A stretch of DNA of 64,000 nucleotides, taken from Prorocentrum cordatum (lineage: Eukaryota > Sar > Dinophyceae > Prorocentrales > Prorocentraceae). A program made the translations under genes and the position numbers. The stretch lies in the NCBI GenBank assembly GCA_963575745.1, contig CAUYUJ010015515.1, positions 192,095-256,094 of the forward strand, read 5' to 3'. Within the stretch, counting starts at the first letter, position 1. Each line of letters opens with the position of its first letter. This document shows positions 1-64,000 of the stretch, piece by piece. A model generated the notes under the pieces. That model made no database searches and was not told the DNA's origin. It was given only the letters and a program-made list of their open reading frames with translations.

Positions 1-796
1 GACCCTCTGGGGCTAGGGGCCGCCACGCCGACGGGGCCCGAGAAAAGAAGAAAAACAACAATCATACAAACAAAAACAGGAGAGGGAGAGAGACAGGGCC
101 GCCAGCTTCTCAGCTGCACGAGTTGAAGCACCAGCCCGCCGAAGGCGGGTGGCCCCCATGCCTCCTGGCTCCACCTGCGCCAGGGACACTGGCCACCCCA
201 CGTCGTCGCGCGTGGCACGCGGCGCGTGTTTCCGCATATGTGACCAGGCCCGCCACCAATGGCGCCAGGGGCCTGACGGTTCACGCCTACAAGCAGCACC
301 GTAAAGCAGGTCGACCCCCCCAGCCACACCTTTGCCCCGCAGCGAGACGGGAAGACCAAGACAGTGGACGGAGCCAGCCCACACAATGACTGGCACCGTG
401 CTGGCCGACACAGACCAGAGAACCGATCCACGCTGACCCAGGGACTGGTGTTTTCGCGGCCCCAGCGGCCAGGTCCCTGAGGGGGACCACCGCGAGAGGG
501 CCGCCGAGGGGTGCCACGAGGGGGGTGACGACCAAAGGGGGGTGGGCACCATGCCGCGACATGCCCCCGGATGTTCTGGCGTCTTCTTCTCCTTACATGC
601 GTGCCCGGGTCCTCCATCCCTTTCGCACACGTGCGTCCAGCCATGAACTGCGAACCCCTGTTGGGCGCCCCCCCGGGGGGGCACCCAGGCCCTCGGGCCA
701 CCGGCGCTCTTGGGCCGCCGCGCGGCCCCCACGCCGACCACGGCTTGGCGGAGCTCGGTTCTTCCAGGGTCCCCATGCTCCGCCCACGCGCCGAGG
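1..796. other. No supported gene; G-rich sequence
   Basis: Several frames are open on both strands but none shows splice signals, codon bias or a recognisable domain. Around 515-575 there is a GGGGGGTG...GGGGGGTGG...CATG stretch resembling the start of the dispersed repeat seen better at 7,590-7,760 and 55,815-55,995, so this may be a worn copy. Confidence 0.4.
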
Positions 797-925
797 ACCT
801 CTCCTCCTCCTCCTCCTCCTCCTCCTCCTCCTCCTCCTTCTCCTTCTCCTCCATTCCTTCTCCTCCTCCTTCTCCTCCTCCTCCTCCCCCTCCTCCCCTC
901 CTCCCCCTCCTCCCCCTCCTGCTCC
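797..925. repeat. (TCC)n pyrimidine microsatellite
   Basis: Uninterrupted and lightly interrupted TCC triplets on the plus strand. Apparent poly-Ser, poly-Pro, poly-Leu, poly-Glu and poly-Arg frames here are read-through of the triplet. Confidence 0.95.
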
Positions 926-1113
926 CCCTACATGTCGGACACTCTGTGGAACTGCGTCTTCGGGTGTCACCTCTGTCCCGACATCATTACCCACTCTTTG
1001 CAGTGCCCCCGTATCGCCCACCCTCCTGTGCATCGCCATCGTGTATCGTGTTTCCGTGTCCCCTCCTCCGCTTCGGTCTCGGCTTCCCTGTGCAATACCC
1101 AGCGTTCGATTTA

Positions 1114-1267
1114 ATGTGTGAGAGCTCGGTGCTTGCCACAGTCTTTAGTTTCTATGTTTACCAAATAGCTAGGAGAAAATTAAGAAACAGGGATGGAGGA
1201 CCTTTAACTGTCCCCCAGCAGCTCGAGGCTATCCAAGCCGCGACTGCCAAGATGCCCCATAGTCATG
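1114..1267 (+). CDS. Candidate exon, unknown protein
   Basis: From an ATG at 1114 the frame reads 51 codons up to a canonical donor (CATG|GTATGT at 1268). The peptide begins with a hydrophobic, membrane-like run (VLATVFSFYVYQI) followed by a basic stretch (ARRKLRNRD) and a helix-like segment (VPQQLEAIQAATAKM). It is more AT-rich and less repetitive than its neighbours. The frame stays open beyond the donor to 1569, but there it enters a CCTCTTGGGG-type repeat, so I prefer the donor as the end. No family is recognised, and an upstream acceptor is not certain, so the ATG may be internal to a longer exon. Confidence 0.35.
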
Positions 1268-1700
1268 GTATGTTGCCCCAGCAGCTTGGAGGCCTCGGCG
1301 TGATCACGAAAACGTGGTCCCTCTGGGTGATGGCGCCCCTCCTCCTCCCCATGTCCCGCCAAGCCGAACGGCCACCTCCTGGAGAGGAAGGTCTTCGCGG
1401 GCCGCTCGGGGGGCTTCTCGGGACGCCTGCGAGGGGCATCGTGAGGGTCTCCCGGGGGCCTCTTGGCGGGTCTTTTGGGGCCTCTTGGGGCCTCTCTGGT
1501 GCGAGGGTGCTGGCGAGCAGGAAGCGAAAAGCCAGCGTCCCTGGGCTCAGAGAGGTCGGTGGGGGTTAATTTGTGTGGCGTCTGTTGCCCGGCGAGTGCG
1601 GTCGCCCACCGGCGGTATGGCAGTCCTCCTTTGTCTCCTCGCCCCGTCCTTCATCCTCCGTCTCTTCGTCGCCTCCTCCCCCTTTATTTGTCTTTCGTTT
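1268..1700. repeat. GGGGCCTCTTGG-rich degenerate repeat
   Basis: Between about 1,380 and 1,515 short variants of CTCTTGGGGCCT recur. The same motif builds larger blocks at 16.5 and 29.4 kb. No gene is supported in the rest of the stretch. Confidence 0.45.
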
Positions 1701-1701
1701 A

Positions 1702-1804
1702 TCCTCCTCCTCCTCCTCCTCCTCCTCCTCCTCCTCCTCCTCTTCCTCCTCCTCCTCCTCCTCCTCCTCCTCCTCCTCCTCCTCCTCCTCCTCCTCCTCC
1801 TCCA
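1702..1804. repeat. (TCC)n microsatellite
   Basis: About 34 near-perfect TCC units on the plus strand with a single TCT interruption. Confidence 0.95.
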
Positions 1805-1914
1805 TTCCTTCTCCTTATCAATAACTCCTCCCTGTCGCACCCCGAGGCCAGTCGGAAGGGCGGGCCGGGAATTTCGCTTGAGATGTCCTCACCATTTATA
1901 TTCATGAAGTTTTT

Positions 1915-2290
1915 GCAACTGACAAGAGTTTCACAGATGGAGGGCGGTCTGTTTTCAAAATGTGGCTCTCGCCTCTGCGCCGCGCAAATTCGAATTCAAA
2001 AAATTGCAAGAGCTTCGCGGATTGAGGGCGGCCCGTTTTCAAAATGGGGCTCTCGCTTTAGCGCCGCACACATTCGCTCAAAAAGCTCAAGAGCTTAACG
2101 GATTGAGGGCAGCCCGTTTTCAAAATGTGGTTATCGCCTTAGTGTCGCGCGCATTCGTTTTCAACATGCGCAGGAGCTTCACGAATGGAGGGCGGCTCTT
2201 ATTGAGATATGTAGTGATTATCGCCTTAGCGCCGCGCACATTCGTTTTCAATATGTGCCAAAAAATCGATAATGTCTACAATTAACGTCT
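1915..2290 (+). repeat. ~80-bp tandem repeat, direct arm
   Basis: Four units spaced 83, 81 and 76 bp start near 1929, 2012, 2093 and 2169. Each contains a variant of CACAGATGGAGGGCGGTC, then TTTTCAAAATGTGG and a CGCCGCGCAAATTCG-like end. Together with 3,010-3,310 it forms a long imperfect inverted repeat. Confidence 0.8.
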
Positions 2291-3009
2291 CAGATATGTT
2301 GTTCTGGAGACATGTAGGACTGTCAGGGCACAACAGTTACGTTGATTCGCGGTGTTGCGGATTGGTGTTCTGACACGGTTCCAGATCGCCAAGACGTAAA
2401 AGTCAAGTTGATTGGTGGCGCCGAAGTCCCAAGAATTGTGCTCTGCTTGGCACGGTTCAGGGTTTTCACACTGTTGTCTTCCAACGGGGCATTTCCCTCA
2501 GTGGAAATGAATCTTTGTAGGGGCCTATTGAGAAGGAGCTTGGACGGAGGGTTGATTTCAAAATCGTTGATTTGCTCCCCCTATCCTCCCTCCCGGCCTG
2601 TTCCCCCCTCTTTCCCTGCCCCCATCTTCCTCCCCTGGGATAAACGAAGGCAAAGTGAGGGAAGAGGTGAGGGAGATGGGAAATACGAGGAAGAGCAGGA
2701 GGTGAAGAGTGAGCATTATCTTCGTCAACTATACTGCAATGCCCTCCCGCTTCAAGCCCCTCCTCATAAGTTGTTACGAACATGGAGCACCCCATGGGTT
2801 TGCCATTCGGGCGAGAATACCGTTTTGAAAGCGAACCGACCCCCCCCTCCCCAGACACATCTTCTTGGCCATAAGAAGTACCAAGAGGTAGGATCAAGAA
2901 GTCCAAGGAAGGAGCACCGCTCTGAAACTGAGCCGCCCCAATTCCACACATTGCTGCGCAGTTCTACACGTATGACCTTCGAGCACGAGGAAGTATTACG
3001 CCAGGGCCC
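2291..3009. other. Spacer between inverted satellite arms
   Basis: It holds single stray satellite units (near 2,535-2,570 direct and near 2,815-2,850 inverted) and otherwise unrecognised sequence. The long plus frame 2,342-3,403 crosses both arms and shows no domain or splice support, so no gene is called. Confidence 0.4.
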
Positions 3010-3310
3010 CACTTTCAAAAGGCACCGCCCTCCATCTGTGAAAGTGCATGAAGCCACACGCAGCTGTCGGGCAGTTTCAAGACGAACGTGCGCAGCGCCA
3101 AGCGAGAGCCCCGCTTTCAGAAGGACCCGTCCTCCGTCAGTGCAATTCCTGGGCACGTCTAAGACGGATGTGCGCGGCGACAGACGAAGCTCACATCCTG
3201 AAGACCACCCGCCCCCCATCCGTGTGCGGGAAAGTGTGACAGCGAGCGTGCGCAAATTTGGAGCGAGAGCCACACTTCGAAAACCATCGCCCTTCATCCG
3301 CGCAACTGGT
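3010..3310 (-). repeat. ~80-100-bp tandem repeat, inverted arm
   Basis: Reverse-complement copies of the 1.9-kb unit recur near 3028, 3128, 3209 and 3290 (variants of CCCTCCATCTGTGAAAG), spaced about 100, 81 and 81 bp. Confidence 0.75.
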
Positions 3311-3864
3311 GGAAGTTCCAAGGATCCAGATCATACACGGCGAGGAGGTATCAGGCGAAACGCTTGGCCCGCCGTGCTGACAAGCCTGGTGGCACGACGA
3401 TAAGGAGTTAGTCATAAGAGGAGGGGTGGAGAGAAGCAGGAACGAGGTGGGTGAGTGTCTGATCCACATTTTGTGATTTGTGGGTGACCATTCTGCGTTT
3501 AGGGGGGACTCTGGGGAGCTTCGGAGGTACAACGGGGAGGAAAGGCGGGGAGGGGGGTGGGAAGGGAGGAAAGCGAGGCGAGATGAGGGAATGTGAGGAG
3601 AGGGCAGCGGGGTGGGATGGTGAGGGGAGGGCGAATGAGGAAGGCGAGCGGAGCGGAGAGGGCAGGAGGAGGGGAGGGTGCCAGATGCGGAGTTGGATCG
3701 GGTCGGGGGCTGGGCACGGACCAGAGGCATCGATTGTGGGTCGCCTCCGTATCCTATTCCGCCCCCGCCTCCGCCTCATGCGCCCTCTTCGTCCGCACCG
3801 GGCGTCATTGACATCACATCATCACCACCAGCATCATGCATCATCCATTATCCTCTACCATTTC
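3311..3864. other. No supported gene; purine-rich stretch
   Basis: Sequence from about 3,520 to 3,690 is GGGAGG/GAGG-rich. I find no convincing exon or RNA gene. Confidence 0.4.
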
Positions 3865-4055
3865 TCCTCCTCGTCCTCCTCCTCGTCCTCCTCCTCCTCC
3901 TCCTCCCCCCCCTCCTCCTCCCCTTCCCCCTCCTCATCCTCCTCTGCATCTTCCCCCTCCTCATCCTCATCCTCATCCTCATCCTCCCTCCTCCCTCCCT
4001 CCGTCTCCCTCCTCCCTCCTCCAACCTCCTCCCTCCTCCCCTCCCTCCCCCTGAC
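3865..4055. repeat. (TCC)n / (TCCTCA)n pyrimidine tract
   Basis: TCC triplets with CTCATC interruptions and CCTCCCTC runs on the plus strand. Confidence 0.9.
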
Positions 4056-4715
4056 GCTGACGCTGCGGGGGGTCGAAGCCTCGGCGCCATCGCTGCTCCC
4101 TCCCACCCTGACGGACGCTGGGGGGAGGCGAGGACTTGAGCTCCCAGGTCAAGGCGAGCGCCGAGCGCGCGGGACAAGGAGGGAGCGGCAGCACGGCGGG
4201 GACGGCGGGCGGAGCTGCGACGGAGCCGAGGAGAAGGGGAGGAGAGGGGGCCTGTGGAAGGCGGGCGGTGGGCCGCCCCGGGCGCGACGACGCGGAGCCA
4301 CGCCGGGGCCGAGGAGGGGGGTCGAGCAGGGGGCCCGGTCTCCGCCGTGGGGAGGGCGCCTCGGCCACCGGGGCGAGCGCCGCCTCGGGCGCGGTGAGCT
4401 TGCCGTGGGGCATGCCGCGGCGCCGGCTGCGTCTCCCCGGGCGCGGGACGCGGGGCCTGCCGTGGGTCTGCCGTGGTGCCATTCCTCGGCCCTTCCTCGG
4501 CCATTCCTCGGCCATTCCTCTGCCACTCCTCGCCCATTTCTCGGCTATTCCTCGCCTCCCTGCCCCATCCCTCGGCCACGCTACATCACACGTATAACTG
4601 CGCCGCCCACAGCCGCGCTGCGCACCCGCGTCCCGAGAAGAGGAGCGCAAGGCTCCACTCCAGGCGCCCAGGTCATTCGATCCTGGAGGGCAGTGGTCAT
4701 GTAGCGAATCTTCCG
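4056..4715. other. GC-rich stretch with a 12-bp minisatellite
   Basis: About six copies of a 12-bp unit (CCATTCCTCGGC and variants) lie at 4,475-4,560. The rest is very GC-rich and open in several frames on both strands. I could not choose a coding frame. Confidence 0.5.
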
Positions 4716-5120
4716 ATTTCTCCTCCTCCTCCTCCTCCTCCTCCTCCTCTTCGTCCTCCTCGTCCTCCTCCTCCTCCTCTTCCTCCTCCTTCTCCTCCTC
4801 ATCATCATCACCAGCAGCATCATCATAATCATCATCAACATCATCAGCAGCAGCAGCATTAGCATCAGCATCAGCATCAGCATCATCATCATCATCAGCA
4901 GCAGCAGCATCATCGTCATCATGATCATCGTCATCGTCATCGTCGCCGTCGTCAGCGTCAACAGCATCATCAGCATCATCAGCATCATCATCGTCATCAT
5001 CAGCAGCATCAGCATCATCATCATCAGCAGCAGCATCAGCATCAGCATCACCATCATCATCATCATCAGCATCATCATCATCATCAGCAGCAGCAGCATC
5101 ATCATCAGCAGCATCATTAC
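4716..5120. repeat. (TCC)n then (CAT/CAG)n microsatellites
   Basis: TCC triplets run to about 4,800, followed by roughly 320 bp of CAT, CAG and CGT triplets. Read in other frames they give artefactual poly-Ile, poly-Met or poly-Asp peptides. Confidence 0.95.
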
Positions 5121-5246
5121 GTTGGGCTGATATTAAGGCCAGGCGTGTTGCGTCCCTTCTCTCCCTCATCATCATAATCATCCTCCTCGTCCTCCTATTC
5201 CTCCTCCTCCGCCTCCTTCTCCTTCTGCTTCTGCTCGGTCTGGCAG

Positions 5247-5358
5247 TTTTCGGGCAAACTCGGGTCTCCAGTGGCCCTGCGGGACGATCCCAGAAAGCCA
5301 TCGGGGAGGCGCAGCTGTTGAAGCGCATTCCGAGGCTGGAAAACCGTCGAGAACCAAC
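5247..5358 (+). CDS. Candidate internal exon, unknown protein
   Basis: A 112-nt segment lies between a pyrimidine-rich acceptor (GCTCGGTCTGGCAG|TT) and a strong donor (CCAAC|GTAAGCG at 5359). It reads in one open frame (two leftover bases at each end) and encodes a basic helix-forming peptide with SQKAIGEAQLLKRIPRLE. The opposite strand is also open but lacks splice signals. It probably belongs to the same plus-strand gene as the exons near 6.0-6.4 kb, but the joining phases are not fully worked out. Family unknown. Confidence 0.5.
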
Positions 5359-5374
5359 GTAAGCGTCCGAAAAT

Positions 5375-5665
5375 CTCCCCCTCCTCCTCCCCCTCCTCCT
5401 CTCCTCCTCCACCTCCTCCTTCTCCTCCCTCCCTCCCTCCCTCCCTTCCTCCCCCTCCCTCCTCCCCCTCCCTCCCTCCCCTCCTCCTCCCTCCTCCTCC
5501 CTCCTCCTCGTCCTCCTGCCTCCCTCCTCCATCATCCTCCCTCCTCCCTCCTCCCCCTCCTCCCTCCTCCTCCTCCCCCTTCTCCTCCCCCTCCTCCCTC
5601 CTCCCTCCTCCCCCTTCTCCTCCCTCCTCGCTCCTCCCTCCTCCCTCCATCCTCCTCCCTCCTGC
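5375..5665. repeat. CTCC/CCCT polypyrimidine tract
   Basis: Nearly pure C and T on the plus strand with irregular TCC and CCCTCC units, inside what would be an intron of a plus-strand gene. Confidence 0.9.
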
Positions 5666-5701
5666 CCCGTGCCCCCCTCCTCACGCTGCTGGTGCCGACA
5701 G

Positions 5702-5808
5702 CCCCTATCAGCCGGCCAGGCCCGAGCACCGGCGGGGTCACGCCTAGCGTGAGCGCCGCCACGCTGAAGGGGATGCCCGGGCAGCAAAGGACCTACAAGG
5801 ACGGCCTG
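5702..5808 (+). CDS. Possible exon, Ser/Thr/Pro-rich peptide
   Basis: After GCCGACAG at 5701 one frame is GC3-rich and reads as a polar peptide (STGGVTPSVSAATLKG followed by QQRTYKDGL) until a GGA microsatellite begins. The first base phase does not match the exon ending at 5358, so the two are not directly adjacent or the acceptor is elsewhere. No domain is recognised and the 3' boundary is not identified. Confidence 0.35.
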
Positions 5809-5810
5809 CG

Positions 5811-6040
5811 AGGGAGGAGGAGGAGGAGGAGGAGGAGGAGGAGGCGAAGGAGGAGGAGGAGGTGCCGCCCCGAAGGTCCTCTCGGGAGGACACCTTCCGG
5901 TCGCCCCGAAAATCCTCTCAAAAAAATTCCGGTCTTGAATCTGGAATTTCTGGGGCCAGAAGGAAGGAGGAGGCGGAGGAGGAGGAGGAAGAAGAAGAAG
6001 AGGAGGAGGAGGAGAAGGAGGAGGAGGAGAGGGCCACCGT
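5811..6040. repeat. (GGA)n tracts around a unique spacer
   Basis: GGA triplets at 5,811-5,862 and 5,965-6,033 flank about 100 bp containing two similar CCCGAA..TCCTCTC words. Confidence 0.85.
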
Positions 6041-6045
6041 CTGCA

Positions 6046-6116
6046 GGAAAATAACCACGTCATATACAGGGAGGACTTCTTCGACGCGGAGACGTTCGCG
6101 GCCATGAAGGCCGAGG
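6046..6116 (+). CDS. Candidate internal exon
   Basis: The acceptor is CCGTCTGCAG|G. One leftover base is followed by a strongly biased frame encoding NNHVIYREDFFDAETFAAM and then KAEV. The end is placed at GAG|GTTCAC, a weak guess. The peptide has the look of a folded domain start (an aromatic/acidic strand followed by a helix), faintly like the entry to some 2-oxoglutarate oxygenases, but that is only an impression. It lies on the same strand as the exons at 5.25 and 6.25 kb. Confidence 0.45.
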
Positions 6117-6253
6117 TTCACTCGCCCTGCACCCACCAAGCCGCCTCCTGAGAGCAGCGCCAGCGGACTTGCATCCCAAGATGTGGACTCCAGAGAAAAA
6201 ATGATAAGTCTCTCTGGAGGGGAAAGTCTCTAGTGGCGGGTCCGCTGCTGCTG

Positions 6254-6356
6254 CAGTTGCTCCATGATGGTGCCGCTTGGCAAGACAGGCAGCATTGTGC
6301 TTTCCCCTCGGGAGGCCAGCCGCTGCCGCCTCCATCTAGAGGGAGCCATGCCCACC
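6254..6356 (+). CDS. Candidate exon or 5' part of an acidic ORF
   Basis: The acceptor GCTGCTGCAG|T and donor CCACC|GTAAAC bound 103 nt that read in one frame, including MMVPLGKTGSIVLSPREAS. The same frame also continues unspliced from the ATG at 6264 to 6725, giving a 153-residue protein with an acidic, Lys/Glu-rich tail encoded by the GGA microsatellite. I favour the spliced reading because the tail is low complexity. Function unknown. Confidence 0.35.
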
Positions 6357-6539
6357 GTAAACTTATCCTTCTCACTTCCGTGGAGGGCAGACATCGGTCC
6401 AAAAAGCACTTGCGTTTCACGTTCACGCCGCAGTCTCGGGCGTGAGCACGAGGGATCCTGGACCGTCTTGCAAGTATTGTCCGAGCAAGCAGGGGAGGAG
6501 TGCAGCGAGAGGGGCGAAGGTGAGGAGCAGGAGCACGAG

Positions 6540-7335
6540 CTGGAGGTGGAGGAGGAGGAGGAGGAGGAGGAGGAGGAGAGGGGGCAGGGGGAGGAGAAGA
6601 ACAATGATGAGGAGGAGGAGGAGATGAATAAGGAAGGGCAGAATAAGAGGAATATTGCGAGGAAAAAGAGTAAGAGGAGGAAACCAGAAGAGGCGGAGGA
6701 ACAGGAGGAGGAAGAGGCGGAGTAGGACGACGAGGGAGATGGTCGAGCAAGAGGGTGGTGGGAAGACGAAGGATGAGAAAGAGCAGAAGAGTGTGAAGGT
6801 AGGAGGGAAGGGGCAGGAAGAGAAGGAGGGGACGGGAGGAGGAGGAGGCGGAGAAGGAGTAGGGGGGAGGGAGAAGGTGACAAAACAGCGCACGTAAGAC
6901 AAAACGTGGAGGTGGTGGAGGAGGAGGAGGAGGAGGAAAAGAAGAGAAGGAGGAGTTGGGCGGAATTCGGGCGAAGGAGGAGGACGACGACACGGAATGT
7001 GAGCAGCAGCAGCAGCAGGCGGAAGCACGGGCGGATGGCGAAGGGAGCGTGATTGATAGGAGGAGGGGAGGAGGAGCTTGGTCTTCTTAGGGAAACTAGC
7101 GGACGTCGACCCCAGAGGAGGAGACGGAGGAGGAGGAGGAGCTGCAGGAGGAGGGGGAGGAGGAGGGTCATCCGGAGGATCTTGCAGCCACCAGGAAGCA
7201 GGAACCAGGAGGAGGAGGAGGAGGAGGAGGAGGAGGAGGAGGACGACGAGGACGAGGAGGAGGAGGAGGAAGAGGCAGAGGCAGAGGCGGAGGAGGACTA
7301 GTAGGAAGAGGAGGAGGAAGAGCAGGAGGAGGAGG
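6540..7335. repeat. (GGA)n/(GAG)n purine-rich block
   Basis: About 800 bp of purine-rich plus-strand sequence with GGA, GAA and GAGGCGGAG units. The long open frames on either strand are products of the triplet composition. Confidence 0.9.
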
Positions 7336-7409
7336 AATAATCCAGGGGCGGGCATTACACGTGTTCGCCAGGGGCCCTCGCCGACGACGTGAACCAACGG
7401 CGCCCCTGG

Positions 7410-7562
7410 ATGCATCTATTGTTCTCCCTTGGGCTATTCGCCATGATCGTCGCCTCCGACAAGAGGCGCCCTGCGTCTATTCCACATTCCGTGTGCACCC
7501 GCGTGCAAAAGCAAGACAATGGAGCGCGTCGAGGGTATCCCGTCCGTCCTGACAGGTTCTGA
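7410..7562 (+). CDS. Small ORF with signal-peptide-like start
   Basis: An ATG at 7410 opens 50 codons ending at TGA. The first residues (MHLLFSLGLFAMIVAS) look like a signal peptide or membrane anchor, followed by a short basic tail. There is no second line of evidence, and two other frames are open here, so this is listed only as a possible small gene. Confidence 0.2.
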   Translation: MHLLFSLGLFAMIVASDKRRPASIPHSVCTRVQKQDNGARRGYPVRPDRF

Positions 7563-7589
7563 CTTTGGACACACGTCGGGGGCGGCCAA

Positions 7590-7760
7590 CAGGGGGGGAT
7601 GATTAAGGGGGGGAAACCATGGCCGAGCCATGATATCTCCCCAGATGCCAGGGCCCCTCTTTTCATTTTCAGCACGTCCCTTGGCCCCCCCTTGGACCGC
7701 GAACGCGCCTCGGGCCATGATTTGCAAGCCCCCCTTTGGACGCCCTCCTTTTGGACGCCC
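7590..7760 (+). repeat. Dispersed repeat, copy 1 (partner 55.8 kb)
   Basis: It shares an ordered set of words with 55,815-55,995: GGGGGGATGATTA, CCATGATATCTCCCCAGAT, TTGGCCCCCCC, GGGCCATGATTTGCA and TTTGGACGCCC. Both copies are in the same orientation and about 170-180 bp long. Confidence 0.7.
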
Positions 7761-7794
7761 CCGAGCCCAGTACCTCCCCCCCCTCTCTAGGCCT

Positions 7795-7975
7795 CCCAAA
7801 TGGGGTCCGAGTGAATGGTGTCGAAGGATCGCGCCGCGTCGCCGATGCATCGGCGATGCGCCTCAAAGTGGATCCCGACTTCCTTCACGCCGACGGAGCC
7901 GATGCATTGACGACTTCGCTGGTGCATCGCCGATGCATCGGCGATACGGCGCGATCTTCCGACCCCAACTACACC
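7795..7975. repeat. Palindromic GATGCATCGGCGATGC repeat, copy 1
   Basis: Words such as CGCCGATGCATCGGCGATGC occur twice in near-palindromic form, and the block ends in GGCGCGATCTTCCGACCCC. Related blocks lie at 45,240-45,290, 52,340-52,545 and inside 61,270-61,310. Confidence 0.7.
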
Positions 7976-8455
7976 GAGCCAGGGATATTGGGAGGGGCGA
8001 GGGAGCTTAAGAATCAGCGGCTCTGAGCCTAAACGCCGTAGTAACCGGCGCCCCTCATCCCACCCGCTTGGGGGAGCGCGTGCTGGTAGGCGCTGCGTAG
8101 GAAGGTACCCTTTACCCAGGTTCGAACCAGAGTTTGCACATTCGAAGCGCCCCGGGATCACATTCACGAATCGAAAGGAATGGGACGGGCGCGGTAGCTT
8201 CCCGCCTCGCACCTGCACCTCAAGCGGCAGGTGGAGGTCACGGGTGGCACACGCTCGCTCTGCAGCCGTTCGATCTTTCTTCTGGGATCGCCGCCTGCCA
8301 GGAGCCACGCTCCCGCAGCACCAAAACCTCCGTCCCTTCCCCACGTGCTGGCCGGTCTCGAGATCAAACGCCATCCGTCCGCTCCGCTTTCTCAAGCTGT
8401 GGCGCAGCATAGCTGCGGTGATATGGAGTCATCACGTTAGTGGTTCGTGCCGTAC
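7976..8455. other. No supported gene
   Basis: Mixed-composition sequence. Several open frames exist on both strands without splice or domain support. The palindromic GGTTCGAACC at 8,119-8,128 is not part of a tRNA. Confidence 0.4.
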
Positions 8456-8456
8456 A

Positions 8457-9865
8457 ACAACATCAGCAACAACAATCAGTTTAAGACTGTTCGATCTTAT
8501 CTGCTCGAGTGTCCGTTAATTTGTATTTGCCAAACCCTCGATACCCGCCCTCTTCGTGTTCGATCGTACCCCTTTTGGGGTGTATATCTTTCTTCCCTGC
8601 AGGCCGGGCCCTGGCAAGAGGCGGGACGGCCGCGGACCGTCGGCCTGGCCAGCGGCAACGCTGATCGGCGGCAACCCGACCCCAAGAGGGATGGACAGGG
8701 GACCGACCACGACGACGACGACGACGACGAGCGAAATCGAGAGCGAGAACGAGAGCGACAGCGGGGCCACGAAGGGCAGGAAGGGGGCCGCGACGGGCGA
8801 CAGCGGGGCCACGGAGGGCATGCGCATGTGGCCACGAAGGACGCGAACGAGCGGGGGCCACGAAGGGCAGACCCTGCGGGGCCACAACGGGCAACGACGG
8901 GGCCACTGAGGGTAGCATCGGGGCCACGCAGGGCAGCGATGGGGCCACAAAGGGCGACAGCGGGGCCACGAAGGGCATACGTAGATCGGGCCGCAGAGGG
9001 CAAGGACGGGGCCACTGAGGGCAGAAAACGGGGCCACGAAGGGCAGCGAGGGGGCCACGAAGAGCGACACCGGGGCCACGAAGCGCATGCATATGGGGCC
9101 ACGACGGGCGCGAACAAGCGGGGTCACGATGAGCATACATATACGGGGCCACGAGACAAAGCGAAGGGGCCACGAAGGGCTGCAACGGGGCCACGAAACA
9201 AAGCGCGGGGGCCACGAAGGGCTGCAACGGGGCCACGAAACAAAGCGAGGGGGCCACGAAGGGCTGCCACGGGGCCACGAAACAAAGCGAGGGGGCCACG
9301 AAGGGCTGCAACGGGGCCACGAAACAAAGAAAGGGGGCCACGAAGGGCTGCAACGGGGCCACGAAACAAAGCAAAGGGGCCACGAAGGGCTGCAACGGGA
9401 CCACGAAGGGCAGCGAGATCCCGACTCCTAAGTAATATGTGAAGAGTCCTAAGCGTGAGCACGACTCCTGGGTGCCTGAGGGTCGGGAGCGCGGCGCTTG
9501 AGTAAATTGCAGGAAATTCCAGCGCAAGGGCGCTATTCTCAAGGAAATTGCAAGCAAGTTTCCAGCGAGAGCGCGACTCCAGAGCGCCGAGAGAGCGATT
9601 CCTAAATTTATTGTAAGGAAGTCCCTAGCGAGAGCGCGAATCCTGACTAAAATGCGAGGAAGTCTTTGGCGGGAGCGGGGGTCCTGGCTAAATTGTGAGG
9701 AAGTCTCAGGCGGGAGCCGTTGTTGTTGTAACCCGGGGGCCATCAAAACAGTTTGAGGAGGAAGACTGTCCCTGATAAAGACTGGGTGCGACCGCCGGGA
9801 GGGGTACTTCAATTGAAAAAAATACCATGTGCGCCGGAAGGGGGTCAACAATAATCATTATTCTG
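8457..9865 (+). repeat. Compound tandem unit A
   Basis: The order is an AAC-rich linker with CAGTTTAAGACTG, a non-repeated head to about 8,700, a GGGGCCACGAAGGGC array (about 8,770-9,415), 40-50-bp repeats around GTAAATTGCAGGAAGTC, and a tail ending TACTTCAATTG...GGGGGTCAACAATAATC. Unit B at 9,975-11,117 repeats this order. Long open frames on both strands (for instance 8,481-9,851 minus) follow from the array and are not called as genes. Confidence 0.85.
8770..9415 (+). repeat. GGGGCCACGAAGGGC minisatellite array
   Basis: A 15-bp core is arranged in higher-order units. From about 9,150 a 42-bp unit (core plus CAACGGGGCCACGAAACAAA) repeats at least five times almost unchanged. Confidence 0.9.
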
Positions 9866-9974
9866 TAGTGAGAGCTCAACAATAATAACGGTCAACAACA
9901 ACGGCAACAACAGCAACAGCAACAGCAACAGCCACCACCACCACGAATAACAACAGCAACAACAACAACAACAA
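9866..9974 (+). repeat. (CAA/CAG)n linker between units A and B
   Basis: CAACAACAACGGCAACAACAG-type triplets join the end of unit A to the head of unit B. A similar run starts again at 11,105 after unit B. Confidence 0.85.
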
Positions 9975-11117
9975 CAATCAGTTTAAGACTGTTCGCTCCA
10001 ATCTGCTCACGTGCCAATCAGTACGTATGTCCCAAACCCTCGGTACCCGCCCTCGTCGTCTTCGATCGTATCCCCTTGGTGGTATATCTTCCTTACTTGC
10101 CACGTCTATTTAGTGCAGTCCCTCAAACAAGGGAAGAGAGGACGGGTGGAAGGAGGAGGGAGAAGAATGGAGCACGAGAGAACTTAGCAAGAGGAGGGCA
10201 AGGAGCAGAAAACAAGTGGTAGAACTAGACGGGCAGATCGGGTGGGCAGACCCACAGCGGGCAGGTCGGGAAGGCGGGCCCAGGCGACGAGGTCGAGCAG
10301 GTGGGTCCTCCATGAATCGCGAGGAAGTCTCGAGCGATAGCGCGATTCCCAAGTAAACCGTGAGAAAAGCCAGCGTCGGCCACGAAGGGCATAAAATCCG
10401 AGGCCACAGAGGACAGCGACGGAGCCGCTGAGGGCAGCGCCGGGGCCACGAAGGGCAGCGAGGGGGCCACAAAGGGCGACAGCGGGGCCACGAAGGGCAT
10501 GCATATGGGGCCACGACGGGCGCGTGCGAGCGGGAGCCACGAAGGGCATTCGTATACGGGGCCACAAAGGGCGACAGCGGGGCCGAGGGCAGGAAGGGGC
10601 CACGAAGGGCAGCGAGGGGGCCACGAAGGGCGACAGCGGGGCTACGAAGGGCATGCGTATGGGGCCACGACGGGCGCGTGCGAGCGGGAGCCACGAAGGG
10701 CATATAATGCGGGGCCACAAAGGCCAGCGACGGGGCCACTGAGGGCAGCAACGGGGCCACGAAGGGCAGCGAGCGAAAGCGGGCGAAGGGCAACGAGCGG
10801 CGACTGCAGTCATTAACGGGTTGGTCTGATTCCTGAGTGTCGAGGGCGCGGCGTCTGAGTAAATTGCAAAGAAGTCCCACGCGAGAGCTTGATTTCTGCA
10901 TAAATTGTGAGGAAATCCCGCGCGAGAGCGCGATTTGGGAATACATCGTTGGGAAATATCAGGCGGGATCCGCTGTTGTCGTAAACCAGGGGCCAACAAC
11001 ATACAGAATTCTGAAATTCACGGTTATCCCTGATAGAAAAACAAGGTGCGAGCCCCGGGAAGGGCACTTCAATTGGAAAACGCAATGTGCCCCAGAGGGG
11101 GGTCAACAATTATCATC
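9975..11117 (+). repeat. Compound tandem unit B
   Basis: Its head (CAGTTTAAGACTGTTCG at about 9,979, then CCCAAACCCTCGGTACCCGCC), GGGGCCACGAAGGGC array (10,440-10,770) and tail (CACTTCAATTGG...GGGGGGTCAACAATTATC) match unit A at 70-90% in the non-array parts. The array is shorter than in A. Confidence 0.85.
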
Positions 11118-11850
11118 AACAACAGCAACAACAACAACAAAACGTCGTGCTGGACAGTTTCCATTCCCTGGCCACGTCGAGCCGCGGCCTGGTCGCCCGC
11201 CTTGGCCGCTGTGCACACCTCTTTCCGCGAGCATCCGCGACCGCGGCCGCACATGGCGGCGGAGACCCGCCTCCTGCGGACGCACAGCCCCCCGCTCCAT
11301 CTCCAGGGCCTCCTCCGCGATGTCGGTGGGCAGCTGGATGCCAATGGCCACCACCCTCACGACACCATCCGCTTCAGCGTTGTTGCCCATATTTGGACCC
11401 GGCTGGGGGCCTGAGGTGTCCCAACCTTGGAAATTGGCCAGCAGGAAGGGCGAGCGAGCAGGTTCGTGGCTCTGGGTTCGGGGAAGCTTGCTGCCGCTGT
11501 AGGCCTCTGGGCGACGTTTTCGGGCCCCAGGAACTTGAAAAACGGATCCGGAGTGAAGAAATGCACAGCTGGCCTCATCCCCCCCTCCGCACCGACTTTT
11601 TCGTGTCCCAACCAAGATCCTTTGGCCACCTCCAACGGCCACCGCCCCCGCGACCTTACCCGCTTCAGTGTTGCACCAGCGAGCTCCGTAGCCAGCGTCT
11701 TGGAGTGCCACCTCGTCAAGGTCCAAAGTAGCTTTCAGCGTTCGCCAGCACCACATCGCCAGCCCCAAACAACCGTCGCAGCTCCCACCATGGGTCCGCG
11801 TGAGAGGCTGGCACCCGACGCCTCCGGCCCATCCGTGCTAATTTCCTGAC
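11118..11850. other. Mixed sequence with an internal diverged duplication
   Basis: A segment of about 50 bp near 11,341-11,393 (CCAATGGCCACCACCCTCAC...CCGCTTCAGCGTTG) recurs in diverged form near 11,630-11,682. Frames are open on both strands, including 11,103-11,768 minus, but no splice or domain evidence selects one. Confidence 0.4.
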
Positions 11851-12569
11851 CGCTTGCGCTCTGTCCGTGATGAGTGATAGCCACCAACCCACATGCGGAG
11901 CTCCTGAGGCGTTTGTGGCCCCAATGCGGCCTCGCGGAGGCGACCCCGGCGAACCACAGCCTCCCCTACTCGGAAACACGTCCAGGACCATTGCCGTCCA
12001 CCATGTGGAGGAGGAGGAGCAGGAGGATTCGTTTTGGTTACGCACTTTGACTGCAGAGGGACGTGGGGGGGGAGGAAAGAAGGAAGGAACAGGTTGGAGG
12101 AGAAAGAGGAAGAGGAGGACATAACATAATCTCAGAGGGTCTTTAATGCTAACGGGGACCCCCCAAAGCTCTCGGCTCCCAGTTAAACTCGTCATTCCCC
12201 TCCTCGCCCTTCCCTTCATCATCATCGGCCGCCAGGAAACATTTTCCCAGTATTGTTGGGGTCCCAATCCGTCAATAAGCCCGCGCAGCAACTAATTATA
12301 TTATCATCGTGAGGTAAAGACCTTCTGAGGTTAACAGAATGCTCGCGGAGTCCTGCGTCAACGCACCGCTACGCTACATCAAGACGGAATGTGGAGGAGG
12401 AGGGGAAGGAGGAGTGCGGTAGCCGGAGGAGGAGGAGGATATGGAGAGCAGTAAGAATTTGAATAATGCAAAAACGCTAAAGAAATCGACGATGAGAAGA
12501 AGGAGGGGCAGGCTGGAAGGAGGAGGAGGAGGAGGAGGAGGAGGAGAGCCTTCGCTTTCCCGCCAGCAG
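11851..12569. other. No supported gene
   Basis: Contains small GGA runs (12,385-12,440 and 12,515-12,547) and otherwise unique sequence. Probably intergenic or intronic to the exon at 12,570. Confidence 0.4.
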
Positions 12570-12659
12570 GTGCAGCGCTTGTGGCGGTCGCGGGACCTGG
12601 AGCCGAACTGTAACCTGGATGGCCGGAACCGGTTGGGCGGCTACGTGCCCGCGTCCTCC
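12570..12659 (+). CDS. Candidate internal exon
   Basis: It starts after a good acceptor (TTCCCGCCAGCAG|GTG). The frame encodes VQRLWRSRDLEPNCNLDG followed by RNRLGGYVPAS and then runs into a TCC/CAT microsatellite. The DxExNxNxDG spacing faintly recalls an EF-hand loop, but the closing acidic residue is missing, so I do not call it one. The 3' boundary is unknown. It may precede the exon at 13,020 in one plus-strand gene. Confidence 0.45.
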
Positions 12660-12689
12660 CTCGTCCTCCTCCCCATCATCACCAACGAC

Positions 12690-12826
12690 AATGACTGATG
12701 AATGTTATCATCATCACCAGCATTATCATCATCGTCATCCTCATCGCCATCATCATCAGAATCAGAATCCGAATCATCATCATCAGCATCATCATCGTAG
12801 TATCCTCGTCGTCGTCATCGTCATCG

Positions 12827-12868
<42 letters not shown>

Positions 12869-12945
12869 GCATCAGCAGCATCAGCATCAGCATCAGCATC
12901 AGCATCATCATCACTGGCATCGTAACCATCAGCAGCAGCATCTTC
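12690..12945. repeat. (CAT)n/(CAG)n microsatellite
   Basis: TCATCA and CATCAG triplets for about 250 bp, similar to the tract at 4.8-5.1 kb. Confidence 0.95.
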
Positions 12946-13019
12946 CTTTTGCACGATGAACGGGCCCTCTGACCGCACAAGCCGCCGTGATCCTCCTCGT
13001 CGTCCCTCTCCTCCGCCAG

Positions 13020-13195
13020 TGCCCTGCCCGTGCTCGTGCCCGAGGAGGCCGCCGAGATCGCTGGCCCTGCTGACGGCGGCGGTCTCTCGATGGCCTGGCC
13101 CGCACGGGCGTCCAGCGCACGGCCCCGCCCGGTGCAGCTCGGCCCTCCTGGCCAGGCAGACGTTCCAGTCGGCGGCGCGCAGAGGTCGGTCCCAC
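13020..13195 (+). CDS. Exon upstream of introner copy A
   Basis: The acceptor CCCTCTCCTCCGCCAG|T is pyrimidine-rich. One leftover base is followed by 58 codons of a biased frame (ALPVLVPEEAAEIAGPADGG onward), ending one base into a codon at the CAC before a GCAAGAG donor. The peptide is Ala/Gly/Pro-rich and probably disordered. Joining to 13,366 in phase 1 continues as EEGGSDRGAGLLRGRRSFSE to a stop at 13,532. Function unknown. Confidence 0.5.
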
Positions 13196-13365
13196 GCAAG
13201 AGCGACCCTTCGCCGGAGTGACCTTTGGTGCGGGCCCATTGGGGTCCCCTGGTCGCCGAGTGCGATGCGATGGTAGCGTCTGGGCGTTTGTGTTTGGTCC
13301 CCGCGCGGCCCCCAGAAAGCCGCGCAGCGAAGGTCACTCTTGCCCAGGGTCACTCTTGCGTGTAG
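13196..13365 (+). mobile_element. Introner-like repeat, copy A
   Basis: This 170-bp copy starts GCAAGAGCGACCCTTCGCCG and ends GGGTCACTCTTGCGTGTAG, immediately followed by CCGAAG. Its interior shares GAGTGACC, GGTGCGGGCCCAT, GCGATGCGATGGTAGCG, TGTTTGGTCC and AAAGCCGCGCAGCGAAGGTC in order with copies B-E. The donor is GC rather than GT. Removing it keeps a phase-1 frame open across the junction. Confidence 0.75.
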
Positions 13366-13532
13366 CCGAAGAGGGTGGAAGTGACAGGGGGGCAGGCCTT
13401 CTCAGAGGGCGGCGGAGCTTCTCGGAAGCCCTGCGGCCCTCTAAGGAGCCCTCTGGGGCTTCTGGTAAAGGCTTACGGCAGGTTCGCGTCGTGTCGGCGC
13501 ACCGCGACACCGCCGCGGGCGTTCGAGGTTGA
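13366..13532 (+). CDS. Possible exon after introner A
   Basis: In phase 1 with the preceding exon it reads EEGGSDRGAGLLRGRRSFSE and on to a TGA at 13,530. Part of it overlaps a half copy of the foldback repeat family (GGCCTTCTCAGAGG at about 13,397), so some of this may instead be intronic. Confidence is lower than for the upstream exon. Confidence 0.3.
13390..13480. repeat. Foldback-family fragment
   Basis: GGGGGGCAGGCCTTCTCAG...GCTTCTCGGAAGCCC matches the left half of the foldback elements at 27.7, 28.5 and 30.6 kb. Confidence 0.5.
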
Positions 13533-13654
13533 ACGCCGCCTGTGGCCAAGACGCGGCCAGTATGGAACGATCTGACGACGGGGAAGCCGCCGGTCGTTCA
13601 AGGTTGAACGATCCAGGCGGTGTCAGAAACCAACGCTGGGGTCGTCACGAAACG

Positions 13655-13765
13655 GACCTGTCGCAGAGAGCGTCTCAGAAGGCCGCAGGCCTCCCGAGTC
13701 TTCTGAGGAGGCCCTCCCCGTTGCACTTCCCCCCGGGGCGCGCCGCAGCCCGTGCTCCCGAGGCC
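13655..13765. repeat. Foldback-family fragment
   Basis: GTCTCAGAAGGCC...CTTCTGAGGAGGCCC...GCACTTCCCCCCGGGGCG matches the centre and right arm of the same family. The left outer arm is missing. Confidence 0.55.
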
Positions 13766-14507
13766 CGCCGAGGGCGTGCTCGAAAGCGCCTCCTCGGGAG
13801 GGCGTCGGGGGCATCGGAGCGTGCTGGGCGCGGCTGGCGGCCTCGTGCTCGAGGGGGGCAGGCAGGGGGAGGAGAGGGGCGGAGGAGGTCAAGGATGAGG
13901 AGGTGAAGGCAGCGGAGACGAAGAGGGAGAAGGACTGGGGAAGACGAGAGAGGCAGAGGAGGAGGATGAGGCGGAGGAGGAGGAGGAGGAGGCAGGGTAA
14001 GTGAGGAGGCGTAGAGGGTCAGGGAGCGATGGGGGGGAAGGGGAGGAAGGAGCGGGGAGGAGGGGGCAGAAGAGGGGAAGGTCCGCCTTGCACGGGCACG
14101 TGAGCGCCGAAGACTTCTCCAGCGAGTGCCGAGCGCGCGCCATTTTGAGTCCCAAATCTGGTTAGGGGCATGCCGGGCTGCATGCTTCGAGCCTCAAAGA
14201 GTCGAGAGTTTGCTCGGGCCCCGCCCTGGAGCTCCGCTTCGGTTTGCTGACGGCGACGCCGTCGGCGGCCACGGCGACGGCGGCGGCGGTGGCGCTGGCG
14301 GTGGCGACGGCGACAGCCGAGACGGCGGCGGCGGCGGCGACGGCGAGGACGGCGAGGACGACGACGAGGGCGACGTTGGTCTGACCAGCGACCCCCTCCA
14401 CGCTGAGGGTTCATTGAGTGCGCCCATCTTGTGCATTGTCGCTCACCTCATCGATCTGATCCTGGTGCATCCGTTGCAGACCTCACGCGCGTGGTATCAC
14501 TGTGCAG
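13766..14507. other. GC-rich stretch, GGCGACGGC repeats
   Basis: GAGGAGG-rich sequence at 13,860-14,060 is followed by GGCGACGGCGGCGG units at about 14,245-14,385. No gene frame is supported. The block ends in the acceptor of the next exon. Confidence 0.4.
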
Positions 14508-14625
14508 GTACTTGACATCAATCCCCAGGACACCAGCTTGTATAGGTTGATCTACGGCAACGAGGCCTTCCGCCGATGGGTGACCGATGTCAACAACGAG
14601 GATCCCGATTGCATTTCGTTTAAGT
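14508..14625 (+). CDS. Candidate internal exon
   Basis: After TATCACTGTGCAG| the frame reads VLDINPQDTSLYRLIYGNEA and then FRRWVTDVNNEDPDCISF, with no low complexity. It looks like a piece of a globular domain. The GNEAFRRW element vaguely recalls PAS-type helices, but I do not assign it. The 3' end is approximate, because a clear GT donor is not obvious before the sequence turns AT/TCC-rich. Confidence 0.55.
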
Positions 14626-15438
14626 TGTTGCTTTACCTTCCTAATCATTATGCTCATACATCCTTCTCCCACTCCGCCTCCTCCTGTTCTTCCTCAGCAA
14701 GTCTGGCTTCTCAGCTTCTCCTGCCCTTCCCGACTCTGGCTCCTTCTGCTCTACATCCTCATCATCATCAGTTTCCTCCTCTTCCTCCTGCCCTCCTCCT
14801 CCTCCTCCTCCTGCCCTCCTCCTCGTTTTCCTCTTTTTCCTCATTCTACTCCTCGCCCCGAGAGGTCCCAAAAACCGCCTCAGATGCACCCACACCCAGG
14901 ACGGTCCCAAGAAGATCCTAGGAGAGCCCGAAGGGTTTCAAGAGGCTCCCAGGAGGGCCTGACGACACCCCGACAGACACTCGAAACTGCCACAGAGCTT
15001 CAACGGCCCCACGACAGCCCCAACGGATTATTGTTACAGTTGTCTTAGACGTCCCGTAGAGCTCCTTGAGAACAACCTTAAAACATTATGTGTGATTGTC
15101 TTCAAAACTCGTGGTGTAATGCTCTGCTGACCTCTTACAAGTTTGACCCATACTACGTTTCGGCAGGAAGGGCTCGTTGCAGATGCGGTCGACTAGAACC
15201 GAAGCGAGTGCCAAGCGCGCTCGCGTGGCTCTAATATAGAACATCAAATGCGGAGAAGTCGAAGGGACCTGAGAACACTCCATGTTGTGCCTCGCGGCAC
15301 GGTGGCGGATTCAGCTCAATATGCGAATGTGTGAGTTGGTTACGTTGAGGACATGGTACTGTATTTGCACGCGCTTGATCGGTGCACGCGCAAAGCTCAA
15401 GGGAGCAATGACTGTACAAAAAGGCACTTGATCAGAAG
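14626..15438. other. No supported gene
   Basis: TCC-rich tracts (14,680-14,840), a CTCCGAGG/AGGGCCTGA-rich part to 15,010, then AT-richer unique sequence up to the ORF at 15,439. Confidence 0.4.
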
Positions 15439-15726
15439 ATGGGTAACGCCAGCGGCGCGCGAAGGATCTCTGGGCAGGATGCGGAACTGACTGGCGGAGA
15501 ATACCGCATCAATATACACACTTGTGACTATTCTGTCATTAACGATTTCCGAAGCGATTGGAGAGAATGGCACCACTGGGCTCGTCAGTATAAGCAGCGG
15601 CCTATGTTGCAAGTCATGTTGGGGAGCGTTGACGCGACTACATCAGCCGAAGAATTGGCAGGTGCGTTCGCATGTTCGATAAGATGTGATGCCGTCTGCA
15701 TTGTAATTGCCCGCCCTCTGACATGA
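15439..15726 (+). CDS. Intact 95-residue hypothetical protein
   Basis: ATG to TGA with no internal repeats and ordinary amino-acid composition. It starts MGNASGARRISGQDAELTGG, continues with a mixed aromatic segment (RSDWREWHHWARQYKQRP) and ends with a hydrophobic strand-like tail (CDAVCIVIARPLT). The MGN start recalls N-myristoylated proteins, but the expected Ser/Thr at position 6 is Gly, so acylation is only a possibility. There are no obvious splice sites around it. It could also be an exon of the gene represented at 14,508. Confidence 0.4.
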   Translation: MGNASGARRISGQDAELTGGEYRINIHTCDYSVINDFRSDWREWHHWARQYKQRPMLQVMLGSVDATTSAEELAGAFACSIRCDAVCIVIARPLT

Positions 15727-16186
15727 TGGATCTGTCTTGGCTGACACAGTGAGGCATGACCGTCTTGGAGATGCTCTTTGCCATGGAACTTCCAAGTTGG
15801 GCCAGCACGTGGAGTTTCAGTCGTGTGGTGCTGGGTGGAAGACGACCGCGCAGATTGGCCATACAGTCCCTCGCAGGGGCGTCGCGGCTGCGTCGCGTTG
15901 GCGGATGTCTCGCTAAGCGACCTCTTAGGGCGGGGATCTCCTTCGAGAAATCCCGATCGAGAGGCCGACAGGGACAGCAACCCAGCGGGGCGCTCGTCCT
16001 GACGGGTTCCGCAGATCAGGATGCCGCTGGATTCCGCGGGGCTCCGCAGGGTCCTTCAGGATTCGACAGGGTCCCTCTGGATGCCTCAGGGCGTCTCAGG
16101 GTTCTTCAGGAATCCTCCGGCTTCCCCAGGAATCCTCCGGATTCTTCGAGATTCCTCCTGATTCTGTCGACGCCTCCAGCATCGCC
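15727..16186. other. No supported gene; GGATTC-type minisatellite
   Basis: From about 16,010 to 16,165 short units around CAGGATTC, CTCAGGGTTCTTC and GGAATCCTCCGG alternate. Nothing coding is supported. Confidence 0.45.
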
Positions 16187-16285
16187 TGGAGGGCGGGGAA
16201 GATTTATCTCGCCCGCACCGTCGTTCGGTTGGCGCTCCGCTGAACGGTCCGACCAATAGTCACTCGGAGCCTGACGGTAGTCGGG
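16187..16285 (+). repeat. Dispersed ~95-bp repeat, copy 1
   Basis: It shares GGCGGGGAAG..TT.ATCTCGCCCG, GGCGCTCCGCTGAACG and CGACCAATAGTCACTCG..CCTGACGGTAG with 31,655-31,745 in the same orientation. Confidence 0.65.
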
Positions 16286-16460
16286 AGACGAGAGAGAGAG
16301 AGAGAGGAAAAAAAAAAAAACAACAAAAAAAGAGAGAGAGAGAGAGATGGAGATGATGAGAGAGAGGGAGGATGGAAGAGGAAGAGAAAGAAAGAGAGAG
16401 AGAGAGAGGCGGAGGGCGATACAGAGAGAGCGAGGGGGAGAGGGATCTATCTATCTACAT
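16286..16460. repeat. (GA)n microsatellite
   Basis: GAGAGA runs interrupted by an A-rich stretch at 16,310-16,330. Confidence 0.9.
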
Positions 16461-16519
16461 ATATACTGCCCTTCGGTCCACCCCGCCACTGTGCCTGGGC
16501 TGTGGGTATGAAGCATATT

Positions 16520-16970
16520 GGATGTTCGTTGGGATCTCGTGGGAGGCCTCTCGGGGGCCTCTTGGAGGCAGTTTGAACGCCTCTTGGGTGCCGTTTTCGG
16601 GCCTCTTAGGGGCCTCTTTTGTGCCTATGTGGTGCCCTCTTGGGACGTCTTGAGCGCCACTTGGGCCGTCTTGCGGCCGTCTTGGGCTATTTGAGGCTCT
16701 CTTAGAGGCCTCTTGGGGCGGTCTTGGGGACCTCTAGGGCCGTCCGGGAGCGTCGGGGAGCCAAAAAGGCGAGAAAGCTGAAAACCTTCAATAACCGAAG
16801 GACAATCAATCAGTTTGGCCTCTCGGGGGCGTCTTGGAGACCTCTTGAGCCGTCTGGGGGCCATCTAAAGCGTATTGGAGAGATCGTTCGGCAACTCGGG
16901 GCCCTCCTGAACGTTTTGGGGCATCTTGGGGCCCTCTTGGCCCGTCCTGTGGCCCCCTTGGCTCCGAAAA
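16520..16970 (+). repeat. CCTCTTGGGGGC block, copy 1
   Basis: Degenerate 20-30-bp units around GGGGGCCTCTTGGAGGC and GTCTTGGGCCGTC, with an embedded unique piece (AAAAAGGCGAGAAAGCTGAA). A homologous block with the same embedded piece lies at 29,400-29,935. Confidence 0.75.
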
Positions 16971-17254
16971 AATTAAGTGACATGAGGCGACAAGCCCCAA
17001 GAGATTTCGAATTTTGGGGTCCGGGCCTTCAAAGCCTCTTCAGGACAGGACTGAGGCTCCAGGAATTTCGCAAAGGACCTGAGGACACGCCCACTCCGTG
17101 CCCAGAGGCACGGTGGTGGATATTACATCTATAGATACATACATATAGAGAGCGTGATCATCTTGCCGCCATCTCCCGTGGCGATTTCCTCGCGCTTCGA
17201 TGGACGAGGCTCTCTCGGCCACTTCTGAGCCTCCCGAGCCGCCCGCATGACCTT
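16971..17254. other. No supported gene
   Basis: Unique sequence with no acceptor/donor pair or domain I trust. Confidence 0.35.
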
Positions 17255-17640
17255 CCACTGCGACTTCTGCTTGCATCGATACCCCTCCTCCTGCTCCCAC
17301 CTCCTCCATCTCTCCTCCTCCTCCTCCTCCTCCTCCTCCTCCTCCTCCTCCTGCACCCTCCTCCTCCTACTTCTCCTCCCTCTTCCTCCTCCTCCTCCTC
17401 CTCCTCCTCCTCCTCCTCCTCCTCCTCCTCCTCCTCCTCCTCCTCCTCCCCCCTCCTCCCCTCCCTCATCCTCCTCCTCCTTCTCCTCCTCCTCGTCCTC
17501 CTCTTCTCCTCCTCTCCTCCTCCTCCTCCTCCTCCCTCCTCCTCCTCGTCCTCCTCCTCCTTCTCCTCCTCCCCTCCTCCTCCTCCTCCTCCTCCTCCTC
17601 CTCCTCCTTCTCCTCCTCCTCCTCCTCCTCGCGTTCCCAT
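17255..17640. repeat. (TCC)n tract
   Basis: About 330 bp of TCC triplets on the plus strand from 17,305, interrupted by short CTTC and GTCC words. Confidence 0.95.
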
Positions 17641-17805
17641 GATGGCCCAGGTCAAACTCGGTGTACGCTCGGCTCGGTCCAGACGGTTCGGGTCAGAACG
17701 TTGTTTAGGCCGCTCCAGCCGGTTCGGTTCTCGGATCTCTGGTTCGGCCGATTCGGTTCAAGACCCAGTTTTCGAGCTTCGGGTCGTTTGCGGGCTGCGT
17801 CCTCG

Positions 17806-17870
17806 CTCCTCCTCCTCCTCCTCCTCCTCCTCCTCCTCCTCCTCCTCCTCCTCCTCCTCCTCCTCCTCGG
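17806..17870. repeat. (TCC)n directly upstream of an acceptor
   Basis: About 20 TCC units end 48 bp before the acceptor of the exon at 17,918. The same TCC-plus-acceptor arrangement is duplicated at 19.1-19.3 kb. Confidence 0.9.
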
Positions 17871-17917
17871 CCATCACATGTTAAATTGTCGTCCTTGCTC
17901 TGGTTGCGTCTCTGCAG

Positions 17918-18073
17918 GGCGACATGTGGCCGTCGGACTTCCCCATCGAGGTCCGCGAGTATGGGCTGGAGAGCAAAGGCCGGCACTGGGCCTGGTGTGC
18001 TTCCCCCCAGAGCCAAGCAGCTCCAACACCACCCAGGGCGAGCGTCGTTGTTAAGCGCGGAGGATCGACGTTG
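17918..18073 (+). CDS. Penultimate exon of a two-exon gene end
   Basis: The acceptor is GCGTCTCTGCAG|GGC and the donor ACGTTG|GTAAGT. The 156 nt are exactly 52 codons in phase 0. The peptide (GDMWPSDFPIEVREYGLESK, then GRHWAWCASPQSQ and a Pro/Ala/Val tail) is not low complexity. It joins in phase to the exon at 18,275. The first ~30 nt of this exon, with the intron end before it, are duplicated near 19,281. Upstream exons are not identified, and no family is recognised. Confidence 0.6.
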
Positions 18074-18274
18074 GTAAGTACATAAGGCTTCCGTCGGGAG
18101 CTCATTTGTGAGCCAGCTTGTGCCGCTGCAAGAAAAATTAACGAGCCCACAAGGTGGGATTGTGCACATCCCGCTTCGTGCTGCCAGTGTAACCATGCTG
18201 TGAGCATCTGGCCGCGTTGCTGGGGCCACGCTGGCTGGGACCAGCGTGATCCAATTTGGCCTTTGATTTCGCAG

Positions 18275-18451
18275 AAGGCTGCGACAAGCCCAAACACGTC
18301 CACTGAGGAGGAGGAGGAGGAAGAAGAACAAGAAGAAGAAGAGGAGGAGGAGGCGCCAGCATGGACTGCACTTCTCTTGGATGCGCTTCTTGGAGCGCCG
18401 GCGAGACGAGCCCGCCAGCGCAAGAAGGATCACCACCTCCTTGCGCGCTAG
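18275..18451 (+). CDS. Terminal exon with acidic run
   Basis: After GATTTCGCAG| the phase-0 frame reads KAATSPNTST, an acidic stretch of Glu with one Gln, then APAWTALLLDALLGAPARRA and a basic end (RQRKKDHHLLAR) to a TAG. The acidic run comes from a GAG/GAA microsatellite inside the exon. The reading frame and both splice sites agree with the exon at 17,918. The function is unknown, but an acidic-then-basic C-terminus fits a nuclear or nucleic-acid-associated protein (inference). Confidence 0.55.
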   Translation, partial: KAATSPNTSTEEEEEEEEQEEEEEEEAPAWTALLLDALLGAPARRARQRKKDHHLLAR

Positions 18452-19107
18452 GTCTCAGGGCCAAAGCTCAGCATCGCTTAAGGGACCCCTATCCCCATCC
18501 CCATCCCCATCCAGACCCCCAGTTGCGGATATACCCCTCGAAACCCGAAGGGAACGGCCTACATTCCCATCTAGGGGGGCAAATCGGCCAGTGGGGCCCA
18601 GGCCACGCCCGTGGGGATGGGGATCGGTTAAACGATGCTCAGAAGCAGGATCTTTTTTGTTTTTCGGATGGGCTGCGCCTCCACACACTACCGAGCTGGC
18701 GCTCCTGGGACAACCTGGAAAAACTTCCCACGCCAGGCTATTCGCCTGCGTGGCAGTGCGGGGCGCCGCGGCTCTTATTCGGACACCGGGACAGGCCGAC
18801 AAAGAAACGCGGGCCAGGCAAGGGGCAGAAACGAGCAAGAGAGCGAGGAGCCGAGGAGCGAGAAGGGGAGGGGGAGAGGGAGGGAGGACGACAGAATCGG
18901 AGGGGATCTCCACTCCGGCGACCTACACGTCAGCGCCACACAGCAGCAGAAACCCACCCCTGGCAACCAGGGGCACAGGAAGGGGGGGGCTGCGTCGGCA
19001 TGGCCGGCCACGGTCCCCCCCCCCCCCCAAAGCACCCGTGCTGCAACGGGGCAACCTTGGCCGTGCATTGGCCTGGAGCAGCAGCATGCACACCAGTGCG
19101 ATTCAGC
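18452..19107. repeat. Intergenic sequence with one ~180-bp satellite unit
   Basis: The 18,945-19,075 part (GGGGCACAGGAAGG...GTCGGCATGGCC...GCAACGGGGC) is homologous to units at about 19,395-19,500, 19,575-19,690 and 19,760-19,875. The rest holds (CCCCAT)n at 18,490-18,515 and nothing coding I support. Confidence 0.55.
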
Positions 19108-19365
19108 TCCTCCTCCTCCTCCTCCTCCTCCTCCTCCTCCTCCTCCTCCTCCTCCTCCTCCTCCTCCTCCCTCCTCCTCCTCCTCCTCCTCCTCTTCCTC
19201 CTCCTCCTCCTCCTCCTCTTCCTCCTCCTCCTCGGCCATCACATGTTAAATTGTCGTCCTTGCTCTGGTTGCGTCTCTGCAGGGCGACATGTGGCCGTCG
19301 GACTTCCCATGTGGCCGTGGAGCAGCAGCATGCACATCAGTGCGATTCAGCTGAGCAGGACCGTG
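19108..19365 (+). repeat. (TCC)n plus duplicated intron end and exon start
   Basis: TCC repeats (19,108-19,230) are followed by an almost exact copy of 17,871-17,945 (GGCCATCACATGTTAAATTG ... CTCTGCAG, then GGCGACATGTGGCCGTCGGA). After that the copy diverges. A second short duplication, GGAGCAGCAGCATGCACA.CAGTGCGATTCAGCT, occurs at about 19,075 and 19,319. Confidence 0.8.
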
Positions 19366-20250
19366 AGGAAGTCCGTCAACAGCAACAGCGTCGCCCCGAC
19401 TTCGGCAGCCAGAGTACTCAGCACAAGGAGGGGGCCCTTCTCTGGCATAGCCGTCGACGGCACCCTCCCAGCGCGACTGCTGCAGAGGAGCGACCGTGGC
19501 CGTAATTACCTGAGCATGTAGCGCCTGGCTGGCCAGGGCTCAGCAGAGGCCCACTGTCAGCACCAGGAACGTGGGAGTCGGAACGCAAAAGCAACGGTTG
19601 CACCCCACCTTCAGCACCAGAGGCACAGGACGGAGCCCCATCGCCATGGCCGACAACAGCATTATTCTGGCACCTTTGCTGCAGTAGGGCCCCTGCGGCC
19701 GCACCTAGACTTGAAATGTCATCCTGGGCAGGGCCAGGGCGACTGGGATGAGTGAGAGAAATTAGCAGCGGATGCGCCCCACCGTCGGCAGCAGAGGTAC
19801 AGGAAGGGCCCCCGTCGGCATGGCCAACAGCCGCACTTTTCCAGCACTTTTGCAGCAGTGGGGCCACCGTGGTCGTGCGTAGACCTTGAGCGTCTGCCTG
19901 AGCATGGGCAGGAAGACGCGGAGGAGGCCCATCGCACCGTAGATCGGCATGTCCCCGCCAGCGAGACGAGAATGAAGACCATGAGCAGAGGTCCTGCTGC
20001 TTGGCGTGCAAGCCGCACTGAGGGCTGGGCGCGCTCGGGAGCCCAGAGTGGCCGACCGCCTCCCAGTCACCCAGCTGTCGGTGCGGCCGGAACAGGAGCC
20101 GCCTCGCGGACCATCGAGCTGGGCTTGCAAGCGCCCGCGCGACCTTGTCGGCACCCAGAAAGGCGTGAACCTTTCTCGTGATGTCTGACTTTTGAGCGCA
20201 CTCGTGGATGCGGTCGCTACACTCGTGAATGGCTGGCCGCTCGACCGTCA
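19366..20250. repeat. ~180-bp degenerate satellite units
   Basis: Three further units of the 18.95-kb repeat lie here, recognised by CAGCAC.AGAGG.ACAGGA..G.GCCCC, GTCGGCATGGCCAACAG and TTTTGCAGCAGTGGGGCC. 19,880-20,250 has no recognised repeat or gene. Confidence 0.6.
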
Positions 20251-20255
20251 TTCAG

Positions 20256-21160
20256 CTCAGCCCACCCCCGCTAGGCTTTGCGGTCAGCAGCAGCTGGGCT
20301 CTCGGGTCATTCGCGCCCCACATCGGCGCGCATGGCGCGTCGTTCCGCTGCCGTCGCTCGCGACCGCATGGAGGGAAGGAGCAGGGACAGGGGTAGTGGG
20401 CGGGCGAACGGACAGCTGGAGCCCAACATGGGTGCTCCAATTTTCATCACAAGAGGGTGCACCACCCTCCCAGGCGGGCCATCCCATAGCGCCCCCCAGC
20501 CGGGGGATCCCCCCCCCGACCTCTTGCCCGGGCCCCCGCCTCGAATCCTCCCTCAGACAGCTCGAGCCCGACCCCCGGCCCAAGCCAGGCCTCCCCCGTC
20601 CGCATGTCCCAGGCAGGGCGTGCACTGCGGGTTTCGGCAGGGCTTCGCCAGGTCATCGGCGAGGGGTTCCAGGTCGTTGCCCGGTCGCCGCCAGTGGGGG
20701 CCTCGTGGGCGCTTCGTGCGCCGGCGTGAGCTTCCCATTTTTTCGCCCGTGGGCGCGACCCGCAGGCGCCTCGCGCGCTGGCATGGGCGCCGGGGTTCTC
20801 GCCCAGTCGCCGCCGGGGGCGCCTCGTGGGCGCCTCGTGTGCCGGCCGTGCCACGCAGCTTGCGCCACACAGCCCGCACTGCGAGGCCGATGCCACATGG
20901 CCTGCACCCACACGGCTTGTTCCGCACGGCTTGCACCGCATGGCCTCGCTGCTCGGGGCCCACGCTGGCCAGCAGCAAGAATCCAGAGTAGCCCAAGCCC
21001 GCCGAGCTTTGCCGTCAGCAGCAGCTGGTCTCCAGGGGCGCTCGCACCCCGCATCGACGCGAATGGCGCGTCGTCACGTCGCCATCGTTCACGCCCACAT
21101 GGAGGGAAGAGGAGGGACTGAGGGGGAGTGGCCGGCCGAATGGACATGTTGAGCCAAAAT
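20256..21160 (+). repeat. Segment flanked by ~150-170-bp direct repeats
   Basis: 20,256-20,430 and 20,985-21,160 share GTCAGCAGCAGCTGG, CGCGCCCCACATCGGCGCG/CGCACCCCGCATCGACGCG, ATGGCGCGTCGT, CATGGAGGGAAG and GAGCC.AA.ATG in order. Between them are GGGCGCCTCGTGGGCGC and CACACGGCTTGC..CGCATGGC minisatellites. This could be a small LTR-like arrangement or a plain duplication. No protein is recognised inside. Confidence 0.55.
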
Positions 21161-21755
21161 GACTACGGAGGAGGAGGAGGAGGATAATTCTTGAAGATGC
21201 CGTTGGTTTTCGGGGGATCCTGGACAGGAGGGAAGGGAAAGGGGGGTAGAGAGTTGAAAGACTACGCGTCCGAGGAGGGTCAAAACGGAGGCCCCACTCC
21301 CAGCGATGCAGCTTAGACAGGGCGTCGCAGATCTTGTCACCACGAGTCTCTGGGGCCCTGCGAGCGCTGGATGCGTTGCTGATCGGGCTGGCTTCTGGTG
21401 TAGGTAGGAGATCCCAGAACCCCCCCAACGCGATCTGTCCACAGCATGGACTTCGGGAGGTCTCGACCACTCCCACTGGACCAGCTTGTCCGTCCTGAGC
21501 CGTTTTCTGTTACGGCCCCCGGGGCCCGTGAGGGCCGCCAGAGGTCGAACATGGCGAGCAACCAAAAGCAGCAGCAAAAACAGAGCAGCTTCGCGACGCG
21601 AGATCGTCTGTCCACGACGCCAGCATGATTCGTTCATGACGACTCAAGGATGAGGATAGCAAACATTATGCGTGTTCACAGTGTGAAGAAGTTTGGGACG
21701 GCCAAGTACGATAAGAGGTCCGATCGCCCAAAGGCATGGGATGCCACCCGGACCT
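21161..21755. other. No supported gene
   Basis: A short GGA run (21,165-21,185) and unique sequence. Frames are open on both strands without support. Confidence 0.35.
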
Positions 21756-21761
21756 CCAGAT

Positions 21762-21820
21762 GTACGCGGTCGACAAGAAAGATTTGGAGGAGCTGACCGC
21801 GCCCCCTCCCGCACGCGCGG
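21762..21820 (+). CDS. Exon-like YAVDKKDLEELTAP segment, copy 1
   Basis: It follows a CCGGACCTCCAG acceptor-like sequence and reads MYAVDKKDLEELTAP. A near-identical coding segment recurs at 22,172. Either it is a duplicated exon or a short duplicated segment. The downstream boundary is not clear. Confidence 0.35.
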
Positions 21821-21964
21821 GAGTGCGCGCACGAGGGAGGATAGCGTCGTTTGGATGTTCTGCTTGGTGGCGCCACCCGCCTCTGCCCCCCCTGTGGGCA
21901 TGCGGTGGCCCAAGTTGCCTGTGGCGCGGACGACTGGGCGATTGCGTTGGTTATTGTCGAGTAG

Positions 21965-22165
21965 GCAGCAGGGAAGAGGAAAGAGGGAGGAGGGAGGAGG
22001 GAGCAGGGAGCAGGGAGCAGGGAGGAGGGAGCAGGGAGCAGGGAGCGGGGAGCAGGGAGCAGGGAGTAGGGAGGAGGGAGGAGGAGGAGAAGGAGGAAAA
22101 AGAGAAGGAGGAGAAGATGAGCAGGAAGAGGGGAGGCAGGAGGATGAGAAGGCCGAGAAAGTAGA
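21965..22165. repeat. GGGAGCAGGGAGGA minisatellite
   Basis: Units of 7 and 14 bp built from GGGAGCA and GGGAGGA. Confidence 0.9.
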
Positions 22166-22171
22166 AGGAAG

Positions 22172-22241
22172 GGTGTACGCGGTTGACAAGGAGGACTTGG
22201 AGGAGCTCACCGCGCCCGCTCTCGCAAGATTCTGCTCCTGA
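22172..22241 (+). CDS. Exon-like YAVDKEDLEELTAP segment, copy 2
   Basis: It reads VYAVDKEDLEELTAPALARF and stops at TGA 22,239. The nucleotide match to 21,762-21,805 is about 85-90%, with changes mostly synonymous or K to E, which argues that the segment was translated when duplicated. Confidence 0.35.
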
Positions 22242-22277
22242 GGGGCGAACGACAGCCGGCGGCGACCGCGAGCACCT

Positions 22278-23110
22278 ACGAGGAGGAGGAGGAGGAGGAG
22301 GAGGAGGAGGAGGAGGAGGAGGAGGAGGAGGAGGGAGGAGAGGAGGAGGAGGAGGAGGAGGAGAAGAGGAGGGAGGGAGGGAGGGAGGGAGGGAAGAGGA
22401 TGGACGGAGGGAGGGTGGGAGGGAGGGAAGAGGAGGGAAGAAGGAGGGGAGAGGAGGGAGGGATAGAGGGATTAGGGAGGGAGGGAGGGAGAGAGGGAGG
22501 GGAGGGAGGGGAGGGAGGGGAGGGGAGGAGGAGGAGGAGGAGGAGAGGGAGGAGGAGGAGGAGGGAGGAGGAGGAGGAGGAGGAGGGAGGAGGAGGAGGA
22601 GGACGAGGAGGGAGAGGGAGGAGGAGGGAGGAGGAAGAGGAGGAGGAGGAGGAGGAGAGGAGGAGGGAGGAGGAGAAGGAGAGGGAGGAGAGAGGGAGGT
22701 AGGGAGGGAGGAGAGAGGGAGGTAGGCAGGAAGGAGGAGGAGGAAGAGGGTCGAAGATCGAGGATCGAGGTTCGAGGATGGAGGGTTGGAACGCGCTTGG
22801 CCTCCCAGGGCCCCTGGGAGGCTCCCAGGGACCTCTGGGAACCTCTCCAAGGAACCAGGGAAGAAGGAGGAGGACGAGGAGGGGGGAGGAAGGAAAAGGA
22901 CGAGGACGAGGAGGAGGAGGAGGAAGAGGAGGAGGAGGAGGAGGAGGAGGAGGAGGAAGTGGAGGATGAGGAGGAAGAGGAGGAGGAGGAGGAGGAGAAG
23001 GAGGAGGAGAAGAAGGAGAGGGAGGAGTAGGAGGAAGGAAGAAGAAAGGAGGAGGAGAAGGAGGAGGAAGAAGAAGAAGAACAAGAAGAAGAAGAAGAAG
23101 AAGAGAGGAA
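22278..23110. repeat. (GGA)n/(GGGA)n purine tract
   Basis: About 830 bp, nearly all purine on the plus strand, apart from a unique island at 22,745-22,860. Confidence 0.95.
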
Positions 23111-23420
23111 TGAGTTAGTTTCCCAAGGTTTTCGATGGGGGCGGCAGAGGTGTTTGGAAAATGATGTGAGGCGCCAAGTGTTGCAGATTAGTTCACGCTC
23201 CCTGGCTCAGAAAATAGGGAACTAAAATCGTACAGCTGGTGTTACTTCTTCGCCGTCCTCCTGACCAGCTCCCTTCCCTCTGTCTTCTCCCCTTCCTCCC
23301 TTCTCCATCCCCCCTCCCCCTTCCTTAATCGCGGCGCAAGATATTCCCTCGGAAAGGCGCACCTGGCGTGTCATCTGACCTTCTCATCCGTCTTTCCCCC
23401 CTCTCGGCGAGCGCGTTCCC
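23111..23420. other. No supported gene
   Basis: Unique, lower-GC sequence between two triplet tracts, with nothing recognised in it. Confidence 0.35.
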
Positions 23421-23520
23421 TCCTCCTCCGCCTCCTCCTCCGCCTCCTCCTCCTCCTCCTCCTCCTCCTCCTCCTCCTCCTCCTCCTCCTCCTCCTCCTC
23501 CTCCTCCTCCTCCTCCTCGG
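23421..23520. repeat. (TCC)n microsatellite
   Basis: About 32 TCC/GCC units. The purine equivalent (GGA) appears 300 bp later at 23,836-23,915. Confidence 0.95.
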
Positions 23521-23922
23521 CTGTCCCAACCCAAAGGCCCGCTACATCCTCTCGTTTCTTCACGCTGCTAGCCCCGTGCCCCCCCTCCGCCGCTGATGGT
23601 CATGCTCTGCTGCGGTTCGCCTCCCCTGTTTCGCCCATCCTCGTGGATGATGCGTTTGTTCGTTGTGTTGCAGCTGGGCTTGAGGGAGGGAGGCTGTTGA
23701 ATCGAGAGAGGGAGTTCGCGCATCGAGATGCGAGGGCCGAGGTTCGAGGATCAAGGTTTTCGAACGTTTCTGATCCTTTTCTGGGCCTCGGGGGGCCTTC
23801 AGAGGCCTCTGGAGACCTTGGCGAACCCCTAAGAGAGGAGAAGGAGGAGGAGGAGGAGGAGGAGGAGGAGGAGGAGAAGGCGGAAGAGGAGGAGGAGGAG
23901 GAGGAGGAAGAGCAGCAGCCGC

Positions 23923-23936
23923 GGTAGCCATTTTGG
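23923..23936 (+). other. Spliced-leader-like core
   Basis: The 13-nt core GTAGCCATTTTGG is identical to the centre of the dinoflagellate trans-spliced leader as I remember it. The flanks (CG before, TTGTGG after) match poorly. It lies about 140 bp upstream of a plus-strand retroelement-like ORF. It could be a relic leader carried by a reinserted cDNA, or chance. Confidence 0.25.
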
Positions 23937-24064
23937 TTGTGGTGATACGCGGTCCAAACCATTTCCCTGGCAGGCGCAAGGCACATCGCATTCGGTAACC
24001 TACCTTCATGTCTTGCTTTACGTGCTCGCAACCACACGACATGAATGGTAATGCTCATGTTTAG

Positions 24065-24565
24065 CCTTGTACCAACAAGCGATGCGGATATAAAGGCAAC
24101 TTCAGATGGAGAACGGTTTGTCGGATCTGTGGCACCGAACCCAGCAGGCCCAAGCATACCGAGCAGCGCGACCCCGCAGGCAAGTGGAAGGATGGTCCTC
24201 CTCGGTCTGGGCCTCCTGCTCCTGACTTGTCTGAGGAACTCACTGCAGTGTATGCTAAGATGCCCTCCGAAGATTACGCAGTCGTGTCTAAAGGATGCAG
24301 CCTGGAGGCTGGCGATGTCGTGCCTGCTGCTCGAGCCGCTCGTCAGGCATTCGATGTTGTTCAACGAAAGCTCGAGCAAGCTCAAAGCAAGTATGACAGG
24401 GCGGCGGGTGCCGCGGCCAAAACCATGCAGCACATGCAGCAGTGCGCCACTGATTTGGCTGAGTGCAAGGCTAAGGCGGACGAGGCTGCAGCCAAGGCAG
24501 CTGCAGCCTACGCAGCCATTGGCAGGATGTTTCCCCAAAATTTTGGCCTCGGTGCGATTATATAG
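24065..24565 (+). CDS. RanBP2-type zinc finger / coiled-coil ORF (LINE ORF1-like)
   Basis: The frame opens after a TTTAG acceptor-like sequence and reaches TAG at 24,563, about 166 codons. Residues 2-23 contain C-x4-C-x4-N-x6-C-x2-C (CTNKRCGYKG, NFRWRTVCRICG), close to the RanBP2 zinc-finger pattern. A Pro-rich linker follows. From about residue 55 there is a helical, Ala/Gln/Lys-rich segment (VVQRKLEQAQSKYDRAAG and on) typical of a coiled coil. RanBP2-type fingers plus coiled coils are, from memory, common in dinoflagellate retroelement first ORFs. The neighbouring RNase H fragment supports a retroelement origin but lies on the opposite strand. No start ATG is obvious, so it may be an exon. 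Confidence 0.5.
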   Translation, partial: PCTNKRCGYKGNFRWRTVCRICGTEPSRPKHTEQRDPAGKWKDGPPRSGPPAPDLSEELTAVYAKMPSEDYAVVSKGCSLEAGDVVPAARAARQAFDVVQRKLEQAQSKYDRAAGAAAKTMQHMQQCATDLAECKAKADEAAAKAAAAYAAIGRMFPQNFGLGAII

Positions 24566-25076
24566 CCGTGACCTGGCCAAAAGAGGGGCACAAACTTGTA
24601 CCGAGTAGTTTTGGCCCAAGTCTCGATTTACCGGTCGGCAACCCACCCTTGAACAGACATGGACGCCCCCTGAGCCCATGGCAGGGAGGGAGGCATCGTT
24701 GGGAAATCCAATGGCACATGACCTTTCTGCCACTACGTTGCATCGCATCCAAGTGCGTGGTCATGAAGTCCACAACCACAGGTGCAAAGGATTTACATTG
24801 GTACCGAGAGACTCTGACTGGCAACCTTTTGGTCCAGACCAGACCTCCCGCTGCGCGAGCGCAGTGCCGCGGGGGCACCAAGATTGTTTGAGCCCTAAGC
24901 CCCCAATCAGCCTGGCATATATCGTCACAGGTGACTGAGGGGACCGGTGTGCAATTCTGGAGCGGCACCACTTGCACATCCTGGCCCTCCACAGTAGCGG
25001 CGACGTTCGCTGCTGCTGCGGCTGGCAGCGGCGGCGGCGGAGGATGGGGAGGAGGTACGGGGGGGAACGGCAGGAT
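24566..25076. other. No supported gene
   Basis: Sequence between two convergent retroelement pieces. Open frames exist on both strands but none continues either protein. Confidence 0.35.
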
Positions 25077-26345
25077 TTATCGCGTGGCGCCAATGCCGGT
25101 GACGAAGTCCGGCTGACGCAGAGACCGTTTAAATGTGAACAGCAACGCCGCCTTTGTAGGCGCCAGCCTTGGGAACAACGGGAGCGCTTGGACCACATAC
25201 TTCAGATATCGACGCAGCGATTCCGACTCCTCAATCCAACCAGCGACCTCCGAGCCCCACGGCTGCGCTAAGGTGAGGACCTCTTTCTTAGCGTAGCTGT
25301 CTGCAAAAAGTTGTTGCCGACCGTTTGCTGCCACTCGAGGGACAAATGTGGAAGGTCGTCAGGGCTCGCATGGGCCGTAACCTTCCAAATCTGGAAATCA
25401 TGGGTCCACGAGGGCAAACCCCGAATCTGCGCGTGGAGCCCCTGCATAGACGTCTTATCTCGTCGCAACTTGGGCCCACGGCTCGTCTGCCATCTTTACA
25501 AGGCCGAGGAAATCGGAATATATTAAAGCCACACGGGGGCAGAGCTGCATCACTGCCAAGACGGCGATACTTTCAGCAGCCAGTGAGGCTTGGGGGTAGT
25601 CGACTCCTACCGCCCCCCACAACGCAGCAAATAGATCTCCTGCCGGTGTGACTTTCACTACAGCCCAGCCGGCTGCATGGAAGGTCACGGGGCCGTCCTT
25701 AGAGCAGGAGCCATCCGTGAAAACTTCTTTTGTGCATGCCTCCTCGACCGAGAGGCCGTCTTGCAGACACCAATACTGATGCGCGTCCGTGCCCAAACCA
25801 GCCGGCGGAGTGGCCACGACCTCAGGCCGTTCTTGGAAGCCACAAACGAAAGGAAAGTTTCGATGCGGGTCCGAAAGCACAACCTTGTCCGCTTCAGTGA
25901 GCAGTTCGTCTCGGAGCTGGCGGGTGCATGGGCAGTGGCGCAGCCTGTGCGAAATAGAATCGGAGGGCCCTCCGCAAATGCATCTGGAGTCCACTTCGTC
26001 GTAACCCACCTGTCGAAGCTGGTGCGCCGTCCACAGAGACTGACATACAAAATACAATTGCAAGCCACACCCGTGGCGCGATAGGCTGCACTGTGCAATG
26101 AGGCGCCTTGCTATGCTGAAGTCTAACTGCGCGTCATACGGAAAGCCTATTTTCTGGGCGATGGTCGATGCGTTCGCTTGCGCCCATTGCCCTTGACGCT
26201 TCAACTCCAAGAGCTTGGGGGAGAAAGCCGTCAGGGGCCAGCGTCGGCCAGCCAGGTCCTGGAAGATGAGCGGAGTATGGAGGTTCACCCTATACGTCTC
26301 AGAGAGTACTGGAGCACCCAGAGCAGAGTTTTCCTGGGCGAACTG
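25077..26345 (-). pseudogene. LINE-type RNase H C-terminal fragment, frameshifted
   Basis: Read on minus from about 26,345. First comes a C-terminal RT-linker-like region ending in a CCHC-like cluster (CICGGPSDSISHRLRHCPC), as in many non-LTR elements. Then an RNase H domain: the first acidic motif VFTDGSCSKDG, the AAESIAVLAVMQL helix with the catalytic Glu, the YSDF strand with an Asp, and the late HASPDD...GNN..ADSYAKK block. At about 25,309-25,313 a TTTTT run puts the last block in another frame (one extra or missing T unit). The 5' side is cut off by a GGA microsatellite, so the RT and endonuclease are absent. It is an inactive, 5'-truncated copy. Confidence 0.75.
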
Positions 26346-26880
26346 GAGAAGAAGAAGAAGAAGAAGAAGGAGGAAGAGGAGGAGGAGGAGGAGGAGGAGG
26401 AGGAGGAGGAGGAGAGGGCGGCATCCGACGGATCGTATCGCCTTCAGCTTGGCAGGTCGTCAGGAGGAGGAGGAGGAGGAGGGAGGAGGAGGGGAGGAGG
26501 AGGAAGGGAGGAAGAGGAGGAGGAAGGAGGAGGAGAGAGAGGAGGAGGAGGAGCAGACGGAGCGCCTGTCAGGAGGAGGAGGAGGAGGAGGAGGAGGAGG
26601 AAGAGGAGGAGGAGGAGGAGGAGGAGGAGGAGGAGGAGGGGGAGGGGCCGAGGAGGCAAAGGATTGGGGATGTACCTTCCGGGCATGTCTCTTGTGGAGC
26701 TCGAGGGAGCGACACGACGTGCGAGCGGACTGACAAGGAGGAGGATGAGGAGGAGGAGGAGGAGGAGGAGGTTCAGACGCTATAACCCTAAGATTAAAGT
26801 CCGCTCAACGTCAAAAGGGGAGGAGGAGGAGGAGGAGGAGGAGGAGGAGGAGGAGGAGGAGGAGGAGGCCTCCTCAACCC
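26346..26880. repeat. (GGA)n/(GAAGAA)n tracts
   Basis: Three purine tracts (26,346-26,415, 26,461-26,645, 26,738-26,868) with short unique islands. Confidence 0.9.
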
Positions 26881-27230
26881 CTTGTCTGTTGTTGGTGGCT
26901 CTTACCTTGTACCCCCTTACATATACTTGCCTCGACCCTCGGAGCGGTGCTCCAGGGGTCGAGGGCACTAGCTCAATCAAGCCCCCCAGGGCCGACTGGC
27001 CTTGGCGAGGGGCGGGGCGACATCAGTACCGAACTTCACGCCATCAACTCACCTCACACACGAGGAGGCCTGGAGGGAGAAGGTTTAAGGAGAATGGGGG
27101 TTGGACAGCGCGCGGGGCGGGTGGCAGCGCAGACACGTAACCCTTTAGCTCTCTTATCGTCATTTAGCTCTCTTATCGTCCTCCTCCCCTCTTCATCTCT
27201 TTGTCCTCATCTTCATCCCCGCCACTTCAG
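26881..27230. other. No supported gene; intron-like
   Basis: Unique sequence ending in a pyrimidine-rich acceptor. A GCTCTCTTATCGTC unit is tandemly duplicated at 27,148-27,180. Confidence 0.4.
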
Positions 27231-27322
27231 TTTGCCTTCACGATCGAGAACGACTCCAAGTGCAACGTCACCTACTGGGACGCATCCAACAAGTTGCACG
27301 AGGCACGATCCAGGGCTACAAC
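27231..27322 (+). CDS. Candidate internal exon
   Basis: It lies between CATCCCCGCCACTTCAG| and a donor at CAAC|GTGTCA. It reads FAFTIENDSKCNVTYWDASN then KLHEARSRAT, ending two bases into a codon. There is no repeat content and the composition is globular. No family is recognised. Confidence 0.5.
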
Positions 27323-27663
27323 GTGTCATAATCAGCATCATCATCACCACCACCACCACCACCATCATCATTGCCTCAATGCTGCACCTACTCCCTCGTT
27401 CCTAACCCCATCCCTCCTCCATCCTCCCTCCCTCCATCTATTTTCATCCCCTTCCTATTCCATACTTGGCCATGTTGGTCCAAGCCATGGGCTCAAGCGA
27501 CCACGGGGGCCACGCATTTCAGCTGCCCTCGTGCTCCAGGGGCAACGCATTACAGCTGCCCTCGTGTTTCACTCTATGTTGGCGGCACGAGTTCTTACCA
27601 GCGTCGCGTCTCGCGGGAAGCGTTAAGCTTGGGAAGCACATGAAGCGATTGCTTGCCCTACAT
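27323..27663. other. CAC/CAT tract and a 34-bp tandem pair
   Basis: (CAC)n/(CAT)n lies at 27,335-27,370. At 27,512-27,572 a ~33-bp unit containing CAGCTGCCCTCGTG is repeated twice. No gene is supported. Confidence 0.5.
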
Positions 27664-27863
27664 TCGGCGGCGAGCCCGGGGGGGAAGTGAGAAGGAGCAG
27701 GCCTTCTCAGAACTCAGCGGGGCTTCTCCGAAGCCCCTCGGCCTCCTAAGAAGTTCGCTGCGTCTTCGGACACGGCTCAGAAGAGATGCTCCGAAGGCCG
27801 GAGGCCTTCCGAGCGTTCTGAGAAGGTCCGCTCCCTCTCACTTCCCATTGGGCGCACCGCCGA
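27664..27863. mobile_element. Foldback MITE-like element, copy 1
   Basis: A 200-bp element runs from TCGGCGGCGAGCCC to the inverted GGGCGCACCGCCGA. The inner arms GAAGTGAGAAGGAGC...GGCCTTCTCAGAAC pair with GTTCTGAGAAGGTCCGC...TCTCACTTCCC. The flanking pentanucleotides TACAT and TACAC may be a slightly eroded target duplication. It encodes nothing. Confidence 0.7.
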
Positions 27864-28214
27864 TACACACCCGGACCTCTGGCAGCTCGAGGACAGCGCG
27901 CTCGAGGCTTTGCCTTCTGTTCGGCCTCTGGCCGCTTCCGGGCACCAGGGCCTCGAGCAGACGGCTTGGAATGCAGAAGCAGGCCTTTGGGAAGGGACAG
28001 CTCCAGCGGCCCGCGGGTCGAATAAGACAGAGCCGCCGAATTCCCAGGATGCCCCTGCAGCGATTGCCTGCTACACGGCGGGGGCGTTCCCTAAGGAATG
28101 TGCCCAGGAGGCTTCGGACTCTGGGGGGTCCCTTCTGTACTTGAGGACGGTGATCTCCGTGGCCACTCCACGATTGGGGCTCCACCAGTTCCCAGACCCT
28201 GGACTCCTTAGCCA

Positions 28215-28446
28215 ATGGCCCCTCGTCCACTGCCCTCACCGTGCACGTTCCGCTCCGCCGGCGCGCACGCGGCGACGGTCGCCCACAGGTCGACCCCGAG
28301 CGGCGGCCGCGGCTGCGGCGGGGCCCGAGCGCCACTCGGCACGCCGCCGGCGTCGCAGCGGCATCGCAGCCTCGCGGGAGCCACGGGGGGCCCGCGGGCA
28401 GCTCCGCCGGGCGCGGGGGGCTGCCCCACTCGGGTCGCGGCCACGC
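28215..28446 (+). CDS. Exon 1 of a three-exon gene split by introners
   Basis: An ATG in good context (CCAATGGCC) opens a very GC3-rich frame (MAPRPLPSPCTFRSAGAHAA onward), Ala/Gly/Pro/Arg-rich, for 77 codons plus one base. It ends at the donor of introner B. With the 18-nt exon at 28,786 and exon 3 at 28,950, the pieces join into a 215-residue open frame ending at 29,347. The protein is probably disordered and its function is unknown. Confidence 0.5.
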
Positions 28447-28785
28447 GTGAGGGTGACCATTTGCCGGAGTAGCCTCGGGTGCGAGCCCATCGGGGTCCCC
28501 AGATGCCTCGGCGGCGAGCGAGCGAGGGGGGAAGCGAGAAGGAGAAGGCCTTCTCAGAAGCCCTCGCGCCTTGAGAAGATGTCTGCGTCTTCGGAGAAGG
28601 CTGGGGGGACTTCCGAGACTTCTGAGAAGGCCCGCCCCTTCTCACTTCCCCCTCGGGCTCGCCGTCGGAGGGCTGCATGCGATGCGATAGCAGCGGCTTG
28701 CGCGCTCAAGCTTGGCCTCCCCGCGCCCCCCGAAAGCCGCGCAGCAAAGGTCACCCTTGCCTTGGGGCCACCCTTCTGCGCGCAG
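28447..28785 (+). mobile_element. Introner-like repeat, copy B (interrupted)
   Basis: It starts GTGAGGGTGACCATTTGCCG and ends CTTCTGCGCGCAG|CC. The left half (GAGCCCATCGGGGTCCCC) and right half (GCGATGCGATAGCAGCGGCT, CGCGCTCAAGCTTGG, AAAGCCGCGCAGCAAAGGTC) match the uninterrupted copies A and E. Between them sits a foldback element (28,508-28,669). Without that insert it would be about 177 bp, like its relatives. Confidence 0.75.
28508..28669. mobile_element. Foldback MITE-like element nested in introner B
   Basis: 162 bp, from TCGGCGGCGAGCGAGC to GGGCTCGCCGTCGGA. The arms GGGAAGCGAGAAGGAGAAGG / CTTCTCACTTCCC and CCTTCTCAGAAG / CTTCTGAGAAGG are inverted. It breaks the introner between its GGGGTCCCC and GCGATGCGATAG motifs. 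I could not read a clean target duplication. Confidence 0.7.
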
Positions 28786-28803
28786 CCACCGGAGCTCGGC
28801 CGC
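28786..28803 (+). CDS. 18-nt microexon between two introners
   Basis: The sequence between the CAG of introner B and the GCAAGAG of introner C is 18 nt, six codons' worth. It keeps phase 1, so it links the exon-1 frame to the exon-3 frame without a stop. It reads as Pro-Thr-Gly-Ala-Arg-Pro with one base from each side. Confidence 0.5.
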
Positions 28804-28949
28804 GCGCAAGAGTGGCCCTTCGCTTCGGTGCAGGCCCGCAGGGCTCCCCCCAACACTGGGCCAGCGTGCTCGGATTTGGGCCACGCGCGGCCCCCTGAGG
28901 CCGCCGCGCACCACAGGCCACTCCTGCCCACGGTCACCCCTGCGTGCAG
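28804..28949 (+). mobile_element. Introner-like repeat, copy C
   Basis: 146 bp. It starts GCAAGAGTGGCCCTTCGCTT (GC donor) and ends CGGTCACCCCTGCGTGCAG|CC. It retains GGTGCAGGCCC, GGATTTGGGCCACGCGCGGC and CCGCGCACCACAGGCCACTC in family order. It lies only 18 bp downstream of copy B in the same orientation. Confidence 0.75.
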
Positions 28950-29347
28950 CCGGGACTCTCCGAGGGCAGCGACCGCCTGCCACACGGAGGGCCACCCCGG
29001 GGCCTCAAGGCTGGGCTCCGCGCCTGCTGAGGCCCGAGGCCTGGCACGCGGGGCCCCCGCGCCAGGCGGGCGAGGCGCGCCTCCGAGCCCGTGCGAGCCA
29101 TCGGCAGGCCATCGTGCGGCGCAGCACGTTGGGGCGGCCGCAGGGCGAGCTGGCACGCGCGCGGCGGCGGGCGTGGCGCCCCGCGGCGCCACGCGCAAGG
29201 CCGCCCGCGCCTGGCAGCAGTCGCAGTGAGACGCGCCCAGGCCAGGATCCAGGCGCACCGCCATCCCCTCTGCCCCAGCCGCCTCGGCACGCCCGTGGAC
29301 CGCCCGCGCGCCCGCCAGCCCGAGCTGCCGACGGAGGAAGGGCTTGA
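28950..29347 (+). CDS. Exon 3 of the introner-split gene
   Basis: In phase 1 the frame reads PGTLRGQRPPATRRATPG and later RQAGEARLRARASHRQAI, then an Arg/Ala/Pro-rich tail to TGA 29,345. The GARLRARASHRQAIVRR part is helical and basic. Third codon positions are almost all G or C in this frame, and it is the one produced by splicing introners B and C. No family is recognised. Confidence 0.5.
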
Positions 29348-29399
29348 ATCCCAGATCCGTGTCGTGCTTCTGGGCGCCCTCAAGTAAGCGTCCTGGCAA

Positions 29400-29935
29400 G
29401 CATCGGGTGGCCTTCGGAGGCCTCTTGGGCGCTTGTTGGGATCTCTGCGGGTGCCTCTCTCGGAAGCCTCTTGGAGGCGGTCTTGGGGTGTCTTGAGGCC
29501 TCTCGGGGGCCTCTCGGGTGCCGCTTTGGGGCCTTGTTGGGGCTTCTTGGGTGCCTCCTGGGGCTTCTTGGGAGCAAATTGGGGGCCTGCAGGCGGTGTC
29601 GGGGGTCATCTTGCAACGAGGGGCTCGAAGTATCAGTTCGTGCTCCCCATCTTCGGGACCTCTTGCCGCCCTTGGGGCCTCTTGGCGGCCTCTTGAGCCG
29701 GGCGATCTGGGAGTCATCTTGGGCCGTCTTGGAGCGTCCGAAGTCCGAAAAGGCGAGAACGTTAAAATGATTCAAAACCAAGTGGCAATACATTATGTTT
29801 GTTGTCTCTTGGCGCCCTCTTGGATGACGTTTTGGGGCCATCTTGGGGCGCCTCGGGGGGCCGTCGGGCCGTTTTGGGCGTCTTGGAGTGCTCTTGGGCC
29901 GTCATGGGGCTCTTTTGGGCCGTCGTAGCTGAGGA
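29400..29935 (+). repeat. CCTCTTGGGGGC block, copy 2
   Basis: Homologous to 16,520-16,970. The same degenerate units are present (GGGGCCTCTTGG, GTCTTGGAGCGTC), and an embedded AAAAGGCGAGAACGTTAAAA matches the embedded piece of copy 1. Confidence 0.75.
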
Positions 29936-30602
29936 CGCTCTTGGCCAGTTTTTGCGCTCCCCGGCTTCTGGACAAGTAACGCGACCCTGCCCAGAGAGCG
30001 CCTGGTAGCGCCCAAGAGCGCCTGGAATTCGGGGAGGTGGGCCCCTTTTTTGTTGTTTGTTCGTTTGTTTCTTTTTTAGGCAGTACGCTTACACGATTCC
30101 TACTCAACACAGAAGACGCTAAAGGACCAGAGGATATTTTCACTACATGCCAAGGCACGGTGGCAAACCTTCGAGGATCAACAAGGAGCGTCATGGCAGG
30201 CACTTTCGGGCGCTGCGGGGAAGCGTCATGGCAGGCACCTCTGGGCGCTCCGAGCAATCGTCCTGGCCAGCACCGTCAGGCACTCTGAAGAAGCGTCCTG
30301 GCGGATACTTCCGGGCGCCCCAAGACCAAGCACAAAGCACACCAGTTCTGCGGAAGCGAGGTGGATGGGTCGCAAGACATCGGCTTCCCTCTCAATGGAA
30401 GCATCGGCGCTGGTCCTCGATGCTTGCCCGGGACGACGCAGCTGCCGCCAGGCCCGCGAAGCAGAGGCGCGGCACGGCACGCAAGAGCTGGCGGCCGCCG
30501 AGGAGGACGCGCTCTCGCAGCGCGAAGCGAGCAGGGGAAGATCGCGGGCTGCGGTCATGTCGAGAAAGGCCCGCGGAGCTCGAGCCGGGGGGAGGCCAGG
30601 AT
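29936..30602. repeat. Unassigned sequence with a ~45-bp minisatellite
   Basis: At 30,185-30,335 four degenerate ~45-bp units carry GCGTCATGGCAGGCAC...GGGCGC. The flanks are unassigned. Plus frames between 30,360 and 30,600 are open but unsupported. Confidence 0.5.
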
Positions 30603-30800
30603 TCGGCGGCGAGCCCGGGGGGAAAGTGGGAAGGGGCGGGCCGTCTCAGAAGGTTCGGAAGTCCTGCGGCCTTCTGGGAGGTTTTCCGAGCCTTCCCCGA
30701 AGACACCGGAGCTTGTCCAGAAGGCTGGAGCGTTTCCGAGAAGCCCCGCTGCCTTCTGAGAAGGCCGTCTCTTTCTCACCTGCCCCTCGCTCGCCGCCGA
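30603..30800. mobile_element. Foldback MITE-like element, copy 3
   Basis: 198 bp from TCGGCGGCGAGCCCGG to CTCGCTCGCCGCCGA, flanked on both sides by AGGAT (30,598-30,602 and 30,801-30,805), a 5-bp target duplication. Inner inverted arms GGCGGGCCGTCTCAGAAGG / CCTTCTGAGAAGGCCGTC are present. No coding capacity. Confidence 0.8.
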
Positions 30801-30943
30801 AGGATGAGCTCCGTGGCTGGCGTGGCCTCTTCGGGCCAGCGCGTGCAGCGTCGAAGAGGCTGCAGGGCCAGGCCGGCGTCGACGATTCCTTGCGGGCGAT
30901 GCCGCCGCCAGACACTTTGCCATGACCAGTGCTGGCAACACAG

Positions 30944-31093
30944 GCCTCTTATCGACCGTCGCCGACCCGCGACGAGACCGCAAAGATCGTGGACTGGCGC
31001 ATACCTGATGAGGACCCCCGCGTTCGCACGAGCGACTATCAGCTTCTGACGGTCTTCACGCTCGGCGTCTCGGAGGGCCAGTGGGGCGCGATG
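30944..31093 (+). CDS. Candidate 150-nt exon
   Basis: The acceptor is GGCAACACAG|GCC and the donor GCGATG|GTAAGC. Exactly 50 codons in phase 0: a polar start (TRDETAKIVDWRIPDEDP) then RTSDYQLLTVFTLGVSEG and QWGAM. It reads like a folded domain with alternating strands. It may belong with the exon at 31,226. No family is recognised. Confidence 0.5.
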
Positions 31094-31225
31094 GTAAGCG
31101 TGTCGCGTTGTGCTACTTTCTTGGCACGCCGCTGGTGCACCGCACGGGGTCTAGGATCATGGACGCGGGCCTCATGGTAAACCTGCTGCTCACAATCCCA
31201 GTTCACGACTCTTCTTTCAAGCAAG

Positions 31226-31480
31226 GGCTCGCGAGATCATGACGGCGCGCGGCTTGAGCATCTTCCACAGGAGCGCGAGTCCTGAGGGCCACCGATTGTC
31301 ATCCCAATTCCATGAGCGGCTGCGGGTGCGCTTGACGGGGGGCAACGTCAAGAAGACCCTGGCGTTTGCCGACAACCACTTTCGGAGCACGGCAAAGAAG
31401 AAGATCGCCCCGGGCCAGGTGCGAGACATGTCCGAGAGGAGGCTAGCAGTGGTGGAGGTGATCTTGAGCACGAGCGTGTG
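31226..31480 (+). CDS. Candidate exon, basic helical protein
   Basis: After TTCTTTCAAGCAAG| one base precedes a frame reading AREIMTARGLSIFHRSASPE, then SSQFHERLRVRLTGGNVKKT, LAFADNHFRSTAKKKIAPGQ and RDMSERRLAVVEVILS. It is non-repetitive and rich in charged residues. The 3' end is approximate. A short exon may lie between this and 31,093 (GTCTAG|GATCATGG...CATG|GTAAAC), but its phase does not fit, so I leave it out. Confidence 0.45.
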
Positions 31481-31654
31481 CATGTATACCCCCTGGAAGT
31501 CCTGGGGACGCCCTGGGCCGGGGACACCCTGGACAACACGCCCGATGTTTGTAGGATCCCACTCAGACCCCAGGGCCGGTCGGAGGCCAAACAGGAGTTC
31601 ACCGATCCCGTTCTACCCAGTACGAAGGAGGCATGGCCCGCCCCCTTTGGTCGC

Positions 31655-31745
31655 CGGAGGCGGGCGAGCTTCACCTCTCCCGCCAGTTCCTTCGTCTGGC
31701 GCTCCGCTGAGCGCCCTGACCAACACTCGCGCCTGACGTTAGCTG
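31655..31745 (+). repeat. Dispersed ~95-bp repeat, copy 2
   Basis: Partner of 16,187-16,285. It carries GGCGGGCGAGCTTCACCTC, TCTGGCGCTCCGCTGAGCG and GACCAACACTCGCGCCTGAC. Confidence 0.65.
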
Positions 31746-32041
31746 GGTGCGGCGCCCGCGCCGGGGATCTGCGGGGAGCGTGAAGCGTGAAGTCCCAGCT
31801 AAGGAGGCCCGCCGGGGGCAGGACAGCGTGCTACAGTGCAGCGGCAAACTGACTGAAGGAATTAGGGATTCGCGCTAAACATCTGCAGCGCTCGCCCACG
31901 AGGCGAATTCACCAGATAACTTATGCCATGCCTCACGATCCTGAGCCGTACTTGCCCACTCACCATGCCCTCCCTGCATGTAGAAACGTTTTAGTGCGTG
32001 TTCAAACTTCATCCGTGGGCGCCTTGATGGCCTCACTGGCC
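31746..32041. other. Nothing recognised
   Basis: AT-richer unique sequence between a short repeat and the 3' end of a decayed LINE. Confidence 0.35.
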
Positions 32042-34420
32042 TCAACCATTCATCTCGGATATCATTCTGTCAATTTGAATTCCTCCGACTGGTGACTCGA
32101 CAAAGCCATTCCCAGTCGGACAATCGCGCAACATGTCTGGCTGTCTGGCCCATCTCCACTTTCTCATGAAGCGTTCATGTGCCCAGTCCCTCACCCCGGC
32201 ATCACGTGCAAATTTCCTCGCCTGCCTCGTCGCTCTCTGCACCCACTCAACCCAATCCTCATCCTCCGCGCGTCCAACACATGGAATCCTCTGGAGCATG
32301 GCGTCCTGCGTGGCACGAAGTCTCCGAAGTGATTCCACTCATGGCGTCCTAGGTTACGATCCCCATCTTGCGGTCCCCGTCACTGTGCTACTAAAAAGCT
32401 GCAGTCGCTTCTTCAACGAAAAGATGTTCCTCGTGAGCACCCTTTCTCATGCCCAAGACTTGTTCCATGCTTTCGCGATCCAGTGTGTGACTTCGTTCCC
32501 TGTTGGGTCCTGGAGGCACAACTTGGTTCCCAACAAGTCGAGGTAATCACCAACTGGCAGTACCTCAATGGAAAAAACCCTCCTCATTCTCGATGTGCCC
32601 CCGCTGGAAATCGACCCTGCTCGTCTGTACTGGACATTGAGATGAATGCAGCGAAAGCCCTCTTCGAAGCAGGGCATTCCAGAGCGTGGACAGCATGCGT
32701 CTGATAGACAGCCATGATCTAGCTACGAGCGTTTGATCATCCGCAGATGCTACATGCGTCAGCCTGTCTCATTGATTCCCGCTGAAGAGCATTGGAGGCA
32801 AAGGGTCCCCCCGCTTCACCCCCCCCCCTTCCTTCACAGCAAGCTCACTGCTATCTGCACCTGGCCATAACGCAATAGAGCCTTTCACGTCAAAGTACAA
32901 ACGACGAAGCATCCCCACCACTTGTTGGTCAATGTCAATCCTCCAACAACGCAGCAAGAAGAACATAAAGGTTACTCTGAAAAGCTTGTTCTACATCCAG
33001 CATAGCTACCCACAACTCCTCTTCCCATTACAAAGACTTCTCTATAACAGTGCGCATGATGTGTGGGGCGTCTGCACACCCGCTTCCTGGTCGAAATCCA
33101 AGTTGTTCACGTCCCAAACGTATGTCGATGATATGTGCGATCCTGTCGTACACCACCGTACTGAACAATTTAGCCATCACTGGAAACACTGCAGTTGGTC
33201 TATAGTTTTTCAGCTGCGTCGTTTCTTGAAGAGAAGCCGGAATTTCATAACTCTCCATTCCTCCGGCGGTAACAGGCTGCCTTGCAACACTTCGGTAAAA
33301 AACGGCGCAATTCTTGTCACAAACCCTGCATGCCCCGCTTTCAACATCTCCGTTATAAACCATCGTCCGCAGCGGCTTTGCCAGCATCGATTTTATCTGA
33401 CGCGGATACGAATTCCTCCTCAGTCACGAGCCCCCCCTGTACTCCTTGCGGCAACGCATAACCATCACCCCCACAATCATTGTAAAGCTCTGATTCCTGT
33501 GATCCGCTTTGCGCCGTGATGCTTCTCCTCCAGTCTTTTCAAACGTGACAAGCCCATGCCCTTCAACAGCGCATTCTCAATTTCATCCATCCCTTCCCTC
33601 CTCAAAGCCTTCCAAAGTGCCTTCGGAGCTCTCGTCTCCTATCTGGGTAAGGTTCGAACCGTCTTCTGTCAAACAAACTCTTTCCCTCTTCAGAGTAGTC
33701 AGTGATCCCGATCCCGACGTTCCGCCTTCCTCCCCCATGTCTCGCCGCATCCACAATCATATCCGTAGGATATTTCTTTCCTTTTGCCAGCACTGATGCA
33801 CTCATCCCGTGTATCATTAAACATTGTTGGGTGGCCACCGTCGTCCTGCTTACCCTTCCAATTCACATGTGTTTTCTTATTCCTCCTTTGTCGTGGCGGT
33901 TTTTTGGAAAACTCGAAGATGCAAGAATCGCTCACTGGTCTGATTTCCCTTCCAGATAGTGCGATACGCCCCAGCCCTGCATACTGTCCCCTGGGTCTCA
34001 TCTGCAAATCCGTAATCAATCTGCCTCAACAATACGGTGCTCCATTGCTTGTGCGTCCAACGGTCTCCCACAGGCTTCCCCCCAAAAGTTCGCGAGGCAC
34101 TCAATCTGACTCCGTGGAGCCACCCGGCCAACGAGTCGCCTCTCTCACTCCTCCTTCCCAAACTTGACTCTCCAACACCGTCGTCGCAATATTCTACTCT
34201 TTCGCCGATCACAGCGTTTGCGTTTAGTCCCACAACATTTATAAAACCCTCCCCTGAGACCCTGCTCCAGAACTTCCCCCAGTATCATCAACGCAGCGTC
34301 AGAATCGTCATCGGAGTTCTCGCTGTGAGGGAGGTGTGCGCTCGAAAGCCTGATCCGAAAATTACCAAGAACTGCGTCCACGTGCGCAACCCTCTGGCCA
34401 GCAACATGGAACGACATGCT
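32042..34420 (-). pseudogene. Decayed LINE: endonuclease, reverse transcriptase, C-terminus
   Basis: Read on minus. 34,420-33,880 carries apurinic-type endonuclease (EEP) blocks in two frames: SAHLPHSENSDDD, then NAVIGERVEYCDDG, RRSERGDSLAGWLHG, and RQIDYGFADE. RT follows at about 33,400-32,700: NYRPTAVFPVMAKLF, LGREQLGFRPGSGCADA, GGGVKRGDPLPPMLF and a degenerate catalytic ASADDQTL (32,736-32,747, Ser instead of Tyr). Then YLDLLGTKLCLQDPTGNEV, and at 32,338-32,042 a tryptophan-rich end (DWVEWVQRATRQARKF). The frame changes many times and stops interrupt it, so it is inactive. The AT-richer composition differs from flanking DNA. Confidence 0.85.
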
Positions 34421-35235
34421 TGAAGCTTGTGGCTCCCCCCACCCATCTCCTGTGCAACAAGCAGCGAGAGGGAGGCACGGTCATCGCGCCACCACCAGGA
34501 ACTCAAAGCAGCGAACGGAGAGCCATTGTGGCCACGGCGAGCCTCGGCCACGAGCGGGTTTCCCGACCTGGATCGGAGGAAGGGGTCCGAGAACCAGAGC
34601 CCTTCCTGAGCCCAAAGCGGTCCCCGTTCGGTCACCGCGCATGCCGCCCTGGGCAAGCGCACGGTGACAGATGAGCGACGAGCATACAGCGAGCGGCTTG
34701 AACAAGGAACACTTACTTTTCAAAAGGGGCTCGGTCGTTCCTCATGCTTGCATGCGTTATTGAGCGCTCCTTGCGCGCTATGTATTATTGGATCGTTCCT
34801 TGTGCGTTATTCCTTGGAAGAAAGGGGCTTCGGTCCTTATTTATCGTTCCTTTGGTCAGGCTGATGACTGTAGATGTTCCTCACACGAGAAAGCATAGCG
34901 ACCTCGCCGCGGCCTGCGTGGGCCACCAGCGTGGCACACCGCGTGGAAGAGGTCAGCCCAGAGTGTGCACCTGGACGAGTCCGGCATGTCAAGGATTCGG
35001 GGCAGATTCTGACCTTGTGGCATGTACTGCGCTGTCCTGTGCTGCTGCTCCTCTCTTACGGTTGCGTGATGCCCGATTCTACGAATGGCCGTCCGGATCA
35101 TGAGAGGAGGCATTCATCGGACGGGGCTGGGACGAGGTTAACTCCTTTCCAGAGCGTTCCAGAACGCTCCCAGAGCGTTCTGGATCGCTCTGAGAAGGCC
35201 GCGGCGCCCGAGACATCCTCCAGAGCCGCTTGACC
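34421..35235. other. No supported gene; short palindromes
   Basis: 34,690-34,850 has GCGTTATT/CGTTCCT-type short repeats. At 35,150-35,205 GAGCGTTCCAGAACGCTC and related palindromes occur. A minus frame (34,662-34,288) may continue the LINE 5' part but has no recognisable motif. Confidence 0.4.
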
Positions 35236-35412
35236 TCAGAGATTCTTGATTTGAGGCGTTCCAAAAGGGCCTTGCCTTCGAGGATCGAAGGAGTTGACAT
35301 CTCTTCCTCGGCGGAAGGCGGCGGAAAGTCGGCGGACGTAAAATGAGGCCGCCTCCGCCGGCGGAAGCCGGCGGAAGGGCGGCGGAAAGGTGGCGGACGT
35401 AAAGAAGACGCC
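35236..35412. repeat. GGCGGAAAGTCGGCGGACGT minisatellite
   Basis: GGCGGAAGGCGGCGGAAAG-type units in two blocks, each ended by GGCGGACGTAAA. Confidence 0.7.
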
Positions 35413-35640
35413 CCTAAGAGATGACAACATTTTTGGTTGCAGGGTTCCCGGAATCCGCCATTTACCCTCACCCGTCGTGGCTTCCTCTTCGTGGATTCAG
35501 GGTTCCTCGTCGTGGCTTCATCTTTTTCGGTTTCATCGTTTTGGTTCCTCGCCCATACACCCTCACATGTTTTGGTTGCAGGGTTCCTCGTCGTGGCTTC
35601 ATCTTTCAGGGGGCGCGGGAGGGCGCCAGACTGCCCAGGA
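35413..35640 (+). repeat. ~135-bp tandem pair with GTTGCAGGGTTCC
   Basis: TTTTGGTTGCAGGGTTCC and CCTCGTCGTGGCTTCATCTTT recur at a spacing of about 70-140 bp. Confidence 0.65.
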
Positions 35641-36555
35641 GCCTGGGCAGGGGCGAGGAGAGCCGCGGGAGAAGGGCACCCGAGAGCTGGGATGCGGAGC
35701 ACGGGCTGAGAGGAGGGAGGAGCAGCGGGGAAGAGCAGGGAGGAAGAGGGAGAGGGGAGGCGGAGCAGGGAGGAGCGGGGAGCAGCAGGGAGGAGGAGGA
35801 GGAGGAGGAGGAGGAGGAGGAGTTTCAACGAGAGCGTCGCATCAGCACCGACGGATATCGTCCGCAGCCTCAGCCTCAGGAGTAGCAGGGAGGAGGAGGA
35901 GGAGGAGAAGGAGGAGGATCGGGGACCCAGGATCCTGAGGCTCCTCTGCGCCGCCGACTTGAATGTGTGAGTGTGTGTGTGTGAGTGTGTGTGTGTGTGC
36001 CTGCCTTTGCGCTTGCAGCCAGATGTCGCCTTTCGCCTAGAAGTTCGCCTCAACAGTTTGACAGCATGAGTGTGCACCTGTGGTGCCTTGATGATGGCCG
36101 ACGACACCAAATAAGCAAGCAACAATGTGATCAGTGTACAAAGTGCCTGCAGCAAACCCAGCCGTGTCTGCGCAGCCCCATCCATTATGCAACATGTTGC
36201 TTGGCAAGAGCAAGTTATGCACACGTTTCGCGAGATACCGCTCGTACCATCGCGCCCGCGACAAAATAAGTGCTCGCAGCCAGACTATTGCGCTTAACAC
36301 GGCTCTTGGTTTGTTGGGCTATGCCGTCCATTTTTTTGCACCCCGTCTGAGGTCCAGACGCGCGCCAACTCGCTGATGATGGTGCGGGCGAACGCCGCGA
36401 GACATTGCGTGTCGCCCACCGTGGAGGGCACCAGAACGATCGTGAAGTTCATATTCGTTGGGGACTACCGCAAGTCCAAGGCAGCCCGCCTCACATCGCA
36501 AAGCGCCCGTGTGTTTCCCCCCCGCATTTCTAGCACTGCCCTTCCTTCCTCACCG
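35641..36555. other. No supported gene; GGA, GT repeats
   Basis: GGA/GCA-rich 35,700-35,935, a (GT)n run at 35,963-36,000, then unique sequence with frames open on both strands but no splice or domain evidence. Confidence 0.4.
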
Positions 36556-37700
36556 TGCCCTCCTCCTCCTCCTCCTCCTCCTCCTCCTCCTCCTCCTCCT
36601 CCTCCTCCTCCTCCTCTTCCTCCTTCTCCTCCTCGTCCTTCTCCTCCTGCTCCTCCTCATCCTCCTCATCCTCATCTTCCTCCTCCTCCACATCTGCATA
36701 GCATGCTTTCGGCTGGGTCCAACCTCCCCCTTCTCTCCCTCATCCTCCCCCTCTTACTCCTCCCTCGTTCCACCACCCACACCCACCCCGCCTCCCAGAA
36801 ACAGATCGAACCTCTTGGCGTTCCCCAGCTTGATGGCCGCCCGGGGGCAACCCCCGCCGCCGCCCCACCCCATCCGCCCCCATCTGCCCTCCCCTTTTCC
36901 TCCTCATCCTCCCCCCCCCCCCGCCCGATCCTCCGCCGCATCATCTCGTCTTCACCCCGTTCTTTCTCCTCATCCCTCCACTCTCCTCCGCCCCCTCCTT
37001 CTTCCCCTCCTCCTCCTCCCCTTAACCCCTCTTTCCCCTCCTCCTCCTCCTCCTTTTCCTCCTCCTCCTCCTTCGTTTCCTCCTCCGCCTCCTCTTCTTC
37101 CTCCTCCTCCTCCTCTTCCTCCTTCTCCTCCTCCTCCTTCTCGTCCTCCTCCTCCTCCTCCTCCTCCTCCTCCTCCTCACATCATCATCATCATCATCAT
37201 CATCATCAATCATCATCCCCCTCCTCCTCCTCTTCCTCCTCCTCCTCCTCCTCCTCCTCCCTCCTCCTCCTCCTCCTCCTCCTCCTCCTCCTCCTCCTCC
37301 CCCTCCTCATCCTCATCCTCATCCTCATCCTCATCCTCCTCCCCCTCCCCCGCCCCACCCTCCGCCGCATCCCCCTCCTCACCTTGTTCTTTCTCCTCAT
37401 ACCTCCAGTCTCCTCCGCCCCCTCCTTTTTCCACTCCTCCTCCTCCCCTGAACCCTCTCCTCCTCCTCCTTCCTCCTCCTCCTCCTCCTCCTCCCCTCCT
37501 CCTCCTCCTCCTCCTCCTCCTCCTCCTCCTCCTCCTCCTCCTCCTCCTCCTCCTCCTCCTCCTCCTCCTCTTTATCCTCCCTTCCTCCTCCTCCTCCCCA
37601 CCTTTCCTCCTCCTCCCCCTCCTCCTCTTCCTCCTCCTCCTCCTCCTCCTCCTCCTCCTCCTCCTCCTCCTCCTCCACCTCCTCCTCCTCTTCCTCTGTG
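36556..37700. repeat. Long (TCC)n tract with CAT island
   Basis: About 1.1 kb dominated by TCC on plus, interrupted by a unique piece at 36,690-36,890 and (CAT)n at 37,179-37,215. It lies directly upstream of the retroelement. Confidence 0.95.
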
Positions 37701-37812
37701 TAGTTCTGTGAACGCCATTGCCTACCCAATCGTTTGGGCCGCTGCACGGGCAGGGACGCATCGTGCCCCGCCGCCGTACCCTGCTCAAGCCTTTTGAAAA
37801 GCGGCGGGCCGC

Positions 37813-39190
37813 ATGCTTCCCAAGCTTGTGGCACAGACCAGTCTCTCCGCAGCGACTGAGGTAGCGGTGGGCTGGGCGCGTCGACTCAGTGGCATGTTCA
37901 TCGAGGGCGGCCAGCTTGCGTCCGCCGCCGAGCAGCTGGGCGGGATCCGCGCCTCTCTCTGTATCGTGTTCGCTGTGGGCGCTCTGGCGGGCTGCTGCTG
38001 CTCCGCTTGTGCACTGGCAGGAGGCATCGTGCACCATGGCGTTCGTATTGCAGGCTGGGATGCGAGTGCTCGTGCAGTGGCGCGCGATCGAGGAGTTCCA
38101 TGCAAGGATGCTGCTGCGCGAGTCCAACGGCGACGAGTACGACAGAGAGCTCGCCTGGGTTTCAAGTCGCGAGTCCTACGAGTCAGGTGTGGATGGCCGC
38201 TGCCCCCGATTCAGACGTGCACCTTCACGAGTTGGAGGTGCCACCTTTCCACGCGCTGGCCCCATGCGATCAGACGGGCCGGCCTCTGCGGCGCGAACGA
38301 GTTGGCGGGGAACGACCTCGCCGAGCTCGGCCCCACTACGGCCCCCAGTGGTCTCCGACGCCCCGCGAGTTCACAGAACTCCGCGAGGGTCGCGGCGTGA
38401 GACCGTCAGCGGGGGAGATGGTGGACGTGGACCAGCCGGCGCGGGCGACGCCGCCGGGCCTGCTGGATGGGACAGCGACTCCTTCTGAGGGGCTGCTGCG
38501 AGGCTCAGGGCGGCTCGAAGCTGGGACTGGGCGGCGGTGGCTAATCGTAGCGAGCGACGACGACAGCGAGGTGAATGGGCTGGCCGATTTCGACCAGCGG
38601 GAAGTGCTGCCTGCTGAAGGCTGCAACCGACAAGCAGGCCGAGATCTCGATGGATGCGCGCTTGATGCCGATCTTGCACGAGCTCAACGGCAAGAGGCGG
38701 CGCGTCTTCAAGGACGCGGCGCGGGCTATGACGGAGACAGCGTGGCCTGGGTGGCCTGCGAAGGGGCCGCGCACCGCCTTGCGGCACGTCAGCCTTTCGC
38801 GGAGCAGGACGCACATCCGCGCGCCCGCCACGCCAAGTGGCGCGCGGAGTGCGGCCCGGCCTCGAGCGACATGGCCGCGTCGGACCACGAGCTGGCGACG
38901 CTTGCGCTGGAGCTGGGGGCGAACTTCGACCGGCTTAACCCGACGGAGCCGGCGCTGGTGGAGCTCTTGGTCCGGCGCGCCCAGCTGGCGGAGTGGCGTC
39001 GTCGAGAGAGGCCGCTGAAGAGCCGCGGCGACGAGTACTTGCAGGATGAGTATCTGTGCACGGGGGCCTCGGGGACGCGGGGGGCCCTTATGGCGCGCCC
39101 GCTGCTGGTCGACCACGCGCCGGCGGAGCTGCACCAAGAGGCGACGCTAACGAAGCAGAAGCAGAAGCCCCGCGAAGAGCGAATGCCGTC
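37813..39190 (+). pseudogene. Retroelement N-terminal (membrane and gag-like) region
   Basis: Frame +1 from ATG 37,813 contains a hydrophobic span (ASLCIVFAVGALAGCCCS). Frame +2 from 38,036 gives FVLQAGMRVLVQWRAIEEFH and YDRELAWVSSRESYE. Frame 0 from about 38,180 gives DVHLHELEVPPFHALAP. Frame +1 near 38,620-38,780 gives DARLMPILHELNGKRRRVF and KGPRTALR. Frame 0 then resumes with HAKWRAECG...DHELATLALELG and TGASGTRGALMARP...KPREERMPSRG. Each piece is biased to GC3, and the pieces follow one another with small frame changes, as expected for one decayed long ORF. Confidence 0.7.
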
Positions 39191-39199
39191 GCGCGGGCG

Positions 39200-40898
39200 G
39201 GCCCCGCCGGCAGCGGCGGCGGGATCACGAAGGCGTTGCGTGACAAGGTGGCAGCTCAGGCCGCGGAGATCAGCAAGCTCCAGACGAAGGTCAAAGGCCC
39301 CCCAGGCGGCAAGAATGCTGGGGGAGGACTCGGAGGCCAGGTCTCCACCTTCTCAGGGGCGGCAGCTTATGCAGAGCTGCGCCCGCGCTTGCCAGGATTT
39401 GCAGAAGACACCGTGCGCCGCGCCTCCTACTCCGAGGGGTTGGTCTCCCTGCCGACGACGGGCGGACAGTGCGCCAGCGCCGATTGCTTGTCGGGTCGGG
39501 CCCGCGAACTACGGGCAGGCTGGCAGAAGCATTTTCTTCGCGATGATAGGCCTGCGGACGGCCCTCGTAGTCGCCCTTTTTTCAGATCCTGAACTAGCGC
39601 AGCGCAAGCAAATTTACTTGCGATTCGCGAGGCAGCTGTTAGACCGAGGCCTCATCGACCTGGGCGGGCGCGCCGAGGCGACGGTGGGCATCTTCTTCGC
39701 TTTCAAGAGTGACAAGCGGACCCCCCACACGATTGCAGACACGCGGGTGGCCAACGCTCGATTCTGAAAACCGGCGCATGCGCAGTTGCCGACTGCGGGG
39801 GCGTGGGGCAGTTTGCCCGCGCCAGACGGCAAGTCCTTGCATCTGGCCCAAATGGACTTGGACAACGCATTCTACAGGATCACCACGCCGCCAGGGCCGC
39901 GCGACCACTTCGCGCCGCCTGCCGTGGACCTCCACACCCTTCGGGCCGAGAGGCCTGACCTGGTTGCCTATCTGCATGCCAGGCGCACGGCGTCGCCGCG
40001 GCTGGCGGCCCTCGCGACGGGCTGGAGCTGGAGCATTCTTTTCTGCCAGCAGATTGCGGAGACCCAGGTGATCAGGAGCGGGGCGGCACGGGAGCGGCTG
40101 GCGCGCGATCGGCACCCCGCGCCCTACCAGGAGCAGGGGCCAGCCGCGTCGGCGCACGTGGACGGGGCCGCAGTCATCGGGCTCGACCACGCCGAGACGG
40201 CGGAGACGGCCCAGCGGGTGCGGGACACCCTCGATGCCGCGGGGCCGCAGTGCAAGGGGCTCGAGGTCCCGTCCGCGGAGGCGACGTTCACGGGGCTGGC
40301 GTTCGACGAGGCGAGGGCCCGCGTTGGGCTCAGCCGCCGACGCATGTGGCGCATCTGCCCGAGCACGCTGTACGTTGCCGACCGCGGGTCCGCCTCGGGC
40401 GACGAGCTGCGGGCGCTCCTCGGCCACTTCGCGTTGGGCGCGCTGGTGCGGAGGGAGCTCCTGTCGATCTTCTCCGCGGCCTACCGCTTCGCGACGCGGG
40501 CCGGTGGGCGGCGGCGGCGCCTGTGGAGCGCCGCGGTGGCGGGGCCTCGCGCGGCCGCCGCGCTCATCGCGTTCGGCCGCGTGGGCTGCCGCCGCCGCCC
40601 AGACCCCGCGGCGCGGGCAACCGACGCCTGCGGCGCGACGGCCTGCGACGCGGGCGGGCTCGGCGCCGCGAGCCGCGCTTGGGATCTGGGCGACGTTGCC
40701 AGGGCCAGTGCGCAGGCAGAGCGGCGGCGGCACCGCGCGTCGGAGGCAATTTCGGCACGGGCGCGCGCCTTGGGGCTATCCGAGCACCCAGCCGCCCTTG
40801 GAGGATCGAGCATCCAGAAAAGCCAGAGCGATAGACAGCGAGTCCAGTCGAGTTCAGTTCTCCATTCCTCTATCGAGGCATCCGCGGCATGCCTCTGA
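39200..40898 (+). pseudogene. Retroelement reverse transcriptase
   Basis: A coiled segment (TKALRDKVAAQAAEISKLQT) leads into the fingers (LIDLGGRAEATVGIFFAFKS, then ADTRVANARF). A TGA at 39,765-39,767 interrupts the frame, which then continues unchanged with LHLAQMDLDNAFYRITTPPG (catalytic Asp of the palm), GWSWSILFCQ and the second catalytic box, here HVDGAAVIG (40,155-40,166). It ends in a thumb/connection-like LRALLGHFALGALVRREL. The second Asp of the usual pair is Gly. In related elements, from memory, it is often Asn, so the loss may not by itself be decisive. Frame 0 closes at 40,896. Confidence 0.75.
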
Positions 40899-40974
40899 GT
40901 TCGACCAGTCGTTCGGGGTTATGTGTCATGGTTCCTTGGGTCGGTCTCGCTCGACCAAATCACTTCGAGTCACG

Positions 40975-41210
40975 TCGGCCACATCAAGATGTGGCAGCTC
41001 AGGGTCAGGGGTAGGTTCAGCCGAGCAGAGAGCATCATCCGTCTGAAGGGGCACTGGGCCGCCATCGGTGTACGACGTCAACTTCGGGCTGTCTCTCGAC
41101 GCGGGCGCAAGCTGCTCGCGTTGCGCGACAACCTGGGCCTGGTTCTGGCCCAGGGGAAGGGGCGGGCGACCAGCCCGATGGTGACGCGTCAAGCATCCTG
41201 GGGGACCTGT
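40975..41210 (+). pseudogene. Retroelement RNase H-like region
   Basis: The frame reads RFSRAESIIRLKGHWAAIG, RRQLRAVSRRGRKLLAL and RDNLGLVLAQGKGRA. The spacing of an early strand, a helix beginning LKG (Glu expected) and a strand ending in RDN fits the RNase H fold that follows RT in this family. The catalytic Glu position appears to be Lys. Confidence 0.5.
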
Positions 41211-41266
41211 CGGCGACCGTTCGGCGGACCCCTTCGGAGCTGAACCCAGCTGATCGCCCTTCCCGC

Positions 41267-42395
41267 ATGCCTGGCGCCTTGGCTCGAGACCTTCGGGCAG
41301 ATCCTCGGAGCGCCGGCTTCGACCCCCCTGGGCCGCCGCGGTGCGACGCCGAGGCTGTGCTGCGCACGGCGGTCGACGAGGCGCTGCTGGGTGGCGAGCT
41401 CGACTGGCTGGGCCGGCCGGCGGCTGGCGCGGCCGGGCTGGGCGACGCCTTCTGGGCGACCCGCTGCCAGGCGGCGCCGCGCGGCTGCACGCTGAAGCGG
41501 CGGCGCCAACGGCGGCGGAGCGGCGGACGCGGCTTCCGAGGGCAGCAGCAGTTCGAGTTCCAGTGACTACGGCGACGGCAACGAGACCGCCGAGCGCGTC
41601 AACCCCTGCAGCGACGGGCCGACGCCTGGCGCGCGCGCCGACACAGTCGCCGGGCGAGCGGATGTCGGGCCCCCAGGCGAGCGCGGCCGAGAGGATCGGC
41701 CGCCGCGCAGCCCGCCGCCAGGCCTCAGCCGCGGTCGCGGCCCCAGCGAGGCCGCCAGGCGGCTTGCGCGAGACGGGCCACCCGGAAAGCAGGCGCGCGA
41801 CCGAGAAGAGCCGGGACACGCTGTGCCGCGAGGTCGGGGTCTTCCGAGCGGAGCGCCAGGAGAACCGCCAGAGCGCGAGCTCCAGGGCGGCGCTCGACGA
41901 CACGCTCGCGGGGTACCTGGGCACCCTCTACTTCGACGGCTACAACTGCGAGAGGGGCGACAAGCCCCTGTCGGGGCTGGCCTTCGAAGAGCCGAAGTTC
42001 AGGCGCGGCGGGGAGGAGGGCCCTGCTCGAGCCCGAGCTGCCCTCCAGGGCTTCCGCCGCAGGGTATCCAGGCAGATGAGGTTGCCACTGACTCGGCCGG
42101 AGCTGGCTGCACTGCGCCGGGGTCGCGGCCCTGGGGCGGGACTTCGGGATCAGCCTGGCGCTCGCGTGGGACAGCGGGCTGTGATTGCCGAGCGACATCA
42201 CGCGGCACCTGCCGAGCCCGGGAAGGGGCCGGCTCACGCGCGGGTTTGCCGCGAGGCGGTGGAGGCACAGATCGCAGCAATGCTGAGCGAGCGCCCGGCG
42301 CTGCTGCAGCCGCCCAACCTGGCCGCAACTGCGCGCTGAAGGCCGGTCGGTCCCGTCGCTTGGGCGACACACTGGTGCGCAGCAGAGAGTTGTCA
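41267..42395 (+). pseudogene. Retroelement recombinase-like region
   Basis: Frame +2 first gives EAVLRTAVDEALLGGELDWL. Frame +1 gives LDDTLAGYLGTLYFDGYNCE, GDKPLSGLAFEEPKFRRGG and ARAALQGFRRRVSRQMRLPL. This resembles the core-binding half of tyrosine-recombinase-type proteins in such elements (inference from memory). The catalytic half is poorly preserved: GISLALAWDSG is followed by an in-frame stop, and I could not place the R-H-R-Y residues. Confidence 0.45.
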
Positions 42396-42404
42396 TAAGC
42401 CGCC

Positions 42405-43158
42405 GTGCGGGCTGGGCTGAGCGACGCCATGCGGCGCGAGGAGTTGGGCAAGGCCCCAGTTTGCTACCTTGACCTCTTTTCAGGCGCGGGCGGCATCGCC
42501 CGCGCGCTCAGGAGATTGCGCAGCGTCAGCCTCGAGATGGATCTTCCGCACTCTGAGTTTTTCGATATTGCCTCGAAGGTGGTTGGCCAGACCATCGCGG
42601 GTTGGATCTCGAGTCGCCTCGTCGTAGGCGTTTTGTTCTGCGTTCCTGTGCTCGACTTACTCGCAAGCCTCGCACAATTTCTATCGATGCCCTGCTAGCA
42701 TGCACGGCCACTCCCATCTCGAAGGCGAAGCGCTGGAGCGCCTCCTGGTGGGAAATGCGACCCGTGCCTGTGTGTATCATGGTGTCCCAATGATATGTGA
42801 GAACCCTGTAAGCAGCTACGCCTGGCAGGAGCCCGTCATGCAGCATCTGTCCCAACATCGGCGGTGTCGCGATGCCGTGTTCGATATGTGCCAATTCGGA
42901 AGAGCTTGGAGAAAGCCCACGCGTCTGCGCGCGTGGAATTGTGTGCCTCCGCCCGCAGCTCTGTGCGCACGTTGCTCTAGCTCGCGCGGCCCCTGCCCCC
43001 AGACCGGTCGACCCCACATCCCTCTCCAAGGTCGAGGGCCGCACGGGGTGCGGCGGACCCGCTTGGCGGAGACATCTCCCAGCAAGGCAGCCAGATCGCC
43101 CGATGGCTGCATCAGAGCGCTGAAAACATCAGAGCTCAGAGAATTTGGAGACTGGTAG
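42405..43158 (+). pseudogene. C5-cytosine-methyltransferase-like domain
   Basis: Frame 0 reads PVCYLDLFSGAGGIARALRR, matching motif I (DLFSGAGG, SAM binding) of C5-methyltransferases, then FFDIASKVVGQTIAGWISS and VLFCVP. Near 42,645 the frame slips by one base, and the next frame begins with the expected Pro-Cys (CSTYSQASHNFY, motif IV). It continues with GVPMICENPVSSYAW (motif VI ENP-type, 42,799-42,807), FDMCQFGRAWRKPTRL and CPQTGRPHIPLQGRGPHG, and ends at TAG 43,156. One indel separates the SAM-binding and catalytic halves, so it is inactive as it stands. It sits immediately 3' of the recombinase-like region. Confidence 0.75.
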
Positions 43159-43287
43159 ACTGTTGAAGCATGCGGCCATCCAGGGCACAGAATGGGAACG
43201 GGCGGAGCATGGCTCCGCGATCGCTTGCAGGCTGGAGGCCTCTCACCTGAACAAACCAACGTCTGGCCATTTGAAAAAAAACAGCAC

Positions 43288-43405
43288 TCATCCTCCTCCT
43301 CCTCCTCCTCCTCCTTTTCCTCCTCCTCCTCCTCCTCCTCCTCCTCCTCCTCCTCCTCCTCCTCCTCCTCCTCCTCCTCCTCCTCCTCCTCTTCCTCCCC
43401 CCCCC
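43288..43405. repeat. (TCC)n microsatellite
   Basis: About 35 TCC units directly after the retroelement's 3' end. Confidence 0.95.
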
Positions 43406-43714
43406 TCTTGTTTATACAGGCCGCTACCGCTCTGGTCTTTGGTCCTGCCTATATCCCTTTCGCATGCTGTTTGCACATGAAGCCTGATGGCTGTGAGTGT
43501 GTTCATGCCCATCCGCCGTTATCTGTTTGTCTGTCTTTCAATATGCATGTATTTTTTTGTCGTATCTACATATATATCGTTATCGATATGTGTCTATATT
43601 CCCAGCCCTCTATATCTATATATATATATATACATGTATATATATATATGTATGTATATATGTATGTATGTATATATATGTGTATATATATATATGTGAT
43701 GGTATATCCCTTTC

Positions 43715-43745
<31 letters not shown>

Positions 43746-43766
43746 GTGTCGCTGTCTCTGTCTCTG

Positions 43767-43809
<43 letters not shown>

Positions 43810-44384
43810 CTCTCTATCTCTCTCTCCCTTATTGTTCCTTCCCTCTCTCTCTCACACTCTGGCTCTCGATCATCTTCCTACCACCCCTTCCCCTGCTGGT
43901 TTCCCCGCTGTGGCGTATGAAGACGTTAGTGTATGTACGTTCCTACCAGTTGTCACGTACTGTGTTGCGGTTCCTCGATTGTTGTTGTGTGATGCCCGGT
44001 TATATTCATGATCAGTCGGATCAGAAGGGGATGCACAAGCAACGCTTTCACTACATCTGCATTGGCATCGTTGTTACGCTGTTCGTCCTCCTCCTCCCCC
44101 TCTCTTTGTTCGCCTGCCTTGCTCTTCCCTTTCCTCCCTCCTGTGTTTGACGATGGCCAGGCGTCGCGTGTAATTGACGTCCCAGCTGGTGATGTGCCAC
44201 GACACTGCTTTAGGGGTCGCCTTGTCGGCCGGGGCCGCACAGGGCTGCATAGTGCAGCATCGGCCTTCACCCCGTTCGATTGGGGCTGCGGATCAGCTTC
44301 GCGATCTCTTTTCACTTGGCTCGTGATGCGAACTGTACGCGCGCGAGCTACAGGGCCAGCACCGAGACAGGTTGATCAAAACTC
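43406..44384. repeat. (TATG/TATA)n and (CT)n microsatellites, no gene
   Basis: TA/TATG repeats at 43,612-43,697, (CT)n at 43,712-43,855, then unique sequence to 44,384. No exon is supported. Confidence 0.7.
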
Positions 44385-44935
44385 ATCTTCCTCCTCCTCC
44401 TCCTCCTCCTCCTCCTCCTCCTCCCTCCCCTCCTCCTCCTCCTCCTCCTCCTCCTCCTCCTCCTCCTCCTCCTCCTCCTGCTCCTCATCCCCCGCCTCCT
44501 CCTCCTCCTCCTCCTCCTCCTCCTCCTCCTCCTCCTCTTCCTCCTCCTCCTCCCCTCCTCCTCCTCCTCCTGCTCCTCATCCCCCGCCTCCTCCTCCTCC
44601 TCCTCCTCCTCTCCTCCTCCTCCTCCTCCTCCTCCTCCTCCTCCTCCTCCTCCTCCTCCTCCTCCTCCTCCTCCTCCTCCTCATCCCCCCTCCTCTCCTC
44701 CTCCTCCTCCTCCTCCTCCTCCGCCTCCTCCTCTCCTCCTCCTCCTCCTCCTCCTCCTCTTCCTCCTCCCTCCTCCTCCTCATCATCATCATCATCATCA
44801 TCCCCCGCCTCCTCCTCCTCCTCCTCCTCCTCCTCCTCCTCCTTCTCCTCCTCCTCCTCCTCCTCCCTCCTCCTCCTCCTCCTCCTCCGCCTCCTCCGCC
44901 TCCTCCTCCTCCTTCTCGTGCTCTCCCTCCTCATC
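44385..44935. repeat. (TCC)n tract
   Basis: About 550 bp of TCC on plus, including two nearly identical CTGCTCCTCATCCCCCGCCT islands (44,479 and 44,569), so part of the tract was duplicated. Confidence 0.95.
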
Positions 44936-45127
44936 CCCTCCCCTTCGTTCATCTTCCTCCCCCTCCTCCCCCCCACCCCTCCCAGGAGGTCTCCACGGGC
45001 CTCCCGAGGTCTCGAGAGGACCCCCAGGGTCCCCGCTGGAGGCCCCCGTCGACCCAGAAAGGGCCAAGAACGGCCAACAGCTTGGATCCTCGAGCCAACC
45101 TGTCCGATGCATTGATTTGTGCAGCAC

Positions 45128-45385
45128 GGTGACCCCACAGAGGTCTCGACCCCCCAAGGCCGGCTGTTCACCTCGAGCCGTTTTTTGACGGTTCGGGGGC
45201 CTGGGCTCGATGTGGCCATCGCCATCCACGCTGACGGCGGCGACGCGTCGGCGATGCGGCGCGATGCATCTACTGGGACCCCATGCGGGAGGCCTCGGGG
45301 TGAGGGCCGCCGAGGCCGAAAAAAGGGCAAAGAATTCCATTTTGAGGTTGCCAAGACGTCGGATGCTTGGGAACCTCGACACTCG
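45128..45385 (+). repeat. Dispersed repeats: GAGGTCTCGACC family and palindromic family
   Basis: GACCCCACAGAGGTCTCGACC...GAGCCGTTTTTTGACGG matches 54,220-54,330. At 45,238-45,292 the GGCGATGCGGCGCGATGC palindromic family occurs. GAGGCCGAAAAAAGGGCAAAGAA and AGACGTCGGATGCTTGGGA are shared with the 54-55-kb copies. Confidence 0.65.
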
Positions 45386-46239
45386 ATCCCCCAGCCCGGG
45401 GGGGGAGGCGCTCTCCTCGCGGGAGGGCTTGGGAGGACGAGGGTTGAGGAGGAAAACAGGAGGAGGAGGAGGAGGAGGAGGAGGAGGAGGAAGGTAGGAG
45501 GGAGGCGAGACAGGAGAGAGGACTGCGCGGTCGCCGCAGGAGTTTTGGCACTACACGGACAACCGGTGCACCGAGGACAACCCCAACGTTGCCGCCGTCC
45601 GTGCCCGGCGCGAGTCGGCTGGCCACCCGGAGCTCTGAGGGATGGCAGCGGGCCGCCCTGCCACCCGAGGCACGGGGCGCCCACGAGGCGGCCGGGGCGC
45701 GGGCGTGGAAGAGCTGTGGCGCAGGAGCCACGGCTGCCCAGGTCTCGGGCGGTCTTGGCCCCTCGTCGGCCTCTGGAGATCTCCGCCACGCCCCCCCCCG
45801 ACCGAGGCCTCTTGGGCCCAAGAAGCCTCGAACCTCCGCCCTCCGGGGGGGGGGAGGAAGGCGGCGGCTCAGGAGGCCGCGGCTGATTGGGCTGGCGGCT
45901 CTGTCCGCAGCGAGGCCCGCGCTCTCCCACGGGCGGGCCTGCGATCGGCTGGCGGAAAGAAAGAAAGCGGGGCATTGCTACACCCGCGGTTGTGCCACCA
46001 AACGGCAGTACATGTTTGCCGGCGTGCATGTTTCCACATGCTTGCGCCACTCCGCAGGCCCCTGGTTCCTGTGGTGTAAACAGGGCGTCGTGATGTTCAC
46101 AGACATTGTGGTGCGCACAGATGCTGCTGCGGCAGCTGTGGTGGACACCAGAACTGTTGTGCACACAGGCATGGGCGTGCACACAGGCAGTGCGGTGTAC
46201 ACAGTCATTCTGGGCCCAACCTGGGGGGAACACTTCCTT
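45386..46239. other. No supported gene
   Basis: A short GGA tract (45,455-45,490) and GC-rich sequence with frames open on both strands. 46,090-46,210 has degenerate GTGGTGCACACAG units. No splice or domain evidence. Confidence 0.4.
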
Positions 46240-46795
46240 GGGACGCTTGAGGGCCTTAGGGGGTGTCCTGCGTGGTCTTTCCGTGGCGCTGGGGTACTTC
46301 AGGAAACTTCGGGGGGCCTTTTGGGAGGACCTTTGGAGGCTCTCCGCGCGCCTCCATCGAGTTCCAGGGAACGCGGCATGGCTTCAGGGGGGTCTGGGTG
46401 CGCTTGCGAGCCTCAGGGTGCCCCATGTGGCCTTTCGGTAGCTGGGCTGCCTCTGGGAACTTTGGGGGGCCTTCAAGGAGGACCTCAGGAGGCTCTCAGC
46501 CTGCCTCCATCGAGTTCCAGGGGGCGCGACAAGGCTTTGGAGGGAGATCTGGGGACGCTTGCGGGCCTCAGGGTGCCCTGCGTGGCCTTTGGGAGGCGAT
46601 GGAGTGCCCCTCGGAAATTTTATTGGCTTTGGGGACCCCATGGTTTGGAGGCTGCCAGCACGCATCCATCGACTTCCAGGGAGTGCGACAAGGCTGCTTC
46701 GGGGAGGTCCTCAAGGTGCCCCACGTGGCCTTGAGGTGGAGCCCGGGTGACTCCAGGGAGCTTTAGGGAGCCTTCGGGTGGCCTTTGGAAGCTCT
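46240..46795 (+). repeat. ~157-bp tandem satellite (3 units)
   Basis: CCTCCATCGAGTTCCAGGG-type words occur at about 46,351, 46,506 and 46,666. Units also share GCCTCAGGGTGCCC.GTGGCCTT and ACTTTGGGGGGCCTT. Confidence 0.85.
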
Positions 46796-47350
46796 GGAGA
46801 AGCAACTCAAGCAACGTAAGGGTATCTGAAGGCCTCAGTGGCAGTGTCCACATGCGGTTCCCCGCCCATGCCGGAACACCCCTAACTCGCTTCGTGGCCA
46901 CAAAGGGAGCTCCACCTAATGCTCCAGTGGCCGCCCTCGAATGCGATTCCCCGCCTATGTCGGCACACCTCTGGCACGTTTAGGGAGCTCCGCCTCAGGC
47001 CCCAGTGGCAGTGTCCACATGCGGCTGCCCGCCCATGCCGGCACACCCCTCAAACGCTTCGTGGCCCCATATGGAGCTTGACCGAAGGCCCCAGTGGCCG
47101 CCCTCGAATGCGGTTCCCCGCGCACGCCTTTGGTACGTTTCGTGGCCCCATACGGGAACTAGCTCCACCTACCACTTGATGCCCCAGTGGCCGTCCTCGC
47201 AAGCGGTTCCCCGCCCGTGTCGGCACACCCCTCACACGTTTCATGGCCCCATGGGAAGCTCCACCGAAGACCCCAGTGGCAGTGTCCACATGCGGCTCCC
47301 CGCCCATTTCGGCACACCCTTACACGTTTCGTGGCCTGGATGGGAGCACC
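46796..47350 (+). repeat. ~87-bp tandem satellite (6 units, two subtypes)
   Basis: Units begin CCCCAGTGGCAGTGTCCACA or CCAGTGGCCGCCCTCGAATG and continue CGG.TCCCCGCCCATG.CGGCACACCCCT.ACACG.TTCGTGGCC. The subtypes alternate irregularly at 46,839, 46,924, 47,002, 47,091, 47,187 and 47,274. Confidence 0.9.
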
Positions 47351-48002
47351 ACCGAAGACGATCCTTAGAACTGCGGTGCTCACAACTGCAAATGGCTGGG
47401 CCCTCGCCAGGATAATTTTCAACCGAATTTCACATGCGCGCGCCCCTGCATGTGGCCAACATGGTATTGTCTGGTAAGGGGTATGTCAAACGCTCTGGTT
47501 GTTAGATCAACGCGTGCACACAGCATGCTTTCACTTGGCGCGGAGGAGGGGGCGTCAGCGCGTCAGCTGGCATTGTATGATTTGATGTTCAAGACGAACG
47601 ACGAAAGTTCGTGCAAAACAAAAGTGAAACACACAATACGCAGAGGTGAGTGGATAAGTCCAGCCTCGGCACTTGGGTAGAGTCGGCTCCTTCTGATTTG
47701 AAGGAATATATGGAGTGCACTGCGCGCGGCTCTGCAAGCTGGCTGGTGCAAGACGAAAAGGTGTCATATGTTGTTATGTATATATGTTGTCTGGGTGCTC
47801 CGAGATGTCTGGGTTCGCCGTGACAGCCGTTGTAGCTCAATGTAATAAGGACCATCGTGTCGTTTAAATTGGACCAGATATCTGCTTGGCCCGATCCTTC
47901 TAGAGGTCCTCATGAGGGGTCTGCGGGAGACCAGGTCTTGTTCCCAACGTTCACCTGTCGCTCCCTAAGAAGAGGTGTTGCTGCGCCTGTTCTGTCCTGC
48001 AA
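47351..48002. other. No supported gene
   Basis: Lower-GC unique sequence. Nothing recognised. Confidence 0.35.
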
Positions 48003-48338
48003 TTGCTCTGGGCGTCTCGGCGCCCCCTCCGCTGCGCCTCCGTGGCGCCGCGTACGCGGAGCCATTTGCCACTTGCCACACTTGCCTACGTCGTGCAATA
48101 CAGTCGATTCGAGGTCCAAGGTCGAGGTCATTTCAGGGAGGGTACCCTAGTGTTTGTCGTGCTTGCCGGATACTCTTATGCATCCTGGAGGAGGGCACCT
48201 TCGAATGTTCCTCAGTCTGGGCCGGCGGAGAGACTCGCGCGTTTGAAGGATGTTCGTCTGTCCATGCTCCGATTGCAAGTCATGGAAAGGGGAGGAGGAC
48301 GACGACGACGAAACGGAGCTATCGAAAGAGAAAGATGA
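48003..48338 (+). CDS. Possible exon or ORF, unknown protein
   Basis: The frame reads RFEVQGRGHFREGTLVFVVL, AGYSYASWRRAPSNVP and QSGPAERLARLKDVRLSM, and stops after a short basic end. An overlapping frame (from 47,975) has paired cysteines (CHTCLRRA, CRACRILL), so the choice of frame is uncertain. No splice sites were confirmed. Confidence 0.25.
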   Translation: MLWASRRPLRCASVAPRTRSHLPLATLAYVVQYSRFEVQGRGHFREGTLVFVVLAGYSYASWRRAPSNVPQSGPAERLARLKDVRLSMLRLQVMERGGGRRRRNGAIERER

Positions 48339-49240
48339 GCCCGAGAAGGGGAAGCTGAAGTTTGACGATAATGAGATGGAGGAGGAAGGGGGAGGAGGAG
48401 GACGACGACGACGAGGAGGGAAGGGAGCAGGCTGTGCCGAAGACCCAGGCGGCGCACGGGGCGGCGATGCAGCGGCCGCGCGCGCCTCTTGCCAGGCGAA
48501 ACGCCCGAGCAGCCGCCGCCGCCGTGCGGGACGGGGACGGACGGCGACATGCCAGGGCGAAAGAAGCGGCCTCCAGGCACTCGAGGGGTGGAAGGTCGAG
48601 GGATCGAAGATCGGGGGATCGGGGGATCCTGGGATCCAGGGATCGAGGATCCTCCCTGCTCCTCCGCTCGGCGGCCTGCCTCCTGCCCTCCCTCCCGGCC
48701 TCGCCGCCTTGCCTCGGCCTCCCGCGGCCCCTGCCCCGTGCCCCCGTGCCTCCTCCCCCCTCCCTGCACCTCTGGGCTGCGATACTCATAAATTATCACA
48801 CACACACACACACCCCGGCTGTCGAGGTCATGCACCTCGCTTTCGTGGAAGGCCGATCCGATCCGATCCCTGCACCTCCCGGCGACAGAGGCGCCGGCCG
48901 GCGCACGATCCGGCGAGAAGGCGGCAGCGGGAGGCGATGGCTCCCAGCGTTGGAGCCACGCCGGCCACAGCGCCACGGGGCGGCGACGGGGCAGCGACGG
49001 GCGGGCCTCGGGCGAGCACGCGGCAGAGCCGGCCAGCGCAAGGGGCAGCGACGGGCACTGGGCGAGGGCACGGACATGCCAGCCAGCGCGCGAGTCGATT
49101 GGGGGAAAGCCCAGGAATCCCAGCCAATGATTTGCAACCCGAGTGAGAACCTTTTTGAGTACAAGCATGGCTTCGGGGAACAAGGCATCGGCGCGAAGCA
49201 CTTTTGGACAACGTGTGGCACAAGTTACGGCGCAATCGTG
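48339..49240. other. GC-rich, no supported gene; (CA)n at 48,797
   Basis: GGAGGAGGACGACGACG repeats at 48,375-48,420, GATCGGGGGATCC units at 48,600-48,645, and a short (CA)n. Frames are open on both strands and undecided. Confidence 0.4.
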
Positions 49241-50150
49241 CTCTCACTGAGGCTTTCCCCAATTTGGTAGCCAACGGGGTGCCCGGCGCAACTTCTGGCG
49301 CATATGCACACCCACTGTAGAAGCGGACGTTTTGGTTGCCCGCAGGGTGTTTGGCGCAGCCCTTGGCGCAATCTATAACGCAGTGGCGCACCCCTTGAGG
49401 CATCGGCCGATTTGGTGACCCGCGGAGCGCCTCGCGCAGCCAATGGCGCAATCGATGGCGCCATGGTACACCCACTGAGGCATCAGCCGCTTTGGTGGCC
49501 CGCGGGACACCACCTACAACCTCTTGCGCAACAGATGGTGCAATGTTCACTCGCCGATGCATGAGGGGGTGCTTGGCGCAACCAGCGGCGCAGCTTATGG
49601 CGCAACCTGTAGTGCAATGGTACACCCACTCAGGAAACACACGTTTTGGTGTCCCGCTGGGTATTTGGCGCAACCGATAGCGCAATTGTGCACCCTCTGA
49701 GGCATCGGCCGATTTGTTGGCCCGCCGAGTACCTTGCGCAATATATGGCGCAATCGTTCACCCATTGAGGCATGAGCCAGTTTGGTGGCCCGCGGGGTGC
49801 CTCGCGGAATTTATTGCGCAACCGATGGTGCAATGGTACACCCACCGAGGCAGCGGGCAATTGGTGGCCCACGGGATGATTGGCGCAACCATTGGCACAG
49901 CCATGGCACAACCTATGGCGCAATGGCACACGCTCTGAAGAAACGCACGTCATGGTGGCCCCTCGAGTGCTTGGCACTACTCACGGCGCAATATATGGCC
50001 GAACCTACGGCGCAATGGTACACCCCCTAAGAAATCTGACGATTTGGTGGCCCACTGAGGGCCTGGCGCACCCTCTGGCACAACCGACTGCGCAATGGTA
50101 CCCACTGAGGCAATTGGCGATTTGATGACCCGCGGGATGCTTAGCACAGC
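49241..50150 (+). repeat. ~80-bp tandem satellite (11 or more units)
   Basis: Units share CCCACTGAGGCATCGGCCGA, TTTGGTGGCCCGCGGG and TGGCGCAA..TATGGCGCAAT. The CACCCACTGAGGCA-like word recurs at about 49,309, 49,390, 49,470, 49,545, 49,623, 49,692, 49,757, 49,839, 49,928, 50,021 and 50,100. Confidence 0.9.
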
Positions 50151-50433
50151 CTCTTGGCGGGGGGGATTCGAACATGGTCACTTTGTTGGTATACAGATCG
50201 CCCTTGACGTCCCAAGAGGCCCACCAGGCCGCCTCGACGCAGCCCGCAGGCATCCAAGAGTTCCCCCGAGGGCCCCCCGACCCTCCAGAACAGCCCCAAT
50301 GGCCCCAAGGAGGTCGCCACGATCGCCCCGAGAGGCAACAAGGAAGCCCAGGAGGAACCCACGAGGGCTGGCCCAAGCAGGGGGGGAAGTCGAACAGGTC
50401 TTCGGTTGCATTGATGGAGCCATGCGGTTGCAG

Positions 50434-51193
50434 CGGCTGGCGACACCAGCGGCCTGCGGAGGAGAGCGGCCACGGGAGAGGGCGTGCTGCCTGCCGCGGT
50501 CCGACCGCACGGGCGGCCGCCTCGGCGCTCCGACGCCCCCCTCGCGGCCTGCGTCGGAGTGCCGGAGGCGCATCACCACGCCCAGCATCGCAGGCCTCAG
50601 CGTCGCCAGCACGCGCGGGCCTGGCTCGGCCACCCCCGCGCCGAACACGCCTGGTGTCGAGTCGCCGACCCCAGGGTCGGACCACCCGCCGCGCAGGCTG
50701 CTGCTGGCCGACCCCGCCGCGGCCACTCGCACCACGCCGCGCCCCGCCACGTCGTGTGCCGCCTGCGCCGACGCGCGCGGTGCCGCCGCGGCCTCGCAGG
50801 AGGCCGGCGGCGGCGACGAGTGCGCGCGCGCGCCCAGCCCGCCGCAGACCCGGCCCCGCGCGCGGAGCGCGGGCGCGGCGCGCCTGACGCCGCGGCCCGG
50901 CCCCCGCCGCGGCCTCCGCGCGGGCACGCCGCGCGGCAGCGCCCGCGGTGCCGCGGAGGCCGGCGCCGCGGAGGCCGGCCGGGCCGCCGAGGCGACCGAG
51001 GCGCCCCGCTTCGCCCAGCACGCCGAGGCCGTCGCGGCAAAAGGGCGGGGCGGCGCCGCCCCGGGGCCGCCCGGCGCTGGGCGGGCCTTGCCCGGGGGCC
51101 TCCGCGCGCTGCTAGGGCCGGAGGCGGTGGGTCCGGCGGGCGGGGCGCCGCCCGCGCCGCCCACGGCCTGGTTGTGCCACCAGCGGGCCCCGG
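50434..51193 (+). CDS. Large GC-rich exon, disordered Thr-Pro-rich region
   Basis: The acceptor is CATGCGGTTGCAG|CGG (phase 0) and the donor CCCCGG|GTGAGC. One frame is open for 253 codons with very high GC3. The middle is rich in Ser/Thr-Pro (RRRITTPSIAGLSVASTR, SATPAPNTPGVESPTPGSD), which suggests a phosphorylated linker. The second half is Ala/Arg/Pro-rich. It is probably the first identified exon of the plus-strand gene continuing at 53.7-61.2 kb, but that link is inferred only from orientation and exon style. Other frames are also open here because of extreme GC, so the frame choice is not certain. Confidence 0.4.
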
Positions 51194-51894
51194 GTGAGCC
51201 TGGGCCTTGCGAGCGCGAGCGGCGGCGGCGGCTGCTCGGCAAGGAGCTTCAGACCTGGGCGTTTTTTCATAACGGGCGTTTTCGCTCGGTTTTGGGTCCT
51301 GGGACCATCACAGCTCGATGCGGCTCGAAAAATGTTAAAGAAGGATTGGGTCTGGGGCGCTGGTCGTGAGTTTTCGCGATGTCGCAATTTTCGCGCTCCG
51401 TCGGATCTCGGGGGATGGGGTCGAACGAGCCATGGCCTCAGCATGGACTTGTGTCGTCGCGTTCGGCTTCTGGGGCCCTCGCCGGGCTATGGGACGGTCC
51501 AGGATGGAAAACTGCTCCTGGGTGATGGATCGGGATTTCGGGGGACCGTAATGAAAAAACTCGATCAAGACGTCGGATGTCCAGGAAAGGAGGGATCGGG
51601 AAAAGGACGGGCTTCCGAACTCTGCTGCACGCAGCTGCTCTGGGCCCCGCCGCCCATGCGCTTCCCTCGATATGTCGGCGCCTCTGGCGGGAGGCGCCAG
51701 GGAAACTGGCTGCGTGAGCTGGTTCGCTCCCGACCCCACCTTCGCTCAGAGGAAGGAAAGGTACCCTGACACCCTTCCCTCGTTTTCCCTCTCTTGGACC
51801 TCCTCGGAGGCCCTCGTCGCCAACGCTGTATTCGCCTCGAAATTCTGGTCAGAACGCACCCCAGGAGAGGGCATGAGTACATGCTGGTTTCCCT
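51194..51894. repeat. Dispersed repeats in a probable intron
   Basis: 51,265-51,400 (CATAACGGGCGTTTTCGCTC...GGGTCCTGGGACCATCACAG...GCTCGAAAAATG) is an inverted match to 53,565-53,715. 51,466-51,560 is a reverse-orientation member of the GAGGTCTCGACC / GTTTTTTCA family. Confidence 0.65.
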
Positions 51895-52055
51895 TAAGGA
51901 GGAGGAGGAGGAGGAGGAGGAGGAGGAGGAGGAGGAGGAGGAGGAGGAGGAGGAGGAGGAGGAGGAGGAGGCCGAGGAGGCCGAGGAGGCCGAGGAGGCC
52001 GAGGAGGCGGAGGCGGAGGCGGAGGCGGAGGAGGAGGAGGAGGAGGAGGTCTGGG
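51895..52055. repeat. (GGA)n/(GGC)n tract
   Basis: About 23 GGA units, then GAGGCC and GAGGCG hexamers. Confidence 0.95.
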
Positions 52056-52684
52056 GAGTAGCGGTATCGGTACCTTTTGGTTCTCCGCTCGAATCCTTGA
52101 CATCCGCCGATAAGATATTTTTCGTCATCCGCGGCCCCAGGCCCGACCGTTTCCCCAGGGGTTGCTTGGCGCCCCGGGTCCATGTCTGACGGCCCCAGAA
52201 CTATCGATTTGAGCTCCGTCAGTTGCCGACGTCTTTACGCAGCATCTGTCAGACACAGGCCAGCATGCGGCCCGAAAATGCCTCCCAGAGGCCGAAGTGA
52301 AGGGAAAAACGCCGGCTGAAAAACACACATCTATCTCCAGGCCTCCCATACGGGGTCGGAGTAGATGGGGGTGGAGGATCGCACCGCATCGCCGGTGCAT
52401 CGCAGATGCGGCTCGATGTCGGGCCTTCTCTGCTTCACGTCGACATCGCCGATGCAATCGCCGACGTCGCCCGTGCATCGCCGATGCATCGCCGATGTAC
52501 GGGCGATGCGGCAAGATCCTCCGACACAATCTACTCGGACCCTATCTAGGAGGCCTCCTAGATCCCCAGACAGAGGTCTGGACCACTTCCCCAGGCACCA
52601 GGGCCTCCCGACTGTTGTCTCTTGACGGCCGTGGGGCCCGTCGAAGGCCCCCAGAGACCGAGAAATGAACGAAAACCAGCCATC
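52056..52684. repeat. Palindromic GATGCATCG repeats and flanks
   Basis: 52,340-52,545 holds CATCGCCGATGCATCGCCGA-type units ending in GCGGCAAGATCCTCCGACAC. 52,560-52,675 is another GAGGTCT..GACC family member. No gene is supported. Confidence 0.6.
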
Positions 52685-53370
52685 ATCTCCTCCTCCTCCT
52701 CCTCCTCCTCCTCCTCCTCCTCCTCCTCCTCCTCCTCCTCCATCCTCCTCCTCCTCCTCCTCCTCCTCCTCCTCCTCCTCCTCCTCCCTCCTCCTCCTCC
52801 TCCTCCTCCTCCTCCTCCTCCTCCCTCCTCCTCCTCCCTCCATCCTCCTCCTCCTCCTCCTCCTCCCTTTCTACGCCTCCTCCCTCCTCCTCCTCCTCTC
52901 CTCCTCCTCCTCCTCCTCTCCCCTCTTCCTCCTCCTCCTCCTCCTCCTCATCCTCCTCCTCCTCCTCCTCTTCTTCCTCCTCCTCCTTCCTCCTCCTCCT
53001 CCTCCTCCTCCTCACTCTCCCCTCTCCTCCTCCTCCTCCTCCCTCCTCCTCCTCCCCCTCCCCCTCCCTCCTCCTCCTCCTCCTCCTCCTCCTCCTCCTC
53101 CTCCTCCTCCTCCTCCTCCTCCGCCTCCTCCTCCTCCTCTCCTCTCCTCATCTTGCTCCTCCTCTTGCTCCTCCTCTTGCTCCTCCTCTTGCTCCTCTCC
53201 CTCTCCCTCCTCCTCCCTCATCCTCCTCCTCCAACTTTCCTCTCCTCCCCTCCTCCTCCTCTCCTCCTCCTCCTCCTCCTCCTCCTCCTCCTCCCCTCCT
53301 CCTCCTCCTCCTCCTCCTCCTCCTCCTCCCTCCTCCTCCTCCTATTCCTCCTCCTCTTCCTCCTCCTTCC
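52685..53370. repeat. (TCC)n tract with TTGCTCC island
   Basis: About 680 bp of TCC on plus. A TCTTGCTCCTCC unit is tandemly repeated four times at 53,150-53,195. Confidence 0.95.
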
Positions 53371-53409
53371 CTTCTGGAGCCGTGGATCTCAAGGAAAGAT
53401 GGACTGCAC
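53371..53409 (+). CDS. Short exon end before introner D
   Basis: Sequence between the TCC tract and the GTAAGAG donor. In phase 0 it reads LLEPWISRKDGLH. The 5' boundary lies somewhere in or before the TCC tract and is not determined. Confidence 0.3.
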
Positions 53410-53740
53410 GTAAGAGTGATACCTTCGCCAGACTTACCTCTGCTGCGGGCTTATTGGGATCCCCCCGATCGCGGAGCGCGATGCGTTAGCGGCTGCTTGC
53501 GCGCTTTGATTTGGCCACCTTGCGCCCCGTGAGTCTGCGCACAAAAGGTGCCGACGTTGCGAAAAATAACAAAATATCGCCAAAAAACACGACCAGAACC
53601 CTGGACGTCTTTCTGCGTCATTTTTCGAGCTGGATCGATCTGTGAGGGTCCTAGGACCCGAAACCCTGTGAAAACCCCCGTTGTGCAAAAATTGCAACGC
53701 CTTGAGGGTCCTGCCTATATAGGGTCACTCCTGCGAACAG
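53410..53740 (+). mobile_element. Introner-like repeat, copy D (interrupted)
   Basis: It starts CAC|GTAAGAGTGATACCTTCGCC and ends AGGGTCACTCCTGCGAACAG|CC. Up to about 53,550 it follows the family (GCTGCGGGCTTATTGGGATC, GCGCGATGCGTTAGCGGCTG, TTGCGCGCTTTGATTTGG). The family resumes at 53,721. Between them is a different, inverted dispersed repeat (partner 51,265-51,400). Without it the copy would be about 170-180 bp. Confidence 0.75.
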
Positions 53741-53884
53741 CCGACGAGCTCCAGGGCCCGCGCCCGGCTCCAAAAGGAGCACGAGGCGTGCGCGCGGCAG
53801 GCCCCCGCGCAGCTCGTACCGGACCCCGCGCCAGGGGCCGACGGCGACCTGGGCACCACAAAGAGCCACAAAGATCGGGGAAAC
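53741..53884 (+). CDS. 144-nt coiled-coil-like exon
   Basis: Bounded by introner D's CAG and a donor at GGGAAAC|GTAAGA. Exactly 48 codons in phase 0 with almost all third positions G or C: SSRARARLQKEHEACARQAP, then DPAPGADGDLGTTKSHKDRG. The start is heptad-like (RARLQKEHEACARQ). It fits the coiled-coil exons at 59.1, 59.6, 60.6 and 60.8 kb. Another frame is open through this region (53,548-54,297) but is less GC3-biased. Confidence 0.5.
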
Positions 53885-54448
53885 GTAAGACTCGAGTACG
53901 CCCGAAGCCGGCTTTCCCGACGCTTTCTCACGAGCGCGTCTTGGACTTTTACGGTTCAGGTTTCGGGGGATGTTTGCAGCGGGAGTTCGCGCCAGATTTC
54001 AAATTGGGTCTCGTCATTTTCATGATGGCCCTGTCAGGCCAACCCGAGTCCCCTGAACCCGAGTCTCACGTCGGGGAAGGGGCCACCGACCTCGGCATGG
54101 CCGCTTTGGTTGTGGCTGTTGTCGATCTGGCCGCCCTGGGACGCCACATCGACCACAACCAGCGATCAGCACTGAGTTGCCTTCCCAGACCCCGACGTCA
54201 TGATTTTTCATCACGTCGACCCCCAGAGGTCTCGACCTCTTCCCTGGGACCTGTTTCGCATCCTGAGTCGTTTTTTCACGGTCCCTGGGCCCGGTAAGGG
54301 CCCGCAGAGGCCGAAAATAGCGAAGAACTTCCCGTCGTGATCCATCACAACGCGAGGGTGTCTGGGTTCAGTGCCCTGACGATTGATTGTTGACATGTGC
54401 AGGACATCCCCCAGGGTGTGTCCTCGGTGTGGTCGTGGTCGCCTGCAG
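53885..54448. repeat. Probable intron with GAGGTCTCGACC-family repeat
   Basis: 54,220-54,330 carries CCCCCAGAGGTCTCGACCTC, CCTGAGTCGTTTTTTCACGG and GCAGAGGCCGAAAATAGCGA, the best-preserved member of this family. Confidence 0.6.
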
Positions 54449-54518
54449 CCCCCGCAGAGGAGACGTCTGGCGCGTGGCCGGCGACGAGGGGTACCGGAGC
54501 GCCGTGCTGCGCGCGGCC
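54449..54518 (+). CDS. Candidate internal exon
   Basis: After GTGGTCGCCTGCAG| the frame reads RRGDVWRVAGDEGYRSAVLRA and ends in phase 0 at GCGGCC|GTGAGG. The peptide looks globular. An alternative acceptor 9 bp further (CCGCAG) gives the same frame. Confidence 0.45.
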
Positions 54519-55260
<742 letters not shown>

Positions 55261-55444
55261 CATCAGTATTATTATTCGTAATAGTATTAGTATTATTAGT
55301 AGTAGCACTCTTATTAATCATAGTACTATTCGTATTAGTAGTACGATTATTATTATTGTTATTATGATTATGCTTCGTCTTCGAGCTCCTAGTACTCTTA
55401 GTAGTTAGGTCACCCCCTGCTGCCACCCGCCCGAGAGGTGCCAG

Positions 55445-55549
55445 AAGGCGATGTCTCAGACGGTCGGCCTCGCGAGCCCCGCGGAGGCCCTGGAGGGGCA
55501 CGAGGAGCCCATCATCTCGGAGGAGGGCCCGCCGAGACGACGGCGGTGG
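55445..55549 (+). CDS. Candidate internal exon, acidic
   Basis: After CGAGAGGTGCCAG| it starts in phase 0, matching the phase-0 end at 54,518. It reads KAMSQTVGLASPAEALEGHE, then EPIISEEGPPRRRRWSKI. GC3 is very high. The 3' end is approximate because a dispersed repeat follows directly. Confidence 0.45.
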
Positions 55550-55814
55550 TCCAAGATCTCCCCAGGCGCCCGGCGTCTCGAAGGAAAAAGTCGGGCGACG
55601 GCTTCTCATCGTTTTCGGCCTCGCGAGGCCCTCGCCGGGCCTCGGGACCGTCAAAACACGGCTCGGGATGAAGAACTGGTCCCCGGGAAGTGGTCGCGAG
55701 CTCGGGAGCCCGTGTCTCGCGGAAACCGAGACGCCGGATGCTTGGGACTGGGGCGGCATGGTTCTTGTCGGCCCGGGCCTTCGGGGGCCGTTCTGAGGCT
55801 ATAAAGTCGGGGGC
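55550..55814. repeat. Dispersed GAGGTCT-family copy, reverse orientation
   Basis: CGTTTTCGGCCTCGCGAGGC, GGGACCGTCAAAACACGGCT, GATGAAGAACTGGTCC and GACGCCGGATGCTTGGGA match, in the other orientation, the copies at 45.1 and 54.2 kb. Confidence 0.6.
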
Positions 55815-55995
55815 GGAAAAGAGGGGGGTGATGACTAGGGGGGGGTGGATATCATGGCGTGGGCCATGATATTTCCCCAGATTGCGTGGCGCCTCTTCTT
55901 ATTTTATTGCGTCCCTGGCCCCCCCGCTGGGCCGCGCACATGCCGCCGGTCATGATTTGCACCCCCCCCTCTTGGACACCCCCCTCTTGGCCGAT
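55815..55995 (+). repeat. Dispersed repeat, copy 2 (partner 7.6 kb)
   Basis: See 7,590. Shared words include GGGGGGTGATGACTA, GGGCCATGATATTTCCCCAG, GGTCATGATTTGCACCCCCC and CTCTTGGACACCCCCC. Confidence 0.7.
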
Positions 55996-56330
55996 CCCGA
56001 TAAAGGAAGGATTTGGGGCTACAGAAGTTGGCCCTCGGGAAGCGGCTGGGGCCTCTGGACACGCGGCTTGGAAGAACCATACCGGCGGATGTCAGGGGCT
56101 GTTGCGCTCTTCGCCCTTCCCGGGGCCTCCTGCCGGCTCCTCGTCGCCGCGGCTACAGCCGACCCGCAGTGAAAGGATGAGCGACGTTCCAAGGGTACCC
56201 CTGCATCCTTCCTCCTTCGGCCCATCCTCGGCCGCTTTCGCTGGCCGCGCCCCGCTCGCAGAGTGTCGACCTGGCCTTCCGAGGCCTTTGCGTCCTTCTC
56301 GTGCGTCCTGATGATACGGGTTGACTGCAG
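55996..56330. other. Probable intron, no gene
   Basis: Unique sequence ending in the acceptor of the next exon (GTTGACTGCAG). Confidence 0.4.
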
Positions 56331-56560
56331 GACCCGCCTGGGAGCCCGAGCCAGGCTGGGCTCCGGGAGGGGTCCAGGTGCCGACTTGGAGCGGCGCGTG
56401 GGCCGAGAGGGAGCGCCGCCGTGGTCTCGGCGGGCCTTCCTCTGGGCCTCTTCCGAGGGCAGCCTGCTGGGGAGGCGGTGCCCGAGCTCGCCCGCCTCCA
56501 CGTCGCCTGCGCCCTCCTCGGCGAGCTCTGCGAGGTCTCCAGCCCCCTCCAGGACTCGAC
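56331..56560 (+). CDS. Exon interrupted by a hAT-like MITE
   Basis: After ACGGGTTGACTGCAG| a phase-0, GC3-rich frame reads to VSAGLPLGLFRGQPAGEA and VPELARLHVACALLGELCEV. At SSPLQDST it meets the 8-bp target duplication of the MITE. Five exon-like bases (TACAC) follow the MITE before the donor of introner E. The phase across the MITE and introner E does not agree with the best frame after introner E, so the true splice pattern here is unresolved. Confidence 0.45.
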
Positions 56561-56712
56561 CAGGGCTCGAGCTGAACGGTGTTTGGGCGATTCCGCGGAC
56601 CGTTGTCGTGTCGATTTCGCTTTGCAGCCAAGGCGGACGGAAGACAAAACAAGGGAAAGCGAGAACGAAAGGAAAACGAAAAACACTGTTTAGCTCGAGC
56701 CCTGGACTCGAC
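56553..56712. mobile_element. hAT-like MITE with 8-bp target duplication
   Basis: The element spans 56,561-56,704 (144 bp), flanked by GACTCGAC at 56,553-56,560 and 56,705-56,712. The termini are inverted: CAGGGCTCGAGCTGAACGG at the left, and its complement ending CTCGAGCCCTG at the right, matching at 22 of 24 positions. An 8-bp duplication and a CAGGG terminus are typical of hAT elements. No transposase. Confidence 0.85.
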
Positions 56713-56717
56713 TACAC

Positions 56718-56892
56718 GTAAGAGTGATCCTCTGCCGGAGTGACCGCTGGTGCGGGGCCCATGGGGGTCTCCCGATCGCCGAACGCGATGCGATAGTAGC
56801 TTCGTCTTGCGCGCTTGTGTTTGGTCCACCCGTGGCCCACAAAGAGACGCGCACCAAAGGTCATCCTTACCCAGGGTCACTCTTGCGTGTAG
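56718..56892 (+). mobile_element. Introner-like repeat, copy E
   Basis: 175 bp, uninterrupted. It starts CAC|GTAAGAGTGATCCTCTGCCG and ends CAGGGTCACTCTTGCGTGTAG|CCGAAGG. It gives the clearest alignment to copy A (GTGCGGGGCCCATGGGGGTC, GCGATGCGATAGTAGC, CGCGCTTGTGTTTGGTCCAC, ACGCGCACCAAAGGTCATCC). Confidence 0.8.
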
Positions 56893-57005
56893 CCGAAGGA
56901 CACGCTGCGGTTCCTGATGCGCGAGCTCTGCCATTGCATCAGGCTGCCTGCGGCGCGTCCCGCCGTCGTGCTGTCGCGGCTCTCCTGGCGGCGACCCACG
57001 GGGGG
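56893..57005 (+). CDS. Candidate exon after introner E
   Basis: In phase 0 it reads PKDTLRFLMRELCHCIRLPA and ARPAVVLSRLSWRRPTGG with nearly all G/C third positions. The 3' end is approximate. The same frame stays open to 57,255 but becomes less biased. Confidence 0.45.
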
Positions 57006-57261
57006 GGCCCGCACAGAAGGGCCCGTGGCGTGTGGCACGTCTCGTCCCCTGGAAGGGAGGGAGAGCTGGAGCATGTGCGATGCTCTTCCGCGTCGTTTTG
57101 GTGTGTATCTCCTCATCTTCGTCAGCGCCCTCGTCCCCTCCTCCCTGTCGCACCTCCATGCCTTCCTCCTGGACAGTAATGATACCGAAGGAAAGCCCAA
57201 TCCGAGCCTTTTGATCTACATGAGATCCCTGTATAATTGCTGCTTAGGTTTATGAAGTCTG
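57006..57261. other. Uncertain, possible exon extension
   Basis: The frame from the previous exon continues through a hydrophobic VYLLIFVSALVPSSLSHL-like stretch to a stop at 57,253. I cannot tell whether it is spliced out. Confidence 0.3.
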
Positions 57262-57655
57262 CGAGGGCTATGAAGACCATGAGGGCTAGGCTATAGGGCT
57301 AAGCTATATGGCTATAGGGCTGTAGGGTTGTAGTGTGATCGGGCCTTTGGGTTATAGGGATATGGGGCTATAGGGCTCTGGGGGGATAGGGCTACAGGGC
57401 TATAGGGCGATAGGGCGACAGGGAGATAAGGCTATAGGGCTATAAGACTATAGGGCTAAATGGCTGTAGGGCTATAGGGCTATAGGGCTTAGGGCTATAG
57501 GGCTGTAGGGCTATATGGGCTTCTGGGCTATTGGGCTATAGATCTATAGGGATGTAGGGCCACAGGGCTACAGGGCTCTAGGGCTACAGGGCGATATGGC
57601 TGTAGGGCTATTGGGCTATAGGGCCATATGGCTATAGGGCTATAGGGCGATGGAG
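57262..57655. repeat. GGGCTATA minisatellite (~10 bp)
   Basis: About 400 bp of TATAGGGC, GGGCTATAG and TGTAGGGCTA variants. Confidence 0.95.
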
Positions 57656-57782
57656 CACCCGGGCACCTGGGCACCCCCGGGCACCTCCCAGCACCCCGAG
57701 GCTTCTCCGGGCACCCCCGGGCACCCGGGCCTCCCCGGGCACCCGGGCACCCAGGCACCGGGGCACCTGGCGCATCTGGGCC
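57656..57782. repeat. GGGCACCC minisatellite
   Basis: CCGGGCACC, CTGGGCACC and CCCGGGCACCTC units directly after the previous array. Confidence 0.9.
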
Positions 57783-58524
57783 GGCCACCGAAATCGGCGG
57801 CGCACCTCACCTAACCATATGAATCCGCTAGGACCCCTACAGAGGCAAGCTCTGATTGGGAAATGTTTCTCCTCACTGCCTTCCTGCATCACCTCCCCCT
57901 CCGTGTCTTTCCTTGGGCGGCTCTTAGCGGGCCGGCTTGGCCGAGACGAGGAAGAGGAGGCAAGAGGGGACGAGAGGAGGAGGAGGAGGAGGAGGAGGAG
58001 GAGGAGAAGAAGGAGAAGAAGGAGAAGAAGAAGAAAAAGGAAAAGAAGGAGAAGAAGTAGGGGGAAGAGGCCGTAAGACGTGGCACGTTTCGCCCTTTGC
58101 CTCTAGAGAGCCGTAATACTTTTGTGGCACGGTCTCCCGCTTCGCTTTAGGGCCTCATCATTGTCGTCCTGCTTCCCTCCTCCTCGTCCTCCCCCTCCCT
58201 CTCCTCCTCGTCATCCCGCCTGCTAAGATTTGCTCCCGCCCCAGATCCTGACCCCCAGAGGTCTCTGGAGGTCCCCGGAGGCCCGAAAAGGGCAGAAATT
58301 CACAAACCGTCCGAAGCTGTTCGAACTCCTTCCTCGATCCTTGAGGAAAGCCGCGGGCAAAAACTTGGCGAATCCCGCCTCCCTCTCCATCTCGTTCGCC
58401 CCTCCCTCCTGCACACGCTCCTCATCGCCGTTCCAGTGAACCTGCACGGGGCCTTCTGGAGCCTCGAAGGGCCTGCCTCAAGTGCGGTTGGGCTGCCTTG
58501 GCGGTTTCCTGGGACTCTCTCTGA
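57783..58524. other. No supported gene; GGA/GAA tract
   Basis: GGA then GAAGAAG repeats at 57,975-58,060, a TCC-rich piece at 58,165-58,215, and unique sequence. Confidence 0.45.
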
Positions 58525-58700
58525 GAGGAGGAGGAGGAGGAGGAGGAGGAGGAGGAGGAGGAGGAGGAGGAGGAGGAGGAGGGGGAGGGGGGGGAGGGGG
58601 AGGGGGAGGGGGAGGGGGAGAGGAGGAGGAAGAAGAAGAAAGGAGGAGGAAGAAGAAAGGAGGAGCAGAAGGAGGAGAGGGAGGAGGAACAGGGTGATTG
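58525..58700. repeat. (GGA)n/(GGGGGA)n tract
   Basis: GGA triplets pass into GGGGGAGGG hexamers, then GAAGAA/GGA. Confidence 0.95.
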
Positions 58701-59084
58701 AGAGGTGGAGGGCTTCTTGGAAGCCTCTTGGGGCCCGCTGGCGCTTCTCGGCGTCCTCCTGGGCGCTGTCGGGTACCTCCTCCGGAGGGAACGTCGGGCA
58801 ATCTTGGTTCCATTCCTAGGCCGTCCTGGGAGCCCTGCAAGAGCCTTGGCGAGCGCCAGGGGGGCTGCTGGGCTGCCCTCGGGGGAGGGGGGCGGCGCGT
58901 GCACCCCAGCGTGGCGAGAGGCGGGGAGCCCTGAAGATTCACAGAAGCCCTGCCAGGCAGGGCTTCGCATTCCACCACGCCTCCGCGCGAACGGGGGGGC
59001 ACGGTGGCGGATATTCGAGAGCTACAGGCCTGGATCCGACGTGATGCCCCTCACGCCCTTCTACGTCCTGGCACTGGGTTCGAG
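58701..59084. other. Probable intron, no certain exon
   Basis: A CCTCTTGGGGCC-type piece at 58,705-58,770 and unique sequence. DIRELQAWIRR (near 59,005-59,040, another frame) could be a small exon, but boundaries are not clear. Confidence 0.35.
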
Positions 59085-59237
59085 GGCCGAGCTCGACCAG
59101 GTGGCAGAGCAGCGCCGACAGGCCGCCGACGAGCGCGAGAGCCTGACCCGTCGCATCCGCCAGCTGCAGTCGGAGGCGAACGAACTGCGGGGCCTCCTGG
59201 ACGCGGAGAGAGCAAGGATCGAAAAATCAAAAACGGC
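59085..59237 (+). CDS. Coiled-coil exon
   Basis: From the acceptor-like GGGTTCGAG| one base precedes a frame with strong heptad character: AELDQVAEQRRQAADERESL, TRRIRQLQSEANELRGLL, DAERARIEKSKT. GC3 is high. It ends two bases into a codon at the GTAAAC of a TIR-bearing intron-like element. Splicing that element out continues as AFALFSKNRHDEKRS to a stop near 59,449, or the true donor is the GCAAGG at about 59,212. Confidence 0.6.
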
Positions 59238-59403
59238 GTAAACATAAACTGTCGACGGTCCGCGTGGATTTCTTCGAGATTTGCGCTGGACCCCCTTGGC
59301 GGCGCCTCCAGCGCCGCCCTTGGCGCGCTCCGCGCACCAGAGAGGGGGTCCAGCGCAGATCCAAGAAACCCGCGTGGACCGTCGAAAGTTTATGTTTATG
59401 CAG
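59238..59403 (+). mobile_element. TIR-bearing introner-like element
   Basis: 166 bp. The left end is GTAAACATAAACTGTCGACG and the right end GTCGAAAGTTTATGTTTATGCAG. The ~60-bp termini are inverted repeats (GACGGTCC.CG..GGTTTCTT, TGCGCTGGACCCCCT). The inverted repeat supplies both a GTAAAC donor and a GCAG acceptor. Removing it leaves a continuous frame (KSKT-A-FALF) for a short distance. It lies in a coiled-coil exon. Confidence 0.75.
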
Positions 59404-59597
59404 TTTCGCTCTCTTCTCAAAGAACCGCCATGACGAAAAGAGGTCCTGAAGAAGAGGGTATTCCGGTCTTTCGCCGTTTTTGGTGTCCCGGGACCCTCCA
59501 CGGGCCCAATGGGCCGACAAAGAGAGGCTCGGGCTGAAGAACTAGTCTTCTGGGGACAGACCCAGGCATAGAGCCCGCTTCCCTCAGGGGTCCCCAG
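59404..59597. repeat. Dispersed repeat in probable intron
   Basis: TTTCGCCGTTTTTGGTGTCC, GGGACCCTCCACGGGCCC and GGCTCGGGCTGAAGAACTAG are related to the 51-55-kb GAGGTCT family. Acceptor-like CTTCCCTCAG and TCCCCAG follow. Confidence 0.5.
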
Positions 59598-59715
59598 CCC
59601 CCACTTGCGGAAGGAGCCAAGACGAGCGGACGATGCTCCAGAGCTTCGAGGACGTTGTGGCCGAGCGGGACGCGCTGCGGGCCGCGCTGCAGCAGCTGCA
59701 GTCTGGCGAGGAGTT
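59598..59715 (+). CDS. Coiled-coil exon
   Basis: After GGTCCCCAG| two bases precede PTCGRSQDERTMLQSFED and VVAERDALRAALQQLQSGE. The second part is a clear amphipathic helix with high GC3. The donor is not canonical (perhaps GAG|GAGTTT), so the end is approximate. Confidence 0.5.
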
Positions 59716-60519
59716 TCCTCTCTGGGGGTCCCAAGCGCAATTCGTGGTTGGTGCCCTGGGGCGCTCTGAGGCTCGACAGCTTGGCGCGGGGTTGTCGCCT
59801 AAGTGCCGGGGGAACGAGACTCGGCGCCGCTAGCAGTCGGTGATGGCCTTCATCTTAGGACGGGGACGGCGTGGGCATGGTGTCAGTTGCGGTGCGAGCG
59901 CGCCGATTCTTCTCTTTCTCCTGCCCCCTCGGATCTGCCATGTCTTTCTTGCTTCACTGCCTCTCGTGCTCTGCAGCGTGCCCGTGCCGCTGCTGCCACC
60001 CGTCGGGTTTGCTGGCCGTCGGCAGGGGGCGGCGCGGAACGCAGTCAGGTTTTGGGGGGGCGGGGCCGCGCACCCGCCCCAATGGCGGCATGGCAGGTGG
60101 AAGGGCGGCCGGGGTGGAGACTGGAAGTGCGACCCAGAGCCGCAGCGTGAACCCCAAGAGGGGACCCAGGAGGTTGCCCGGCAATGCCGCCTGCCATGCC
60201 GCCAGCGGGGTGGGCCTGCGGCTCCGCCAGTGAGCCGGCCTCGTGAGAGGGCGAACTTTGTCCGCGCCCGTTCGGCCCTTCTCATCTCTCGCGGTGCCCG
60301 CCGTCTCTGGCCCTCCCCAGTGTGTCGCCCTTGCCACCCCGCGACGAAGGGCCTGGCGACCGCCTGCGGGCATGATATGTTCATGCGGTGGGATTACGCA
60401 ACTGTCGACCGCTGGGCGCGAGTGCGCGGCTGATTCTTTCACATACAGGGCTGGCCAGCGCGCTTGCCCAATTCGCACGGGGCCGGCGCGCGAGGGCACT
60501 TCAGCGCGCGACGCACGGA
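59716..60519. other. Probable intron, no certain exon
   Basis: GC-rich unique sequence. Frames are open on both strands between 59,830 and 60,430, without recognised domain or convincing splice pairs. Confidence 0.35.
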
Positions 60520-60635
60520 CACGACAGAGAATAGTGGTCGAAATTCCTGGTATCCGAGTTGGAAGCTCCAGAGATGAGGAGTTCAGGCTGCAGGAGATCA
60601 GCAAGCTGATCACGGAGGTGTCCACATTGAAGGAG
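60520..60635 (+). CDS. Coiled-coil exon
   Basis: The frame reads IVVEIPGIRVGSSRDEEF and RLQEISKLITEVSTLKE, ending in phase 0 at GAG|GCAGGC (a GC donor). The last 20 residues are a heptad-like helix. The 5' boundary is uncertain, with candidate acceptors at GACAGAG| and GCTCCAG|. It joins in phase to 60,785. Confidence 0.45.
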
Positions 60636-60784
60636 GCAGGCCGGCCACAACGTGGGGAGCTGTGGTCCTTCCCCCACCCTTGGGGGGCCCATCGGCTTCA
60701 GCACCCCAGAGGTGGTCGACACGAGGGCCCCCCCCCCGGGTGTGAAGAGCACGGTTCCCCACTGCTGTGTTGCCAGCCGGGGAG

Positions 60785-61205
60785 GCGAACCAGGAGGCGC
60801 TCCGCGACCTCGACGACGCCCGCTGCGAGAGCGCGGCGCTGCGCGCGCAGCTCAAAGACCAGGGCCGGCGCGCCGACGCGTCCGAGGGGCACGCGGCCGA
60901 CTTGCAGGCGGTGCTGGCGAGGCTCTCGGACGAGCCCGCCCAGACGCGCCCGGCCGCCGCGGCGCCGCGCGTCGTCCCCCGCACCATGGCGGAGGCGGAC
61001 CCCGCGCTGCTGCCCGAGAGCCGCGCGCTGCTGGGCGGCAACGGCCGGCCCCGGCAGCCGCCGAGCCTGGCCGGGTCCGACGCGGCCGGCGCCCCGCCGC
61101 CGCCGCAGCCGCAGGAGGAGGCCGCGGCTTGGGCGGCCCTTGCGGACGGGCGCCCCGTGCTGAGGCTGAAGGGTGGCGACGGCAGCTGGCAGGCCTCGGC
61201 CGCAC
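60785..61205 (+). CDS. Coiled-coil exon ending at introner F
   Basis: From CCGGGGAG| the phase-0 frame reads ANQEALRDLDDARCESAALR, AQLKDQGRRADASEGHAADL, QAVLARLSDEP (coiled coil), then a Pro/Ala linker and EEAAAWAALADGRPVLRL plus KGGDGSWQASAA. The last part could be a small folded end domain. It stops one base into a codon at CGCAC|GTGTAG. GC3 is very high. The opposite strand is also open, as expected for such composition, but the helix heptads are in this frame. Confidence 0.55.
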
Positions 61206-61411
61206 GTGTAGGAAGTGGCCATTCGCTGGTGTGGCTTTCGGGTGCGGGCCCTCTTTGGGTGGGGTCCGACGTCGGTGGTGCCTCGCCGATACAGCGGCGA
61301 TGTAGCGCGATCCCCGCCCAACCTGCCCCGCACGCATGGGTTGGGTCCCCCCGCGGCCGCCCACAGCCGCGCACCAAAGGCCACACCGCTGCCAAGGGCC
61401 ACCGTTCACAG
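61206..61411 (+). mobile_element. Introner-like repeat, copy F (divergent)
   Basis: 206 bp. It starts GTGTAGGAAGTGGCC and ends GGGCCACCGTTCACAG. It retains GGTGCGGGCCCTCTTTGGGT, GGGTTGGGTCCCCCCGCGGC and CAGCCGCGCACCAAAGGCCA in family order. The palindromic-family word GCCGATACAGCGGCGATG sits where other copies have GATCGCCG...GCGATGCG. Confidence 0.6.
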
Positions 61412-61838
61412 ACCCCCCGCGCCATGTTTTCTCATAACGTCGACGACCCATTCCCCAGGGCTGGGTTTTCATCCTGAACGTATTCTTACGACCCCGAGTT
61501 GTTCAACCTCTTCCTTCCCCGTCTCTGTGCCGCCGCCGCCGCCCGCTGCTTTTGCGCCATATTGCGTTTCCGCAACCATTTAGTTTCAACAAAGATAAAC
61601 CGGAACCGCGGGCCGGCTGCACGCTTGTTAGAGAAGGGAGCGTTTCGGGTCGTCGTCGTGCTGTCGTCTCCCTTCCCGTGCACACATATCCTTACATACC
61701 AGCTCAAAGAATATCACCTTCATGTCGATACGACAGGTCCAGAGAAGTAGCTAGACCGATATTGCACCATTTTCACACCCCACATTTGCTGAGGACCCCC
61801 TTCCTCTGGCAAGCCATTGGTTACCAGCCGAAATCGCA
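61412..61838. other. No supported gene
   Basis: Possible end of the coiled-coil gene (the phase-1 frame after introner F stops within ten codons), then lower-GC unique sequence. Confidence 0.35.
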
Positions 61839-61938
61839 ATGATTGCATCCGATGCACAGATGGACATGAATGAAACTTCTGGAGTAACTGTAGAATCTGC
61901 AACAGCCGAAGATTATAATTAGCATCGTATCAAACTTG

Positions 61939-62132
61939 GTGGGCCAGCCCTCCCCGAATGTTCCTCCGCTATCGTCCACTGGTGAACCGTTCGTGCGAGT
62001 TCAGGGAGAAGCCTCGGCGTTGGTTCAAGGCGGTGCCATCGAACGTGACCTTTCAGGCATCATGGAGTCTGACGATCCGAGCGCTCGTCAATCAAAGGCA
62101 GAGGACGCGCCGCAGCAACGTCGACTGAGCAC
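61939..62132 (+). CDS. Candidate exon, disordered N-terminal region
   Basis: The frame reads VGQPSPNVPPLSSTGEPF, VRVQGEASALVQGGAIER and ESDDPSARQSKAEDAPQQ, ending two bases into a codon at GAGCAC|GTAAGAG. The CAC|GTAAGAG start of the following sequence and a TGCCGAAGTGACC word 25 bp later resemble the introner family, but the rest does not align. A separate 27-codon ORF (MIASDAQMDMNETSGVTV, 61,839-61,922) lies just upstream. Confidence 0.35.
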
Positions 62133-62194
62133 GTAAGAGATGCTACTGGGGAAACCCCAGTGCCGAAGTGACCTAAAATACCAGACGACATCAG

Positions 62195-62295
62195 CATGGA
62201 ACAAGCTTCGCCGATGCAGGTTTCCAGTTCAACTGGAAGCTTAGCGGAAGCCAATACTTGTCTCGTGATACAAGAAGTTGATGGGGGCACCTGAA
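62195..62295 (+). CDS. Candidate exon, Ser-rich
   Basis: With the acceptor CGACATCAG| the phase fits the previous exon and reads MEQASPMQVSSSTGSLAE and ANTCLVIQEVDGGT before a TGA. The next open frame (from ATG 62,281) overlaps it by a one-base shift, so either there is a small intron or this copy carries an indel. Confidence 0.3.
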
Positions 62296-62599
62296 GAGCC
62301 CATGTCGCCATCTTCGAACGATTGGTGTCAGATCCTCAGTGCCCCGCTGGTGTCTAGATTTGGTGGGAGGTCGAGGAGCAGTCAGGATTCCCGTGACTCG
62401 TCGTCGGGTCGCATTTCGGTCAGGGTAGGTCGTGGGGCACAGGGATCACAATGCCCAGTCATGGCAGAAAACATGTGCCCAAGAAAAGTTGGAAAAGCCG
62501 ATGTTCCATGCCTACGCCCTGTCTGCGGGCTCTGTTCAAACATCTGTCCGCATTGCAGCGTCAATTGGCTTCGCTCAGACTGTATTGAAACAACGGAAC
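62281..62599 (+). CDS. Candidate exon with Cys-rich zinc-binding-like motif
   Basis: The frame reads MGAPEEPMSPSSNDWCQI, a Ser/Arg-rich stretch, then CPRKVGKADVPCLRPVCG and LCSNICPHCSVNWLRSDC. The C-x2-C...C-x2-C spacing (VCGLC, CPHC) suggests zinc binding. It ends one base into a codon at GGAAC|GTAAGTG. A following 35-nt interval ending in CAG, if spliced, restores the frame of the next exon. Confidence 0.4.
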
Positions 62600-62634
62600 G
62601 TAAGTGTCAACGTCTTGTTGTCGTCGCTTGGCAG

Positions 62635-62928
62635 TAAAAAGAAACTGCGAAAAATGTCGAGGAAAAGGAGATTCGCGATCAGATGGTTGCGCACATGCGA
62701 GAACTCCAGCGGCAAAAAGAATAATAACTATGGCAGATACAGAACGAAAAGGAAAAATACAGTTCGCGCAGCAGGCACAGCTGAGCCATCGAGCGACCTC
62801 GGAGGCAGCTCAGCTGTCTCTGACGGCGACGGAAAGCAGGAAGAAAGAGATAGAAGAATACGCCAAACTAGTCATATTGGAAAGGGAACATCGCGGGGAC
62901 ATGGCCGAAAAGGAATTGCAGAATTGAT
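62635..62928 (+). CDS. Candidate exon: Cys pair and coiled coil
   Basis: After CTTGGCAG| the frame reads LKRNCEKCRGKGDSRSDGCA and RTPAAKRIITMADTERKG, then a long helical segment (IQFAQQAQLSHRATSEAA, RKKEIEEYAKLVILEREH, RGDMAEKELQN) to TGA 62,926. Beyond that stop the same frame continues as coiled coil (YQLQAAEEAAKNSERKVADV) to about 63,020, so the stop may be a mutation. The CEKC pair may complete the cysteine set of the preceding exon. Confidence 0.4.
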
Positions 62929-63184
62929 ATCAGTTGCAGGCTGCCGAAGAAGCGGCAAAGAACTCCGAACGAAAGGTGGCAGACGTTCTCCAAGAGAGAG
63001 TGGTTCAGGCGGTTCAGGGGTCGACCCCCCCTCCCCCCCCCCCACACACCCCACCCCACCCTTGCGTTTTTAATGATTCTGTTTTGTGGGAGGCGGAGCG
63101 CGTCGTCAGCTTGCCGCCGGTATCGGCGCGGCATGCTCGCTGTGTTTTTCCTCGGCGCTGCATCCCTTGTCCTCTCTTTTGTTT

Positions 63185-63280
63185 TTTTTTGTCTCTCTCT
63201 CTCTCTCTCTCTCTCTCTCCCCCCCTCTGTCTCTCTCTCTCTCTCTCTCTCTACGTTTCTTCCTCTTTCTCTTTCTCTCA

Positions 63281-63312
<32 letters not shown>

Positions 63313-63331
63313 GCCTCTTTCTGTTTCTCTT

Positions 63332-63378
<47 letters not shown>

Positions 63379-63400
63379 ATCCCTCTTTCTCTCCACCGTC
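63185..63400. repeat. (CT)n microsatellite
   Basis: CT dinucleotides with TTTCT and CTGTCT interruptions. Confidence 0.95.
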
Positions 63401-63411
63401 CCCAGCCAGGT

Positions 63412-63835
63412 CATCAGCTTAAGCCTAGCCTAAGCCCCAGCCGAACCTAGCTCAAGCCCCAGCCAATATGTAACCGAAACCGAACCTCAGCATCAGCCTC
63501 AGGCTTAGCCTAGTCTCAGCCTCTGTCTCTGCCCAGCTTCAGCCTCAGCCTACCCCGCGCCTGGCCTCAGCCTCAGCCTCAGCCTCAGCCTCAGCCTAAG
63601 CATTGCCTAAACCTGGCCTGAACCTCAATATACGCCTAAGCACAGCCGCCTAGCCTAAGCATCAGCCTGTACCAGCCCAGTCACATCCAATCCTGTGCCT
63701 CAGCCTCCCCTAGGCCTCCGCCTCAGTGTAAGCCTCAGCGCAACATGAGACTCAGCCTCAGCCTTGGCATCGGTCTAAGCCTAGCCTCAGCCTCAGCCAC
63801 AACCTAGCCAGAGCCGCAACCCCATGATTGCGACG
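63412..63835. repeat. CAGCCTCAGCCTAAGCCT minisatellite
   Basis: Six-bp-based units (CAGCCT, AAGCCT, TAGCCT) in degenerate order over about 420 bp. Confidence 0.9.
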
Positions 63836-64000
63836 ACCCTATCACTACACATAAATTATTATATCATTACGACCCCCACAACATTACTACGACTTCAACC
63901 GCACGACCGTACCATAATGCTGCTACACTACTGAAGTATTGCAATACTGTACTGCTCGCCCAGCCACCACTACAGTGTTACTGCCATTAGTGCACCAGAT
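63836..64000. other. Nothing recognised
   Basis: AT-richer sequence with ATTACGACC-like short repeats at the window edge. Confidence 0.4.

Follow-up and report, generated by a model that had tools for sequence, protein, structure and literature searches.

Copies of the repeat family and the gene P0001

In the window, by which we mean the whole 64-kb stretch of Prorocentrum cordatum DNA that was analysed, six copies of a repeat family of about 185 bp and several exons of the gene P0001 were located (Table 1). A preliminary description of this DNA had reported six related copies, all on the plus strand, and each was found where it had been placed: a profile from 28 genomic copies, which include only one window member (L001, copy 5, previously listed at 56718), recovers all six with E<=1.2e-13. 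Significant minus-strand matches to the profile coincide with the plus copies because the ends are inverted repeats. The boundaries first given were those of the splice-like sites, and the true elements extend beyond them as shown in Table 1. The six had also been said to align along their length; they are indeed related, but copies 2 and 4 (28447 and 53410) carry secondary insertions. In copy 4, the portion 53576-53691 of the insertion resembles 51262-51380 reversed. Copy 1 was probably itself inserted in an element of the second inverted-repeat family, judging from its joined flanks, which match 27661-27767 at 76% (E 3.9e-15) with 20 nt on the left side, slightly under our stricter empty-site cut. 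Since the ages (8-33% from consensus) and flanks of the window copies differ, they represent separate insertions.

Table 1. Repeat copies and gene exons in the window (slashes in splice motifs mark the cut)
Feature	Position	Strand	Remarks
Copy 1	13186..13369	+	10.3% from consensus; perfect 5-bp duplication AGAGG/AGAGG
Copy 2	28437..28789	+	25% diverged; split by second inverted-repeat element
Second inverted-repeat family, inside copy 2	28508..28667		matches 27661-27864 and 30601-30803
Copy 3	28796..28953	+	26% diverged; GC donor-like end
Copy 4	53400..53744	+	31% diverged; with secondary insertion
Copy 5	56708..56896	+	8% from consensus, youngest in window; duplication TGGAC/AGGAC
P0001 exon (predicted protein, labelled Prorocentrum cordatum)	59044..59211	+	protein match
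P0001 exon	59614..59712	+	boundary ambiguous by a few bases; GC/GT donor and AG/G chosen
P0001 exon	60579..60635	+	boundary ambiguous by a few bases; GC/GT donor and AG/G chosen
P0001 last exon in window	60785..61205	+	end 61205 (C/GTGTAG) or 61207 (CGT/GTAGG)
Copy 6	61196..61415	+	33% diverged; left end coincides with annotated exon end

Copy 6 (donor-like site at 61206) is the one copy known to touch an annotated gene. Its left TIR contains the end of the P0001 exon that starts at 60785, the final one in the window. This exon stops at the copy's donor or 2 nt away, which counts against the MITE reading given below, but the gene model has no continuation from the copy's own acceptor.

Ends, target duplications and abundance

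The ends of the element were mapped from the 28 distinct genomic copies. Its left end lies 10 bp upstream of the 'donor' and its right end 4 bp past the 'acceptor'. The TIRs are about 22 bp long and, in the consensus of the 28 copies, agree at 19 of 22 positions, as expected of a non-autonomous cut-and-paste DNA transposon (MITE). Likewise, the target-site duplication is of fixed length: 5 bp is the only length that stands out, 12 of the 28 copies have it perfect and its mean identity is 0.786 compared with 0.262 in controls. Exact left ends (a 28-base pattern) were found 1,270 times in the 4.1-Gb genome and exact right ends 969 times, with no match for either reversed control. The abundance of the family is thus not due to chance, and it agrees with the high copy number of MITEs.

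Six copies in the 64-kb window compare with a single one among 20 sampled 10-kb stretches (five contigs, 180 kb once N is discounted), an excess with P 2e-6 at the point estimate and 0.016 at the upper 95% rate; this comparison is given little weight because the window was chosen for its copies. Rfam returned nothing at gathering scores, a scan of viral contigs for the left end gave 0 matches and none of the titles and abstracts found in literature searches describes the family.

Flanks, neighbouring repeats and empty sites

According to the preliminary description, each copy was flanked by GC3-rich, coding-like sequence. This was not confirmed: the only known annotated exon next to a copy is the one upstream of copy 6. 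Among the 150-bp flanks adjacent to 33 copies, 3 of 66 reached GC3-GC2>=0.3 in an open frame, compared with 31 of 198 farther out. Coding-like spliced junctions, which an introner with coding sequence on both sides should provide, numbered 0 of 66, against 10, 11 and 7 of 224 in controls, in a test of moderate power (one of three true junctions passed at 120 nt). Pfam gave no hit above curated cut-offs for ten candidate exons. A protein search with 26-aa flank pieces found no match and missed the internal control too, while longer pieces, searched in one frame each, recovered the control and no further protein.

Another repeat adjoins 17 of 31 copies within about 12 bp. Counterparts lacking the element and spanning the junction, as expected for a MITE, were found for 5 of 31 copies; control deletions were also spanned in 14 of 168 cases, all of them, among the matches listed, with gaps near the junction. 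For two of the 31 copies the empty counterpart aligns without gaps: L050 and L033 each carry one for L008, and one for L005 lies in L020 as well as in the window.

Splice-like ends and reading frame

The splice-like ends reported earlier were confirmed: each of the six window copies has a GY close to its left end and an AG close to its right end, and the two GC donors are present at 13196 and 28806. In the genomic copies GY occurs in 27 of 28 and AG in 28 of 28. The motifs, CAC/GYAAGAG at the left and, at the right, its complement followed by TAG, stand beside and within the inverted repeat, so that a copy read on either strand presents one end resembling a donor and one resembling an acceptor. 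GY and AG sit inside the element, and splicing there would therefore add bases to the message: use of the GYAAGAG donor with the terminal AG would leave a net 19 nt (5 of target duplication, 10 and 4) and a frameshift in both orientations. Restoration of the message or addition of whole codons, as in introners, would thus not be obtained at the proposed sites. Against the MITE reading, some weaker splice choices would preserve the frame: for instance, the GC donor TCG/GCTACA of the minus strand with the terminal AG leaves 12 nt, or four codons.

All 28 genomic copies have a C or a T directly 3' of AG. In P. cordatum, 79.7% of introns have AG/G acceptors according to PMC10666404. GC is given there as the commonest donor of the species (51.4%). 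Both GY and AG are retained in the four window copies that have diverged by 25-33%, which would count against a plain MITE, as decay alone need not preserve them.

Orientation of copies

A predominance of genomic copies in intergenic DNA, in both orientations and without donor/acceptor ends, had been named in advance as an argument against introners. Genome-wide, exact left ends do split evenly by assembly strand (636/634); nonetheless, neighbouring copies are mostly co-oriented. Adjacent pairs on the same contig agree in 21 of 24 cases (permutation P 0.0002), including 10 of 10 pairs spaced 20-200 kb, and the six window copies lie on the same strand as P0001, the single gene known there (two-sided chance of six on one strand, 0.03). 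From a plain MITE one would not expect such agreement between neighbours, and it counts against that reading. Other repeat pairs also lie mostly the same way, in 12 of 16 cases in the window (two of which are of the 185-bp family) and in 22 of 26 cases across 20 stretches taken at random, many of these pairs being tandem or simple repeats.

Nature of the family

We consider it likely, with a probability of about 0.75, that the family is a MITE of about 185 bp with TIRs of about 22 bp and 5-bp target duplications. It is predicted not to form clean introns, since an mRNA spliced at the built-in GY...AG would retain 19 surplus bases. What was observed points to such an element: the ends are inverted repeats, the duplications measure 5 bp, copies are numerous and some have element-free counterparts, other repeats lie nearby and the flanks lack a coding signal. 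It is likely to yield a clean new intron rarely, if ever. Its copies would be moved by a putative transposase supplied in trans. Where the DNA is transcribed, a copy may occasionally provide a gene with a splice site while not itself forming an intron, a possibility suggested by the P0001 model at copy 6. The introner interpretation of the preliminary description thus stands in so far as the family is dispersed, looks mobile and has splice-like ends; its other part, intron creation, is not supported, in view of the 19-nt residue, the base after AG, the flanks and the acceptor that the gene model leaves unused.

It is very improbable that the copies are, or once were, complete introns, each supplying both of its splice sites. 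Such an origin would account for the GY...AG ends in window and genomic copies alike, and it has precedents. Dinoflagellate introners with TIRs and target duplications are known from the literature, and those of Symbiodinium microadriaticum, according to PMC9860276, have 4-bp duplications that supply the 5' splice site; in the 185-bp family the duplication is 5 bp and the donor lies 10 bp inside. Aureococcus introners (Fig. 2F of the same source) resemble this family in containing a donor as well as an acceptor and in leaving bases behind, but are reported to add 12 bp, that is, whole codons, where this family would add 19. The introner elements described for P. cordatum (PMC10666404) and for Amoebophrya (PMC7789003) are defined inside annotated introns, whereas our copies are known from genomic sequence; a copy placed at intron ends would fit that pattern. 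Against whole introns stand also the AG/C or AG/T context, the mostly non-coding, repeat-rich flanks and the only gene model touching a copy, in which that copy's acceptor is not used.

The family resembles MITEs in being short, in needing no long coding frame, in its TIRs and fixed-length target duplications, and in its high copy number, element-free counterparts and nesting with other repeats. It differs from them in ends that read as a good donor (GYAAGAG) and acceptor (TAG) and in the co-orientation of neighbours. A rival reading is a splice-tolerant, sense-biased MITE that persists mainly in the transcribed orientation, because cells splice out or disregard its sense copies and lose the antisense ones. 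It would be an introner only half-way, lending splice sites and lengthening introns. We regard this as unlikely, although the paired orientations, the strand shared with P0001, the motifs retained in all four old copies and the exon end at copy 6 are in its favour, as is the mostly unidirectional arrangement of dinoflagellate genes reported in PMC11453091. The same-way tendency of other repeats weakens it, and tandem duplication could also produce co-orientation. Tandem segmental duplication of one-copy blocks, in place of orientation-dependent survival, is a tentative explanation of the co-orientation only. Some pairs lie a short way apart, as on C429 (0.6 kb) and C228 (4.2 kb), and flanks are common to L010/L012 and to L017/L023; the separate insertion of the six window copies speaks against it, as would the agreement of all ten pairs at 20-200 kb. 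A bolder form of orientation-dependent survival, which we think doubtful, is that splice sites encoded in the TIRs let the MITE survive one-way across 100-kb unidirectional gene blocks. Transcription direction would then sort the copies, splice-competent sense copies would persist and age, a few, such as copy 6, would become exon ends, and the family would be a living stage between transposon and introner.

Under the MITE reading, splice-like ends can mimic an introner even though the true ends shift the splice sites out of register, so that introners of dinoflagellates may be miscounted when they are identified by pattern. Should the co-orientation stand up to controls, one could test with this family whether transposons in the gene arrays of dinoflagellates are filtered by the direction of transcription, and the transition from transposon to introner would become testable as well. 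Two observations concern single copies. The hairpin fold of copy 5, in line with its inverted ends, has -100 kcal/mol (z -7.4), and a search with copy 6 as query scored 40 matches, of which 39 were partial.

Structure and copy number of the element

The six related copies that the preliminary description had placed in the window, all on the plus strand, were borne out, and each was recovered at E<=1.2e-13 with a profile of 28 genomic copies, of which one only (copy 56718) comes from the window. The boundaries had been drawn too narrowly, as the element extends 10 bp further at the left and 4 bp further at the right (28 copies). The left end reads TCGACTA(G/C)ACGYAAGAGTGACC and the right end, inverted, GGTCACTCTTGCGTGTAGYCGA, and these terminal inverted repeats pair at 19 of 22 end positions in the consensus. 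Immediately outside lie 5-bp duplications, perfect in 12 of the 28 copies, with a mean identity of 0.786 versus 0.262 at mismatched loci; among lengths of 2 to 10, 5 alone stands out. A clear duplication was looked for in the four older window copies and none was seen. The element represents a MITE-type family (non-autonomous DNA transposons) with splice-like inverted repeats, and to judge from its anatomy it probably moves by cut-and-paste transposition. As RNA, copy 56718 has a computed fold of a single long hairpin (-100 kcal/mol, z -7.4). The family is unnamed in the literature searched and may figure in repeat libraries or paper supplements.

The genome searched comprised 4.13 Gb in 21,875 contigs, and the non-N bases of 20 random stretches had 59.8% GC; the published P. 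cordatum assembly is described as 4.15 Gb with 59.7% GC (PMC10666404). A search with copy 56718 found 2,972 first-look candidates; 40 of these were scored, and all 40 matched at 85-100%. Thirty loci were cut out, and 28 copies remained once L010, L017 and a second hit within L024 had been set aside for duplicating the flanks of another hit. The two copies in L024 (660-844 and 1497-1681) stand in opposite orientation with near-identical flanks, either an inverted duplication or an assembly artefact. Counted as exact matches, which excludes diverged copies, the 28-base left end occurs 1,270 times (636 forward, 634 reverse) and the 34-base right end 969 times (465 and 504); reversed controls gave 0 for both.

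Features of the window: element copies, second inverted-repeat family and exons of the predicted protein P0001
Feature	Position	Remark
Element copy 13196	13186-13369	duplication AGAGG/AGAGG
Element copy 28447	28437-28789	
Element copy 28804	28796-28953	
Element copy 53410	53400-53744	
Element copy 56718	56708-56896	duplication TGGAC/AGGAC
Element copy 61206	61196-61415	
Second family	about 13166-13746	long GAAGGCCTTCTC-type arms
Second family	27661-27864	long GAAGGCCTTCTC-type arms
Second family	28508-28667	long GAAGGCCTTCTC-type arms; nested in copy 28447
Second family	30601-30803	long GAAGGCCTTCTC-type arms
P0001 exon	59044-59211	
P0001 exon	59614-59712	
P0001 exon	60579-60635	
P0001 exon	60785-61205/61207	last in window

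Splicing and coding context

The copies had been proposed to be introner-like (introners drive intron gain), with GY...AG ends and GC3-rich coding-like flanks. The introner reading was not supported, and two of the features tested were missed, namely restoration of the frame and coding signal in the flanks. The left end of the element is 10 nt before the proposed donor, and its right end 4 nt past the proposed acceptor. Counting the 5-nt duplication, splicing at these sites would add 19 nt whichever way the element is oriented, a number not divisible by three. In an introner survey, most families leave mRNA length unchanged and a lengthening example adds 12 bp (PMC9860276), whereas the element would add 19 nt. 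In favour of introners, some other donors would keep the frame, for example a GA donor deeper in the element (27 nt added) or, on the minus strand, the GC donor TCG/GCTACA (12 nt added; slash, splice point). Such dinucleotides are frequent at P. cordatum donors (GC 51.4%, GA 23.8%; PMC10666404); in our judgement both alternatives fit the usual donor less well. Against introners, AG/G acceptors are given for 79.7% of P. cordatum introns (PMC10666404), whereas C or T follows AG in 28 of 28 genomic copies.

The coding-like flanks could not be upheld: strong third-position GC in an open frame occurred in only 3 of 66 adjacent 150-bp flanks versus 31 of 198 stretches 600-1200 bp off (33 copies). 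Spliced as proposed, 0 of 66 junctions were coding-like on either strand, and controls gave 10, 11 and 7 of 224 at 90, 120 and 150 nt, in a test of moderate power (1 of 3 true junctions of the annotated gene, P0001, passed at 120 nt). Merely open frames were equal to controls or slightly commoner (42/66 versus 130/224 at 120 nt). The flanks of 28447, 28949, 53410 and 56718 matched no other protein in a search of a single frame per flank, with qualifying proteins of ~285-908 aa only, that recovered its internal control. A splice-tolerant, sense-biased element is a minority case, for which speak GY...AG kept in four old copies, the shared orientation of copies and gene contact at copy 61206.

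That contact concerns P0001 (305 aa, labelled 'partial', Prorocentrum cordatum), a predicted gene model and the sole protein match to a window exon. Its exon acceptors are AG/G at the chosen boundaries, and its last exon in the window stops within copy 61206, in the left inverted repeat. Assuming an initial G in the following exon, as in the others, C/GTGTAG is the donor, as in the preliminary description; CGT/GTAGG, two bases further, is a possible alternative. The protein continues NYHASSSAV..., which differs from the sequence after the acceptor of copy 61206 (61411); as this continuation was not found there, the model suggests at most that the copy lends P0001 a donor. In frame following the copy, a degenerate look-alike of the P0001 C-terminal tail (61509-61592, 61% identity, stop present) suggests a duplicated 3' gene end nearby. 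The 2.9 kb immediately past the window is N.

Orientation of neighbouring copies

Merging the listed places (100 of 1,270 left and 100 of 969 right ends) gave 195 distinct copies, among which 24 pairs were neighbours on one contig. Of these pairs, 21 were co-oriented (permutation P 0.0002): 5/5 below 20 kb, 10/10 at 20-200 kb and 6/9 beyond. The window copies add 6/6. Co-orientation of neighbours, which was unexpected, is real in the counts. It could arise from a preference for the sense strand in unidirectional gene blocks, from tandem duplication or from replication direction. Other repeat pairs also mostly run the same way, 12/16 in the window (two being the element's own family) and 22/26 in 20 random stretches, many being tandem or simple repeats.

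Insertion sites and other repeats

In 17 of 31 copies one flank consists of another interspersed repeat that comes within ~12 bp of the element. Joined flanks were searched against ~0.36 Mb, and for 5 of 31 copies (L002, L005, L008, L020 and L025) this gave an element-free counterpart that spans the junction. The counterparts of L008 (found in L050 and in L033) and of L005 (found in the window and in L020) are gap-free there. Control deletions gave spanning alignments in 14 of 168, mostly at duplicated or tandem loci and with gaps near the junction in every displayed row. Judging from its flanks (76% over 108 bases, E 3.9e-15, just under the strict cut), copy 13196 probably inserted in a member of a second inverted-repeat family; another member interrupts copy 28447. 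Related stretches occur in random loci, e.g. L041, L038, L044, L048 and L043. A third, palindromic family lies at 59231-59406 in P0001 intron 1 and recurs in L013, L002, L029, L004, L006 and L033.

Elsewhere in the window, GC3-rich open frames at 38575-42641 (plus), which we take to resemble a retroelement, gave nothing above Pfam cut-offs. A single tRNA-Asp-like gene was reported by ARAGORN at 48888-48974 (minus), with the unusual anticodon atc, and is perhaps spurious.
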